The notes below the pieces were generated by a model. It worked only from the letters and a program-made list of their open reading frames with translations. It did no database searches and was not told where the DNA came from. This document shows, piece by piece, positions 1 to 64,000 of a stretch of DNA of 64,000 nt. How positions within the stretch are numbered: position 1 is the first letter of the stretch; each line of letters begins with the position of its first letter. The stretch comes from Asterochloris sp. CNOR1 (lineage: Eukaryota > Chlorophyta > Trebouxiophyceae > Trebouxiales > Trebouxiaceae). Position numbers and translations under genes: made by a program. The stretch lies in assembly GCA_963969365.1 (NCBI GenBank), contig OZ017756.1, positions 1,550,001-1,614,000 of the forward strand. Direction: 5' to 3'.

Positions 1-410
1 AAAGGCTGAGACTATAAGATGTGCAGCGTGCAAGATGCCCAATGGCATCGCATGCTCGCACTGTGGGAGATCCTATTTGCAGGATTGTGGGCTCAGCAGG
101 TCGTCATCTCCCTATGGATGGTGCCTGCTAAGCAAGCCCATGCACTACAAGGGGGTGAGGAAGTTGTCATTGCCCAAGCAGCAGCATCCTGCATCAACTG
201 TGCAAAGATGCTTGCAGCAGCTAAGCAGCACATGAAGAGTAGCTTGGCTGTCGCTCCTCATGTGCAGAGCGCATGCACTGCACACTATACAGGCATTTGC
301 AGAAGTTCTGTGTACATGGCCCAAGGCAAATTCGTCACCCCCGGCTGATGCAAAGCAGCCTGCACGACCCCTCAAGGGACACACAGGGCCTGCAACAGCC
401 CACATCTCAC
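1..410. other. left-edge stretch, presumed KAS III intron
   Basis: No further KAS III exon could be found here on the minus strand, so this is probably the 3' part of an intron whose next exon lies outside the window. A short plus-strand frame at about 20-90 has two CxxC pairs but no start, homology or partner exon that I can support. Confidence 0.4.
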
Positions 411-2013
411 ATTTAGGTGCTTCTGCCCGTCACCATTGCTGTGCATGTCAGCCCCCAACAGGCTGCAAGCCTCGTCCTGTTGCGTCATCAGCACGGCGCC
501 TGAGCCGTCACCAAATAGAATGCAAGTGGCTGCAGACACAGGAAGACGTCAACATTGCTGCCCACAAGTTGTCACCAAGCTGCTTTTGACGGGCCCAGTC
601 AGTGTCAGTTGGTAATGGTAATGGCTTTGCAGCACAAAGGAGGCAGTGGCGGCTACTACTGCACAGGTGGTCAGGCTGCTATGCTGGCCAGAACTGTCAC
701 AGCAGGCTCCAGCCTGCAAAGCTTCGGTGGGGGCCAACAGAGCTGCAACACAGCCTGGGGCCATTGTGTTCCACGTACAGCTCTGCTGCTCTGCTCACCT
801 GCTACAACTCAGCCTGCTCAGCAACAGGTACAAGCCAAATGCATGAGACAGATGCCTGTCTGCTGCATGCCCAGGATGCAATGAGGGCTCACATCTGTCA
901 CGCCAGTCCACATATCTGGACAGGGCATCAGCACCTATGACCAGGATGTTGCGGCACATGCCCGTCCTGATGAACTGCGCAGCAGTCACCACACCAAGCA
1001 CAAAGCCACTGCAGGCGGCCGTCAGATCCATTGCAGTGGCGTTATGGGCGCCAATGATCTGTTGTACCTGCAGCAATTCTGTTGATGTTCCCCAATGTAG
1101 GTGACCAGCCTTGCAGAGCAGCAGTGCAGGCACAAGGCCAGGCACAGCCCAAGCCTGACGCCAGCAGGAGGCAGCCTCTCAAGGTCCCTCTTCAGACAAA
1201 AGGGCTTGTGCTCTGAAGCACAAGACTTGTATGGCAGGCTGCCAAGACAGGGAGCAGTGCAAAACAGCTGGGTGTCCCTCACAGGCCACCAGGAGCCACC
1301 TGGGTCGCTCTTACTGCATCTGTGCCCCCGGCAGACCTGACAATCACCTGGCAGGCGCTCCCAAACAAGTCATCAGGGCTGGATGTGGCCAGTAAAATCA
1401 TGTCCACGTCCTCAGGTGCCACGCCAGCCATCTCCAGAGCTAGCTGTGCTGACTTAGCAGCATGGTCGCTCAAGTTCTCATTGCGCCCCAGGATGTGCCG
1501 CTGCCGGATGCCCGTCCTCTGCAGGTAGCAGCCAGGGATGCTGAATGGCTGGCCCCTCCCGTTTGTCAGCCAGCGCCATGCTCCCCCGTAGGCCTGCTTG
1601 CATGCTGTTTGCATGCACAAAAGGTCAGCAGGGTGCATGCACCTCACCTGTCTGATCCAATCATCATCAGTGTCCACAAGCTTCTCGAGATCAGCATTGG
1701 TGAGCACTGCTGATGGCGCGGAACTGCCGCAGCCCGCCAGCTTGCAGCCTGCAAGGCCCCTGCCTGGCCGTGCAGACGCAGTCTCGTTGGGGACTGCTGC
1801 AGAGGCTCTCAACAGGCACAGCCGGCGACAATGAGGCCTGTGCAAGCCTTCAAGATTGGGTTGCCAATGCCTATGCTGCCTGATTGTCTTGCTTCTGCAC
1901 AGCCTATGATTTTGGCTGTGAATGCTGCGATGCAACAGGCTACTGTGTGAATGGCAAGCGGAGCATTGATCAGGAATGGTGCTGGTCATGAGGCAGCAGC
2001 AGAGGCCCTGCAC
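411..2013 (-). CDS. 3-oxoacyl-ACP synthase III (KAS III), plastid-targeted, 3' end outside window
   Basis: Condenses acetyl-CoA with malonyl-ACP to start plastid fatty-acid synthesis. Exons on the minus strand: 2013-1648, 1518-1348, 1067-893, 529-411; junction phases all fit. The first exon gives a Ser/Arg-rich leader, then [20 protein letters not shown] and VDTDDDWI. The next two encode [18 protein letters not shown] and the active-site cysteine in [12 protein letters not shown], then [16 protein letters not shown]. The last exon in the window encodes [15 protein letters not shown] and [11 protein letters not shown]. The C-terminal third with the catalytic His and Asn (HQAN region) is not visible; a donor GTGAG follows at 410, so the rest should lie left of the window. 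The start is uncertain (ATG at 2013 or at 1987). It is divergent to the GT90 gene starting at 2196. Confidence 0.9.
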
Positions 2014-2195
2014 CGCGGATTGATCTGGGCCAGCAATGCTCAGAGTGGCGATGCAGTCCTGGCGATGGTCAGTCTGGCCATTTCATTATTATCCGCTTGA
2101 ACGGTCTGCATGAATAGTCTGCATGCCGTTGCTGCTTCAGCTGGCTGCATTCCCTTGTTACGAAGCGTGGCCCGCACAGTGTTGTGAAGTCTGTA

Positions 2196-5100
2196 ATGGC
2201 ATGGGACTTCATGAGGACCAGGCCGCTCTTGGTGTGTGTCTGCCTGATTCATGCAGCAACCATGTGTCAGGTGAGTGATGTGACCTGCCCAACCATATTT
2301 GGCATACAAGGATGGGAGAAATGATGTTGTGCAATCCACGCTGCAGGCCCAGACTGTCAGCTCTCCAGGCGCTGCAGAGCAGCTGTTACAACAAATTTCA
2401 CAAGACCTAGGCCCCTTCAGAGATGGCATCTCCCAAAACATGGTGGAACAGGTATACTGCTCGCAGTTTGACCCCGGCTTCAGAGTGCAGATCATTAATA
2501 ACCGGGTATACATAGCAGGTGAGGCTGCCCTAGGTCGCCTGGTTGAGCAACATGGCAGCTCAGCCCACTCAGATTGACTGGGCGCTCACGCGTAGCTCTC
2601 TCAGGTTGCCTAGCATCAATGGCAATCTATCTGCAGGTGAAATCTATTGGGTCCCTTGGACCCAGAGCAGGAATAGGAACATCAAGCTGCAGCTCCTGGA
2701 TGTTGCACGGCACCATGACCTTCCCGATGTGGACATGTGAGCTGCCCAGCATGCAGTGCCAGGACTGCTCAGAGCTGACTGCAGGCTGCTAGAACTGCCT
2801 CACAGAGTGCGCCATGCTGATGTGCCTGACTTGAAGTGCCTGGCATACGGATCCACCCATGGTGTCTGGAAGAGGTGATACAATTAGTCACCACAAGTAG
2901 TGTAGACGGCAGCTGCTTGGGCTCACGCATATACAGTCTGCTCAGCTCTGGCAATCAGGTCTTGTTTAGGTCTCAGCAGGCTCACATCATCGTTCTGCCC
3001 TGCCTCAGGTACATCAACAGTGATGACTGGGTGTACGAGGCACAGACAGGAGTCAGCAACGCCTGCCCCGACCAGGGCCCCATACTCTCACAGGTGAGCC
3101 CCTGCATGCACACCCAGCCCCACACAGACAAGGCTGGCAAGCACTGCCATGCAGCACAGCTCACCACAGGGAGTCTGCCATCTGTGCTGCATGGTGATGC
3201 TTGATTGGTATCGGGAGCACGGGGCAGCAGAATGGCAAAGAGCGCTGCCCCTAACAGCCTGCATGGTGGACTCTGCTGCATGTTGCGGATGCTGGCTCCT
3301 GAGGATGCATTTAGCTGGTTGACTGTTCTGCAGCCCAATCAATTGGTGATGGACACTGCCTAATGCAAGCTGAGGGTAAATATCCTCACTGACAGCTGTG
3401 TGGAGCTCAAGATTGTGACCCAGTACTAATGATGCCACCCCCTGGCCTGCAGTCCAAGCACAAGTTGCGTGAACATATCATTCTGTTCCCAGACCACACC
3501 TTCCAAGACTGGCAGGAAGATGAGACCCCGGGCTGGGCTGCACTGCAGTATCTGATGCTGAAGGCTGCAGACGTCTTCCCCTGGGCAGGCCGCCTGTCCC
3601 AGGTCTTTTTCAGGGGATCCAGCAAGACAGGTGAGGGGCTTCTCTGGGCTGGCGCCCATGCACGGCTTGCTGGGGCGGCCTGCAGCATGACAGATGCTGG
3701 GGCCATCCTCTGCTGTACAGCACATAAACTCGAGCTGAGCCTCCAGTGCTGTAGCAGGAAGCTTGACCCTGCAGCCTCACAGGCTGCAGGCAGGGGTAGC
3801 TGCACTGCAATGGCAGGCCAGAGCCTGCCTCTGCCTGCAGCCTTGCCTGGGCATGGAAGCAGGAGACAGGCTGGTGCTGTTCCAGCCACAAACCAATTGT
3901 GCGGCTCGCTGCGCAGGCAATAGAGGCATCATTGAGCCCTACGAGCTGGGAACATATGATGGCTTGGATGTCAAAGTCTGGGACTGGGGCCCAGATGTCA
4001 CAAGGTGTGGCCCCGAAGTCGTGCTGATTGACAGTGCACTTGCCTGCATGCTACCCATGGAGACCCCCTCACGATGCCTGATCAAGCCTCACCATCAAAC
4101 AGTGGCTTGCAGATACCCTAGCAGCTCCAGGCTGCTGTAGCATGACCAGTGCCTTGCTCTGCTGAGTGAGCACAGCCCACCATTGCCGGCGCCGCTGACA
4201 CTAGTGCTGCAAGGCAGTTTAAGCACCAGCATTGCTGCCAGCAGCGGCATGACAGATGTGCTTCTCAAAGCCAGCTGCTGCACAACCACTGGGACCCCTG
4301 CAGGTCTGGGTTTGTGGGGCTCCCCGAGCACTGCAGGTACAAGTACCTGCTCAATTGGCCAGGCCACACATACACGGCACGGCTCAAGTCGTTGCTGCTG
4401 TGTGGCTCCGTGGTGATCTTCCCTGACAATGGGTGGTATGAGTTTTACTACCCCCTGCTTCGGCATGGAGAAAATATCATCATGATGGGGCCTCTCACAC
4501 AGCCCAGCGATGTGACACACAACCTCACAGAGGTGGTGCAGGTGGGTGCTCATGTGCAGCTGGTGGCATACGGCTTTGAGTGCTGCTATCTGTCTGGCCA
4601 AACCTGAGGGCTCCAAAACTCTACACCAAGGCAGGGAGCAGGGCCTGGGTCCTGACTGAGTGCGCCAAGTCAGTGGCCCGCATCGCTGGGCATAAGTCGC
4701 TCTGCTCAGCTACCATGTTTCTTATGCTGGCCAGTGGCCTTGCTGGCTGGCACATTGTGCTCTGTTATGCTCTTCTGCCACACCAACAGACCCCTCTTCT
4801 GCAGGTTCTGCATAAGCATGACAGGCAATGTGAGCCGGTTGACGAGTGTGCTGTGACCCTTTAGCAGCCTTGCCCTGCAGGTGCTGCGCAAGCATGATGC
4901 CCGATCTGAGCAGATGGGCAGGGCTGCCCAGCACCTGGCCATGGACGTATTACACCCAGAGAATATCAGAAAATATTGGCTGCGTCTCATTCAGGAGTAT
5001 GCCAAGCTGCAGGCAAGCAAGCACCTGGAGTGCTGCATCTCCTGCACAACCGCTAGGCAGCCTATCTGCAGTGATGCCCCCATATGAGCATCATGGCGTG

Positions 5101-5815
5101 ATTGCTGTTGCATACCTGGCTGTGCCTTGCAAAGGCAATGCTGGCAAGGTGCCAGTCGATATCTTTCAGGGTGGCCCTCTGTTTGCAGACATTCCAGCCC
5201 ACGCTGCATCCCGACAGCCTGACGCTGGGGCAGAGTCTTACGCACCCTACATTTGTCAGTCTGGAGGGGCGTACCTGTGCAGTGTGTGGGCACAATGCCC
5301 CTGCAGGCAGCCGCTTTAAGCTGTCCCTGCAGCAGCAGGTGTCAGACAGTGCCCACATGGCAAGCGATGCTGCTGCAGCAGAGCAGGAAGCCATAGCAGC
5401 CGCCCAGCAGGCGGCTGCACAGGCAGCAGCTGAGGCTGCTGTGAGTAGCGAGGACTCAAATGCTGCTGCTGCTGCTGCTGCAGCAGCAGCACAGCAGGCG
5501 GCAGGTGCCCAGCAAGCAGCAGAGGCTGCAGGGCAGGACCCGCTGGCAGCACAGGCCGCGCAACATGCTGCTGCAAGCACTGCTGCGGCTGCTGTGCAGC
5601 TGGAGGCCCAGCAGGCTGCTGCCTCTGCACAGTGGACACAAGAGGTCCGGCCCGACGCAGGCGATACTGCAAGCATGCAAGCTGGGATCAATAAGGAGCG
5701 GAGTGACGCTGAGACTGCTCAACATGCCAGCCCTCAGCCACAGGAACGCACAAGACATTCAAGGAATCATCATCTGGTCCACCCAGGAGGTCATGGTGAA
5801 GCGCCCAGAGTTTAA
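2196..5815 (+). CDS. CAP10/GT90-family glycosyltransferase, copy 1, with Ala/Gln-rich tail
   Basis: Likely an ER/Golgi O-glycosyltransferase of the CAP10 (GT90, POGLUT/KDELC-like) family; acceptor unknown. Exons: 2196-2270, 2347-2518, 2637-2736, 3009-3093, 3453-3630, 3917-4004, 4304-4541, 4881-5012, 5189-5815 (564 aa). Exon 1 encodes a signal peptide (MRTRPLLVCVCLIHA region). Family landmarks in order: GISQNMVEQVYC, LPDVDMYINSDDW, CPDQGPILSQ, ILFPDHTFQDWQ, the FFRGSSKTG box, EHCRYKYLLNWPG, ARLKSLLLCGSVVIFPDNG, then a CxxC motif (TCAVCGHNAP). The last about 150 residues are an Ala/Gln-rich low-complexity tail that copy 2 at 27.6-31.8 kb lacks. The intron after 5012 has a GC donor (CAG|GCAAGC), supported by alignment with copy 2, which has no intron there. 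The ATG at 2196 was chosen because it opens the hydrophobic leader; 2211 is an alternative. Confidence 0.9.
4794..4835 (+). repeat. copy of the GT90-1 exon 8 acceptor edge
   Basis: TCTGCAGGTTCTGCATAAGC then ATGACAGGCAATGTGAG mimics the real junction at 4873-4912 (CCTGCAGGTGCTGCGCAAGC then ATGATGCCCGATCTGAG), about 80 bp downstream. Confidence 0.9.
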
Positions 5816-6451
5816 CAGCCAGGCAGCCTTCTGGGCACTTTGCATTGCTCCTGGGCCCCTTTTTGACAAGCCTCTACCGCTGATAACTTCCTTCTCCTGT
5901 TGTGAACATCCCCCATGAACGTGTTAGTCACAAGCTCAGCAGGATTTTGCAACGCCTGCCACTACCCTTGTGTCCAGGCCTCCTTTTGAATTGATTACTG
6001 AGTGTCAGCTGGTTTAATATACCATACCTGTTATTGTGTGACTCCATAGTCAGCACGGCTGTTCAACACGGCCACATGGGTCACCACAGAACAGCTACAG
6101 CTAGGTTCTCATATCACAACTGGGGGTGACTCCAGCCCACTTCAAAACAAACACTTGACAACAATTGTTTCAGATGTAGTGGTAGCTGTTGCAGGCTGCT
6201 CATACATTTTAGCCATATGCACACAGAGGATTACATGCAGTTGATTATGCGCTGCCTTTCAGGAACCATCATGGGAATGAATTCAGGCATCATCTGACAT
6301 CCACACTTCAGGATTAGACAGCAGTGCAGTCAGCACAATACAGAAGGGACTTGAATAGAGCTCTGCTTCACCAAAAAATGGGCCATAACGATGTTTGATG
6401 CATTGGGGCTTGACACAGGCTATTTTGAGGTTGGACTTTACAGTCCTTTTC
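5816..6451. other. convergent intergenic region
   Basis: This lies between the stop codons of GT90 copy 1 (+) and the AUX1-like gene (-), so it should hold both 3' UTRs and terminators. I see no coding signal. TGTAA-type polyadenylation candidates for the minus gene read as TTACA on the plus strand near 6228 and 6435. Confidence 0.5.
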
Positions 6452-9400
6452 TCAAAGTAAGGTATGGTAGGGTGCAGGTGCGTGCGCAGGTGCATGCACC
6501 ATGTGTACAACTGGCTTGGGGCATTGGTAGCACTTTGCAAACCATTTGAATGTGTGCACATTAGCCACAAGCTGCTTGACGGAGTATGTCACCCCGCCTC
6601 CAAACTGCGCCAGGAAGACCAGGATGAGCACAACCTGCATGCACGTAGGAAAGGTGTCTTGAGGATGGTCTTTCAGAACCAGAAGTATTTGCATGATGAG
6701 AGGCGTGGCTCTGCCAGTCAGCTGCTTGAGGGTTGACAGCATGCGATGAACTTACATTGAGTATCTTGAGGGGCGCCCACTTCCACTTGGCCAGGACCCT
6801 GTATCATCAATTCACTTATTGATATCATGGCACCCTTGAAACAGCTGGGAGGCACAGGGAGGATGGTTGCCAGGTCACGCAGCTAGCTGACCGCACCCAG
6901 AGTTCCAGTCAGGGCAAGGCGCAGACTTGGCAACGCTGAGAGGCTGCAATGACGTCACGCACCTGGGCACCTTCACCGGGCAGTTATCTCGGGCAGCCTG
7001 GGTCCGGTAGTGCCACAAAAAGGCCTGCAGCAAGGTGCTTCCATGAGCCTGGATGTGCAGCACAGTAGCTGGCCTCTCAGACAGGGCACTGTATGTATGC
7101 AGGGATGCTGAGGGGCAAAGGAAGCAAGGCACCTTCATGTGCACGCTGGGGGGGAGAGGATTTTGGGGGGGGGGGGGGGGGGGGGGGATGGCTGGTCATG
7201 CAGGCAGGAGCAGCCAGGAGTGCATGGATGTGATGTGCAGTGCAGTGATAGGCCATGCAGGCAGGGGCCTCACCGCACACGGCAGGATGAAGGCCGTAAA
7301 CGAAGTTGTGAACGCGTTGAACAGTGAGTTCATGGTGCCATACTGCAGGCAGGCCATGAGGCTGGTTCATTAAGAGATACGTGGAAGCCTACGATGAAGG
7401 AGCCAAATGACAAGCTGGGGCAGCAAGGCAAACAGCTGACATGTGAGGCATGTAAACTGAGGCAGGCATCTGATGCGCAGTGAGTACACAGCAGCTACTG
7501 TGCCCCAGTGAAGACAAACAGCTGCCTGGCTGGGAGCAACTCACAAATGGCAGAGCGAGGGAGATGAGCCAGATGAGGGCTAACACAGGGGTACGGGACG
7601 GCAGGCGGATGTACCAGGCCAGGTGATGGGTGCGGATCAGCCTCTCCCACCTGCATGTGCACAAGAAAGAAAAACATCAGTGAGGGCTTTGAAGGGCAAG
7701 CAGGAGGAGGTGTGGGCATGATGCTGACACGTTCAGCTGTGTTCCTTCAAATGGGTGCTGCTCTGCCAGACGGAGGTGCCAGCGAGCTGGCTGGACCCTG
7801 GCCTCTGGCCTGGCAGCATCCATGGTCTGTGCTGCACTCAAGCATGTGAGCAGTGGACTCACATCCAGAGGAGGGGCACAGTGTGCAGAGTGAAGGCTGA
7901 TATATTGTGGATCAGCATCATGTACACCTGCAGCGCCCCAGGTCAGTGTCAGGCAGGTTGTGCTGACTCAATGCAGAGGTGAGGGGGCACATGCCAACAG
8001 TGTTGTGACCTGTGTTGGGGTGGCATCCTCAGCTATCGCACAGCATCAGCAGCCTGGCTGCCTGCACACCCTTCATCTCACCGATGCAGACTTCCAGTTG
8101 CTGTTCGGCAGGATGGAATAGACGTTGGCCTGTGCTATGATTTCTGTGGGAAAGGCCAGCACAATGGCAGCAGAGTGAGGATACAGAAGCAGGAAATTCC
8201 TGCAGGCATGCAGACACTGTGTGAAGTGGGGCAGCACCAGTGTCGGGATTGCAGCTGCGGGAGGGCTCCTGTGGGATCTATAGCGCATGATGGGGGGGCA
8301 CCATCAGATGTGGATGAGCAGCAGCAGGAAGCTCACACACACATGCACTCCAGATTGAGGGGCAGCTTTGCGCTTGGGACCAGCCAGCACAGGGCGAAGC
8401 TGGCAGGTATGCACCAGTCAGCAGCAAGCCCCAGCACGGGGGCTGCCCTTGACAGCCAGTATGTGTGCAGCGCAGGCCAGAGGGAATTCAAGACAGTGCC
8501 GCAGCTACACGAGCATGGTTTTCTCACCAGATCAGGGCCATGAAGCTGGCAATGCTCATCTTCCGGCTTTGCCTGCAGAAGTGTTACCAAACATGTTCAG
8601 CACATGGGTATTTTGTTGTGGGCATAGCAGCCAAAAGAGGAGCTTGGCAGCTGCAACCTGCAGGTGCAGCTACACGATGCTAAACTGCTGTGCAGACTTT
8701 GCTGTGCATCACAATACCGCTGCAGGGCGGACCAAAGCTATGCAAGCATAACTTGCTGTGCACCCAAGATCCCAAGCCCCTGCAGGACGCCACAAGCAGC
8801 AGTCTCAAAGCCTGGCTCTCCCAGTTGTGCAGGCAGGCACACCCTGCTGTACCTCATAGCATCCATGACCTCCATCTGAATGGAGTGCCCACCAGCACCA
8901 ATTACGGCAGCCCCCAGGAAGAAGCCTTGAGCAGAAACGGGACCCCTGCAGCCACAGTGGCAAATCTGCAGATCAGGTGGAGTGCAGGCCCTTGGAATGC
9001 TGCAGGAATCACGCAGTCCATGCTTTGCAGCTGCTCTGAGTGGTCCAGCTGTTGAGGAAAGTGTGCTACACCGAGGTCAGTCTGCGGTGCACGTGACAGG
9101 CACTTCACTATGGCAATTTGTCATCATGTTCTGCATGCTGTACTGCGACAGCCAGGGAGCTCACCTGGAGAAGACCCCAGGACGGATGCCGTGTGAAGCA
9201 GCGTAGATGAAGAAGTAAAGGCAGCTGAAGTTGGTGCCCACCTGCAGCAGCCGTCAGGATGGAGTCCTTGCCTGGGACATTGATGTTTTACAAAAATGTA
9301 CTGCTGGCATGCGCACAGTCTAGCTGCCGTCATGAAGCCTACTTGGCAGCATGGGATCACTTGCAGGGCCATCTGCCAGCAGCTGGGCAAGCTCCTGGAC

Positions 9401-11733
9401 TAATCAGACAAACTGGCAGGAGCACGGACCATTAGCCGTCATGTTCAAGCCGACTCACCAAAGCAATGATGTTGAGGACACGCACAGATCTGAAGCTGGG
9501 CAGGTATCCAAACACCAACAGGATCCCTGCACAGGCACTGGCTTGTCAAGCAAAGCAGCAGCTCCCAGAGCAACAGCAGCCCCCACAGCAAGCTGCCATG
9601 GCTTTGTGATGAAAGCAGCAACCAGCCTGCCAGCCTTTGCTGTGATTTGAGCAAGTCCCTGTGTGGTATATGAGCAATTTCAGCCCTGCAACCAGGTGCC
9701 CTGCCTTTACCTCCCAGAATGAGGCCCCATTCAAACTTGTTGTAGTTTTTGTTGATCGCGTACTGTGAGCCGGCAGACGCAATGATCTGCGCAATGGCCA
9801 CTCCTGCAGCAGCAGCAAGGCGGATCAGCCAATCAGCTGTTGAGTGGGACAAGCTGACTGCAGCAGCGATGGGACTGCAGCTAATGCAGACTAGTCATCA
9901 CTACCATGGCCAGCCCAGCTGCAGACATGCCACCAACAAGGCAGAGGGCCGATGCATTGCATAACTGCTTTGCTGCGCAAAGCAGTCAGGACCGCAAAGC
10001 TGCTGCAGAGCAGGCAGCTTACCAAGAATGTAGATGGCTGTCAGGACCTCTGCAAAAAGTCCCAGCCACCAATTGCCACCAAAGGCAAATCGGATCACGT
10101 CTGCAGGGTGCCAGAGACTGAGTCAGCCCATGAGCAATGCTGCACATGATGGCTGCTTGATGCAATGCATTTGCCAGTGGAGACACTGTGCTGTGTAGAG
10201 ACAGGGCTTCATGTGTCGGCAGAATGCAAGGGCAAGTGGAGCAGCAGCTTGCCATGGTACTGCGTGACTGCCTTCCGTCTGAGGTAGCCATGAGAATCCT
10301 GCAGGCAGATTACGGCTCACACATCAGCAGGTGTGTCCTCTTGCTGACATCAGGCAGCGGAGTCATAGGACCTGACCTGGGTGTCATACCAGGTGCCCTG
10401 CTGCACCTGCAGATCAGCAGAACGCCACAGTATGAGGCCCAACAGTTGAAGTATGCAATGGTCATTCAGGCAGGGACTGAAGAGGGCTTTGCAGCTGGCT
10501 GGTGATCCAGCAATCAAGAGTTGGGCAGAGTAAGTGATGCGCCCAGCAAGTGAGGGCTCCACTTGAGTGGTGCTGCATTGCCTCCTGCCTCTCATTTGGA
10601 GCAACACACAGCACAGACCAGCATGCGCAGCATGGCACAAGCAGAGCTCACCATGTACCGCTTGCGTTCTAGGAACAGAACGACGAGCAGCCACAAGGTG
10701 AAGAAGTTGAGGAAGCCAACGCCAATGCCTACTGTTAGTGCCACAGGAACACCCATAAGAGCCATCTGCAGCAGGGCCAGCACCCATGAGGATGGAGCGC
10801 TGTAAACCCTGGCTCGGGGGGGGGCTTTTTATACTGGCCGGCGCCAGATTTGGTGCAGCTGGGCAAATGCCAGAGGACAGCAGCCCCACGGGGCAGCTGC
10901 AGGCTCACCTGGTAAGGTAGGGTGAGAATTACTTGCCCAACCTGCGCAAGGGACGGTCATCGTCAGCCACGAGGGGAGGGGTGACGTCAGTTTAGTGCTG
11001 CAAGTAGTCATTGACTGCTCAGACAGGCTGCATGCTTACACAGATTGCAGCAATCGGTCAAATTTTTGGGGAGCACAGGAGCTATGCCTGGAAACAGCAG
11101 GGGGATGCTGTCGTCACTTGCCTGTGCGGAGGCACTGGACAGGAAGGAGTCCCAGGCAGTGTGACCCTCCGAAACAAAGCCCTTGCCCACATATAGGGCC
11201 TTGCCGGCCCATGACTTGGGGACTGGCCGCTCTGCAGCAGGCCCATGGACAAGATCAGAGCAAGAGTTAGGGCATGACTGCAGCCGCATCTGCCGTACAT
11301 CGAGGTTGAGCAATCTAGCAATGGCTCATGTTCAGCCTACTTGTCAGGTTGCTGCCCAGGACATCATCCAGCTCATGCTGGGCAGCGGTGCTGTCTGACT
11401 TTTTGTCAGCATCTGAACCGCTTGTGCTGGCTGAGAGCTTGCCCAGGGGCACTCCTTTTCCAGCTGCAGCAGGAGTGTGAGTTTGTTAGCTAGGTGTGAC
11501 ATTAGTGCGAGGCATTGAAGGCATCTGCCAATGACATGTGTAGAGTATGTGCTGTGTTTTGGGCAGCGCAGACCGGGATGCAGACACAACAAGCAGCAGC
11601 TGCGTTGGACAATGGCACCTTCCACTGCAAGTGCATGGCTGGATGCATTTGGCTGGACCACGAAGGCCTCCTCGACCTGATCGACACCGGGGGTACTTTG
11701 AAGCTGACTGAGGGCTGCAGCAGATCCAGCCAT
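6452..11733 (-). CDS. AUX1/LAX-like amino-acid/auxin permease family transporter
   Basis: Integral membrane proton symporter of the amino acid/auxin permease (Aa_trans) family, closest to plant AUX1/LAX. Twenty exons: 11733-11619, 11463-11341, 11231-11122, 10941-10909, 10765-10652, 10406-10377, 10298-10253, 10100-10023, 9803-9711, 9526-9459, 9241-9165, 8945-8853, 8572-8528, 8199-8082, 7927-7863, 7650-7545, 7342-7274, 7024-6963, 6798-6756, 6634-6452 (556 aa; all phases agree). Matches to AUX1 are collinear: DSFLSSASAQVGQVILTLPY, a YHDVIRFAFGGNWW block, IIASAGSQYAIN, YLPSFRSVRV, GAGGHSIQMEVMDAM, EIIAQANVYSILPNSNW, VYMMLIHNISAFTLHTVPLL, and the C-terminal block ending FKWFAKCYQC. The N-terminal about 75 residues before the core look disordered. 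Two introns, with donors at 11121 and 10252, are GC-AG. Auxin as substrate is inference; amino-acid transport is possible. Confidence 0.93.
7165..7187. repeat. 23-base G homopolymer inside an AUX1-like intron
   Basis: An uninterrupted run of G on the plus strand, read as C23 on the coding strand of the AUX1-like gene, lies in the intron between the exons at 7342-7274 and 7024-6963. Its length is likely to be uncertain for sequencing reasons. Confidence 0.95.
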
Positions 11734-12245
11734 CGTGTCCGATTGCAGCCTGAGCAGAGCGACCTGCTAAGTATCCCAACACCCATGGCAGCACCCATCA
11801 GGACACGTGCACGCAACAGCAGCTTGCGGGGGCACACCCTGTTGACCTATGACTGAACCCAGAATTCACACTTCATATGGCGGGAAGGCATATCCTCTTT
11901 GGGCACTGGCTGCAGCCAGATCTGGCGGAATGGTTGTTGTTTGTGAGGATCTTGCTGACGTGCCTGGTAGCTTCAGCAGCAGGCCAGATTGCCCCTGTCC
12001 CTGCTCAAGTTTTTGCAGTGATGGTGCTGCCAATTGCAAGGACCTGATCTCCAAATCGGCCTGGGAACGTTCCAGCTCTGGTTTGCTTGGCAAACCTGAT
12101 GCTAAGACACTGTCATGTGACATGCTCGGCGGCCTGCCACATCAAGAGCACCGCCTCCAAGCTGCACACAGCAGCAGCTGGTGGAGTCTGCTAGCTGGTT
12201 GCAGCTGACGCACTGTGAGCAGCTGATGCATCTTAGGCACCTATC
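11734..12245. promoter_or_regulatory. divergent 5' intergenic region
   Basis: Upstream of the AUX1-like start (ATG at 11733, minus strand) and of plus-strand coding further right. It presumably contains the AUX1-like promoter. Open frames on both strands here (for example 11866-12123 minus) have no recognisable homology or splice partner. No clear TATA box was identified. Confidence 0.35.
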
Positions 12246-12452
12246 ATGGGCCGGCCACCGCCTGAGCCAGCCTCAGACAAAGCCTGGTGGCCCTGCTGGT
12301 GTCTTTCCTTTCCCTTATGGGGAGGCAGCTCCGGCAAGTACAGTCATCAGCACCACGGCCTCTCTGAGCAGGCCGCAGCTGATGACACCAGTAGTGCCAG
12401 CAATAACCTTAGCCGGTCCAGTGCCCATCCTCTGCCACCTGTAGTGAAGTGA
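12246..12452 (+). CDS. possible first exon, low-complexity Ser/Pro-rich, unassigned
   Basis: An ATG-initiated frame (starting MGRPPPEPASDKAWW, ending near HPLPPVVK) runs to a possible donor, AAG|GTGATG, close to 12449. Composition resembles an N-terminal disordered region. It may be the true start of the unrecognised gene at 13288-22548 or a short separate gene. No homology is recognised, and intervening exons between 12.5 and 13.3 kb could not be settled. Confidence 0.25.
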   Translation: MGRPPPEPASDKAWWPCWCLSFPLWGGSSGKYSHQHHGLSEQAAADDTSSASNNLSRSSAHPLPPVVK

Positions 12453-13287
12453 TGCCTGCTGCTGCCATCACAGCACCCGTCACAACCAGCAACCTTCCCG
12501 CACCAGTCGCCCCTCAGCAGCCCACAACATCGCTGTGCCCTTGGCGGTGCTGGCCATGACACTGCCTTGCCACCGGGCTGGCCCCACCTTGCTACCGCCA
12601 CTGGGAGGAGCTGCCACTGGCCTGTGCTGGCCAAATGCAGGCAACTCTACATATAGGTCACTGGTGACGATGATGCAGCTTGAATGGAATGAATGGCCCC
12701 CTTCAGAGGCAGACCTGCCCTGCCACATATGGCCTGTGCCCTGCTGCTACCCCATCTCCCAGGTTGGCATGCTTTGCCTTGCAGTGTACAAACACAGAAC
12801 GGCCTTAGCTATGTTACCCACATCAGGTGCAGACACAGCAACTTTCCTGCAGCTCCTAGCTGCTCCTGGCAACACCTGCCAAATGCGTTGACGCTGCAGC
12901 TTGGCCGCGCCAGCCGCAGCGCGTTGCCATCTACTCATACTGCAGCTGAGGCCCAAGATGCTGTCACTTGCCGTTGCTGCTGGCCCCATTCAGCACACAG
13001 CAGTTGCAAGCAGTACGGGTACTGCTGCTCCAGTCACCTTGATGATGTACCACCTCAGCAGGCCCAGCCACCACCAGATGGGCAGCCAACCCCTCAGTGC
13101 AGGACCTGGCCATTAACTTCACATGTGACAGCGGCACTAATGTGGCTCCAAAATTGCTCGTCCCCCCCTTTGCATGCAGGAACAAGGAAACAGAATTGGC
13201 TGTCAAAGCTGAAATGACTGTCGTCAAGCCGGTCAAACATGGTTAGTTTGGCATTTTCGTGAAGGTCACAACTCTGCAGCAGACCAC

Positions 13288-16200
13288 ATGGGAGCAGAGC
13301 AGGTGTACAGCTTTCATTTGGAGGATGTGGCAGATGCTTCTCAAGCAGGCAGTTTGAGGCTGCATGGCATTAGATCCTGGACATGTTCAGCACCCAAGAA
13401 TGGAACAGTGCCCTTTGCATCAGGTCTGCCACCAGGTCATGCCCCTCCACTTTGCATTTGCCTGCCTTGGCCACAGCATGCAATTCACCAGCATGTGCGT
13501 GGCCTTGCAGCTACACAGAGACAGGCTGGCTTTGCAGTGGTGCAGCCTGAGGCTGCAGCCGTCAGCACTGGAGGGCCTGAGGGAGCCGTAGTGGAGCAGC
13601 TAAGGCCGCAGAGCCCAGATCTGCACCCAGCTGTGCCCGGGCTAGCAGAGGAGCTCGCAGCCCTTCAGTCTACGACTCCAAGAGCTGGGCTGGGCCTGCT
13701 GCCAACCTACCTGCTGGGCAAAGTGCACTTGGCGCCGCTGCCATCCAGGTGGGCTGTGCTCGATGCCTGATGAGCCATGACATGTCTCAGGCATATTGTG
13801 CTGCTCATGGCAGCCATCTCTTCTTGTGCCACTTGTGAGGCCTGAAAGATGCATGCGAAGCCCTGCTGCCAGTCTGCCTGATTCGCGCCAATTGCTGCCA
13901 GGATTTCCTATGCACCATTTAGCCTGCCTGCTCGATGTCATTTCCTTGGCCAACTAGTGCGAAGCATGCTCTGCACGATGGGGACTTGCTGAAGTGTACG
14001 ACGGCGCCAAGCCTGTGAGCCACAATAAGAACTCAGTGCTCTGCAGTTGCTCAACGCTGTGGCTCTGTGCTGTGGCTCAGTCGTGTGGTCCCAGTCTGTG
14101 TCTCAAAGCTGCGCCCAGGCCCTGAACCAGAGCTGGCTCCATGCCCTGCAGTCCCAGTGCTGGCGCAGCCAAGTCGCTGGACCGGAATGCTGACCTGCCC
14201 ATGGGGCTACACTGGCTCAACAGGGCTCGCGAGATGCTGGACGACCCCAAGGTCAACCAGCTGCCTGCCATGCTGGCGGCTCAGATGCACCGGCTGATGG
14301 CAGGGGATCTGAACAGTGTTCAGGTTGGTGCAGCTGATGGTGGTCGGATGATGTGACGTTCAGCACAGCGCATGATGAGGTGTGGGCATGAGGGAGGACT
14401 GTGACATATTGCTGCCCACAGGCGCAGCACAGCTGTCTCCAGAGTCATGCGCGGCGAGGGGTATCCAGTGAGCTCGGTGGTCTGAGCATGGCACAGCACC
14501 TGTTTGCAGGTGGACAGCATGCGGAGGGGCACTGCCAAGGAACCAACTGATGCTGTGAGGTGCACACACCCTATCCATTGATTTCATGGCAATCCTCTGC
14601 CGCAGCTCGAGCTGCTTTCACTACCAGGCAGGCTGCACAGCAAGCCACCAGGACGGCCTGACAGCCGCTTGCACCAATGTGTTGCTGTTCCTCCTGTCGC
14701 AGGTTGGCTTGTTCCCCAGCAGGCAGGCAGCACAGCATGCCATTGCGCCAGCCATGGAGCAGCAGCGGCAGTGGTTTGACAAGCTGCGAGCTGAACTGGC
14801 TCCTCCGGCTGGCAAGGGTAGCAAGAAGGGGCAGGGCAGCCAGAGTGGACTCCTCTCAAGTGAGCAACTCACCTTTTGATACATTGGTAGGTATAGACCG
14901 TCAGCTGGTGGCTGCGCATGTGTTGCAAGCCCTTAGCACTGTCCACCTGGCTTGCCGAATGTTGGGTCCCCAGAGGCTGCTGTGACCGCTCTGCACAGTG
15001 TGCACAGAAACTCTGCCAGCGGCGCACAGGAGCCAGGCTGTGCACACAAGATGGGCACTCAACCTGCAGCATGCTGTGAGTCGTGCCAGCCACTCCAGCC
15101 GTCCCACATGGGCGCCTGCCTGCGGCCGTGCAGGCCCTGGCCACTGCAGTGTGCACTGCACAGGCCAGCGAGGTGGCTTCAGGAGCCCTGCAGAACCTGG
15201 CCTCAGGGCTTTGCTCTGCAGAAAGTCATTTGACCTGCTGTCACCTGCACTGCAGGATCTGGCCACCAATTCCCCTGAGCATCAACTGCTTTGCTGGCCA
15301 CGGGCACTAAGCGGGGCGTGGCACTGAGGCGTGCCACCTGACCCTGCAGAATCTGGCCGCAAATGTGTGCACTGCTCAGAGGCTGACGAGGTGCTCTCGG
15401 CTGCCGTGCAGATAGCTGGGCTCTGCTCTGCTTCAAGCTGTCTGACCTGCTGGGGCCTGGCCTGCAGGGGTTGGCCATCACGTCCTCCAGGCGTCAGCTG
15501 GCCTTGGCTGCTGCAGTGCGCATGGCTGCGAGGCGTGCCGCCCTGCCCTGCAGGGTTCAGCCAGCGCTCCCCCCCGGACGTGAGCACCCAGGTCCACAAC
15601 ATCCTGCACAATGTGCAGGCCGCTGTGGGCCACGTGGACCGTTCCCTGCTCCAAGCTGAGAGAGAGCTCCTGGCAGAGTATGTGAAAGGCATCGCACAGA
15701 ATTGGGACTCTGTGCGGGTGAGGTCACTGGAAACTTGCTGAGAGGCCGTGCTGCTTGTCCTGCGGCGTCTGTGGGGAAGTGCTTCCTGGGAATGAGAGGA
15801 CAACCAAACATTGGTACCTGTAGGTGCGGCCAGCAATTTACAACTAGCCAGGGTAGATTGTCATGTAATTGACTGGCACATGAAGGGCACAGGGGCTGGA
15901 TGGAAGACATGTAAGGACTTGACAGGGAGCTGCAGGCCAAGTGTGTCTGAGCATGTTGCACAGAGCTTGGACACTGCAGGCTTGATCAGCAAAGATGGGG
16001 AGTGGGGAGTGCAGAACTCTCCTGAATTGGGCCCTGCTGCAGCTGGGGCCCGGCTCCAGCACTTTGCTGGGCCCAGAATGCTGCTGTCGGCCTCCAGAAC
16101 TCTGCACTTATTCCTGCCAGGGTGTACACCGTGTGGGGGATGGGTGCTGGGTGAACCAGGGCCGGTGCAGGGCATCCCCCCAGGCAGTGTGGAACCTCAG

Positions 16201-19200
16201 ATTGCTGCTGGCACCCCGCCATGCCACCATGAGGGGCTCGCATCAACCGTCTACACCTGGATGCCACCAAGCATACCTCGTGCCTGAATGAGGGCTGACA
16301 TCCATGTCGCAGTCTGACTGCGTGCTGTGCTCCAGCTGTAAAGACTCAACGTCCCCGTCCTGCAGGATTCAATGGTCAACAGCAACCACCACCTGAGCAA
16401 GGTTGTTGACTTGATCAGGTGGTGCCCGCACCAAGTGGTCTGGCAGGGGGACGCCATCAGGGAAGGAGCCGCGTGAGCCCTGCAGTCACATCTGTTGTGG
16501 GCGCTGCTGCTGTCATGTATGCACCTGCAGGGGGCCATGTGCATCACGTGAGCCCTCCCGTCTTGTGTGTTGATGGGGCTGCCGCTGTCCAGGTGACCGC
16601 CTGGGGAGGCACTGGGGGCAACAAAGCCTCAATTGATTTGCGTTCAGTTTGCCTATCTAGCTAAGCGTGCCTGTCCAGGAGGCCGCGGGCATCATGTCAG
16701 CCCCTGCACTCTTGCGCAGCTTTCCCATGAAGCTTGTCTGCTGCTGTGTTTGGTGTCCAGGAAGGCTGAGCTCTGTATGAGCCCTCCCCGCTCAATCACA
16801 ACCTCTGCAGGGGTCAGCATCATCATCATTACAAGCTTGTGCATGCCTTCAGCCCATTTCCAAAACTGTCCTGCTGCAGGCTTAGATATACAGACCCTCC
16901 TGTCTATGGAATCCCTGGCCTGCACTTGACGGTGGGCACCTTCATCGCCATGCAACCCTTCAGCATTGTGTAATTGCATTGCTCTGCATCTGATGATGCA
17001 TCACATGGCTCAGGAAGCTTGCTGCGCTGCAGGTGACCACCAATCTGGGCAGAATGAGCTTTGAGCCCTACTTTCTCTCCTCCATGATGGCTGTAACGAT
17101 GCTGGTGAGCCTTGAGAGTCTCAGCTTCTATGCCGACATGTCACCAGCTTGCAGGGGCTGCTTGTGGTGCAGTCGTAGCACATCCAGTACTGGCTTGCAC
17201 ACAGAAGCCCATCACGTCAATGATCATCGATGAGCGGGGTCTGTAGGGAGTGCATTGTCTGAGATTGTCCTCTCGACAGTCGTGTTTGAGGCTGAGCTGC
17301 TTTTGCCCACGCAGGGCGTCACTAAAGCATGGCAGAGTCAGCTGAACTATGAGCACAAAGTCATGAAGCGGCATGAGTGGCGGGAGGGTGTTGAAGGCGC
17401 TGCCGCCAAGCTGACAGGTGAAAGACTGCAGCTCATAGAGCCTTGGTGCCCACGGTTGTGCACTGCTGCCTTGCCCGCCGCACCCTGGCTGAGCTGATTG
17501 CATGGGTCTGCTGCAAGATACCATGCCCGATCGGCACCCAGCAGGCCCCCTAGTCAGGGTCCACCCTGCCAGCTGGTGACAGCATGCTGGCACGGGCCAT
17601 TCTGCCTTGATCAGGCCTGGCAGATTCCCCGCAGTGCTGCTGCGAGGAAGGCTGCCCTTGGCTATAGGCACCTGCAAGGTGCGCAGTGTCAACATGCGCG
17701 AGGTCAAATGACATCGAGGATATGTTTGCCCAGCCTGCTGGCCTGCGCTTCTTTGAGACCTGGCAAGGCAAGTTTGAGGCAAGCAGGTGTCGGGGACCTG
17801 TTCATCTGCACGTAGGCTTGGCGCTGTGTCAAGACTTGACGGGCTGGCAGCGATTGTAAGCAGGCACAATCATGATAAATGTGCCTGCCTGCAGGTTTGG
17901 ATTTGTTAAGACCCAATCGACAAGGTGACAAGGACAGCAAGCATGCCGCCTGATGATGTGCCTGTCGGTCTGCAGGCTTGCGCTTCGTCAAGACGCGGAG
18001 AGGTGGCGGCGACAACGAGGTGCCCGAAATGGACGACCTCCTGGAGGAGTTGGGGGAGGGGGCCCACAGGTGGGCAGTCCTTGGCAGTGATCTTGATGTG
18101 GGCACAGGGCTTGGGTGCTGTCTAACCTGACCACTTGCTGGCTGCCTGACTGCACCTGGTGGAGGAAGCTGGGAGAGGTGAGGTGGGCCTGGCTTCAGAC
18201 ATCTGAATAATGGCAGCCTCGAACAAGGTGTGCACTGCAAGTCTGGTGCCAGTGTGCTTGTCACTCACCCGTCCCATCTGCGCATGGCAGCACCGTCCCT
18301 GGCCCCACAACACCTCCAGTCATCAGCCAGGTGGTCTTGCCTGACAGCTGTACATGCCACTCTGCAGCGAATCCAGGCTTCAAGTTCAGGGCATCGGGGG
18401 CTTCCTGTCGGTGTTCGCCTGCGGCGTGGTTGGGGCAGGCAGCGCCGTGCTGCAGCAGATTGGCAACAAGGTCGATTGGATGTGCCTGCAGTGGCACTGG
18501 GGTAAGTCTCGCCTCCTATGGTGCTTTTGAACAGGTATGGTTCTGGCCAGATCAGCCCATGTTGCTGCTGCAAAGGCTTGAAGTCCTGTCCAGTGAGCCC
18601 TGCACTTGTATGGGTCCTGCTCTGTGCGCTTGGGCCGATACAGTGGCAAGTTGGCTGGGAGGCAACTGCCAAAAACAGCCTTTCTGGGTTTAGGCGTTTA
18701 GACATCATCTTTGTGCATGCACCAGGGGAAGTCAGGCAGCCAAGAGCGGTGGCCACAGGCTTGCTGTTAGACTTAGCTGACACAGAGTGTGACTGCCTGC
18801 AGCAAATAGAAATTTCCTGTGGCCGCGCATACCCATCGCCCCTGCTGAGAGCTCCCTGCTGAGCGTGCTGGAAGGGACTCGGGAGTGGAATTCCAACTAT
18901 CAGCACCAGGTGGCCAAACGTGCCCCAGACCCCCACACAGGTAGGCTGCGGGGTGCCCCTGCACAAGTACGGGGCAGGGCTGTTGGGGCCATCAGGATGG
19001 CCTCTGGTCAGCTGTTCTCTTGCATATTTTGGTGGACCGCATTCGAGTATCATTTCTGTAGCGGCAAGCTGGCAGAAGGGGTGAATCCTTGCTGTGTGGC
19101 CTGCCCCAGCCTGCGCCCTCCTTCGACATTTTTGTGGCTGGCACATTGGCTTGCAATGCGGCACTGCACAGCGAGGATCCTGCTGTGCGGGGAGCTTGGC

Positions 19201-22200
19201 TCCAACCCCCCAGCTCTGCAAGGCACACCATCTTGGTCACGGCCAGGCTGATGCTGTGGTCCAGCCCTGCGCAGTGCTGCGCCGCCTGTGCAATTGCCCA
19301 TTCCACTGCTTTTAGATCTGCTGTGCAGCATGCTACTGAGTGCTGGTCATGCCTGTACCGGAGCATTGCGCTGCTGAGTGCTGTGCAGCCTGTATCTGTC
19401 TGCTGCAGCGCCCTGAGGCCTGCCATGGAGCATGCTACTGAGCGGTGGCCAGGGCTTGCACTAAGGCACGGCTGCTCAGAGTTGTACAGCGTGCCTGTGC
19501 TAGCGTCAACAAGCCTACTATGGGGATGCTTCGCAGGTGAAAACATGTTGGGAGTGAGGCACACCCGGCCTTGAGCTTTGCAGCCCATGTCAAGCATCAC
19601 TACATACTGAGCAGTTGTCCTGTGCTGCTGCAGCCTACCTGAGCCAGCTGCCTTGCCGGACCAAGCTAGTCTATTGCATGACTTGCTGCCTCATCAGGGC
19701 CTGGCCATTGCTCACGCACTGCGCTACCCAGAATTGCCAGCCCACACGAAGCACCGATTACCATGATGTCTTGCCCTCTGCTGCCGCAGCCTACCTGAGC
19801 CAGGCACCCCACCGACCCATGTCTGCCGCGGGGCATGCCATCGGCCTGACAGACTCAAAGCAGCAGACCTTCAACCTCATAGAGGAGGTGGCGCAGGCCC
19901 TGGGACCCCCACAAGAGGTTCAGACTAAGGGCAGGCGGGCAGGGCCTGGCAATCAATGGCTACCAAGGCCGCTGCAGGGCCTGCTGCCGCGCTCTGGCGG
20001 TGGTGCATCATCTGCCGCGGCCAGATCAAGGGAGGCCATCCGGACTGCCCTGCTGCGCAAGGGTTAGTTAGGGGTTGCTCTGCAAGCCTGTGGTTGGCAT
20101 CACCCTGGGATGGCCCCCTTTTGCGTCCTGTTGCGTATAGGTGTAATTCCATCACATGATCTCTCTCCGTCCGGGAGCCCCAATGGCGGAGGGCTGGTTT
20201 ATTGACACCTGGGCAAACAGAGAGGCTGAGTGTGGCCTGTCATCCCAGGCTGCAGCGGCAGGATGCAGGGCCAGGACCTTCCCCAGTGTCATGCACGTGC
20301 GGTGCAGGCGTCAGCGAAGCTGGCGCCGACAGGATGGTGGAGGGGATCGTGGCGGAGCTGGGGGAGTTCCAGGTGGCTCAGATGCTGGATGCCTGCCGCC
20401 TCAGGCAGCGGCGTCAGTGGGAGGCAGCTCACGGGCCCATTCGGCTGTGGGATGGGCAGGAGTGGGTGCACATGCTGGAGGGCTTCAGGCCTGCCATCAT
20501 CGGCGTCATCAAGCTGCTCAACACCCACGTGAGCTGCTGAGGGGGGCTGGCCGCAGCTGCAGTACTGCTCCCCGCAGCTCAAGGGCCTTGTCCTGCTTTC
20601 ATCATGCGGGCAGCCAGGGCTCAGCCACTGCAGCGTGCTGGCCCCTGCCTGGCAAAGGGCGTGAGGCTTGCAGTGACGGGCGCCGTGGAGCTGATCAACA
20701 ATCTCCTCACTCTGTCTGCTGAGGCCTAGCCCCTGCATGGCTGCTGTGGGGTACAGGTCTCACGGGGACAGCTGGCTGCTGGTGTGCAAGGCTGCTGCTG
20801 GCTCTGACGGCTGTGCTGCTCAACATGTGTCAGGGTGATGCTGCGCCCTTGCGGTCATTAAACAGTTGTTTTGGTGGCAAACACTGCAGAAGTCGCTCTC
20901 ATGATGCTGCTCAATATATGTGGGAGCTGGGCTGCACAGGATAGGCGGTGCTCATGTCCTGGCCCCTGCGTGGCTGCGAGATGCCATGGCACTTTCGAAG
21001 GCCATCGTGGTGAAGCTCGGAACTTGCAAGGCGCCAATCATCGTGGTGCTGTGAGACCCTGAGCTGCTGGAGAGTGCTGATGGGGGCTTGGCCCCTGCAC
21101 ATGCTGCTGCAAGCCAACTCTGCCGTCAGCAGCTGACTGCTGGAGCATCCCGACCTACAGATGGATCAGCACGGCCTAGCAAGGCTATGCAGGGGCCGCC
21201 CTCTCCTGCAAAACAGCAGCTTGTACACAAAGGCCCTGCCTGCAGTCCAGGACATAAGCACCCACCAGTGCCATGCCCAGCTCGGTCACGTCGCACAGTA
21301 TTGACAAGGGTCCTGTACTGCTGTGCAGCCCAGCCAGTGGGAGAGGCTCTCACTGGTGCACCAGAAACGGCGGCAGGCCCTTGGGGAGGCAGCAAAGAAG
21401 GGAGATGGCAGACAGAAGGTGCCCCAGCTGCCGGCCAGTCCCTCGCAGCCATCCGGCTCTGCCGGCCAGCAGCACCAGCCTGCTGCCTCAAATCCTGCAA
21501 CTGAAGAGCGGCCTCACGAGCAAGATGGTGGCATACAGAGTGTGAGTCTTGCTGCAGGGCTGGCTTCATCCTGCCCCCCTGCAGCCTTGCTGCACATCTG
21601 GCATCTAATGCCTATGAGTGATCTGGACAGGTTGGACGCTGCAGAAGCCAGACAGGCGGGTTGGCATCATGCACTTGATGGCTGTGATGCAACTTTGTTG
21701 ACAGGTGATCCAGACGTGCTGAATGTTGCAGGAGCCAGACAGGCAGGCAGCTGAGCCCCAGTCACGACCAGGCCCTACGAGCCAGCCTCGGGGCTGCCTC
21801 ACGTGGACATATGCCAGAGATGTAGATCAGTGGCTGCTTAAGGACTGCACAGCAAAGGGAGATCAGGAGGAGCAGCATGCCGTCACCCTCTCTGCTGACA
21901 TCAATCAGGTGAGACAACAGGCCTACCACCAAATCATATTGTGGTGGGCATGAGCGGCTTGCACAGACCGGCTGGCAAACACTGCATGAGCCTGCCGAGC
22001 GCATGTTTGCAAAGGCTGTACCTGCACCATCATGTCGGCCTCAACCCTGTGAGCAAGCAGCACGTGCAGGGCAACCTCGGCTTCCTCCACTCAGCTTGCG
22101 CGCCTACCCTGCATCTGCCGCGGCTGCTGCTTACTTGTGCCGCTGCCGCTGACGCCAGTTGCTGCTGCCACTCCTGTTGTTGCTGAGGGCCTGCCTGGCC

Positions 22201-22548
22201 CTGCTACCAGGCTAATCCCTGGCACTACACACAGCATACAGCTGTCACTTGATGGCCAACCATGCTGCATGCTTCTTCTGCTGCTTCTGATGGGCAACTG
22301 ATGCTGGCCACCCACCTTGGCTGCCTGTGCAGCTGCGGGCCTGGTCCGGCAAGAAGCTGCCAAACCGGCCCATACCTGAGGAGCCGGGCCATGCCAAAGG
22401 CATTGTCCTGATAGGGGACATGACCATTGCCCTGGCCCAAGAGGAGGGGATTGTGACTGCCAGCGAGGACAGCAACTCCACTGTCAGAGTGGTGAACAGG
22501 TGCGCTGCAGCTAACGTGCCCCGCGCTGGAGTCTCATGGCCTTGTTAG
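13288..22548 (+). CDS. unrecognised large multi-exon protein
   Basis: I do not recognise this protein. A phase-consistent chain of 16 exons gives about 839 aa: 13288-13748, 14152-14323, 14703-14859, 15554-15717, 16366-16418, 16880-16931, 17033-17104, 17315-17417, 17976-18069, 18377-18501, 18850-18909, 19790-19917, 20256-20528, 21329-21541, 21732-21908, 22333-22548. Best supported are LHWLNRAREMLDDPKVNQL, ERELLAEYVKGIAQNWDSVR, SFEPYFLSSMMAVTML, LNYEHKVMKRHEWREGVEG, an acidic stretch (EMDDLLEELGEG), one hydrophobic Gly/Ala-rich segment (GGFLSVFACGVVGAGSAVL), and MVEGIVAELGEFQVAQMLDA followed by FRPAIIGVIKLLNTH. Weakest are the first exon's 5' limit and the exon at 18850-18909. Helical, partly charged regions suggest a scaffold or membrane-associated protein, but no function is claimed. 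Several introns contain copies of their acceptor edges (15.18-15.48, 17.73-17.93, 19.62, 21.62 kb). Confidence 0.6.
15182..15480 (+). repeat. four extra acceptor-edge copies in one intron
   Basis: The real acceptor region near 15526-15575 (GAGGCGTGCC then CCCTGCAG) is echoed at about 15318-15365 (GAGGCGTGCC, ACCCTGCAGAATCTGGCC). Related units sit at 15182-15206, 15222-15275 and 15436-15480; each has TGCAG followed by (a/g)a(t/c)CTGGCC-like sequence. The copies are degenerate. Confidence 0.7.
17734..17930 (+). repeat. three degenerate copies of the next exon's 5' edge
   Basis: The real exon start at 17976 reads TGCAG|GCTTGCGCTTCGTCAAGAC. Similar sequence occurs at 17734-17770 (CTGGCCTGCGCTTCTTTGAG), 17809-17847 (TAGGCTTGGCGCTGTGTCAA) and 17885-17930 (GCAGGTTTGGATTTGTTAAG), all within the intron just upstream. 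Confidence 0.8.
19615..19662 (+). repeat. copy of acceptor and exon start of the 19790 exon
   Basis: GCAGCCTACCTGAGCCAG occurs here and again at the real exon start (19786-19803), with the flanking CTGCTG also shared. The copy lies about 163 bp upstream inside the preceding intron. Confidence 0.85.
21613..21660 (+). repeat. copy of acceptor and exon start of the 21732 exon
   Basis: GTGATCTGGACAGG through GCTGCAGAAGCCAGACAGGC parallels the real junction at 21699-21745 (GTGATCCAGACGTG through GTTGCAGGAGCCAGACAGGC). The period is about 85 bp, and both intronic and exonic sides are copied. Confidence 0.85.
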
Positions 22549-23377
22549 TAGCCGCTGGCAGGTCACCACAAGTCATGATGGTCAAAGGTGCTTTGCAGTT
22601 GCAATACCATGCTTGTGAGCCATGGAGGTGGCCTACAGCCTCGTTTCCGACTGCTGCAAGAGCACTGCAGTTGCATCTTCAGATGGTGATGGAGGCAGCT
22701 CCTTGCAGTGATGCTGGCTTGGAAAGCAGGCTGAGACAGAGGTGCCCCTCTGGTTTCACTGGATGCTCAGCTTGGGGGTTTGCTCTCCTGGCTGGCTGCC
22801 AGCTGGGGTTGAATGATGTCTGCTATGGCAGCAGCCCTCTCATAAAAGAAGCTGTGGCTGCCTTTGTGCAGAGCTGTCGTGATGTCAGATGATGACACTG
22901 ACAGGAACAGCATGACCTGCAGCTTTGCCAATGCTCAGAGCCTTCCGCATGCCATACGCATGCACCCTGCCTTCACCTCAAAATGAGTCCTGCTAGGCTG
23001 GCATTCAGCCCATGGCAACATTCCCTTCTGCTTTACGCTGGCACATTTGCCTCCAACATGCTTGCCCCTTGCAATCATACATTTTGTTGCAGTCAATATG
23101 TTTCCAGCAACAATCCTCTCTCAAAACATGAATACGGCAGTGCAATACAATTTCACTCAACTATGTCATGATACTGAAGAGGGGGTGACTGAACGCCTGT
23201 GAGGCCGGCTCCATATGCTGAGGAAAAGTGTGACTGACTCTGGGTGGGTATGAGCATGTACAGGAGCGCTGCAGCAAAAAGTCAACAGAACCAGCAGGCG
23301 GGTAGCGATCAGCAGGTTAGCAGGCAGGACAGGAAGCATGAGCTGCGGGCCCAGATGCCCCCAGCATTTGTGGGTCA
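22549..23377. other. convergent intergenic region
   Basis: Lies between the proposed end of the unrecognised plus-strand gene and the stop of the minus-strand methyltransferase. No convincing coding segment was seen. It should hold both 3' ends, unless the plus-strand gene continues past 22548. Confidence 0.4.
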
Positions 23378-26041
23378 CTACCAGGAAGCTGTCGCATCAT
23401 CGCTGGGTTTGCAGCCTTTCTTGTCAAAGCAGTCTCGTAAGCGCTGCTGGAATTGACCAAAGTCTGCAAACAGGGGAGTGACGGGCAGGCTGGGCATCTT
23501 GAACTGATGACAGTTGATGCGTCCAAGTGCCCAACCCTTGTCGTTCCTCTCCCAGGAGAAAAATGTGTCCAGCTCTTCCAGGACACCAGTCTCCTTGGCT
23601 TCAGCCCAGGCTGCCGTGGGGCCCTCAAAATGCTGTGGGGCCTGGGGCGGGGCAGCAGTGAACAGGTGGCAGTGTTTGTCGTCGCACATGTCGTCCATCA
23701 GCACCTGCAGCAGTCCAGTGTGCTGCTTTCAGCCAGGCAAGGCCTCTGTAGGTGTGCCTGCAGCTCAACAGTGCCGCCCAAGGATGCCGCAGCAGCGGTG
23801 GGTGACTTGCTGGGCAACGCTCCCTGGAGATGGCAACAACAGCAGGAAGCCTGCAGGTGTGGTGCACAGCAGCACACGACTCTGCTGCTGAGGCCGCCTA
23901 GTACCAAAGTTGGGCAGTGCACAGGGGGAGCAGCTGATGGAGCAACATGCCCCCCCTGGTGGCAATCAGCAACACCACTCGGGTATTGCAAGTTCCCCAG
24001 CAGATGCAGTGCAAACTCCCACTCACTCACTCACTCACCAGGTGGAGTAGTGCACCATGGGGACATTTGCCACGTCAGTGCACCTGATAGCAACCTGCCA
24101 GCAATAAACATGGGCAGCTGGGTACTGTATGATCACCAAACAGGAGCAGGGTACCAGGGGGAGCCAGTTGACCCCGGTACTCACCAAAGTAGAGCAGTGC
24201 ATCATGGGGAGCAGGTTGACAAAGTCGATGCGCGCCCCCTGGTAGCTGTGGTCCCCATCAATGTGCACCAGGTCGCAGCGGGGCCCTGTGTACACACCAC
24301 TTGCATTGCTGCGCTGGGCCACAAAGGCCGGCACCAGCTCCTGGCTGTTGCCTGCAGGAATGGCAGGGGTGAAGGTTCGCAGGGGCCTGTGAGTACACTG
24401 CAAGACCACCAGCTCCCAGCTGTTGCCTGCAGGGGCAGCACCTTCCCCAGCTGCCTGCGATCATAGGCCAGTGCTACTGACAAGGAGTGTGGCCTGAAAG
24501 ACAGGCTCCTGCAGGTGCACCGCTGACACCCAGATGCAAGCAAAACTCGCCAGTGATGCAGAGTGAAGGTGGCTACTGCACAGGGCAGAGGTTGCTGCAA
24601 CAGCACTGACCTGCGTGCAGCTCCAGGCGCCCCGGGTGGAGCCGCTGCAGCTCGGCCACACAGTTCTTTTTGAAGGGCTGGTCCTGCATGTCGAAGTCAA
24701 CAACCTTGACCGTGGGGTTGGACTCCAGCCACACCGCGGCCGAGTAGCCAGCGTTGAAGCCGACTTCACACACGGTGCGGATACCAGGGCTGCAGGGCAG
24801 ACACAGCAGAAAGCGTGAGACGACGCTATCAGCGGCAGGGCAGCCCGCGTGGGGCTGCAGCGTGGTGGTGCCGAGCTGCAGGGCTGTGAAGGTGCAGGAA
24901 AACCCAGGCTGCATGTGTGACACACCGGCATCAAGCTGCAGCGCAGGCATTGAGTGTCGGGACAGCCCCCTCAAGCTGCAGAATTCCAAGTGGCCGCAAC
25001 ATTCGTGTGGCCATGCAGCGCCAGGTGCTGTGCAGCCAGCAGGGCACCACAGCAGCCTCCGGAGGCCTGGATGGTGATGGTGGGTAAGGAGGCGGCAGCA
25101 GTGCCGCTGCCTAGTTCCTGCAGGTGCCCCCAACCTTACTCTGTCCTGTCAAAGCCCTCCAACCCTAGCCTGACAGGACAGAGAGAGCCTCAAGGCCAGG
25201 CCGTCTGCTAAGCCCACGGAGACAGCCAGTGATCAGGCTGCAAGGGAGTCGAGCGTTAATCACAGGTAGAGCCGCCAGCCCGAGTCCTGACCTGTGCAAA
25301 GGGCATCCTGTGTGGATAAGCCGGCTGGAGACTTGTGTCATGCCCACCTGGTCCCAACCCTGGTGTAGTAATCCACCTGCTCCCCATAGTGGGCAATGCT
25401 GAAGGGCCGCGCATCCCAGCCTCCCTTTGTTGTCTCATTGACTATGCGTGTCAAACGGTTATAGGTTCTGCAGCAGGGAGTGACACCTTGGGCTGCAGTC
25501 TCTGAGCTAAGCTTGATGGCCCCACAAACTTTGCAGAGGATTGGTAAGCAGGCACAGCGCATGGCTCATGACATACTCAGCCATGACTCACTTGAGGAGG
25601 GTGGGGAACAGCACAGGCCTGTCATTGGGGAGTGTGCTCCGGTCCAGCTGCAGGTTCATGCAGTCCAGGGGTGGCCTGTCATCTCCATCTGTCCAGGCAT
25701 CGTGGTACGAGAGAGCATCCTGACTCGAGAGGCTGGGGATTCCTGCACATGGTGACCCAGCAGCACATTCTCCTGTTGAACAGGAGGTAGTGCAGGCGGT
25801 GGGCCAGGGCTGTCATGGGGCAGAGGGCAGGGGAGAGGGGCCGGCAGGTCAAAACTCCAAGATTCCTCAGATGGAGCTCCCACTTCTGCCCACCTGCAGG
25901 TTCTAGGTGTTTGTGCCTCTGTGCGGCAGCAGGCCCCTTAGTGGGTGCGGCCCTGTGAGCTAGGCCAAGTCGATTTCTGGAGGCCTGTACCAAGCCAAGC
26001 AGGGCCAGAACCGCCAGGGTGACCAGCCCTAGCCGCTGCAT
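23378..26041 (-). CDS. secreted/Golgi SAM-dependent methyltransferase (Methyltransf_24-like)
   Basis: Class I methyltransferase with a signal sequence, probably acting on a small molecule or glycan in the secretory pathway. Exons: 26041-25894, 25742-25592, 25467-25348, 24789-24611, 24351-24185, 23704-23378 (363 aa, all phases agree). Leader: MQRLGLVTLAVLALLGLVQA. The SAM-binding motif is VCEVGFNAGYSAAVWLES, followed by VVDFDMQ as the acidic strand-2 motif. The family signature DLVHIDGDHSYQGARIDFVN comes next, then the LMDDMCDDKHC strand. The C-terminal EGPTAAWAEAKETG block is typical of the family. It is followed on the same strand by a GT90 and a GT-B-like gene, which suggests a sugar O-methyltransferase; the substrate is inference. 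Two introns carry copies of their exon edges (24409-24432, 24035-24060). Confidence 0.85.
24021..24440 (-). repeat. exon-edge copies in two methyltransferase introns, plus an ACTC tract
   Basis: On the plus strand, CACCAGCTCCCAGCTGTTGC at 24409-24432 mimics the real exon-intron border at 24330-24360 (CACCAGCTCCTGGCTGTTGC). AGTAGTGCACCATGGGGAC near 24047-24065 mimics AGAGCAGTGCATCATGGGGA near 24191-24210, and both are followed by CTCACCA donor sequence. A short (ACTC)n tract covers 24021-24038. Confidence 0.75.
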
Positions 26042-27626
26042 CCTGTAAGGCCCTTCTACCGATGCCTGCAAGACTCCCGAAGAAGAGGAGAGGCATATGC
26101 CCACAGCTGTGTAAACAACCAGCTGTCAGCAGGATGAAGTTGTTTTGCTGCGCTGTCATCGCTGTTCTGGTGAAAGTAAAACAGCCATGATTTGATGACT
26201 GTGAAACAGCCATGCAGCTGCTCTGAACATGAGACGCGGAGGAGCACCCGCGGCTGAAGGACTTGATGTCTACGCAGGAGCAGCTTGTCACACTGCACCT
26301 GGGCAGAAAGCTATTAGTGCGCGCCTGATGGGTATGGGCCAATGCTGCATGCGGGGAGTCATCAGCAACATGCAAACTCTGCAGCTGCACTGCCCTTCTC
26401 GCTCAACCACACTCATTCCAAGCAACAAGCATCACAGATACCCCAGGAGCTGCAGCCAGGTGCCCTGGGGTTGAAGGCTGCAGTTCATGCCATGGTGCAG
26501 CCTCGCTTCTGCAGCTTGCGTCGAGCATCATGAGGATACAGCAGCAGAGCAACAAGTCTTGGCAAGACAACACAGCTGCAATGGTGTCAGGAGCAGTGGC
26601 ACACTACATGGCCACAAGCCCTTCAGGCAGCCAGGGGGAGGGCAGGGCTCCTACCATGGCAAGACGTGCCAGCAGGGCAAGGCAGCTAGCGCCCTGCATG
26701 GCACCATCTTGACAAGGTCAGGGGCTGCACTTCCTGGGCATGGGCTCCCCACAAGGCACTGTTAGAGCTCTATAAGCAGATAATTGGCATGCCACAGTCC
26801 TCCTTGCTGTGCTGAGGCAATCCTGACCTGCACTGCAGGCTGATGCACGTCACATTGTGCTTGGAAACGACGATTCTACCCAACTGTACAACCACAGCAA
26901 CAGGAGGCCTACCCTTGATGTCTTGGTTTGCACATAGCACATTGTTTGAAGATCAGTATGGCAATTGAAGCTTGGCAAAGTATGTAGTTATACAGTTCAG
27001 GTAAAAAGGAACATGCTGATGAACGGTGTCGCACCAGCTGTAACTCAGCACATGTGCTCAACACTAGGACAAACTCCAAACCGAGACAACATGTGGCAAT
27101 GAATGCCCTGCACTGGCGGTTGGGAAGAGGGTAAGTTGGGAGGCTCAATTCATTCATTCTGCGGGGGAAAGCGTCAAAGTTGGGGCGGCTTGCTTAGGGG
27201 AGACTGCTGGGCTGAAAAGTGCTCAGGCAAGAACTGCGACCACACAACGGCAGTGCTGGCTGAGTGGCAGGCTGAGGTGCATGATGGCGACTCTGCCAGC
27301 CCCCAGGTTTATGGGGGCACCTGTATTTTGCACCGCTGACCCCGCCCCAATAGGTGGCAGGAGGACATGTCTGGGCTGACAAGAATTTCAAATGACTGAC
27401 AGTGCACTTCAGATGCAGCTGATTGGCGGCTGATGCACCACCAACGTCCCTCCCCAGGGAGGTGACGGCCGCGACAGATAGAGAGGGGTGGCCACTGCTC
27501 AGCCCCTCACGGAGCAAGAGCGCCAGGCCCCTCGATGCTTACGTAGGCGGCGGACCCTGCAGTGCTTGAGGGTTTGCAGGCTCGCCACAGTGCTCTGCAG
27601 TTGGGCTGTCTCCTCCAGCTTTCCGC
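26042..27626. other. intergenic region between two minus-strand genes
   Basis: Upstream of the methyltransferase start and downstream of the GT90 copy 2 stop. It should contain the methyltransferase promoter and the GT90 3' UTR. I see no conserved coding segment; small open frames here look like chance. Confidence 0.4.
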
Positions 27627-30600
27627 TCAGCTGAAGGCTCGGCGTCGCCCCTCCCACCAATGGTCCCGGGGGTCCCCCTCTGGCCAGTGCTTCCCGCATA
27701 TGTCGCAGGTCTTCTCATTCAGTGAGATGGGTGCCGGGGCTGTTATGGAGATCCCGATGGGAGCTGCGTCAGGGTGCTTGGTGACGTTGAACGTCATCTT
27801 CTGGCTGTACTCGCTGATCAGTGTGTGCCAGTACAGCCTCACGCTGTCAGGAGTCAGCACCTCCTCCATCAGCTGCTTGCCTGCCGCGCCAATGCGCTGG
27901 GCGCGGGCATCATCAGCCTTCAGCTCGTGCACCTGCAGGAGGCGTGGATTGGAGGTTTCAGAGGGTTGGACCTTGCAGGCCAAGAGCAGTGAAGAAAGAG
28001 GTCAGCTCGGTTGACCAGACACAAGGGTTGGCACAGGAGCACAAGCAGACCGAGCTGCTTGGCTAGCCCCAGTATGGTGCATGCAATCAGTCCAACTTGC
28101 TCACGCAAGCAGCGGTGGTCTGGCCGCCTTTGGAGCACGATGCGTGCACACCTAGTGCCATGCAGAGCTCGTACTCAATGACAACTAATGACAGTGAACT
28201 GGCTCCTGGCTCTGGCTAGTTGCTCCAGCCAGCACGGCTGACGTTTGCCTCGGGCCTAGCCCCAGGCATGAGCCAGAGGGTCCAGTGCAGCATGGCGTGT
28301 GTGCTCACCACATCAGTGAGCCTGCCATACACATCTTCCGCGCTCCTGATTTCATCCATCATGACGACATTCTCGCCTGACTTCAGCATGTGGTACCTGC
28401 AGCACAGGGAGGGCTCAGCAGGCCTGCCAGAAGCCCAGAGCAGAGTGCTATGACAGCTGCGGCCAAGCTGCAAGGGACCCCCCAGTGAAGACAGCAAGTA
28501 AGGTGTCCCAGCTTGCTGGCAGGGCCCAGTGCAGGCCAAGGCAGTGAGCAGCGTGCAAGGAGGCAGCAGCCAGGCAATCCTGCTGCAGCCCTCACCAAAA
28601 CTCATGGAAGCCGTTGTCTGGGTACACAACTGTAGAGCCGCAGGCCATGATGGACTTCAACCGTCCACTGCAGGCAGCACAGTACGCACCTCAGGGTGTT
28701 GGGGCCTGAAGATGCTTGATGGGCATGTTGTGCATGCCACATGTACATGCAGCCAAGGAGCCTTTTGCTGGTGTTGCAGGAGGCACTGGCTGTGCACGGA
28801 AGATGCAGCTTGACACACTGCCGCTGATGGCAGCAGGGAGCCCTGTGAGCAGCACTGTGCTCACCTATAGGTGTTGCCGGGCCAATTAAGCAGATACTTC
28901 CAGTGGCAGTGCTCCGGCAGGCTCAAGTAACCACCCCTGCAGCAGCAGAGCAGTTCAGCTGCGGACTCATCAGACATCCTGGGAGGGGGGCGCGGGCACT
29001 GTTGTGTGGCCAAGAGCAGCCTGAAGCGCACTGCTCTGTTGTGTGGCTCCCATGCTACTCCCCACAGAGAGGCTTTGGTGGTTGTCCCTGACAGTTGCTT
29101 TTCCCTACTCTGCTAGACTTGAGCCTGCAGACACACTCACTTGCCAGTCCCTACATCGTCTGGGCGGTTCCAGAAGGTAATATCATAATCTTCTGCCAGG
29201 CGCCCCCAGTCCACGTCCTGGGCCACCCTCCTGTTCCCTGCACATCGTTGTCAAACAGATATCAGGGCTGACCTGGAGGCAGACAGCTCAATGCCTCTGT
29301 AAGGGGCCACTGGGCCAGCTGCAAGAGTCCTCTGCACCAGCCTCTGGCCCCCTGCTATGGCTGGAGCCCTGGTGCCAGGCCTGATGTTTCAGCAGCAGCA
29401 TGCCAGGCACGTCACAAGCTGCAATGCAATGCCATGCCCCCATCAACCTGCTGTTACCCTGCATCTGCCTTTGCCCCCCATCCTTGGCGATATTGGCAAA
29501 GATGAGCAGCGAAACAGTCAGGATCATTGAGACCCATGCAAGGCACATCAGGAGCAACATTCTCATTATCACAGCAGCATGTGATCCCAGGCTCCCTACC
29601 CAGCTGTCGCCGGTTTGGCCGCGAAGAGCAACAGCACCAATTGCCAGGAGCACTGCAACAGGTGGCTGTCCCCCCAGAAGCTGAGGCCCTGTGTAGGGAT
29701 GGCAGCCTGGTACCCCTGCACCCGCAATCACCTGTCGCAAGGTTGCCCCGAAAGAGCATCTCCGGGACGCGTGTGTCCCAGGGATGGCGCACTGCAGCCT
29801 GATGGAAGATGTACTCCTGCAGTTCCCAGCTGGGGGTCTGTGCTTCCTGCCAGTCCTGCAGGCAGGCGGCAGAGGGCTGTCTGCACCAGCAGGCTGTGCA
29901 TGAGCACGCCATGTGTGGCCACTGCCAGAGCGCCTGGGGTCTTTCGGGCTCTGGCAGGCTCCCGAGGCGGTCTGGACGTGGGTGTCTGAAGCTGAATGGG
30001 AGCCGAGAAAGACTGTGTGCTACCCCAGCACAACAACCCTGGTGTGAGGGGGAGTTCCAGAACAGGGTCTGGGGCTGCCAAGCCGGAAGCTCAAGGACAA
30101 GTTCGCTGGAAGACAGACTTTGGAAGGCCCAAGGTGTGCACGCAGCTGTGGACGCATGTTTCTGGGCAGGAACAGGGGCAGTGGTGCCTGCACGAGGCCA
30201 AGGTGCCCACCTGGAAGGTGAAGTCTGGGCATGGAATAACGTGTGGCTGAGCAGCGTGGGTGGACTGCATGCAGGCCCCAGGAACACGTCAGTCACATTT
30301 AAGCGTGAGAAAGCAATGGCAGACAGCAGCAGATCATGTTGGTTGTCTACTGGCGCTGCACAGCAGCAGGTGCTGAGGCAAGCAGGCACTCTGTTACTTT
30401 CAGCAGTAAGTGCAGCTGCAGAACCAGGCAACATGCCCTCAGACAGGCAGGCGCTGACCTGACTGATGATGGGCCCTTGATCTGGACAGGCGGCGCTCAT
30501 ATCTGGTGTCAGGCCCCAAGCCCAGTCATGGGTGTTAATGTATCTGTAGGACATAAGCGATAAGAGTGAGGGTCAGCAACCAGGCCCTTCACGTAGGCGC

Positions 30601-31782
30601 ATCCCCAGTGTTGCCCCTTCAGGCGGGGACATTAATTTTGCAACAGCAACCATCAGCCAGGTCGAGCAGTGCCAGCAGGCTTGCAGCACTGGGTGCGCTG
30701 TGCAGTTTGAGCACGGAAAGGTGGCGTACAGGGTGATCTTGGCAGGTGACAAAGGGCCCAGGCAAGGGCAACAGCAGGGACTCACAGATCGACATCTGGC
30801 AAGTCCACCCGCTCAGCCAGCTCAATGAGCTGTGCCTTCAGGTTGCGATGATGTGTGCCAGTCCACTGAGGGTTAATGACTTCTCCAACCTGCACGGCAC
30901 ACATGGCACTCAGCAGCAGGCATCAGGGCGCCTCCATGTCTTCGTGGCAGTGGCGTTTGGAGGGGCACAGGCAGCATCCAGCAGGGTGAGTGGCCCCAGC
31001 AGCGCACAGCAGGGCAGTAGCTCGGCACAGTGGCAGCCAGCTGCAGGTGCAGCTGCTTTGTGCAGTTTCACTCACCACGTACAACTGATTGCTGATGATC
31101 TGCAGACGGAAGCCCTGATAGTTGCCAGTACAGTACACCTGCACAAGCCATGGAGGGGGTGGTTGAGCCGTCCCAGAGTGGAGGCCATGTCTGATGCATG
31201 GAACAGGAGCCAGCAGGGGCTTGCATGGACGCTTACCTGCTCAACCATGGCCTGGCTGATGCCGTTTTTGAAATGCGCCAGATCCTGGCGTGCGCGACTC
31301 AGCAGCTGTGCCACCTGAGGGGAGTGGGGCCCCTTCACGTTCAGCGCAAGCGACGCGGGCCGCTCCATGGAGACCAGGGCTGCGGCCTGCTGCTTTGGCT
31401 CCCTGCCAGCTGGATCTGCGGTGAAGTTGACTGTCGCCTTCTGCGAGTTCCTGTGGCGCTCCGCCACACGACTCTGCTCCTGCTTTTTGTCTGAAATGCT
31501 GTGGGCGTGCGGTGTCAAGTTGGCTGAGGGAACATTTGGAGAGGTGTCCAGATGCTCTGTAGCTACTTGAATGTGCAGCTGCCGGTCTGTGTGGAGAGCA
31601 GGACTGTCCGCACCCATCAAAGGCCTGGGCTGTGGCGGAGTAGCCCCATCAGGCACAGGGCTGCCATCAGCCAAGACTTGCTGACTCGGGAGGGAACCGG
31701 CATGCTTCACAATCCGCTGCCAACGGTTTGCAGCCGCTTGACTGGTGCACAGCAATGCCAGCAACAGACATCTGGTTGCCAT
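27627..31782 (-). CDS. CAP10/GT90-family glycosyltransferase, copy 2
   Basis: Paralogue of the gene at 2196-5815, on the opposite strand. Exons: 31782-31237, 31138-31076, 30889-30786, 30543-30459, 30264-30211, 29855-29732, 29237-29141, 28936-28865, 28667-28596, 28396-28309, 27932-27627 (536 aa). It starts with a signal peptide (MATRCLLLALLCTSQAAA) and a stem-like region of about 100 residues. Shared landmarks: GISQAMVEQ-VYC, LPDVDLYINTHDW, CPDQGPIISQ, CPDFTFQDWQ, LFRGNLATG, EHCHWKYLLNWPG, the RLKSIMACGS block and PDNGFHEFW. The C-terminus has CDICGKHWPEGDP and stops shortly after, without the Ala/Gln tail. It has four introns that copy 1 lacks (VEQ/VYC, TFQ/DWQ, NTYS, EFW) and lacks the GC-AG intron of copy 1. 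Probably ER/Golgi luminal; the acceptor is unknown. Confidence 0.9.
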
Positions 31783-31999
31783 CGAGGGCGCTGATGGTAA
31801 TTTGCCCCCTCTACTGCCCGATAATCATGACCTCATCATGATTCAGAGAGCAGGGAATAGCAAACTGCAACGGTAACAAAAGTGCAGACTTGGACAGAGA
31901 ACTTGGATTTCATTTTAACTTCTTTTGCAGTTGGTCGTTTGTGGTAGCAAATCCAGGCCGCGCAACTTTGTCCAGTCATGTGCAATCGTCGTGCTCCAT

Positions 32000-34620
32000 T
32001 CAAACGACTTGGGCAGGCTGCCACTCTTCAAGGCCCTGGAGTAATCTGGAGATGCAATCCACATTGGTGTCCACCAGCAGGCGCCGCAGCCTGGTGACGT
32101 GCCAGACCAGCAGCTCTTGCTCATCATTCGGCATCCTCCCAGCAGCAGCCAGGCAGCTTGCAGGGGTGTCGCAGTCATTCTGAATGGGCAGCACCACTGT
32201 GGAGTTGGGGAGGTAGGTGTGCACCCTCATCAGCTGGTCGTCTGCAATCAAAGGCGTCCCTGCAGCAGCACACAGCAGCATCTTCAGACCTGCATGAGGC
32301 TGTTGCGCATCATTGCGCTTGCTGGCCCAGCTGCTCAGCCTGTGCAGCGCTGTTTGTCACTGACACAGATAGCCTTGGCAGCCTTCTGGGAGGCGTTCTT
32401 GCTCTGGCATTGGCAGCAGTGAGTCGGATTGGCTGCTAAACTTTGCCAGTTTGCACAAGCACACCTGCTGAGATGGCAGCGGTGACCATAGGCGCCGCAG
32501 CTCCTCCAACCAAATCTTGAGCGCCAATAAGAGGTAGCAAGGCTAAGGAGTGCTGCAGCAGCTCATAGTAAGCCTGCAGGGCAGTTGGTTACTAACTTTG
32601 TGTGGAGGCAAGGTTGGCATTGGCAGCCACGTGGTGTGCTTGGTATGGCACAAAGCTGCAGGCTTTTGTCCATCGTGCAAGTGGCCATCACCTTAAAGTC
32701 AACGTCGGTCACAGGAAGCAACCCACTTTGCGGACCAGAAGCAGATGAGGGCAGCTGGCGAGGGCCCATCACCTGCAGAGCAGAAAGCACTCATTGCATG
32801 TCACGCGACATACCGCATGCCAGCTAGAGGCCCTAGCTGCTGCCTGTCTCACTGCTGAGCAGGCCACCTGGACTGTGCTGGCGCTCATACAAGAGTGCTG
32901 GGCGTGCCAGCTTCTCACAGGGGCTGTCCTGCTGCCTGAGCAGGCTGCTGACCCAAGCAACACCCGAAAGGAGGTGCAGCCGGGCGGTGGAGCCAGGCAG
33001 CACCTGCAGAGCGCATCAGGACCGGGTGCAGAGCCAAACAGCAGTGCTCAAGGGCTGTGCTGCTGCCCAGTGCAGGCTTCTAATGCAAGCAGCCCACACT
33101 TTGAGGCCCAACTCTGCCACTGCACTTGGGTCAAGCTCGCTCAGGATTGCATCCAGGGAATCCTGCTTTGGCCTGGTCTGCATGGAGCTGCCTTGCACGA
33201 CAAACCCACTCCGCTGCCTGCAGCACATAACAGCTCTTGGATGTGGCAGGAGGGTGCTCAACATCTACACCAGGGCCACTGGCGCCAGCAAGCTCACCGC
33301 TTGAAGGTGGCAACATCACAGGAAGCTGTTTGCATGCAGCCAGGCTCTGCCTCAATTTCAAAGACAGGCACGAAAAGATTTATAGGCAGGGGAATCCTGG
33401 CGGCCTGCACCGCAGCATGCTCTGTTTCAGATAAGGCAGGGTGACAGCAGCAGAAGGCTGCAGGCCTGCTCCCACCAGATGCAGCCAGGCAACCCATCTC
33501 ATGGATGCAACTAGACAGCAGCCGCACCTGCAGCAGATCGTTTGCGGCAGCCGTCATGCCAGGCATCAGAGCCAGCACTGTTGGCTGCATGACTTGCAGC
33601 AGTCTGAGGGCCTCTGCAGGCGACATGATCTCCTCAGAAAGAAGCTGGCTGGCTCTTCAAACGAGGGCTGCGCTGCGCTGCTTGTATCAGGCAGTACTGT
33701 TGGCAGTCGGCTGGTGTGGCGGCACCCCAACAGCTGCAACAAAGATTTGCTGGCTGGTGCTGGCCATGGCAGAAGGCTAATGATGGGCTGTGCTGCTGTG
33801 GCGCAACGTGCCACACCCACATCACCCACTCCCTGCTGTCTGCACACGGCTGAGTCCTGACAGGCCGCTGCCAAGCTGCTGGTGCTGCAGGCTGCTCAGG
33901 TGTGCAGGCGTGGGGGAGCAGGCGGCATGTTTGAATCCAGCCAGAGGCTGCACCAGGTGCTATGTGCAACACCCGCCATGGAAGGCCTGCCTGAGAAGCT
34001 GCAACTTAAGAGACAGAACAGTCAGGTGACGGGAGCCGCACCTTGCCCCGCTAAGCCCTCCACCATGTGGATGACAACTGCAAAGCGTTGCCGAGCTGCA
34101 CAGGACTTGGCCAGCACTGCCTGCACGAGCTGCTCGTGGTGCTCAGGAAAGGCGCAGAAGACAATCGTGTCGAAGGCGCAGGACTGCTGCTGAAAGGTTA
34201 CCACATCCTGGAAGGGGTGGCTGTACCAGGGCTGGATGACCTGCTCCATGCCCTTGCTACAGGCACAGCATGGGCGGCCAGCAATCAGTACACCTCTTGG
34301 CTGCACTTGTCTGCTGCCAAGCTGCATGTCACCTGCTGCCAGGCACCACAAATGCTGTGGCATTGCAGTTCAGCTGTTCTGCCGCAAAAAGGATGGAGGC
34401 TACCACTGCATGGTGCGTTTGAAATCTTCAACATCAAACACTGGCCACAATGGATCTTAGCCTGCACCAACAATGCAGAGGTACCTTCAGTGTGGAACGG
34501 CACAGCATTGACGATGGCAATTTTGTGGGAATCAGCAAAGGATGGCTGTGGGGCCCAGTTTGCGCCTGTGGCATGTCGGATCCAACAAAGAAAGAACAAA
34601 CACAGAGAGAAGATCATCAT
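32000..34620 (-). CDS. secretory glycosyltransferase-like protein (GT-B/GT4-like)
   Basis: Exons: 34620-34485, 34405-34333, 34256-34042, 33998-33954, 33613-33528, 33404-33298, 33217-33100, 32772-32692, 32573-32465, 32259-32000 (409 aa, phases agree). Signal peptide MMIFSLCLFFLCW. The N-terminal Rossmann-like start is KIAIVNAVPFHTEVVASILF, followed by CAFDTIVFCAFPEHHEQLV and VVIHMVEGL. The second half has NLFVPVFEIEAE, the strand GFVVQGSS, then YYELLQHSLALLPLIGA and SAGTPLIADDQLMRVHTYL. The last two resemble the nucleotide-sugar end of GT-B enzymes, where a disordered-loop residue set precedes G(T/V)P(L/I)I. The GT4-like assignment rests on these motifs and on the neighbouring glycan genes; a non-enzymatic relative is possible. 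It is divergent to HSP90C, with about 310 bp between start codons. Confidence 0.65.
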
Positions 34621-34934
34621 CTCGAGAGGCAGCTCTCTTATGCCGGGAGGGGCAGCATTGGGAACAAAAAAGTAAGCAAGAAAGCAAGGAGCTGCCCTAA
34701 GTCCAGAAGGTTCATGCTGTCCCGGCTCATCAGAGCAGCCACAACTAGTGCTTCAAGGGTGTCGATGACCACAATGCATCTGAACTCCCACAAGGTGGGG
34801 CTGTGCAACAAGGTGATCTGAGACCTAGTAGTCGCGCCCAGCTCAGTGGCGGCAGACGAGCCACCTGCCTAAGGAGCTCTTGCAGGGCCCATCTGCATGC
34901 TCATCACCCCCGACTTTGACCATCAAATTTTGAT
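34621..34934. promoter_or_regulatory. short divergent promoter region (GT-B-like gene / HSP90C)
   Basis: About 310 bp separate the start codons of the minus-strand glycosyltransferase-like gene and the plus-strand HSP90C, so 5' UTRs and promoters of both must fit here or overlap. I could not identify a clean heat-shock element array by eye. Confidence 0.4.
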
Positions 34935-37900
34935 GTGCAGGCCTCAAGCCTATCGGCGCAGGTGGCAAGGCTGCCCACATGCAGATGCCAGGCCCTGTCA
35001 GCATCAAGAATGCAGCTTGCCAGGCTCCGGCAGAGCAGCGCCTGGCGGGATGCCTGCTACACTTTGCCCCTGCTGCAGCAGAGGTGTGGCGCCGTCAACA
35101 GGAGGTTTACAGTCAGCGCTGCCGCAGCAGCTGAGGCTCCCCCAGCAGAGGAGACATTCCAGTACCAGGCTGAGGTGCGCACAGCACAGCTCCACAGAAG
35201 TCACCATCGCAGCCACCAAACAACAGACTGCCTTGAACTCATGCGCACAGTGTCCTGCATGTAGCGGAGAGCTTCTGCTTCTGGACCTGACCCTTGTGTA
35301 TCTGTATGGGCTGGGCCGGTCAGTCTGCAGGCGTAGCCTGTTTTGCCTCTTGATCTGTACCTCAGCCTACAAGCCTGTCCCATCCTTGGTCTGAGCCCTG
35401 TGCATTGCCCTGAGGCGTATCGCTTCATGCACATGATTGTTCCCTGCCTGTCCTGACGCGGAGTCCCTCTCAGCATTGTCCAGTGGGTAGAACATTCCGG
35501 TCTGAGAGGGCCCTCAGCTGTGGTGTTGTGGTATCTGCAGGTAGACCGGCTGATGGACATGATTGTCAACAGCCTGTACAGCAACCGTGAGGTGTTCATT
35601 AGGGAGCTGGTCAGCAATGCCAGCGATGCGCTGGACAAGATGCGCTTCCTGGGGCTGACAGACAACAAGGCCTTTGAGACGGGGGATGCCCTGGAGATCA
35701 GGGTCAAGGCTGACCCTGAGGCCAAGACCATCACCATTGAGTGAGCCCTCATCTGCAGGGCTCCGCTGCGTGGAGGGCACCGCCAGCAACACAGTGCGGG
35801 TGTCTGACAGAGAAGGGCTTTGATCCCAAACCAAGGCTGACCCTGAGGCCAAAATCATCAGAGCCTGTGGCTGCAGGGTCATACTCCTTTGCTGTGACAA
35901 CCTGCCAGGCTGGATTCTTGCACGTATTGTGCTGCTGATGGTAGCATGCCACAAGCTGAGGAATGATGGACAGCTGGCCATGCTTAAGAAGCAGGCGCTC
36001 AAGCGGCAGGCGCGCTGCTACAGTACTCTATAAGGGAGCTGGTGACACATTGCTGTGCTCACAGTCGCAGTACACCTGCTGCTGCAGAGACGCCCGGCCA
36101 GGTCTGTTGATGCTGCGTATGGCCTGCTGCAGAGACGCTTGAGGGTGGGCGAGACCAAGGAGGGCCTGATGCCTTCTGCTCATCACCCCATTCCTTATGC
36201 ACCCTTCCCCTCTTACCCAGTGGCTGCCTGCTGAAGGGACACTGGGGTGGGCATGACCAAGGAGGACCTGCTGAGCAGCCTGGGCACCATCGCGCGCTCA
36301 GGGACAGCCAAGTTCCAGGAGGCCATCAAGCAGGCTCAGGGGGATGCCAACCTGATCGGCCAATTTGGTGTGGGCTTCTACTCCTCCTTCCTGGTGGCTG
36401 AGAGGGTGGTTGTGCAGACCAAGAACAATGAGAGCCCCCAGCAGTGGCGCTGGGAGTCCAAAGTGGGAAGCCACAGCTTCAAGGTGGGGTCTGGCAGTGG
36501 TGCACCGGGCGTACAGGCTTGGCCCACAGCTTCTTGCATGACCTGCTGTCCGGGTCAATGTGCAGGGGTGGCTGGCAGGGCAGATCAACTGCAGGGCAGA
36601 CTCGGCGCCTTTGCTGTCTGCTATGCAGCCAAATTTGATGCGGTCTGCTGCTTGCACTGTCTCTCCATGTGTGCTGCCTCCCCACCATCGAGCAAGCGAT
36701 TGTAGCTCAGCGCTGCAGCAGCTTGTCTCCTGACCACTGGTGGCTGCAAAGTGTCGCTGCGACCTCCAGCAACCGTCAGCCGTCTCATGTTGTCAGATCC
36801 ACAGACACAGTTGGACATCTCGCCCCCTGCAGATCAAGGAAGATGATGGTGAGCCCCTGCAGCGCGGCACCCGTGTCACCCTGCACCTGAAGGACGATGC
36901 CACAGACCTGGCCGACCAGAAGAAGCTTGAGGACCTGATCAAGCAGTACTCTGAATTCATCTCCTTCCCCATCAAGTGAGTGGGTAGTGGCCTGGTGTGG
37001 TTGGCCTCAGAGCGCGTCAATCCTCATGCAAGCAAGTAGGCCTGCAGTCGTAGGCGTGCTGGAAAGGGTTGGGCAAGCAGCGCGCCACGTGCAGATCCTC
37101 TCCATGTTCCTTGCAGCGCCACTTGAGGCTGACTGCATTCCCCATTGAGTGTAGCCACTGTGGTGGGTGAACTCAAATACTTCCGCTCACAAATTGCCTA
37201 CTTGATCCAACATTTTAATCAGTATCCCTCTGCTGCAAGGTAGGCAGCAGGCTGCCTGCACCTTGAACTGCTGACCAGGTGGAATGCTCTTCTGTGTGGA
37301 TCGCCTGCCACTGTGCCGGTCTGGATGGGGTCCAGACCTCGTGTTGAGGCAGAAGCACTGCGGGCCAGGCTGGCCCCAGCTCCACAGCTCAAGTCCACAC
37401 ATCTGTTGCCTCCTGTCTCCGATCTGGGTGTCCGTGAGATCAGCAGACTTTATGCCAACTTGTGTCTGGCCACTAACTGCCGTGATGAGGGTTGTCAGGA
37501 AGCACAACTTTTGCCTGAGCAGGCTTGGCTCTGCCAACTGCAGGCTGTGGAAGGACAAGAGCAGCTCCAAGCAGGTGGAGGATGTTGATGCCACAAAGGA
37601 GAAGCAGGAGGCTGCTGACAACGCAGCCAAGGAGGCTGGCAAGGAGGCTGCTGATCCGGTGGAGCCTGTCATGAAGACAGAGCCCGTGACCAGCCAGGAA
37701 TGGGTGGTGCAGAACGACAACAAGCCGCTATGGACACGCTCACCCAAGGAGGTGGGTGCAGTTTTGGCCTTTGCAAATGATTTGTGTGGGCTTCTTCCTT
37801 GAAAGGGAAAGGACAGTGGTACTCCTTGAGCAGGAGGTCTTGCATAAAAGTTGTGAGGGCTTGCTCCTTGGAAGGGACAGGACAGTGTCACTGCAGGAGG

Positions 37901-40900
37901 TCATGTCTCTCCTCTGCTGGTCAGCAGCAGGGTCTGCACAGAGTGGCTTCAGCAGGAAGTCAGGGAGCCCAGCATGCTTCCAGAATCAGCAGGAGCATCA
38001 GCAGGATGTCTTCACACAGCCAAAGGATGCTTCTTGCTACAGGTCACAGATGAGGAGTACACAGACTTCTTCAAGCAGACCTTCAAGGAGTTTTTGGCCC
38101 CTCTGGGCACCTCCCACTTCAATGTGGAGGGCACCATCGAGTTCAGCGCTATGCTATTCGTCCCCGGCATGGCCCCCTTTGAGCGTCAGGACATGATGCA
38201 GCGCAGCCGCAACATCAAGCTGTTTGTGAAGCGGGTGTTCATTTCTGATGAGGTGCGGCAGAGGATAGTGTCCTGGCGGCTGTGCCTTGCACCTGGCTAA
38301 TCCTGTGTCAGCCTGCTGCTGGATGTTCAGCACAACATTGACCTGCTGCACGCCTTGGAGGGCACAACATGTGTGCCTCTGTGCACTGACTTGATGGTTC
38401 GACACCCTTAGGCTGTTGTTACTGACATATTGGCCGCCCGCAGACTGCACTGCGCCACAGAACGGGACTGCCAGCACAGCTCGCACCACCTCCTGCGTCG
38501 CTGGGATGCGCACTGATGCTCATGCTGCGCTGCAGTTTGATGAGGACTTGATGCCTCGCTACCTGAGCTTCATGAAGGGCGTGGTCGACAGCTCAGACCT
38601 GCCCCTCAATGTTTCCCGGGAGATCTTGCAGGTGAGATCCTGCAGGCTTCTGGCTGTTGATCATGGGAAGCCCATGTTTCTGCTGCCTCACATCCATCCT
38701 AGACGGGGGCTCCCTGCTCTAGACTTCCACAGGTGACGCACTGCAGAGCGCGAAGGTTACTTCAGAGAGTTTCTGCTGGTTGGGGGGCTGTTTTGATAAG
38801 GCATCAGCCACCTGCGAGAATCCTGAGGCGTCCCTGGTTACTGCCTGACCTGACAGCTATGTGAACTGCTCAAATGTTGCGGAGTCCCCACCCCCCCCCC
38901 CCCCCCCAAATTTTGCCCGCCTGACACCTGCCTGCAGGAGTCCCGCGTGGTGCGCACCATCAAGAGGCAGCTGGTTAAGCGCAGCCTGGAGCTACTGAAG
39001 GACATTGCTGCCCGTCCATCTGAGGACCCCCGCGGAGACTACAGTAAGTGGTGCTTTGCGCCGTACGATACTGCTGCATGCCCTGTTGTTGTGCGCAGCC
39101 CAATTAGACCAAATGTTGGGCAGAGGCTGTTTCTGGGCGCTGCTTGTGTGGGCTGCCCAGCAGGTGTCGCATCAAACCTGATCTCGAGGAGTGCGCGAGG
39201 CAGCTGCCTCTGCTGCTCAAATGCAGCAGTGGGACATGCGTGGCGTACATTCTGCCAAGGGGATGCTAGTCAAGCTTTGCTGCAGCCCTAAGCGCCCTGG
39301 TGCTGTGTGTATGCAGCCGACCATAGAGGTGCCTTGAGACCTTTAAGCGCTCTGGCAGGCTGGAGCCTCCTGACTTTTGGAACCTCAGCATTTGCAGACA
39401 CCCTCTGGGACACCTCTTGGCACAGCCTCATGCATTCTGTCGGGTGTGACGCTCGACCCTCTGCTCCATGCCTGCAGACACCTTCTGGGATGCCTTTGGA
39501 CGCAACATCAAGATCGGTGTCATCGAGGACCAGGCCAACAGGGATGCCCTCACTGACCTGCTGCGCTTCAACAGCAGCCAGGCCCAGGAGGAGAGCATCA
39601 GCCTGAAGACCTACGTCGACAGGTGAGACCGCGGCACCGTTGTATACGTGCTGGCTGTGTAGGGGGTTGTGTACCCCTCCTTGCAGTGCCCACGCTTGCA
39701 CAGCATGCATCTGCAGAGGTATGGTGACAGGTGAAGCTGTGACAGGGGCCGGCCTCTGTCTTGGCTCTTGCCCTACAACAGAGCTGCTGCAGCGCCTACA
39801 GCTGCTCAGCATCATGCAAGCACCAGCTGAGCCACTTGGCAAGTGACAATAGTAGCAGACTACTGGCGTGCTTTAAAAGGGCTGCACAATGCAGCCCTGG
39901 GCATTCATCTGGCTGAAGCTGTCTGCAATCCACCTCCTGAATGCATGCCACCACCCTGTGTGCAGGATGAAGGAGGGGCAAACAGGTATCTACTACATGG
40001 CTGCCGACTCCATGGCCGCAGCTGCCTCAGCGCCATTTGTGGAGAAGCTGGTTCAGAAGGGTTATGAGGTGAGGTGCCGGAGGCCAGGCTGCCAGCGGGA
40101 GCTGCAGCTTGCAGCTGTCATGGCACCCCTGAGGCAGGTTCATTTGCCAATGCACAGCTGCCAGCGTGAGGCTGCCATCACTCAGTGGGGAGTGGCATGA
40201 TGACGTCTGCTTCCACCTCCCATGAGTGCCTCATGTGGGCAGAACACCCCACGCAGCATTGCGTCTGCTGTTGCATCTCACCAGTGCTTGTGGCGCCCTG
40301 GGCTGCATGCGTTCTGCTGTGCCCCTGCACAGCAGGAGCTTTCCCAACACTGTTCGTGCATGTCATCCTGATGACAACTCTGCATTGCTGCAGGTGCTGT
40401 ACTTTGTCGAGCCCATCGATGAGGTGGCCATGCAGAATGTGGGTGAGTTTGCCGGCAAGAAGCTGATCGATGTCTCGCGGGAGGGAGTGGACCTGGGGTC
40501 AGATGCTGAGGAGGCCAAGAAGGCAAGTCGCTAGCTTTCTGAGGGCTGGCAGTGCAGTGGGTGGGGAAGCCAGGAGCAATTATTTGGACTCGAGGTCATT
40601 GCATTGCACCTGCAGGCTGTGGAGATGGCTAAGAGCCTGGAGCCCCTGATGTCCTGCATGAGCGCTTTTGCCAAAGCAGGGGCCGGCGCGGGCAAAGTTG
40701 TGACAGTACTCGGTGGTCGCAGGTTGGGAAGGCATCTGGAACCTGAAGCCCCTGGTGCTCCTCACTTCGGATGTGCTGGCAATGCTTGCTACTTGATAAG
40801 CATTAATAATCAGGTTGAGGCATAGTGTGCAGGCATCTCGTACAGCCAGCTACAATGGCCAGGCCCATTGTCTCTCATGGCTGCAGGCAGTGCAGGTCGC

Positions 40901-42885
40901 TGACCGCAGGAAGCATCAAATTGTTGATCTCGTGCATGGAGGATGTCACTGCTCACCTGATCTGCCGCCCCAAGGACCAGAAAGTGGTTTACAGCGGGTG
41001 TGAAGGCCACCCAGCGACAGCTCAAATTGCTAAGCACATCCTCTTCTTGCCCTGCAGGCAGAGGAGGCGGCTGAGAACTTGAAGCCCCTGGTGTCCTTCA
41101 TGAAGGACGTCCTCAAGGACAAGGTCGAGAAGGTGGCAGTCAGCCAACGCCTGGCCAACTCCCCCTGCGCGCTGGTGACCTCCCAGTTTGGTTACTCTGC
41201 CAACATGGAGCGTATCATGAAAGCTCAGGTAGGTGTGCAGTCTGCAGGGGTGGCCTGTATGCCGTGCGGTGCATGGGAGCATAACGTACGCTTGAAGGAG
41301 GCCTCTGCTTCTGCTGGACGTGCGCTGCCGGACTTGGGCGTAGCAGCTTTCCCTGCGAAGTGGTAATGTTTCGATGTAGCTTTGCTTACCTGAAGCGTAT
41401 CAAGGAGGCCCAGGTGAGGCACTTGGTCTCTCTAGGCTGGGCTGGGTGGTCAAAGCCTGGATGTGTGGCATGGTGCAGCAACCATGCCGTGTGTGCTGGA
41501 GCTGGTCACTTGACACGCTGCATGCTCTGCCAGGATGGGGCTCTTATGACAACTCAGGTGACGCTTGGCTGGCTGGCCTGCTGATGAGCAATCTTCGGCC
41601 AGCAGCTCATTGAGTGTTTTATGTGACATTCCTCAGCTCTAGTAGGCTGCCAAGTGCCAAGTTCCTGACATGGACTGCAGCTTCCCCTTAGCAATGTTGA
41701 TCTCCCAGCACGGAGCGCAGCATGTAGACATAGGGGCCGTCTGCGTGGGCTCCCAACCGTAAAGGGTGCATCCTATCCACTGCATCACGTTGCCCTGGAT
41801 GATATTGAAGCCAGGGCAGCTGCAGGGGGGTGCATTGCAAGGTCTGTGACTCAAAAGTTTCCTAATGGCACTGCATCTGACATGACAGACTGCACAGGCC
41901 AGCACAACAGGTGGGCGCAATGCTAAGCTGCTGCGGAACTTTGTGCAGGTTGCGTGGCCCTGGCCCCGGCCCTGCCCCACAGCTGTTTTGTTTTGGGAAC
42001 GGCCCATGCTGAGCTCCACGCCTGCAATCTGTTCAGGCCAGGCGAGCTGGAGGTCATTTGAGTACATGGCACTGTTGTGACCCAGCAGCTTCTGTGGAGC
42101 AGAACCTAACCCCCCCCCCCAACCCAACAGTGTCTGGTGCTGCCTGCAGGCCATGGGTGACGCAAGATCGCTTGAGTATATGCGTGGCAAGAAGATCCTG
42201 GAGATCAATCCCGACCACGGCGTGGTGCAGTCCTTGCAGAGCAGGTTTGAAAGCGACGAGCAGGGGGCCACAGCCATGACGGAGCTGCTGTACGAGACCG
42301 CGTTGCTGACCAGCGGCTTCTCCGTGGACAGTCCCAAGGAGTTTGCTCAGAGGTGAGCTGCTGGGGTCTGGAAGTTGATCTGGGTATTGAGCTGCACGGG
42401 GAAGCTTTACAGACGTGCGCTCCTAACCAGCAGATGGACAGCACCCAGGGGCTTGCGTTTTAGGATCTGGCCAGCTTGCTTCTGCGCATGCTTGGGACTA
42501 CGACGCTGACTAGTTGGTGTCCCTATGGGTGTTGTATTGAGCAACTGATCTCGAGACATTCCAGGCGTCTTCTGCTCCCGTGACAGCCAAGAAACCACGC
42601 ACAAAGAGCAGGGCCAGAGAGCAGTGGTCTGAGTGCGCAGGAGGGTGCCCGAGCGCCCCAGACATGTGTCAGGGCTAAAGTCCAGGTCCTCACCTCGAGC
42701 TGCAGACTGGCAGCATGTCTTGCTCCCTGCTGTTGCGTTGTAGGATTTACAGCATGATGGCTGGCAGCAATGGGGCAGGGCCCAGCTCAACAACACAAAG
42801 AGGTAGCAGCGGGAAGGCAGAGTCCTCGCCAGCGGTAGATCCCGAGGTGCTTGGCGCTGACCCAAATGACCCCTGGAAGCAGTGA
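34935..42885 (+). CDS. HSP90C: plastid-type HSP90 chaperone (HSP90C)
   Basis: ATP-dependent chaperone, probably of the chloroplast stroma. Exons: 34935-35174, 35541-35740, 36237-36483, 36833-36975, 37544-37751, 38043-38252, 38536-38631, 38938-39043, 39478-39622, 39966-40068, 40394-40522, 41058-41228, 42150-42352, 42744-42885 (780 aa, all phases agree). An Arg/Ser/Ala-rich leader of about 65 aa fits a transit peptide. GHKL ATPase motifs: [34 protein letters not shown] and GQFGVGFYS. Middle domain: [20 protein letters not shown]-terminal domain: [15 protein letters not shown]. The protein ends in DPWKQ, not MEEVD or KDEL, which argues for an organelle. The intron after 40522 is GC-AG (AAG|GCAAGT). 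The acceptor at 36236 is an unusual CTGAAG. Several introns contain degenerate copies of flanking exon edges. Confidence 0.95.
35800..36165 (+). repeat. copies of both flanking exon edges inside HSP90C intron 2
   Basis: At 35831-35850 the intron contains AGGCTGACCCTGAGGCCAA, identical to the end of exon 2 (near 35706-35725). The similarity extends upstream (CTGACAGAgAAgGGCTTTGA versus the exon). At 36132-36165, GGGTGGGCGAGACCAAGGAG mimics the start of exon 3 (GGGTGGGCATGACCAAGGAG). A third fragment near 36022-36050 matches TAGGGAGCTGGTCAG of exon 2. Confidence 0.9.
37789..37905 (+). repeat. tandem repeat inside HSP90C intron 5
   Basis: Two units with a period of about 70 bp share CTTG(a/g)AAGGGA(a)AGGACAGTG and a CAGGAGGTC end (37789-37841 and 37859-37905). 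Confidence 0.85.
38891..38907 (+). repeat. C17 homopolymer upstream of an HSP90C acceptor
   Basis: A run of 17 C ends 30 bp before the acceptor at 38937. It may act as the polypyrimidine tract of that intron. Confidence 0.9.
39391..39420 (+). repeat. copy of the HSP90C exon 9 acceptor edge
   Basis: TTTGCAGACACCCTCTGGGA mimics the real junction at 39471-39490 (CCTGCAGACACCTTCTGGGA) 80 bp downstream. Confidence 0.9.
40605..40960 (+). repeat. three copies of the HSP90C exon 12 acceptor edge in one intron
   Basis: The real exon begins at 41058 and encodes [18 protein letters not shown]. Copy 1 (40605-40670) could encode [14 protein letters not shown], with ACCTGCAGG kept. Copy 2 (40731-40768) keeps CTGAAGCCCCTGGTG. 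Copy 3 (40880-40960) could encode [16 protein letters not shown]. None has a donor matching the real exon's 3' end, so they are fragments, not full alternative exons. Confidence 0.9.
41386..41563 (+). repeat. two copies of the HSP90C exon 12 donor edge
   Basis: The real exon end (41200-41233) reads GAGCGTATCATGAAAGCTCAG then GTAGG. At 41392-41416 the intron reads AAGCGTATCAAGGAGGCCCAG then GTGAG, and at 41541-41563 CTCTTATGACAACTCAG then GTGAC. Both keep a donor-like GT. Confidence 0.85.
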
Positions 42886-43586
42886 GACGGCGCAAAGCGA
42901 GACAGGACTAACGCACAGCAATTCAGTGGGCTTCAGTCAATTTCCCTCTGGCTGGCATGAGCAGCTTCGGTTCAGGATGCTTTGCTCATTCAAAAAAATG
43001 CATGAACAACTGACAAGTAACTGCCAGATCTGAATGAAATGCAAGGTACCCTCAGTAATACGTGGGAAGTACCCCTCACTTCGTACGGGGCGGGGTCACA
43101 ACCTTAGAGCTACCGGAAACAAGTCACCACCCGTGTTTGACCAATTAAGACAAATCAGATTCTCTGTTGACCTCCCTCAGGCGCAGCATTCTGGCACGGC
43201 TATTGCTGAAGCTCCACGTATCGCCTGGGTCCGCTGTTTTTACTCACTAAGAACTGACAGCTGTACTCAATCAGCTGCTGCTTAACGACGCGGGGAGGGG
43301 CTAACACATCCTAGCGGGCGATCAGGTATGCATTGTGTTCTGTGCCAACGATCTGTAGGGCTCAAGCGCCTAAAATGAAGCTGGCATGGCATCTTTGTCC
43401 CCAGTCCAGGCCCCAGTGAAGCTCCTGGCTAACACCTGTCAAGCCTAATCTGCATCTCTGCTCTGGCATTACCCAAGCACTGGCCTCGTTGGCTGTGAAC
43501 AGCTAGCCAGCATGTCTGCTTCAATGTGCAGGCAATATTTGGTGGTGCGTCCTCAACTTGCCAGCTGCAACCCCAGCCGGGTGGCG
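42886..43586. other. intergenic region between HSP90C and the first esterase gene
   Basis: It should hold the HSP90C 3' UTR and the promoter of the esterase gene. No coding segment or RNA gene was recognised. An in-frame upstream ATG at 43512 precedes the chosen esterase start. Confidence 0.4.
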
Positions 43587-46500
43587 ATGCATGGCTGGAC
43601 AGCTCTGGCAGTGGCAGCCCTGACACTCCTGCAGGGTGAGGTGCTTCCCTGGCCGTTGAGCCAGTCTCCATGCTGTTGTAAGCAGATTGGGTCATGTGAC
43701 TGGTGGCACAGCTGTCAATGCTTCACAGAAGCTTGTTGACTGATCAACGGGCATGCAATGGGCCAGATGCAGCCAGGTGGCATGTGCTGAGGAGGTTCAG
43801 CAGGCTCTGAAATCATCAGTCAGCTGTGACATATGCGCCTGCATCCTCCCTGCAAACTACCTTGCCAACTGCTGCACACCCTGCACAGCAGGATGGCCAG
43901 CTGGCGGGATGGAGTTCATGTTAAAGCTGCTATCCACTCATGCACCTGGTCAGAATTCCCCTTACCCTGGCATATGTATGCCTGGTGCAATGCAGAGGTG
44001 CTTGATCAGGCGCATCACCTGCCTGCAGGTGTTCTGTCACAGACTCTGGTGTCATCGACAGCAGCGCCTGTTGTGCTGGCCTCGCCACAGCCAGGCTCCC
44101 CGGTGCCGGTGGCAACAGCTGTGCCCATTGTAACACCCTCCCCCAGGTGACTGCTGCTGCACAGCATGCTGCCACAGCCATGCTGGTTTCATCTATGCAG
44201 CAGCACTTGCTGTCAAGTCCAGGGTGCTGCTCTACTGCTCTTGCACATGATTGCTTGGGGACAATGGCCATACTGTCCTAGCCAGCCAGACCTGTGGCAG
44301 CTGGCTGTCATTGCCCTGGCAGTTGGGAAAGTTCTACAGTACACAAGCTACATTGCTTGCCTGCTTGCAGTCCCACAAACCAGGTGGTGCAGCCCAGCGG
44401 GGTGTATGCCGTCTCAGGGCCAGCCTCCATGCCCAACGCAGACCCCGCCGACTTCCCCCTGCTGACAGGTGTTATTCCGGGGCTGAATGTCACCTCAGCC
44501 AATGCCCCAGCTGGCACACTGCAGCTGCTGGGCCGGTGGTTCCCAGACGGCCAGCCCAATGTCTCAGTCTTGCAGCTGCTCCCTGGTGGGGCGCCAGTGC
44601 GCGCCAGCTGGAGTGGCAGCATGATCCTGGGGTCCTTCTCAGGCCCTGGCGCAACCTGCAACCTCCAGGTGAGTGGCAGCTGCACGGGTATAGGTGCTGT
44701 CTGCCGTCTTAGGTTGCGCGGGGCTCCCCCATGGGTCCTGCAGTCTCTGTGTGAGAGGCAGGGTTCTGGGCTCCTTACTGGCACTGGCACCACCTGCAAT
44801 CTCAGCCTGGCATCAGGCGGCTGCTGTTTGCCTCATCAGCGTGGCTGCCGCTGCACATGCACTTAGTGGGAATGTGAGGGCCTTGCGCGTCACATGTCAG
44901 CGTACGAGGCTGCAACTCCTGGTGCACCTGCATGCTGCAGCTGTGTGACGGCTTCTCGTGACATTGGTTGTCCTCAACAAAGCGCCAGCCTACCCTGAGT
45001 GCTGTCTAAACCGATCGCCCAAAAGCTGCTGAAAGGACGTAACACATCTTTCTGAATGGCTGCAGGACGCAATCAATCGTGGCGCCTTTGGGGATTACCT
45101 TGATATCTTTGTGGTGAGCAGCCTTTAGGGCGTGGCACAAAGGGCTGCTTGCCCTGTGCCAGCACAGGGGCCAGAGAGCCTTCAGCTGCCTGCTGCTGTC
45201 TGGCCTGGCCACTACATCTGCTGCCAAGTATCTGAGTGAGCGCCATGCACTCCTGATTTGTCATTTAGACCTCTCCTAATTGCTGCAGGACAACATGACC
45301 ATTCCACTCCATACAGTGCAGCTGACAAGTACACCTTCTGATGTCCCACTGTCCCTCCAGCCACTCAACAACTCCAGTCACCTGTTCAAGATCGTCAAGT
45401 GAGGCACATTGGGCACCAGTGAGCTTGGTGCCTCTGTATGCACCAGCTCCTGCTGCACTGCAGCGGGAGGACAAACAAAGGACTGCTAGCATCAGACCTG
45501 GCTGCCTCGGTCTGCCCCAGCTGAGGCAAGGGCTGCTCTGCTGCAGCGACCCCTTTGCTGCCAGGTGCAGCTTCCCAGTGCAGTGCCAAATCTGCTGTGC
45601 TGCCCAACATATGGGTGCCAGCCGTGCTGTTACGCTGCATGTTGGAGGGCCCCCAGCTTGCCAGACCTGTGATTGCACGTCAGAGCTGTGCTTTGTTTGT
45701 CTGCAGGCGCACAGAGGGCGCCGTCAATGACATGGTGCTCACACGCTGCAGTGGCAATCTGCAGGTTTGTATTGGATTTGTGGTGCGGCTGTCATATGTG
45801 GTCCGTGTGGAGCTAAGTACCCAAGGCCTAGCTTGCCAAGTGTCAGGCGGCCCTGCAAGCAGCCCCACAAGCAGCGCCTTGCCAACAGAAGCACCAGTTG
45901 TAATGGTGTGCTGCCCACAGCTCTTTGAGTGCAATTGCAGACATGGGTGTTTGAATGAGGGTCTGGGATCATGGCCCCTGATCACTGTGCAACGGAGCCT
46001 GTAGCTGGTGCCACTGCAGGTCCCGCCCTCTATGCCAACACGGCAGATCCTCAGCATTGGGGACTCGATAGCAGCTGGCTTTGGCGTTATGTGTGCCAAC
46101 TCCTCCGGCGGCGGTCTCAACCCCTATCAATTTGAGAATGCCCAGCTGACAGCGGCCTCCCGCCTGGGCGGCATGTTTGGGGCAGGCGTGACCATCATCG
46201 CTGAGAGTGGCGGGGGTAAGGCTCTGCCTTCACGGTGTCTGCTTGTGAGCCTGCTTACTCTCTGAGGCCAGCTGCAATTTGGTGTGGCAGCAGGCCATAA
46301 GGAGCTGCGCTTGCACAGGGACTGGGGCCCCTGCATGCATTGAACTGCAACAGCATCCTGCTGGTCATGGAGTGTGCCTTCAGCAGACGCTTGCGACAGC
46401 ATTCATGCCTCAGCCCATGCTGCAGGCGCACAGCAGAATGATAACTGCACCAGCACAGACACTGTGCCTGACATATTCCCTCTGGCCTCAAGACAGCTTA

Positions 46501-47698
46501 CTGTGGACTTCAATTTCACTAACACTCCCCGTCCACAGGTAGGTCGTCTACTTGTTCAGCCCAGGCAATGGTGTTGGACTGCCTCTCGATGTCTCTGCAC
46601 CATTGTGTTCAGGTGATCCTTGTCAACCTGGGGACCAATGACTGGAAGTGCAATAACATCCCTGGTAAGGCTCTGCTGCTTTCAGATATGGCTGCATGAC
46701 GTCAATGTTGTCTTTACCTTCACTTCCCTGACGTCAAACATGTGCAGGCGTCCCCTATGTCAATGCCTACACCAGCCTCATACAGGTGGGTAGGTGCATG
46801 ATGACCTGGCCACCAAGTGTGCAGCTGCAGCCTGTGTTGATGCTTGCGCCATTGCTTTTAGCCTCTCTGCCTCTTGCTTTCAGCAGAAGGTCCCAGCCTG
46901 TCATGGCCTCCAGCAAGGCAGCATGCTTGAGTCATCAACACCTCTGTCTCTGTGTCTGCTCTTCTCTTGTGAGCATCACGGCAGCACTCACCCAGCCGGC
47001 AACGTCTCAGCATGCGATTTTCTAATTTTTTTGGGGCATGCCTGCAGAGCTTACGCAGTCTGTGGGGCAACACCCCTTACATCATCCACGAAGTGGGCCC
47101 CATGCTGGGCAGCGGCCTGGCAGAGCAGACCAGAGCGCTGCTGCAAGGCATCATTGACAACTTCGCAGCCGCAGGAGACACCAACCAAACTGTGGTGGTG
47201 CTGCCTTATGATGATGGCAGCTCAGGATACGGTGAGCTGCAGTGCCACCACTTGGGAGCTTGTTCAGGGGCCTCCAGACAGCTTGGCACCTGGCTTGCTG
47301 CTATGCAGTGTTATTAGACACCCTTCAGGCAGCCGCCTGTGGAAGGTGCGCAAAGCACACGGAATCCGCGTATGCAGGCAGCTGTTTGTCACACTTAAGG
47401 GCCATGTGCCCACTGCACACAGTTGGCCACCTCAGCTTGCCCCTGCAGCCAAGCACTGTATGCCTTCGCAGGCAGCTGCTTGTCAGCGGTTGAGCCCAAC
47501 CCTTCTTAGGGGCAGCTGCCTATTTGTCTCTGCTGCGGCCGAGCGACTCCTGCTGCGGGACACAATGTGAGCAGACCCTTCTACGCTGCAGGCTGCAACC
47601 AGCACCCAAATGCAATCACCCACCTTGCCAATGCTGTTCAGCTCCAGCCGACTGTGGCCAGGGTCACTGGCTGGCAGTCTATCACCACCTCATCATAA
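43587..47698 (+). CDS. GDSL/SGNH esterase, carbohydrate esterase family 2-like, copy 1
   Basis: Secreted esterase, probably removing acetyl groups from polysaccharides. Exons: 43587-43635, 44029-44146, 44371-44668, 45066-45113, 45289-45398, 45707-45764, 46020-46215, 46426-46538, 46613-46664, 46748-46785, 47048-47231, 47592-47698 (456 aa; 481 if ATG 43512 is used). A signal peptide (MHGWTALAVAALTLLQ) is followed by a Pro/Val/Ser-rich linker. A CE2-type N-terminal beta domain follows (LLGRWFPDG, RASWSGSMILGSFSG). The SGNH domain has the nucleophile block RQILSIGDSIAAGFG, the Asn block VILVNLGTNDW, and a C-terminal GCNQHPN segment with the likely catalytic His. It forms a tandem pair with the gene at 48629-53719. 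Confidence 0.85.
44758..44806 (+). repeat. copy of exon 3 donor edge in esterase copy 1
   Basis: TTCTGGGCTCCTTACTGGCA through CCACCTGCAATCTCAG mimics the real exon end at 44625-44668 (TCCTGGGGTCCTTCTCAGGC through CAACCTGCAACCTCCAG), about 140 bp downstream in the following intron. Confidence 0.85.
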
Positions 47699-48628
47699 CT
47701 AGTCCCCGCTCAGACCCAGCCTCAGCGTATGCATTGGCCAATGGCTCAAACTGTCGACAGTATCGTCGCCTGTCAAGAGGGCTCTGCACAGCAGCAGCAC
47801 CACCACCACTGATTGGCCCTAGCTGCGTTACCAGAGCCTCACTTGCTGTGAGGCAGCAATGGTGTTGGTGTCTTTGCAGCATGGTCTGTGCATTCTCAGC
47901 GCTCCCACACAGATTGCAGGAATGTAGGAACTCAATTTCATCAAGGACCCCTGCCTCCCCCAGACCACCATCTCACAGGCCGCGCCCTGCACCCTTGCCT
48001 GACCACATACTGTCATTGCTAAACTGCATTGCCCTAGCTAGACACCCCTCTCCCCTTCTCTTCGGAAGTTCTTCGGCTGGTGAGAGCCGGTTGGCTCCTC
48101 AGTTCTTCGTGAAAATCCCGCAGTGCAGACCTGAAATCATCAAAAACGTGGCATTGGTCAGATGATCCTCAGGCGCAGATCTGCAAGAAATAAAGAATAC
48201 AGGAGTTGACCTCTCTCCCAAAGGCTCCAAGCTGCTGCTCCCAGGCTTGATCGGCGGGCGTAGCATATCAGGCGGCCAACTCCCTGCCAGATCCGCCCAG
48301 AATCTTACGAGTGCGTCCACTCATAGAAGCAACGCCGCTGCCGCAGCAATCCCTTCCAGTGGGTTCGCTATAGAGGTGTGAGGCGTCAGTGACTGCCCTG
48401 CCGATTGCTATTGATCTGGCAGCCCTACGTTGCATGCGCCTGATCGAGCTGGCTCTGACCAGAGAGCTCAACCACAGTGCACCTGCATTGCAATGGAGCA
48501 CTGCAGCCAGCAATGCCACCATGCTTTGATAATGCTGTGCTCTGCGCCAGGTGGAGCATTGCTTTTGTGTGCAATGCAGGAGTGATAAACAGGGCACCTA
48601 TTGGGCTGACGGAGCAGGACACGTCACC
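47699..48628. other. intergenic region between the tandem esterase genes
   Basis: Contains the 3' end of esterase copy 1 and the promoter of copy 2. No supported gene, tRNA or repeat was seen. Confidence 0.4.
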
Positions 48629-51600
48629 ATGAGCTGTAGCAGGGAGCTGCGCACATGTGCACGCCTGGCAGTTCTGGCCCTCTTGGCAGGCCTGCTGCTG
48701 ACTTGTCCAGGTGGGTTGGCTGCTGCAGAACATTTGCCACAGAGCTCTGCGGCTCAGCAGCATCAGTCTTGGCCAGAGCACGCACAGGCCATCAATGCAG
48801 CTCCCACTTGCATGCCAACATAGTCATCATATGCTAGCTGGCACCCCGTCCTGTGCAGCTGAGTCATCAAGGTTGTCAGCTGCAGGGTTCTGCACTGCTT
48901 CATTGCAAGCGCCTTGACGTTGACTGCCTTTCCCGCATGCAGCTGCCTTATGGTAGCATGCTTTTGCCTTGCCATGCAGGCTCTTTTGCACAAGACCAGT
49001 CTGCCTCATCCTTCACCTCAGCAAGCAGCACGGACGGCGGCTCGGCACAGGCAGATGCCTCCCCAGGCAATGCTGACACCTCAGCCTCGCAGACAGGGGG
49101 CTCTGCAATGGCTGCAACCGACAGGCCTCAGGGCGACGTCTCTAGCGCGTCACCCCCGACTGATGGCCCAGCCGCGGCGACGGTGATGGCTGTGAATGGG
49201 CCGCCAGGTGACTGTGGGTCTGCTTATGGTGGCTTCCCTCACGGCAACATGCCTCCAGGGCAAGACACATTGCCCAGAGCAACGGCCAGCTGCAACTATA
49301 CAGTTGGGGCTTTGGTGGTGCCTGTGGCTGGACCATGATTAAGTCTGTCAGTTCTCAGCTTCAGGACAACATGGCTTCTGGGCATGTGCAGCTGGACATG
49401 CACTTGAGTACAGCTAGTGCCGCCCCTGACACCAGCAACATCCGTGCAGCTCCAGTTCAGCTACGTGCTGCTTGTTAGATATACCACGCCGAGCACAGCG
49501 CCGGTCGAATTCTTCACTTGCGCCCCACCGCCTTGAACGTGTGTGTGCGTGCTTGTCTCTCTCCAAAACCTTCATGCACTTGTTTGCGTGGTCAGCAGAG
49601 AAGCCCACCTCCTTCAAGACCACCACCAGTGCTCCCGTTCAAAGACTTGCTGCTGAATGTCTGTGTGGGCTCCTGCTGCAGATCCAAGCAGACCAGCAAA
49701 GCTACTGGCGATGCTGACAGCGGCATCTGGCCCTCTGCAATGCTCGCCTGACATTGCCACCTGCCCCGCCTTGCAGTGTCAGCAGACAGGAGCGCACAGT
49801 ACGAGGTGGGAGCCACCCAGGCCCCAGCTGCCAATGGCACCACTCAGATCACCCCGGGCGCCAGCACTGCCAGCCCTGCACTTCCCGCCGAGGCGGCCGG
49901 CATCCCAGGTGACGCCCTGCTGGTGCACTGTCCTGCGTATCTGCAACCTCTTGACGTGCCAGCATGCCATGCTCATGTCGAAATCTCTTCACCAGCAACA
50001 TGTGTGTGGCCAGGCTTGAGGTGCTGGGACTGCAAATTTGTGCCAGGAGACTGTGCCTGCAGTAAGTGAGTTGCAGTTCCTTCGAGATTCAGCAGGGCAC
50101 ATGTCTGGGCGATGGCCGCTGTGCAGCAGCTTACTGGTGTCTGTCTGCCTGCAGCCGCTGCTGGGCAGCTGCAGCTTGTTGGCAGGTGGGTGGATGCTGC
50201 CAACCCCAGTGAGGCCCGCACAGTGGTCTCCGCCACCTCCGCCAATGTGCGGGCCTCATGGAGCAGCAGCGCCGTTCTGGGGTCCTTTACAGGCACCACA
50301 GCCTCCTGCAACCTGCAGGTAGGGTTTGCGGGGAAAGTTGCATTGCATAGTCTGGTGATGCAGGCTTTGTACTGCCTGTTCTGGGTGTGCCTGGCAAAGC
50401 CAGGCGTAACTCACAATCATACGGTGCTGTTTTCCTGAGCGCTGCACGGGGATGTTCATGTTCTTGGTTTTTGCTATGCTCTCTGTGCTTTTTGCTGCTG
50501 CTGTGCCAGCATCCATGTCTGTGCCGCCAATATCATGCTGTGTACTGCAGTGAGTCAAAAGGTATCTTCCATTGGCACCCATGCTCTGCAGTGCTCACCT
50601 TGCCTGTCCCTCACCTGCAGGACGCCACCGACAGAGGCTCCTTTGGCAGGTCAGCATGCCTGAAATGTGCTGCACTGGACTGCCTCTGAGGGCCAGGAGC
50701 AGGGCTTGCCCTTCCCGCCAGCCCAGCATGAACCATGTGCCCTGTCAGCATGCCTGCACCTCTGTCAACCTTGACCAAACAGCGAAACTAATCTATCTCC
50801 CATCCTGATGCCCTGCCTTGTTCCTGTGCAGCTCTGCATCCACTCCTGGCAGCATGTCATGCCCGCCCTGCAGCCTTGTCACTGTGCCCGTTTGCTCCTC
50901 ACTGTGTGCCGTGCCACTGTGCAGCTATGTTGAGCTCTTTGTGGACAACATGACCGCCCCAGCAGCCACATGGCAGATGACTGGTGCGCCGCAGGACTTT
51001 CCCTTGGGCAGCGGCCTCAGCGCGGGCACCCACACCTTCATGTTTGTCAAGTGAGCTGCTGTACCTGATGCAAGCAAGGCATCTGGTATGAAATGAGGCA
51101 TCTAGTTGCCTGTGCCTCTCCATGGCTTTACATGTGGCAGACTACAAGTTAGGTTGTCAATGGGTTTGGCAGCAGGCTCCGTGCAGACACAAACGCCTGC
51201 AGCACTGTTCGAATGCTTTCTTCTGACCAAAAACAGACTGCACATCATCCACTGCTGGGTCGGGGGAATCACAGCAGTCACACTGAGTGTGCACCCCATG
51301 CAGATCAGAGAGGCTACTCAGGCCGAGCCCACATCAAGACCTCTTGCATGCATTGCAAGCTCAGCGGGACCAGCGTGAACACCAAAGCCCAGCATGTGCT
51401 GCATCGTTGCAGGGGCCACTCTCACTCTTCCTGTCCTGCACACTTTGCAGGATCACAGAGGCTATGGTGAACGACATCATTCTCAACAGCTGCACTGGGA
51501 CCTTTCTGGCGCCCCCAGCTCTGCCAGCACGCAGCATGGTGCAGGTACGAGGGGCCCTCAAAAACGTTTGCAACGCGTCTTGATGCCATTCAGTCCTTGG

Positions 51601-53719
51601 CATCCTGACCTGAGTCAGGCTGTCCCTGCATGGCCTGCCCTCTAGACCTGAAGGCCAACAATTCGAGAGTCTCCTTTTGTGTCTCCCCAGCCCTTCCAAC
51701 TTGTGCAGCATGCTTCCTGTGAGCATAAGCCCTGGATCAAGCCATGGGCCTCACCTCGTTTTGCCTGGCCTGCCTGTGCGCTGGTGCTTTCAGCGCTGTG
51801 CTGCCGATTGATCAGGTGTCCAGAGAGCCCCTGTTGGGGCCACACCCTGTCCCGGGGGACAGGCTTGTTACCTGCAGTTGGACTGCCATGGCGCCCTTGC
51901 ATGTCGTCTGCGTCTGACTGAATGTGATCCCTCTTGCCCTGTACAGGTTGGCGACTCCATCAGCGCAGGTTTTGGCATCGAGTGTACCGCGTCTACCATG
52001 AATCCACCCAACCTCTACACCTACGAGAACTCCTACCTGACCTCTGCCTCAGACCTGGCCATCAGCTTCGGGGCATCGCTCACCATCATTGCCGAGAGTG
52101 GGGCCGGTGAGTCAAGTTCGAATAAGAGTTCGGACACAGCTTTGAGACATCCTTGTGCACCATTTAACAGAAAGACACTAAGAACACCACATGTAGTACA
52201 CCCTCTGTACTCCAATCTCCATGCATTCTGCTTTGCTTACAACAAACTGCTTGAAAAGTATGGCATGCAACCTATCTCAGCCTGACCATGCTAGCTCTCT
52301 GCCTGTTGGGCTGCAGCAAGCGCCCGAGCACCAAGTGCTGGCCTGCAGGTGCCTCCATCAATGCTGACTGCTCCACCAACCAGACAGTGCCTGTTCTGTT
52401 TCCTAGGGCACTGGAGAGCGTGTCGACTGTGTACTCTAACCCAAACATGGACCCCCCACAGGTAAGGAGGTGACATGCTCCCTCTTGTGCTCAGCGTTGC
52501 ATTGTTTGCAGGGGTGCTGGAGCGTGCTTTTGCATGTGATGCTGTGGCGCGCCCGCGATGCTGTAGGACACCGTGATGCTGTATTAGAGTGCTGCACCTT
52601 CAAGAGGTGCTGCATCATGCCCTTGGGATTTTGCATCCCTCTGCCTCTCTCCCAGTGCTGCATAGCTTTGCTGTATTGGATTGCTGCACATTCATCAGGT
52701 GGTGCAGCCGTGCCTGTAGGCATCTTGCATCCCTCTGCCTCTCTCCTGCTGCTGCATAGCTTTGCATAGCTGCACCAGGACTAGCTGCTGCCTTGATCGT
52801 TCACTGTGCTAAAATCCGGCTGGCTGAGCAGCTTCTGCTGCTGCGTTGAGTGACTTGGCCATGTATTGGCAAATCTGAAATGTGATTTGGACCACCTGCA
52901 GCTTGTCCTCTGCAATGTTAACACAAACGATTTCAATTGTGGCAACCAGCCAGGCCAGCAGTTTGTGCAGGACTACACAACCCTTGTCCAGGTGCTGCTC
53001 ATGCCTTTTTGCTGTCAGGAAGTGAAGGCTGCATCAGCTGCATGCCTGAGAGTGCCCCTCAAGAGCACTGCTGCTTTGCCTGGGACTTAAGTGTGCCCTT
53101 CCCACTCTTGTTGCGAGCCTTGGTGGTACTTTGGCAATGCAGGAAATCAGGAATATGTTTGGACCAAGCCCTGCCATCATACATCAGGCAAGCAGATTGC
53201 ACTGCTGATGGGTCAACTGCCCAGGGCTGGCCCCTGGCAGAATCTAGGGACCTGCGCTTCGGGTGGCCTCGTATTTCTTGCAGTCTGCAGCAGTCTGGCA
53301 TGCTTGCAAGTCAGGTTGTCTGAGCAGCAGGTATTGCTTGAAGCATCTTCATGGCATTTTGTCGAGCACTAGAGCCGAGGCCTGCTGACCCCAGGCCTGC
53401 TCTGCTGTCCTGCAGGTTGGCCCCATGCTGCAAGCCAGCACATCAGACCCCATAAGCGCCCTGCTGCAGCAAGTGATCAATAAGTTCGCCAGCATGGGGG
53501 ACACCAAGCAGTCTCTGTTCAACTTTGCTTATGACGACGGGTCCAGAGGCTATGGTGAGCTGCAGCTGCACCTTACTGATCTGGCCAGAAAGAGCACAAC
53601 TTTCCATCACTGTTTCTGTTTGCGTCGCAGGTTGCAACATGCACCCCAATATTGCCACTCACCAATACATGGCTGATCAGATCAGGTCCACCGTGGCCAA
53701 TGTCACTGGCTGGCAGTGA
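48629..53719 (+). CDS. GDSL/SGNH esterase, carbohydrate esterase family 2-like, copy 2
   Basis: Exons: 48629-48710, 48980-49207, 49777-49908, 50155-50318, 50621-50649, 50925-51050, 51451-51544, 51947-52106, 52349-52461, 52902-52991, 53143-53187, 53416-53554, 53631-53719 (496 aa, phases agree). Signal peptide LAVLALLAGLLLTCPG, then about 120 residues of Ser/Ala/Gly/Thr-rich linker, longer than in copy 1. N-terminal domain: LQLVGRWVDA, RASWSSSAVLGSFTG. SGNH domain: VGDSISAGFG, LCNVNTNDFNCGNQPGQQF, FAYDDGSRGYG, GCNMHPNIATH. Copy 2 has an intron directly before GDS, whereas copy 1 has it 12 residues earlier. It also has an extra GC-AG intron at 53188-53415 (CAG|GCAAGC). Extracellular acetyl-glycan deacetylation is inferred from the family. 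Confidence 0.85.
52600..52770 (+). repeat. direct repeat in an intron of esterase copy 2
   Basis: TTGCATCCCTCTGCCTCTCTCC followed by GCTGCATAGCTTTGC occurs twice, about 95 bp apart (near 52631-52675 and 52727-52765). It has no coding similarity to the flanking exons. Confidence 0.85.
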
Positions 53720-54187
53720 AGCAGGTCACCCCTCTCTACACACCTCACACATTGGCCCTCACTCAGCGTCCTGCAGCTCAGCATTCTGGCCAGGAACTTC
53801 TTCTTCAACATGCTCTTGTCTTCGTGGAGGCATAGATGTATGCCATGCTCAGCCTGCTTGAGACCTTGCTGGCATTGCGCTTGAGAGAGTGAGAGCTCAG
53901 ACCACATTGAGGAGGATGAGTCCCAACCCTGTGCGTGAAGTGCTGATTCATAAATTCATTGTTGAGGCCCTCATTTCATTCAAAACGTGAACATAACATC
54001 TGCGAATGTGAACTGGAGTGCTGGGCACTTGTGACATTTGCCTTCCCTGCTCTGGCCTTTGGCTGCAATCTCAACAGGTGCTTTATGAGGGAGCCACAGC
54101 CCTAGTGTGCAAGTCCTCAGAGTAGTGGCTACTCTGTTCTGGGCACTTGACAGCACTGCAGTTCAGCTGAGTAGTGAGGAGCAGGCC
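53720..54187. other. convergent intergenic region
   Basis: Between the stop codons of esterase copy 2 (+) and the WD40 gene (-). It holds both 3' UTRs; nothing else was recognised. Confidence 0.5.
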
Positions 54188-57100
54188 TCACACCCGCAAG
54201 ATCTGTGTCTTGCTGCCAAAACAAATGGCCACCCAGTCTGGCTGGGCCATGGACCACTGCAGGTTGTTGACCTCTGCGCCCGCGCTGTAGGCCAGAATAG
54301 GGTCAAGCCCAGGGTCCAGGTTGGTCTGACTCATGGTAGTCAGGTCCCAGATGAGCGCCTGGTGATCCTCGCCAGCTGTGCAGATGTGACAGGAGCTGTG
54401 AGGCGCCCATGCCAGAGAGGTGACAGTCCCCTGATGCCGCTGCAGCTCTGCCACCGGCATTGTGGGATACCTGCGATGCGGCAGAGTTTGAGAAGAGCAG
54501 AGACAGGGCAGCAGCTGTCAGGAATCATGCCAGCAAGGTGCCCGCTGCCTGAGGCTGTTGCTTTGGCTGCTGGTCACTGGATTGCAGCAATGTGCGTCTG
54601 CTGGGAGCAGGGACAGTGAAGGAGCTATGGGGAGCTGATGTCAATGGCATGCCTGGTGCCAGCGCCTGGCCACCGGCATGTCACACTGCCTGCACTGCCA
54701 CTGTGGCGGATGTGTGCCCTATGGCGAAGCTATCACAGGACGTCCTGCACTGTCAACTTTGGAACGCTACTTGTGAGCAAAGTAGCCATCTGGCAGCACC
54801 TTATCGTGCAGACCGCGACTTGCTCCATGCTGGACCAGCACACTTCAGGTCTAGGACTGCTTACTAAAATTGCAGCACCACAGCCTTCATCGAAGGCCAT
54901 GAGCACTGTGACTGTGTTGCTGTGTTGTCTTTCAGCACTTTGATGTGCAATGAGACCACAATTTGCTCAGAGTTGCTTACCGTATGTCCAACACCACAAC
55001 TTTCATTGAGTCCATGAGAACTGTGGCCATGTAGCGTGGGTCCTGCTTGTTCCAGCCCAGGCGCATGAGGGGCGTGCCTTGTGGGGCCTCATAGATGATG
55101 GTGGAGTGCTCCTTGTCCCTGCATGCATAGCGGCAGCAGTTCAACGTGCAAGCAGGCTGCAACTTTGATGCTGCATGTCAAATGTCTGACAGTGCAGGGC
55201 AGCAATCCTGCCGCACTGTGTGAAGTGTGTCTGGTCCCTGCGGGTAAAGGCTGAAGCTTTCAGGCAGTGGGGCCAGCTAAATAATTGTTCAGCTTCAAGT
55301 GGGCTCTGAGCCAGGTACTACAAAGCAGTGTGGGTCAAGTCGGGCAAGCAACAGAGTGGCTTGTCATGCTGCAGCTGAGGGTCTCCACTCTGTCTCACTC
55401 AGGTTCGCCTTGCTGCCAAGGGCCAGGCTGCACCCCGGGGATACAAATTGCATTGGAGGCGCTGATCAGCACAGGCTAGCTGACCAGCCAGGCAAGGCAG
55501 CAGGCGTCACCTGAGGGCCCCTCCGAAGTGCACCAAATGCACCTGAGGTCAACACTCAGATCAGATGTGTGTATGCACATGGGGACACACTCCCACACCT
55601 CCCCAGGGTATGCTGAGAGCAGAGTCCACAGCTTGATTGGCTGTTTGAGCGCAGCAGAACTACCTGTGACCAGATGAGAGAAGCTTGCAGTTGCGCAGAG
55701 GACTAGGTCACGCCCCTTCCCAGCCCAGAGAAGCAGTAGGCACCACATCCAGGGCAGGGAGTCAAGGGTGCAGCATGGCCTCAACCGCTGACAGGCGCAG
55801 AGACAGGGACAACCATTCCCTCTAGGCACGGCCACAGCAGTGTCCAAGTGCCAGGGAGACTCACCGCAGATCGAAGACTCGTACAGAGCCATCAGCCGAC
55901 ACAGAAGCAAAGACGCCAACCCCTCCCCAGGCAATGTCGTACACTGCCTTGTCATGGGCAATCAGCTGCGTGTCCACCACACCTTTCTGCAGGCAAGGGC
56001 AAAGCCAGGTTCTGGCATTGTGCAGCCAGGTGGACGTCCCAGGAATGCTGTACAGGTGTGCAGTGTGCTGCAGATGCCCGACAGGAACAGGTGATGTGCC
56101 AGCCTGCGCCACCTCAAGACAGGCCAGCAAGATGGCCTCCAACCGCAGGACAGCCACCCGCCATGCAAGCACAGAGGGGTCATGTCCAGTGCTGCCTGTT
56201 GAGCAGGCGCACCAGCGGCTCCGTATGTGCACATCAGGGCGGTCTGTAACACATGAGATGGCAATGGCAGCAGGCAGGCACGCTGCTTGAGCAAGTGCAT
56301 GACCATAATTGTGAGTCAAACATCTGTCAAAGGCGGGGGTTGCCTTGATGTCCCAGGTGATGCATGTAGTGGCCTCTCAGCCGGTCATGCAGGCCGGGCC
56401 CCTCCCAGGTGCTCTCTGCAACAGCACACATGCTGCAGGTAGTGGCAGCACTCGAAACGCAGACCAGACTGGTCCCAGGGAAGTCTGCTGATAGCACCAT
56501 TGCTAGTGGCAATGCAGGCCAGGCCAGTCCCTGACAACTGCAGGTGGTGCTACAGCTGCCTGTGCAGGCTTGCCTCAATGTCCCAGATGGTGCAGGTAGT
56601 GTCAATGCTGGAGGTGCCCAGGCGTTTGGGGTCTGTTTCATTCCAGTCGAAGGAGGTCAGGGGGGCGCAGTACTCTGAGTTCTTGTTCTGCAGCACAGCA
56701 CAAAGAACTTGGGGCATACATCGTCTCATCGCGCTCAAATCGTGTCTGGGAGCAGCACTCCAAGTTTGATTACCGGTCAGTCAGTTAGCCAGTCTGCACT
56801 GGTGCATGTGTTGGATGCATGCGTTGGCTGGGGCAGCAGACGCAGTGCCTCTGAATCACCCCATGGAGCGGTGAGAGAACTGCGCATGCACCCTGTCGGG
56901 CAGCGCAATGGCGGGTGACATGCAGAGACTTGCAAGAGCGGCCCTTTGCATTTGACATCAGCTTCTGCAGCAGCCCCTCAGACTACCACCCAGCAGATCC
57001 CCACATTGTGTGACAACTTCCTCAGGATGACATCTCCCTCCTGCAATGTCCACAACAGCAGCCATCCAATGTAGGACATGCCTGCTACTTAAATGGACCG

Positions 57101-59113
57101 CACCTTCAGCAGCAGAGCAAACAGTCGTGATACCAGGTGGAGAAGGGCCCACAGATGGGCCAGATGCACATTCAGGGTTCTTGCAGCACTGCTGAGCACC
57201 ATGCTGCAGCACCCAGATGGTTGAGCAGCTTCTGCAGGACAGTTCGTGCCGGGGAGTGAAGTCCCAATCATTGAGCAACTTCTGAAACATGCCCCCGCCT
57301 CCTGGACAGGCCAGGCAGGGACCCTGAGCGGGCCTCTGGCAGGTCAGTGCTTGTTGCCAGCTGGACTCGCTTCCTTTGGTGAGCAGCTTCTGCAGGATGA
57401 CGCTCGCTTCTGAGGGGGAGGTAGATGTAGTGGAACCAGCCATGCAGGGCCTCACATACAGCCTCAGGGTCAGCATGATGATCCGCACCTTTCAGACCAG
57501 CAAAGGACTTAACTTGCAAGCAGATTGACAGCAGCGTAAGCCTTGCAGCCACATCAATCATCACCCTGCTCCTGGCCCACATTGCTGAGAACCTTCTACA
57601 GGATGACAACCTCCACGTGAACAAGCCAATCAAGAATGAGGGACATCAAGCAGACCCCAGGCAGGCCCAGTGCTTGATGCACTCTGCCCCTGTCTCACAT
57701 TGTTGAGCAGCTTCTGCAGGATGACTCCTTCCTCCTGGACGAGCCAGATGCGAAGGTAGTCCCCTGTGGTGGCCATCAGGTCGGGGTGATGGGTCTCCTT
57801 GCTGGGCAAGAACATGATCTTGGTGGCTGGGTAGGGGTGGGTGAAGGTCAGGCGCTGGTCGCAGATGAAGCGCCCATACTCGTCATCCACTACACAGCAG
57901 CAGGCATGTTCTGCAGGTGTGTGCACGGCAAAACTCAACAGCAGGCATCTTGCAGTGATTTGCATGGTGGAGGGCTGTCTGCTGCAGGCTGTAGGCGCCT
58001 GGGCCCAGTTTGAAGTGCCCAGAGTCATCATTCACCTTTAGAGGGTTTGGTGCTTTGCAGTGATGACTGCAGCACTAAATGATACTCAGGGCCTGAGCAA
58101 CAGTGTGCCCTTCTGCTGTGTTGCACACCTCAGGCAGCAGATGTCATGCAGCGGCCCATACTTATCGCCAACTGCATAACAGCAGCAGCCGTTTCTTTGA
58201 AGTGTGCTGTGAAAGTGTGACAGAGGGCTGCCTGCTTGGGGGCAATGTGAGGCGTCCATGATCGTGCAGGCAGGATTGCTACAGCCAGTCTGTGCTTCGG
58301 CCGGGATGGAATGCAGCATTTGGTGATGTCCATGACCGGGCAGCAGGTTTATGTTGCCAGGCCAGGCCAGGGGGCGAGGGGCGGCCGGGGTTTTGAAGCT
58401 GTGCACTTGACGGGTGCACTGGTGAGCTCATGGCGGCCTGCTGTGCACCACACGCCCAGGCTTAGCCTGTGCAACTCTAGCCTGGCTGTCTCACATGTGA
58501 CCAGCTCCACCCTGTTCTGCACCTCCTCCTTGAAGGTGCCCACCGCCAGCCTGAAGCGTTTGTCCTCCCGATTCTGCAAGTCAGACAGGACTGCATGGGC
58601 AATCAGGTGGCAAGGGGCCTGGGCCAGCAAGAGCTGCCTGCTCAGCACACAGGGAAACTTCACATCCTCCCAGGTTCTGCATGGCTTTGTGATGGCAAAT
58701 GTGCTGGCTCAGCGAGGGCTGCCTGCTCATCAGGTGGCAAGCGTGCAGGACTGGCAGCTGGGCAGTCAGCAGCTCGCGTGAGGCTGGAATGCTCAATTGG
58801 TGAGCATTTGTGGGAGGCAGCTGTGCTGACAGCCATGAGCCAGCCAGGCTTGAGCATCAAGCCCAACAGGCCTGCAGGCAATAGCCCTGGCAGCAGAGCA
58901 CGGCTCAACATAAGGAGAACGACGCAGTTGCTACTGCTGAGCATGTCTGAGGCTGTGTGAGCAGAGCTGCAGACTCACGCTCCAGTTCATGCCAAAGACC
59001 GTGTCGTCACATTCATAAGTGTAGATCTCTGCCTGTTTTTCTGGCCCTGCAGAGACCTGCAGGCGGGCACTACTGCTGATGTCTGGGCAGCAGCAACTGC
59101 TGGCCACTTGCAT
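54188..59113 (-). CDS. WD40-repeat protein of the LWD/TTG1/AN11 (DCAF7) family
   Basis: Beta-propeller scaffold. In plants, relatives regulate the circadian clock and epidermal fate; in animals they scaffold kinases. Exons: 59113?-58979, 58573-58495, 57889-57699, 56687-56574, 55986-55865, 55118-54981, 54470-54188. Collinear with Arabidopsis LWD1: [136 protein letters not shown], ending in SKTQILRV. The N-terminus upstream of AEIYTYE is uncertain; an in-frame ATG at 59113 was taken provisionally. The intron after 56574 has a GC donor (GAG|GCAAGC). Three introns contain copies of the upstream exon's end. Confidence 0.92.
54858..54921 (-). repeat. copy of a WD40 exon end with its donor
   Basis: On the plus strand, CTGCTTACTAAAATTGCAGC then ACCACAGCCTTCATCGAAG parallels the real border TTGCTTACCGTATGTCCAAC then ACCACAACTTTCATTGAG (54973-55011). 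The GTAAGC donor and about 45 bp of exon are both copied into the intron. Confidence 0.9.
56341..56453 (-). repeat. two copies of a WD40 exon end in the following intron
   Basis: The real exon end encodes [10 protein letters not shown] (56574-56603). A copy at 56341-56375 could encode [10 protein letters not shown], and another at 56417-56453 could encode [11 protein letters not shown]. Both lie within 240 bp downstream of the real donor. Confidence 0.85.
57001..57631 (-). repeat. five degenerate copies of a WD40 exon's donor edge in one intron
   Basis: The real exon end (plus 57694-57750) encodes [12 protein letters not shown] then GTGAG. Similar sequence recurs at 57577-57631, 57378-57420 (could encode [12 protein letters not shown]), 57268-57314 ([11 protein letters not shown]), 57219-57253 and 57001-57047 ([11 protein letters not shown]). 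The shared core on the plus strand is GAGCAGCTTCTGCAGGATGAC. Confidence 0.92.
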
Positions 59114-59602
59114 GCAATGGCAGGCCATCTGAGGAGCATTGTGTAGGACAGTAGGTGCCAGGCTGGCAGCAGGCATGCTCTGAGCTTGATAGTTCTGCCC
59201 CACAGCAATGGGGCATGATCCACACGTATCCCAGGGATATGTGCTGCGGCAACTCACCATGCTGGCAAACAATCTGTTCCTGCTGTGACCTGCCTTCCTT
59301 GTCAGCAGCTGGCTTAGCCAAATGGCATCCCTCCATCATGGTAGCCCTGACATGCCATTGGGGCCAGGCTCGGCACAGCCGGGTCTGGCTCTGCGACGGG
59401 GGAATTACACAGTTCAGAATTGCACGGGGTCGCAAGCTGACAGTTGCTGTAAGGCAGTCCTTGATCTCAGCTCTCTCTGTGCAGTGAGACGTAATCTGCA
59501 AGCCTGTCAAGAGGCCTGATGGGCTGCAAGCGCCCTCACCGACAGCCTCTAAACGCAGCACAGTCGTGGCGCAAGAAAGCAAGTGTAACAGAGGAGATCT
59601 GC
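59114..59602. promoter_or_regulatory. divergent region between the WD40 and MoaD genes
   Basis: Holds the 5' ends of two divergent genes. The WD40 first exon may extend into it; a possible coding end ATG|GTGAGT is visible on the minus strand near 59260. No clear core promoter motif was identified. Confidence 0.35.
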
Positions 59603-59936
59603 ATGCCCTGCATCAAGGTCCTCTTCTTTGCCCGAGCAAGGGAGCTGGCCGGCACAGACCAGGCTGAGCTCAATCTTGCAGACGGTGTCAACAGTGATGA
59701 TCTGCTGCACCTGCTGTTCGAAAGATATCCAGGCCTGCAGGTCTGCGACAAAGAGATGCTATGAGTAGATAGCCATCAGCTGCAAGCTGCATAAAAACAT
59801 GCATGACTCTTTCGCGCAGGAAATCAAGGACTCCACAGTGCTGAGCCTGAACCTGGAGTACATACAGCCAGGAGACAAGAAGGTCCTGCAGCCCAGGGAC
59901 GAGGTGGCTGTCATCCCACCAATCAGCGGGGGCTGA
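59603..59936 (+). CDS. MOCS2A: molybdopterin synthase small subunit (MoaD/MOCS2A)
   Basis: Ubiquitin-like sulfur carrier of molybdopterin synthase in molybdenum cofactor synthesis; its C-terminal glycine is thiocarboxylated. Two exons, 59603-59740 and 59820-59936, give 84 aa, the usual length. The beginning MPCIKVLFFARARELAG and the end RDEVAVIPPISGG are diagnostic, including the terminal Gly-Gly. The intron is short (79 bp). An in-frame upstream ATG at 59519 would add 28 residues. The protein acts in the cytosol. It is divergent to the WD40 gene and co-directional with the rhomboid gene, with no obvious functional link. Confidence 0.95.
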
Positions 59937-60201
59937 GACGCAAGGCAAGTTCAGCTGGTACTTGGGCGGTGAGGGCGCGCCAGCACAAGGGCTTGCCTGG
60001 CTCACAGCAGTCAGCTGGCAGACACCACAGCTAGACCTTCTGTCAGTCTTCGGAGTATGAGGCTGCTGCAGTCAACGATGCTGACACTGCGGACATTGGC
60101 CAAGCAGCCTCTCTCAAGATGAGCTCGCCACCTCACCACGTGAGCCCAGGCATTGCACTCACCGCTGCCTTGCTATCTGCAGCTTTTTGATCTCCTCACA
60201 G

Positions 60202-62369
60202 CCCAAAGCTGCCTGCCTGGCTGCAGATAGTCCTTCGAGACCGGGTGGTGGCCTGGTTCACAGGCCTGCCTTGGCTAACCAAGTGAGCTGAAGTAGAGTG
60301 CAGCAGTCCTGTCAACTGTACGTCTGTCTCACGCCTTAAGACTTTATCGCCACAATGTGTGTGCTCTGTAGGGTGGTTCTGACAGGCAATGTCATTGTCT
60401 TTGTGCTGACATCCCTAGTGGGGCCAGGCACTCATGGATTGACCTGCCTATCAGCACAAGCTGTGCTCCAGCGCCTTCAAGGTGAGTCCTGTGTCATGCA
60501 TGCTGCACTGCCACCACAGAACATGTACACAGGTCAGCTGCACTGCCTGTGATGTTGCTGTACTGTGCAGCCTTGCCGGTTGCGTTCTTGCAGTGACTTG
60601 CAAGTGCTTGTTGCCTTGCACTCAGCTGCATCTGCAGACCGCCTCACGCCTGACAGCGCACAGCTTACTCCCTGTGAACTTTTCCCGCCCTGCAGTGTAC
60701 CGTCTGATCACAGCCCCGCTGGTGCACGGCAGCATCATGCACCTGTTGTTCAACATGCTGGCCTTGGTGCCCATTGCCAGCGGCCTGGAGCGATCCCAGG
60801 GCACTCTGCACCTGGCTGCCCTCCTGGCAGTGCTGATCCTGCTGGGCAATGCCGGCTACGTGCTGTTGGCCTCACTGGTCCAGATCGCCAGCACCCTTCT
60901 GAGCCTCCAGTGAGTGCCCTGACCACTATGAGGCGAGCAGCCTTCTGCAGCTCCATTGAGCATGAGTCTGCCTGATGACCCGCCGTGCATTCAGCCTGCT
61001 GGTGCATGCAGCACTGGCCGGTGGTTCCGCATGCCGCTGCCTATTCATTGGACAAGACCTGAGACCACCCATGCGATACCTGTTCCGGCACCGGTGCAGC
61101 TACTGGCGGGACATGTGTTGTTGTGCAGCCTGTCATTGCGCGGCCAAAATTGTCCATGTGCCAGCCCCACCATCATCTGCCGTGCTGCAGGCTTGGGCAG
61201 GCACTTGCCCACCAGTGCGCCATCGGCTTCTCTGGCATTGTCTTTGGCCTCATCGTCATCGACAATTTAGTCAGCCATGCCACCAGCAGGAGCATCTTCG
61301 GCCTGTTCTCTGTCCCCGCCAGGGTGTACCCCTGGGCCTTGATGGTGCTGTGGCAGCTGCTGCTGCCAAGTGTGTCCTTCCTGGGGCACCTCACCGGCAT
61401 TATGGTGAGCACTTACTGCAGCATTCTGAATCTAGGTGTTGGTTGCCACATGCGGGCCACATGGGGCAGACTGCAGAGGTTTGGGTGGCTGCATGACAGC
61501 ATTCAGCAGAGCCATCCGTGGCTGCCAGCCCATGCCGGGGGTGAGACTGACTTGCTCCTGCAGGTGGGCGAGTGCTGGGTCAAGGGATGGCTGAAGCATG
61601 TGACGCCCTCCCTGGCATGCCTGGAGGCCCTTGAAGGCAGACCCTTCCTGTCAAGGCTGGTCATGCAGCCCAACTACTGCCCATGCAGTGCTGTGGGTGG
61701 CAGCAGCCTCGCCAGCGCGCTGCCCACAAGCTTTGGTGCTGGGTTGGCCCCAGGGCGCGGGGAACAGCAGGTGGCTCAGGTGGGCCGCTTGCCTCATCAG
61801 CCAGGTGCCTTGAGGGAAGCATCCTTGAATTGCGTTTGCAGGACTCTGAGCACAACACTGCACCCTTGCATTCTCAACACGATACAGCAACGCTTCCGGC
61901 AGGATGCTGGGTGGCTGGGCACCATGCTGCATCTGTGTGCTTCCTGTCAACATCTCAACCTGGCTGCTATAGGCTCCCACTGCTGCTTGGACGGGATCAG
62001 GGCGGGCTATTGGCATTCCTGCCACATCAGGGAGCCGCTGGTTCAACGCTCGCAGCGCAGATTATTCAGAAGTGCCTAGTGAGGTGCCAGATGTACAGCC
62101 AGCTCTACGGCAGGCTGCAGCTGGCAGCAGCAGTGGCTCATTAGCCCTGCTCAACCCACAGGACAAGGGTGAGATTTGCCTGGCTGCCTGTGCACTTGAG
62201 ACAGTGCTGCTGCTGATATGACTGACTTGATGCAGGGGGGCCTACAACACAAGCTCCCAGCCCACATGAGGCAAGGGCTGCTGCAGCTCAAGCAGCCATC
62301 GCCAGGGCAGAGGCTGCTGCTGCAGCCAAGCAGTGGCAACAAGACCAGGAGCAACAAAGCCAGCTTTAG
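60202..62369 (+). CDS. rhomboid-family intramembrane protease, RBL15-like (5' end unresolved)
   Basis: Polytopic membrane serine protease. Exons: 60202-60282, 60372-60481, 60696-60909, 61191-61404, 61564-61779, 61973-62168, 62236-62369 (388 codons placed). Catalytic landmarks: VHGSIMHLLFNMLALVPIAS (oxyanion His/Asn segment), the serine in CAIGFSGIVFGLIVID, and the histidine in FLGHLTGIM. ATSRSIFGLFSVPARVYPWA and the LLLPSVSF region match plant RBL15 closely. The C-terminal part is Ala/Gln-rich (HEARAAAAQAAIARAEA, ending DQEQQSQL), and the UBA domain of plant RBL15 is not seen. The initiation exon is uncertain. Short ATG frames near 60056 and 60118 exist, but neither gives a clean phase match to the 60202 exon. 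Confidence 0.88.
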
Positions 62370-62587
62370 CACAGCTGCGTCTGCCTTGACAAGTACACTT
62401 CAAAATGCTGATAGGCTGACAGACATTAGAAGAAGGCAAGGCGCAGCTTCTGTACGAAAACAAAAACGGAAGTGAGCCACGGGGGCTCTCTCTCTTTGAT
62501 CAGACAGGCATCACAGAGCGTTGAGCATATAGACCACGCCAACATCGAAAGCAGAATCTCGTCCTTGACAAGGGCAAAGCCCCCAGC

Positions 62588-64000
62588 ATGGACTTGCCGT
62601 CAAGCAGTAGAGGAGCCTATGAGCACCTACCGAAAGAGGACGAATCACATGGCGTGGTGACAGGATGTGAGTCTTTGTGCTGATGTGAGTATGCCTAAGC
62701 CAAGTCTCACAAGCACTGTCCATCTGCTGCAGATCCTGTTGAGGGACCTGTGCAAGGCGCTCCAGCCTCAGCAGAGCAACAGCAGGCTCGGGAGCAAGTG
62801 GAAGGCATTCCATCACCCCCACATCCAGCACGGGCGCACCCTGTGCTTCGTGAGGAATTCTGCCTGCCATATGACTGCAACTTCACCATCTGGTGAGCAT
62901 TAAGCTGCTGCATCCCACAGGATTGTCCCTCAGTTATTTGCTCAAATGCCTGCACGCCGAGCACACTTTACTCAACTGCAGCCCTTGTTCAGCAGCTCTT
63001 TGCGTTGCAGGGAGCACCTGGACCCACGTGACAGGGTCTTGTTTGACATATTGGACCAAGGGGGCACAGTCCGCTTCAGGTGGGGTCCCACAAAGCAGAA
63101 AGCTGAACTGCCGTGCTGATGCCAATACCTGCTCACTGTTGTGCTGGCCAGCGCCAGTGGCTGCTTGCATTGCCAGTTGCTGTCGTCCACAGCTCAGGGG
63201 TGCTGAAGGTACCTGTGCATCTGCAGGGTGCTGGGTCCTCGCTTTGGGGGGCAGAGGTTTCTGGTAAATGCTGAGGGCACGAGGTGTTTGCTAGCCATGA
63301 TGGAGTCAGGCTGGAGTAGCAAGTGGCGGATGTACACAGATGGTCGCTTTGCAAAGATCAGTAAGGTGGCCACTATCAAGCCAGCGCGTGGTAACGCTGA
63401 GGTGAGCTTGGCGTTGCAGATGTTGTTCTAGTAGGCAGTGTCAGGCCCCTCTGCTTTAGGAGGCAAGCCAACAGTGTCTAGGATGCTGCCCTGCTGCTAA
63501 CGACTGAACATAGTGAGACGCTGCCACTTGCAGCATGCACCATCTGCACCTTCCTGCGGGCTCCTGTGGGGGGACTGCTGTGCTGCAGTTTCTCACTCTT
63601 CTGTACTGTTCACCATCACCTTGCTGCGCCCTGCAGGTGCGGTTCAAGGGCGCAGTGCAGCAGCGGCTGCACCCTGGCTTGGATGACAAGCAGCGCAAGG
63701 TGCTGAGGCGTGCAGGGCCTGACAACAGAGCTCATGGTGATGGATTTGGGACTTCTGTGCAGCTGCAGCGGCAGGTGGGCTGAAGCAGCGAAGTCGCTGT
63801 GTTGATCGGCCTGGCAGCTAGCCTGCTACACTGGAAATCAGTGTCTTGTTGAAAGTACCAGGCCCAAAAGGTTGAGCTGCCATAGTCTGCACCACACAAT
63901 GCATTCAGTGAGGATTTGGCAGCCCTTGTGGGTCAGCCTGGCAGAATGTGGGAGATGACTGTCAGGGATAACACTCCTGTGCTGCAATCTGCAGGGGCAG
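62588..64000 (+). CDS. LURP-one-related (LOR)-like protein, 3' end outside window
   Basis: Exons: 62588-62666, 62733-62892, 63011-63079, 63227-63401, 63637-63774, with a possible next acceptor near 63994. Phases agree. After an Ala/Gln/Pro-rich N-terminus the protein reads LREEFCLPYDCNFTIWEHLD, then RVLFDILDQGGTVRFRVLGP, RFLVNAEGTRCLLAMMESGW and SKWRMYTDGRFAKISKV. The order (Y/V)xDxxGxxxFxV, then (L/V)xxxGxxLL, then Wxxy-x-G-xxaxixK fits the LOR/tubby-C-like barrel fold. That assignment is by pattern only. A final exon (VRFKGAVQQRLHPGLDDKQR) leads to the window edge. Confidence 0.6.

Follow-up and report, generated by a model that had tools for sequence, protein, structure and literature searches.

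Many introns of the green alga Asterochloris sp. CNOR1 contain decayed copies of their own exon edges. These copies are best read as traces of tandem duplications, short and probably old, by which introns already in place grew longer; new introns and mobile elements account for them less well. The evidence comes from the window (the whole stretch of 64,000 nucleotides analysed here) and from samples of other parts of the genome.

Exon edges and their own introns

We compared exon edges with their own intron and with non-self introns in a 244-kb sample, excluding the splice consensus. At scores of at least 16, own-intron matches were found for 30/391 donor-side edges (1.0 expected from non-self introns) and 26/384 acceptor-side edges (1.3 expected), and inverted matches to the own intron numbered zero and one, respectively. 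The self-similarity of junctions claimed in an earlier note on this DNA thus persists once the consensus is set aside. Counts are thinner in the window alone, where the own intron outscored all 30 non-self introns at 10/115 donor edges (3.7 expected) and 5/110 acceptor edges (3.5 expected); other chromosomes supply most of the strength of the self-edge excess. Each of the six genes that the note had named contains at least one copy with a blast score of at least 18, and copies do occur, as it had stated, on both strands and at both edge types (Table 1). For exon sequence lying 60-114 bp inside the exon, matches at scores of at least 14 numbered 3/168 (2.9 expected) and 4/161 (2.7 expected), in a target that omitted the 60 junction-adjoining intron bases and so missed most possible copies.

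The inverted orientation indicates the chance level. Inverted versus direct exon edges numbered 29 versus 110 at scores of at least 15, 12 versus 84 at 16 or more and 4 versus 54 at 18 or more, so that about 12 of the 84 exon-edge copies at the middle threshold may be due to chance. Introns shorter than 90 bp and exon pieces shorter than 25 bp were excluded from the edge counts, and loci L001 and L022-L029 were kept outside the statistics because they overlap the window or were fetched by gene family. The gene models are computed predictions from a trained gene finder; in their support, the spliced middle part of HSP90 aligns with solved HSP90 over 468 residues, and Pfam domains extend across exons. 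The predicted protein of the unrecognised gene in the 14617-14742 region matched no Pfam family.

Table 1. Exon-edge copies and intron-only duplications in the window (window coordinates; inverted scores in brackets)
Gene	Feature	Copy	Source	Strand	Details
GT90-1	intronic copy of acceptor CTGCAG plus ~30 bp from start of next exon	4799-4835	4875-4911	+	offset 76; 76% identical; blast score 19; no Pfam GT90 match listed; copied acceptor accepted as real by gene finder
GT90-1	true acceptor and exon start		4875..4911	+	PF05686 match at 4872-5021 (G000:C11:1554872-1555021)
unrecognised	intronic copy of exon start	14617-14647	14712-14742	+	offset 95; score 21 (13)
unrecognised	intronic copy of acceptor edge	19615-19647	19771-19803	+	offset 156; 91%; score 27
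unrecognised	intronic copy of exon end, donor side	20630-20700	20456-20523	+	offset ~177; score 19.5 (15); blast pair 20479-20523/20656-20700, score 19
methyltransferase (PF13578)	intronic copy of exon end	23908-23963	24188-24246	-	offset ~280; score 22.5 (11.5)
second GT90 gene (PF05686)	intronic copy of exon end, donor side	30635-30704	30794-30865	-	score 18 (12)
	exon sequence copied into intron, acceptor side; 44 bp to junction	33026-33091	32895-32959	-	score 24.5 (9.5)
HSP90C	intronic copy of exon end	35832-35860	35705-35733	+	offset 127; 27/29 identical (young); score 25 (11.5)
HSP90C	acceptor region plus exon start (MTKEDLL), copied	36122-36171	36226-36273	+	offset 104; 80%; score 25; source exon backed by HSP90 alignment; copy placed outside gene by gene finder
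HSP90C	intron-only tandem duplication, both copies in one intron	37771..37899		+	period 69; 77%
HSP90C	intronic copy of exon start	39399-39430	39479-39510	+	offset 80; blast score 20; second scoring 14 (10); source exon backed by HSP90 alignment
esterase 1	intronic copy of exon end, donor side	44753-44803	44611-44665	+	offset ~139; score 24 (11)
esterase 2	intron-only tandem array	52577..52765		+	period 92-94; 80-82% match (Tandem Repeats Finder)
WD40	intronic copy of donor edge, GTAAG kept	54858-54920	54974-55035	-	offset 116; score 25; sequence inspected by eye; intron missed by gene finder, copy labelled outside gene
WD40	intronic copy of donor edge, copied donor intact	57562-57628	57680-57746	-	offset 118; 78%; score 37; called small exon by gene finder
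WD40	intronic copy of exon start, acceptor side	57936-58031	57807-57886	-	score 19 (11)

Range, size and decay of the copies

Local repeat pairs were identified with blast (match +1, mismatch −1, low-complexity pairs removed); blast omits self-repeats less than 50 bp apart, leaving the 25-50 bin empty, and a diagonal scan covers that range. In 264 kb, pairs 50-500 bp apart comprised 204 direct and 6 inverted ones, with no inverted pair in this range at score 18 after removal of low complexity, and nine direct pairs were found at 3000-3450 bp. Among 592 predicted introns of the same sample, 100 carried a direct copy and none an inverted one, and repeat pairs were present in all 21 sampled stretches. 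Exact 12-mers shared within the window alone were likewise in excess in the direct orientation only and at short range only. Direct orientation at short range is a feature expected of local tandem duplication.

Copy offsets have a density peak at about 70-130 bp, which agrees roughly with the period of 80-160 bp given in the earlier note, but they are more broadly spread than that period suggests (median 144, middle half 93-229 bp, tail to about 500). Copies align over about 50 bp at the median. The aligned length covers at least 60% of the offset in 19 of some 204 pairs and only part of it in the remainder; full tandem units are thus visible in a minority, and decay may be the cause in the rest. 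Homology continues beyond the splice consensus into the intron in 5/26 donor copies (0.7 expected) and 6/18 acceptor copies (0.6 expected). About 12% of intron bases lie inside a recognisable duplicated unit.

The duplications look old and few are recent: none of 65 long copies differs by less than 10%, or 2/65 in the blast set. An example of a young unit lies at L015 2540-2648. Ages of 0.15-0.5 substitutions per site fit the divergence roughly (KS p = 0.024). The intronic copies decay as non-coding DNA, with mismatches distributed over codon positions as 0.214/0.213/0.259 and only 19 of 169 gaps divisible by three. The GT90 and esterase paralogues proved too diverged for dating (about 72-79% in short aligning stretches), and their introns gave no alignment.

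The earlier note held that copies usually have the acceptor or donor attached, which is too strong. Among copies scoring at least 15 whose alignment comes within 8 bp of the junction, GT was kept in 6/29 donor copies and AG in 9/24 acceptor copies. Its expectation of many decoy splice sites must be narrowed accordingly, since most copied sites are already broken; some are intact, however, and these misled the gene finder. At scores of at least 15, identity at the dinucleotide was 25/58 against 65/116 in the flanks for donor copies (p = 0.07) and 28/48 against 92/120 for acceptor copies (p = 0.016), with p ranging from 0.016 to 0.20 across five score thresholds. When neutral copies were simulated and run through this gene finder, the dinucleotide was retained at 0.45 (GT) and 0.53 (AG), with 10 bp to the junction allowed instead of 8. 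By our own reading, some 8-10 of the 17 listed JJ and EJ pairs are copies with intact sites that the gene finder called exons. Such copies drop out of the retention count for that reason, and once they are restored the deficit largely disappears, so that disarming of copied splice sites by selection is not established.

Placement of the duplications and alternative origins

Exon edges are not the only sequences duplicated. Intron starts and ends show an excess of copies of 9.7% and 6.2% (n = 309 each); for exon edges the figures are 13.7% (n = 253) and 8.3% (n = 238). The observed exon/intron-edge ratio is 1.39-1.65. We simulated randomly placed duplications with slowly changing exons and obtained ratios of 1.0-1.3 for ages of 0.1-0.4 and 1.6-2.1 for ages of 0.15-0.5 substitutions per site. 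Old random duplications can bracket the exon-edge excess in this way because the exon copy hardly changes. Uniform ages fell short of the excess, ages starting at zero gave too low a ratio (0.6-1.2) and still older ranges overshot (2.4-8.3), so the fit depends on the age range that we chose. Under the model, random placement would suffice for the exon-edge excess if the duplications are old, and a junction-specific process would be unneeded.

Junction-directed copying, in which R-loops, reverse splicing or the CTGCAG motif acting as microhomology would raise duplication at splice junctions, might nevertheless explain why the observed ratio exceeds that of the zero-start simulations. It is also in line with the junction classes, in which 132 pairs gave 11 JJ against 2.3 under random placement, 31 IJ against 18.5 and 31 II against 52; the junction-spanning classes are thus enriched, although part of the JJ pairs consists of copies that the gene finder took for exons. 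However, random placement at old ages reaches and exceeds the observed ratio, intron-only duplications are common, and the distance between the junction and the near end of a copy varies between 1 and 104 bp (8 bp or less in 52/105). We therefore regard directed copying as unlikely, though it is the most plausible of the alternatives considered here. Duplicated exons of the alternative or mutually exclusive type, of which the copies would be remnants, are a considerably less plausible source. Some copies with intact splice sites were indeed called exons, and in locus L005 AGCATCAAG and the acceptor region are present three times, but the third-position excess is small, gaps are mostly of one base, the copies do not evolve like coding sequence, and what was copied is an exon edge whose depth varies.

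The earlier note had read the copies as intron birth or growth by junction duplication. Growth agrees with the direct orientation, the short range, the homology past the consensus and the occurrence of two to four copies at 16/110 exon edges (2/110 in the inverted control); birth does not fare as well. In the Rogers model, an AGGT-bearing exon segment is duplicated in tandem and a whole intron is born as a result; single cases are described in PMC4974935. Tandem duplications that copy exon edges are present here too, but the register that the model demands (the exon end matching that of the intron, and the intron start matching that of the following exon) occurred in 0/529 introns at scores of at least 11 (1.39 expected), self matches being no higher than non-self, which makes such births highly improbable. 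Least credible of all are introners or other dispersed intron-making elements, even though reports of introners come mainly from fast-evolving lineages, green algae among them (PMC9860276). Intercomparison of 539 sampled introns gave only weak between-gene matches at E <= 1e-3 (6 plus-strand, 3 minus-strand), and a 397-bp copy-bearing intron of esterase 1 matched itself alone in the 56-Mb genome; neither comparison revealed near-identical introns in many genes.

Probable intron growth and comparison with known systems

The preferred reading, growth of existing introns by tandem duplication, would proceed as follows. Short segments were probably duplicated head to tail at many sites of the nuclear genome, perhaps by slippage, microhomology joining or filled-in staggered breaks, each event presumably creating one contiguous tandem duplication. 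A duplication within an intron would lengthen it harmlessly. One that spans a junction could be tolerated as long as splicing keeps to the outer site, in which case the exonic portion of the inner copy would turn into intron, and each such event would add one period to the intron and leave behind an exon-edge copy with its splice site. The intronic copy would then decay, probably neutrally, whereas selection preserves its exon counterpart. Because of that selection, an exon-edge pair should stay recognisable for longer than an intron-intron pair, which would make exon edges seem singled out.

Intron lengthening is hard to observe since intron-intron copies fade fast, and an exon-edge copy whose reference is under selection offers a usable clock for duplication events otherwise lost. 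If the scarcity of young copies holds genome-wide, duplication must have been much more active in the past. We tentatively suggest, as a possible but doubtful extension, that a past genome-wide wave of tandem duplications of about 100 bp was a main route of intron growth in this alga, with exon edges as frozen references that date the events and with the survivors having either weak copied splice sites or sites knocked out by selection at GT/AG. For annotation there is a warning, as a trained gene finder mistook exon-edge copies for exons where their splice sites were intact.

Short duplications inside genes, as in the internal gene duplication associated with Gao and Lynch 2009, are reportedly common and resemble the present case. 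That work is said to concern exon duplication and intron creation; the copies found here are decayed and lie inside introns. Tandem duplication at exon-intron structure, with splice signals that come from the duplicated segment itself, is shared with the AGGT duplication of the potato RdRp case as described in PMC4974935. In contrast to that case, an existing intron lengthens here and the copied exon edge turns intronic, with no new intron seen, and copies occur in 100/592 introns rather than as single cases. Tandem alternative splice sites, as presented in PMC8055015, also supply a second donor or acceptor close to the genuine one, but they are closely tandem, whereas the present copies are at least 63 bp away and mostly decayed. 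Direct repeats at exon-intron borders are likewise described by Rogers and Bendich 2025 (PMC11782384), whose account gives repeats of 4-30 bp (mean 11.4) near splice sites, most of them no more than 10 bp from the borders, and interprets them as insertion traces. Relative to those repeats, the copies in Asterochloris align over about 50 bp at the median, with one copy inside the intron and an offset of about 100 bp or more.

Sampled sequence and gene models

The genome comprises 56,383,464 bp in 21 contigs, of which C1-C18 each measure 2.0-4.5 Mb. The location of rbcL on contig C21 and the spliced genes of the nuclear sample together indicate a photosynthetic eukaryote. Our sample consisted of 18 stretches of 10 kb, one per contig C1-C18, plus two further stretches; with the window, positions 1550001-1614000 of C11, it totals 264 kb. 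The self versus non-self edge test, the offset-density scan, the register test, the edge-excess counts and the neutral-copy GT/AG simulation used the first 244 kb, and pair counts, the introner comparison, GT/AG retention, age and iteration analyses and random-placement simulations used all 264 kb.

Genes were predicted with a hidden Markov model trained on the sampled sequences themselves without outside labels. It converged on 533 introns with clear signals (donor CAG/GTGAGC, acceptor CTGCAG/G), and retraining on 264 kb gave 590-592 introns with a mean of 279 bp. After in silico splicing of twelve predicted exons, 468 residues of the middle part of HSP90 align with solved HSP90. Pfam domains were found in eight of ten submitted models (glycosyltransferase 90, HSP90, methyltransferase, GDSL esterase with CE2_N, rhomboid with ThiS, KAS III and amino-acid transporter domains); the WD40 model counts among the eight through a weak beta-propeller match. 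Some genes are fused or split: three models share HSP90 between them, one of these being fused to esterase 1, and the WD40 gene is likewise divided among three, with one intron missed. The predicted intergenic share of 8% is probably too low.

Other features of the window and genome are listed in the table. The GT90 family has 19 exon matches genome-wide, 14 of them on C4, C11 and C13. The two neighboring esterase-like genes share only two alignable stretches, of 81 and 91 bp (72-73%).

Locations of features (window positions; L005 and L015 are sampled stretches with their own coordinates)
Feature	Location	Remarks
GT90 glycosyltransferase genes	2262-5100; 27627-31617
G run	7165-7187	23 G
Predicted gene	12811-22986	30 exons, 904 aa; no family in Pfam scan
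HSP90C, young copy	35832	27/29 bases; shorter than 35 bp
HSP90C, upstream copy	36122-36171	canonical CTGCAG
HSP90C, source edge of upstream copy	36226-36273	apparently CTGAAG (by eye)
Esterase-like gene, first	44000-47700
Esterase-like gene, second	48629-53719	CE2_N and GDSL matches
L005, young copy	8524	94%
L005, young junction array	8524-8578; 8680-8729; 8810-8865	AGCATCAAG plus acceptor region in triplicate, 89-94% alike; first two copies called as 9-base exons
L015, young copy	2540-2648	97%
Genome's best protein-kinase match	G000:C19:10167-10916	inside 713-codon open frame; 43-kb contig

Copies of exon edges within their own introns

The earlier note had claimed that introns carry worn copies of their adjoining exon edges. 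In the window, identical 12-mers recur 50-200 bp apart at more than ten times the background level, in direct orientation only. We aligned exon edges of up to 57 bp locally with their own intron, leaving out the splice consensus, and used non-self introns of similar length as controls. Across 244 kb, 30/391 donor edges and 26/384 acceptor edges scored at least 16 (1.0 and 1.3 expected), compared with 0 and 1 when the own intron was inverted. Such copies are therefore real, and they occur on every chromosome sampled. The own intron outscored all 30 non-self introns for 54/391 donor edges (12.6 expected) and 33/384 acceptor edges (12.4 expected) in all stretches; the excess in the window alone was smaller (donor 10/115 against 3.7, acceptor 5/110 against 3.5).

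Repeat pairs, which are independent of gene models, number 204 direct versus 6 inverted at 50-500 bp and 9 direct at 3000-3450 bp. Pairs scoring 18 (match +1, mismatch -1) are present in 21/21 stretches. Offset density peaks at about 70-130 bp, with a median of 144. Direct copies occupy 100/592 introns and inverted copies none; they are found in 37/103 introns longer than 450 bp and 10/139 shorter than 120 bp, a difference that larger targets would produce anyway. Among 110 exon edges scoring at least 15, two copies were found in 12, three in 2 and four in 2, with the inverted control yielding a further copy in 2. The open-access titles and abstracts searched contained no account of exon-edge copies as a feature of intron growth throughout a genome.

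Age and splice sites of the copies

The duplications seem fairly old. None of 65 exon-edge copies aligned over at least 35 bp differs by less than 10%; were ages uniform, about 21% would (KS p = 7.6e-7). Counted instead by blast pairs, 2/65 exon- or junction-to-noncoding pairs and 0/19 noncoding pairs fall below 10%. Chance matches, perhaps 12/84 edge copies at a score of at least 16, inflate the old end and cannot empty the young one. Young duplications are nearly absent from the whole sample, which points to an old burst or to copies already diverged when they arose.

Copied splice sites are mostly broken, with identity dropping at GT or AG. The dinucleotide is kept in 6/29 donors and 9/24 acceptors, compared with 45% and 53% when neutrally decaying copies were simulated and run through this gene finder. 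Disarming of copied sites is only suggested by this, because copies with intact sites tend to be miscalled as exons (by eye, about eight to ten among 17 junction-junction and exon-junction pairs). The upstream HSP90C copy may have a better acceptor than its source edge.

The probable duplication process

A process directed at junctions could underlie the exon-edge copies. Compared with what random placement would give, the set of 132 score-18 pairs is enriched for junction-intron (31 vs 18.5), junction-junction (11 vs 2.3) and exon-intron (39 vs 31) combinations and poor in intron-intron ones (31 vs 52). However, intron starts and ends are also duplicated (excess of 9.7% and 6.2%, with exon edges at 13.7% and 8.3%). 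Pairs that include an exon also stay recognizable for longer, because the exon copy hardly changes. In random-placement simulations the exon/intron-edge ratio was 0.6-1.2 with ages starting at zero, 1.0-1.3 at ages of 0.1-0.4 substitutions per site, 1.6-2.1 at 0.15-0.5 and 2.4-8.3 for ranges older than these. These values span the observed 1.39-1.65 (from the 244 kb edge-excess analysis), so random placement suffices to account for the exon-edge excess if the duplications are fairly old.

Duplicated exons should show coding decay, but mismatches by codon position were 0.214, 0.213 and 0.259, and only 19/169 gaps were multiples of three. Introners, dispersed intron-making elements, require introns shared between genes; comparison of 539 introns gave 6 plus and 3 minus weak between-gene matches, and an esterase 1 intron matched nothing but itself in the whole genome. 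The AGGT model, intron birth by tandem duplication of an AGGT-bearing exon segment, requires a fixed register, which reached score 11 in 0/529 introns (1.39 expected); intron birth, one of two readings in the earlier note, thus found no support. With these three tested against, local tandem duplication is left. Homology extends past the splice consensus into the intron in 5/26 donor copies (0.7 expected) and 6/18 acceptor copies (0.6 expected), and alignments cover at least 60% of the offset in 19 pairs, a minority. Intron growth, the other reading, fares best: rather than being born as in the AGGT model, these introns are best read as lengthened by short tandem duplications that the slowly changing exon makes visible.
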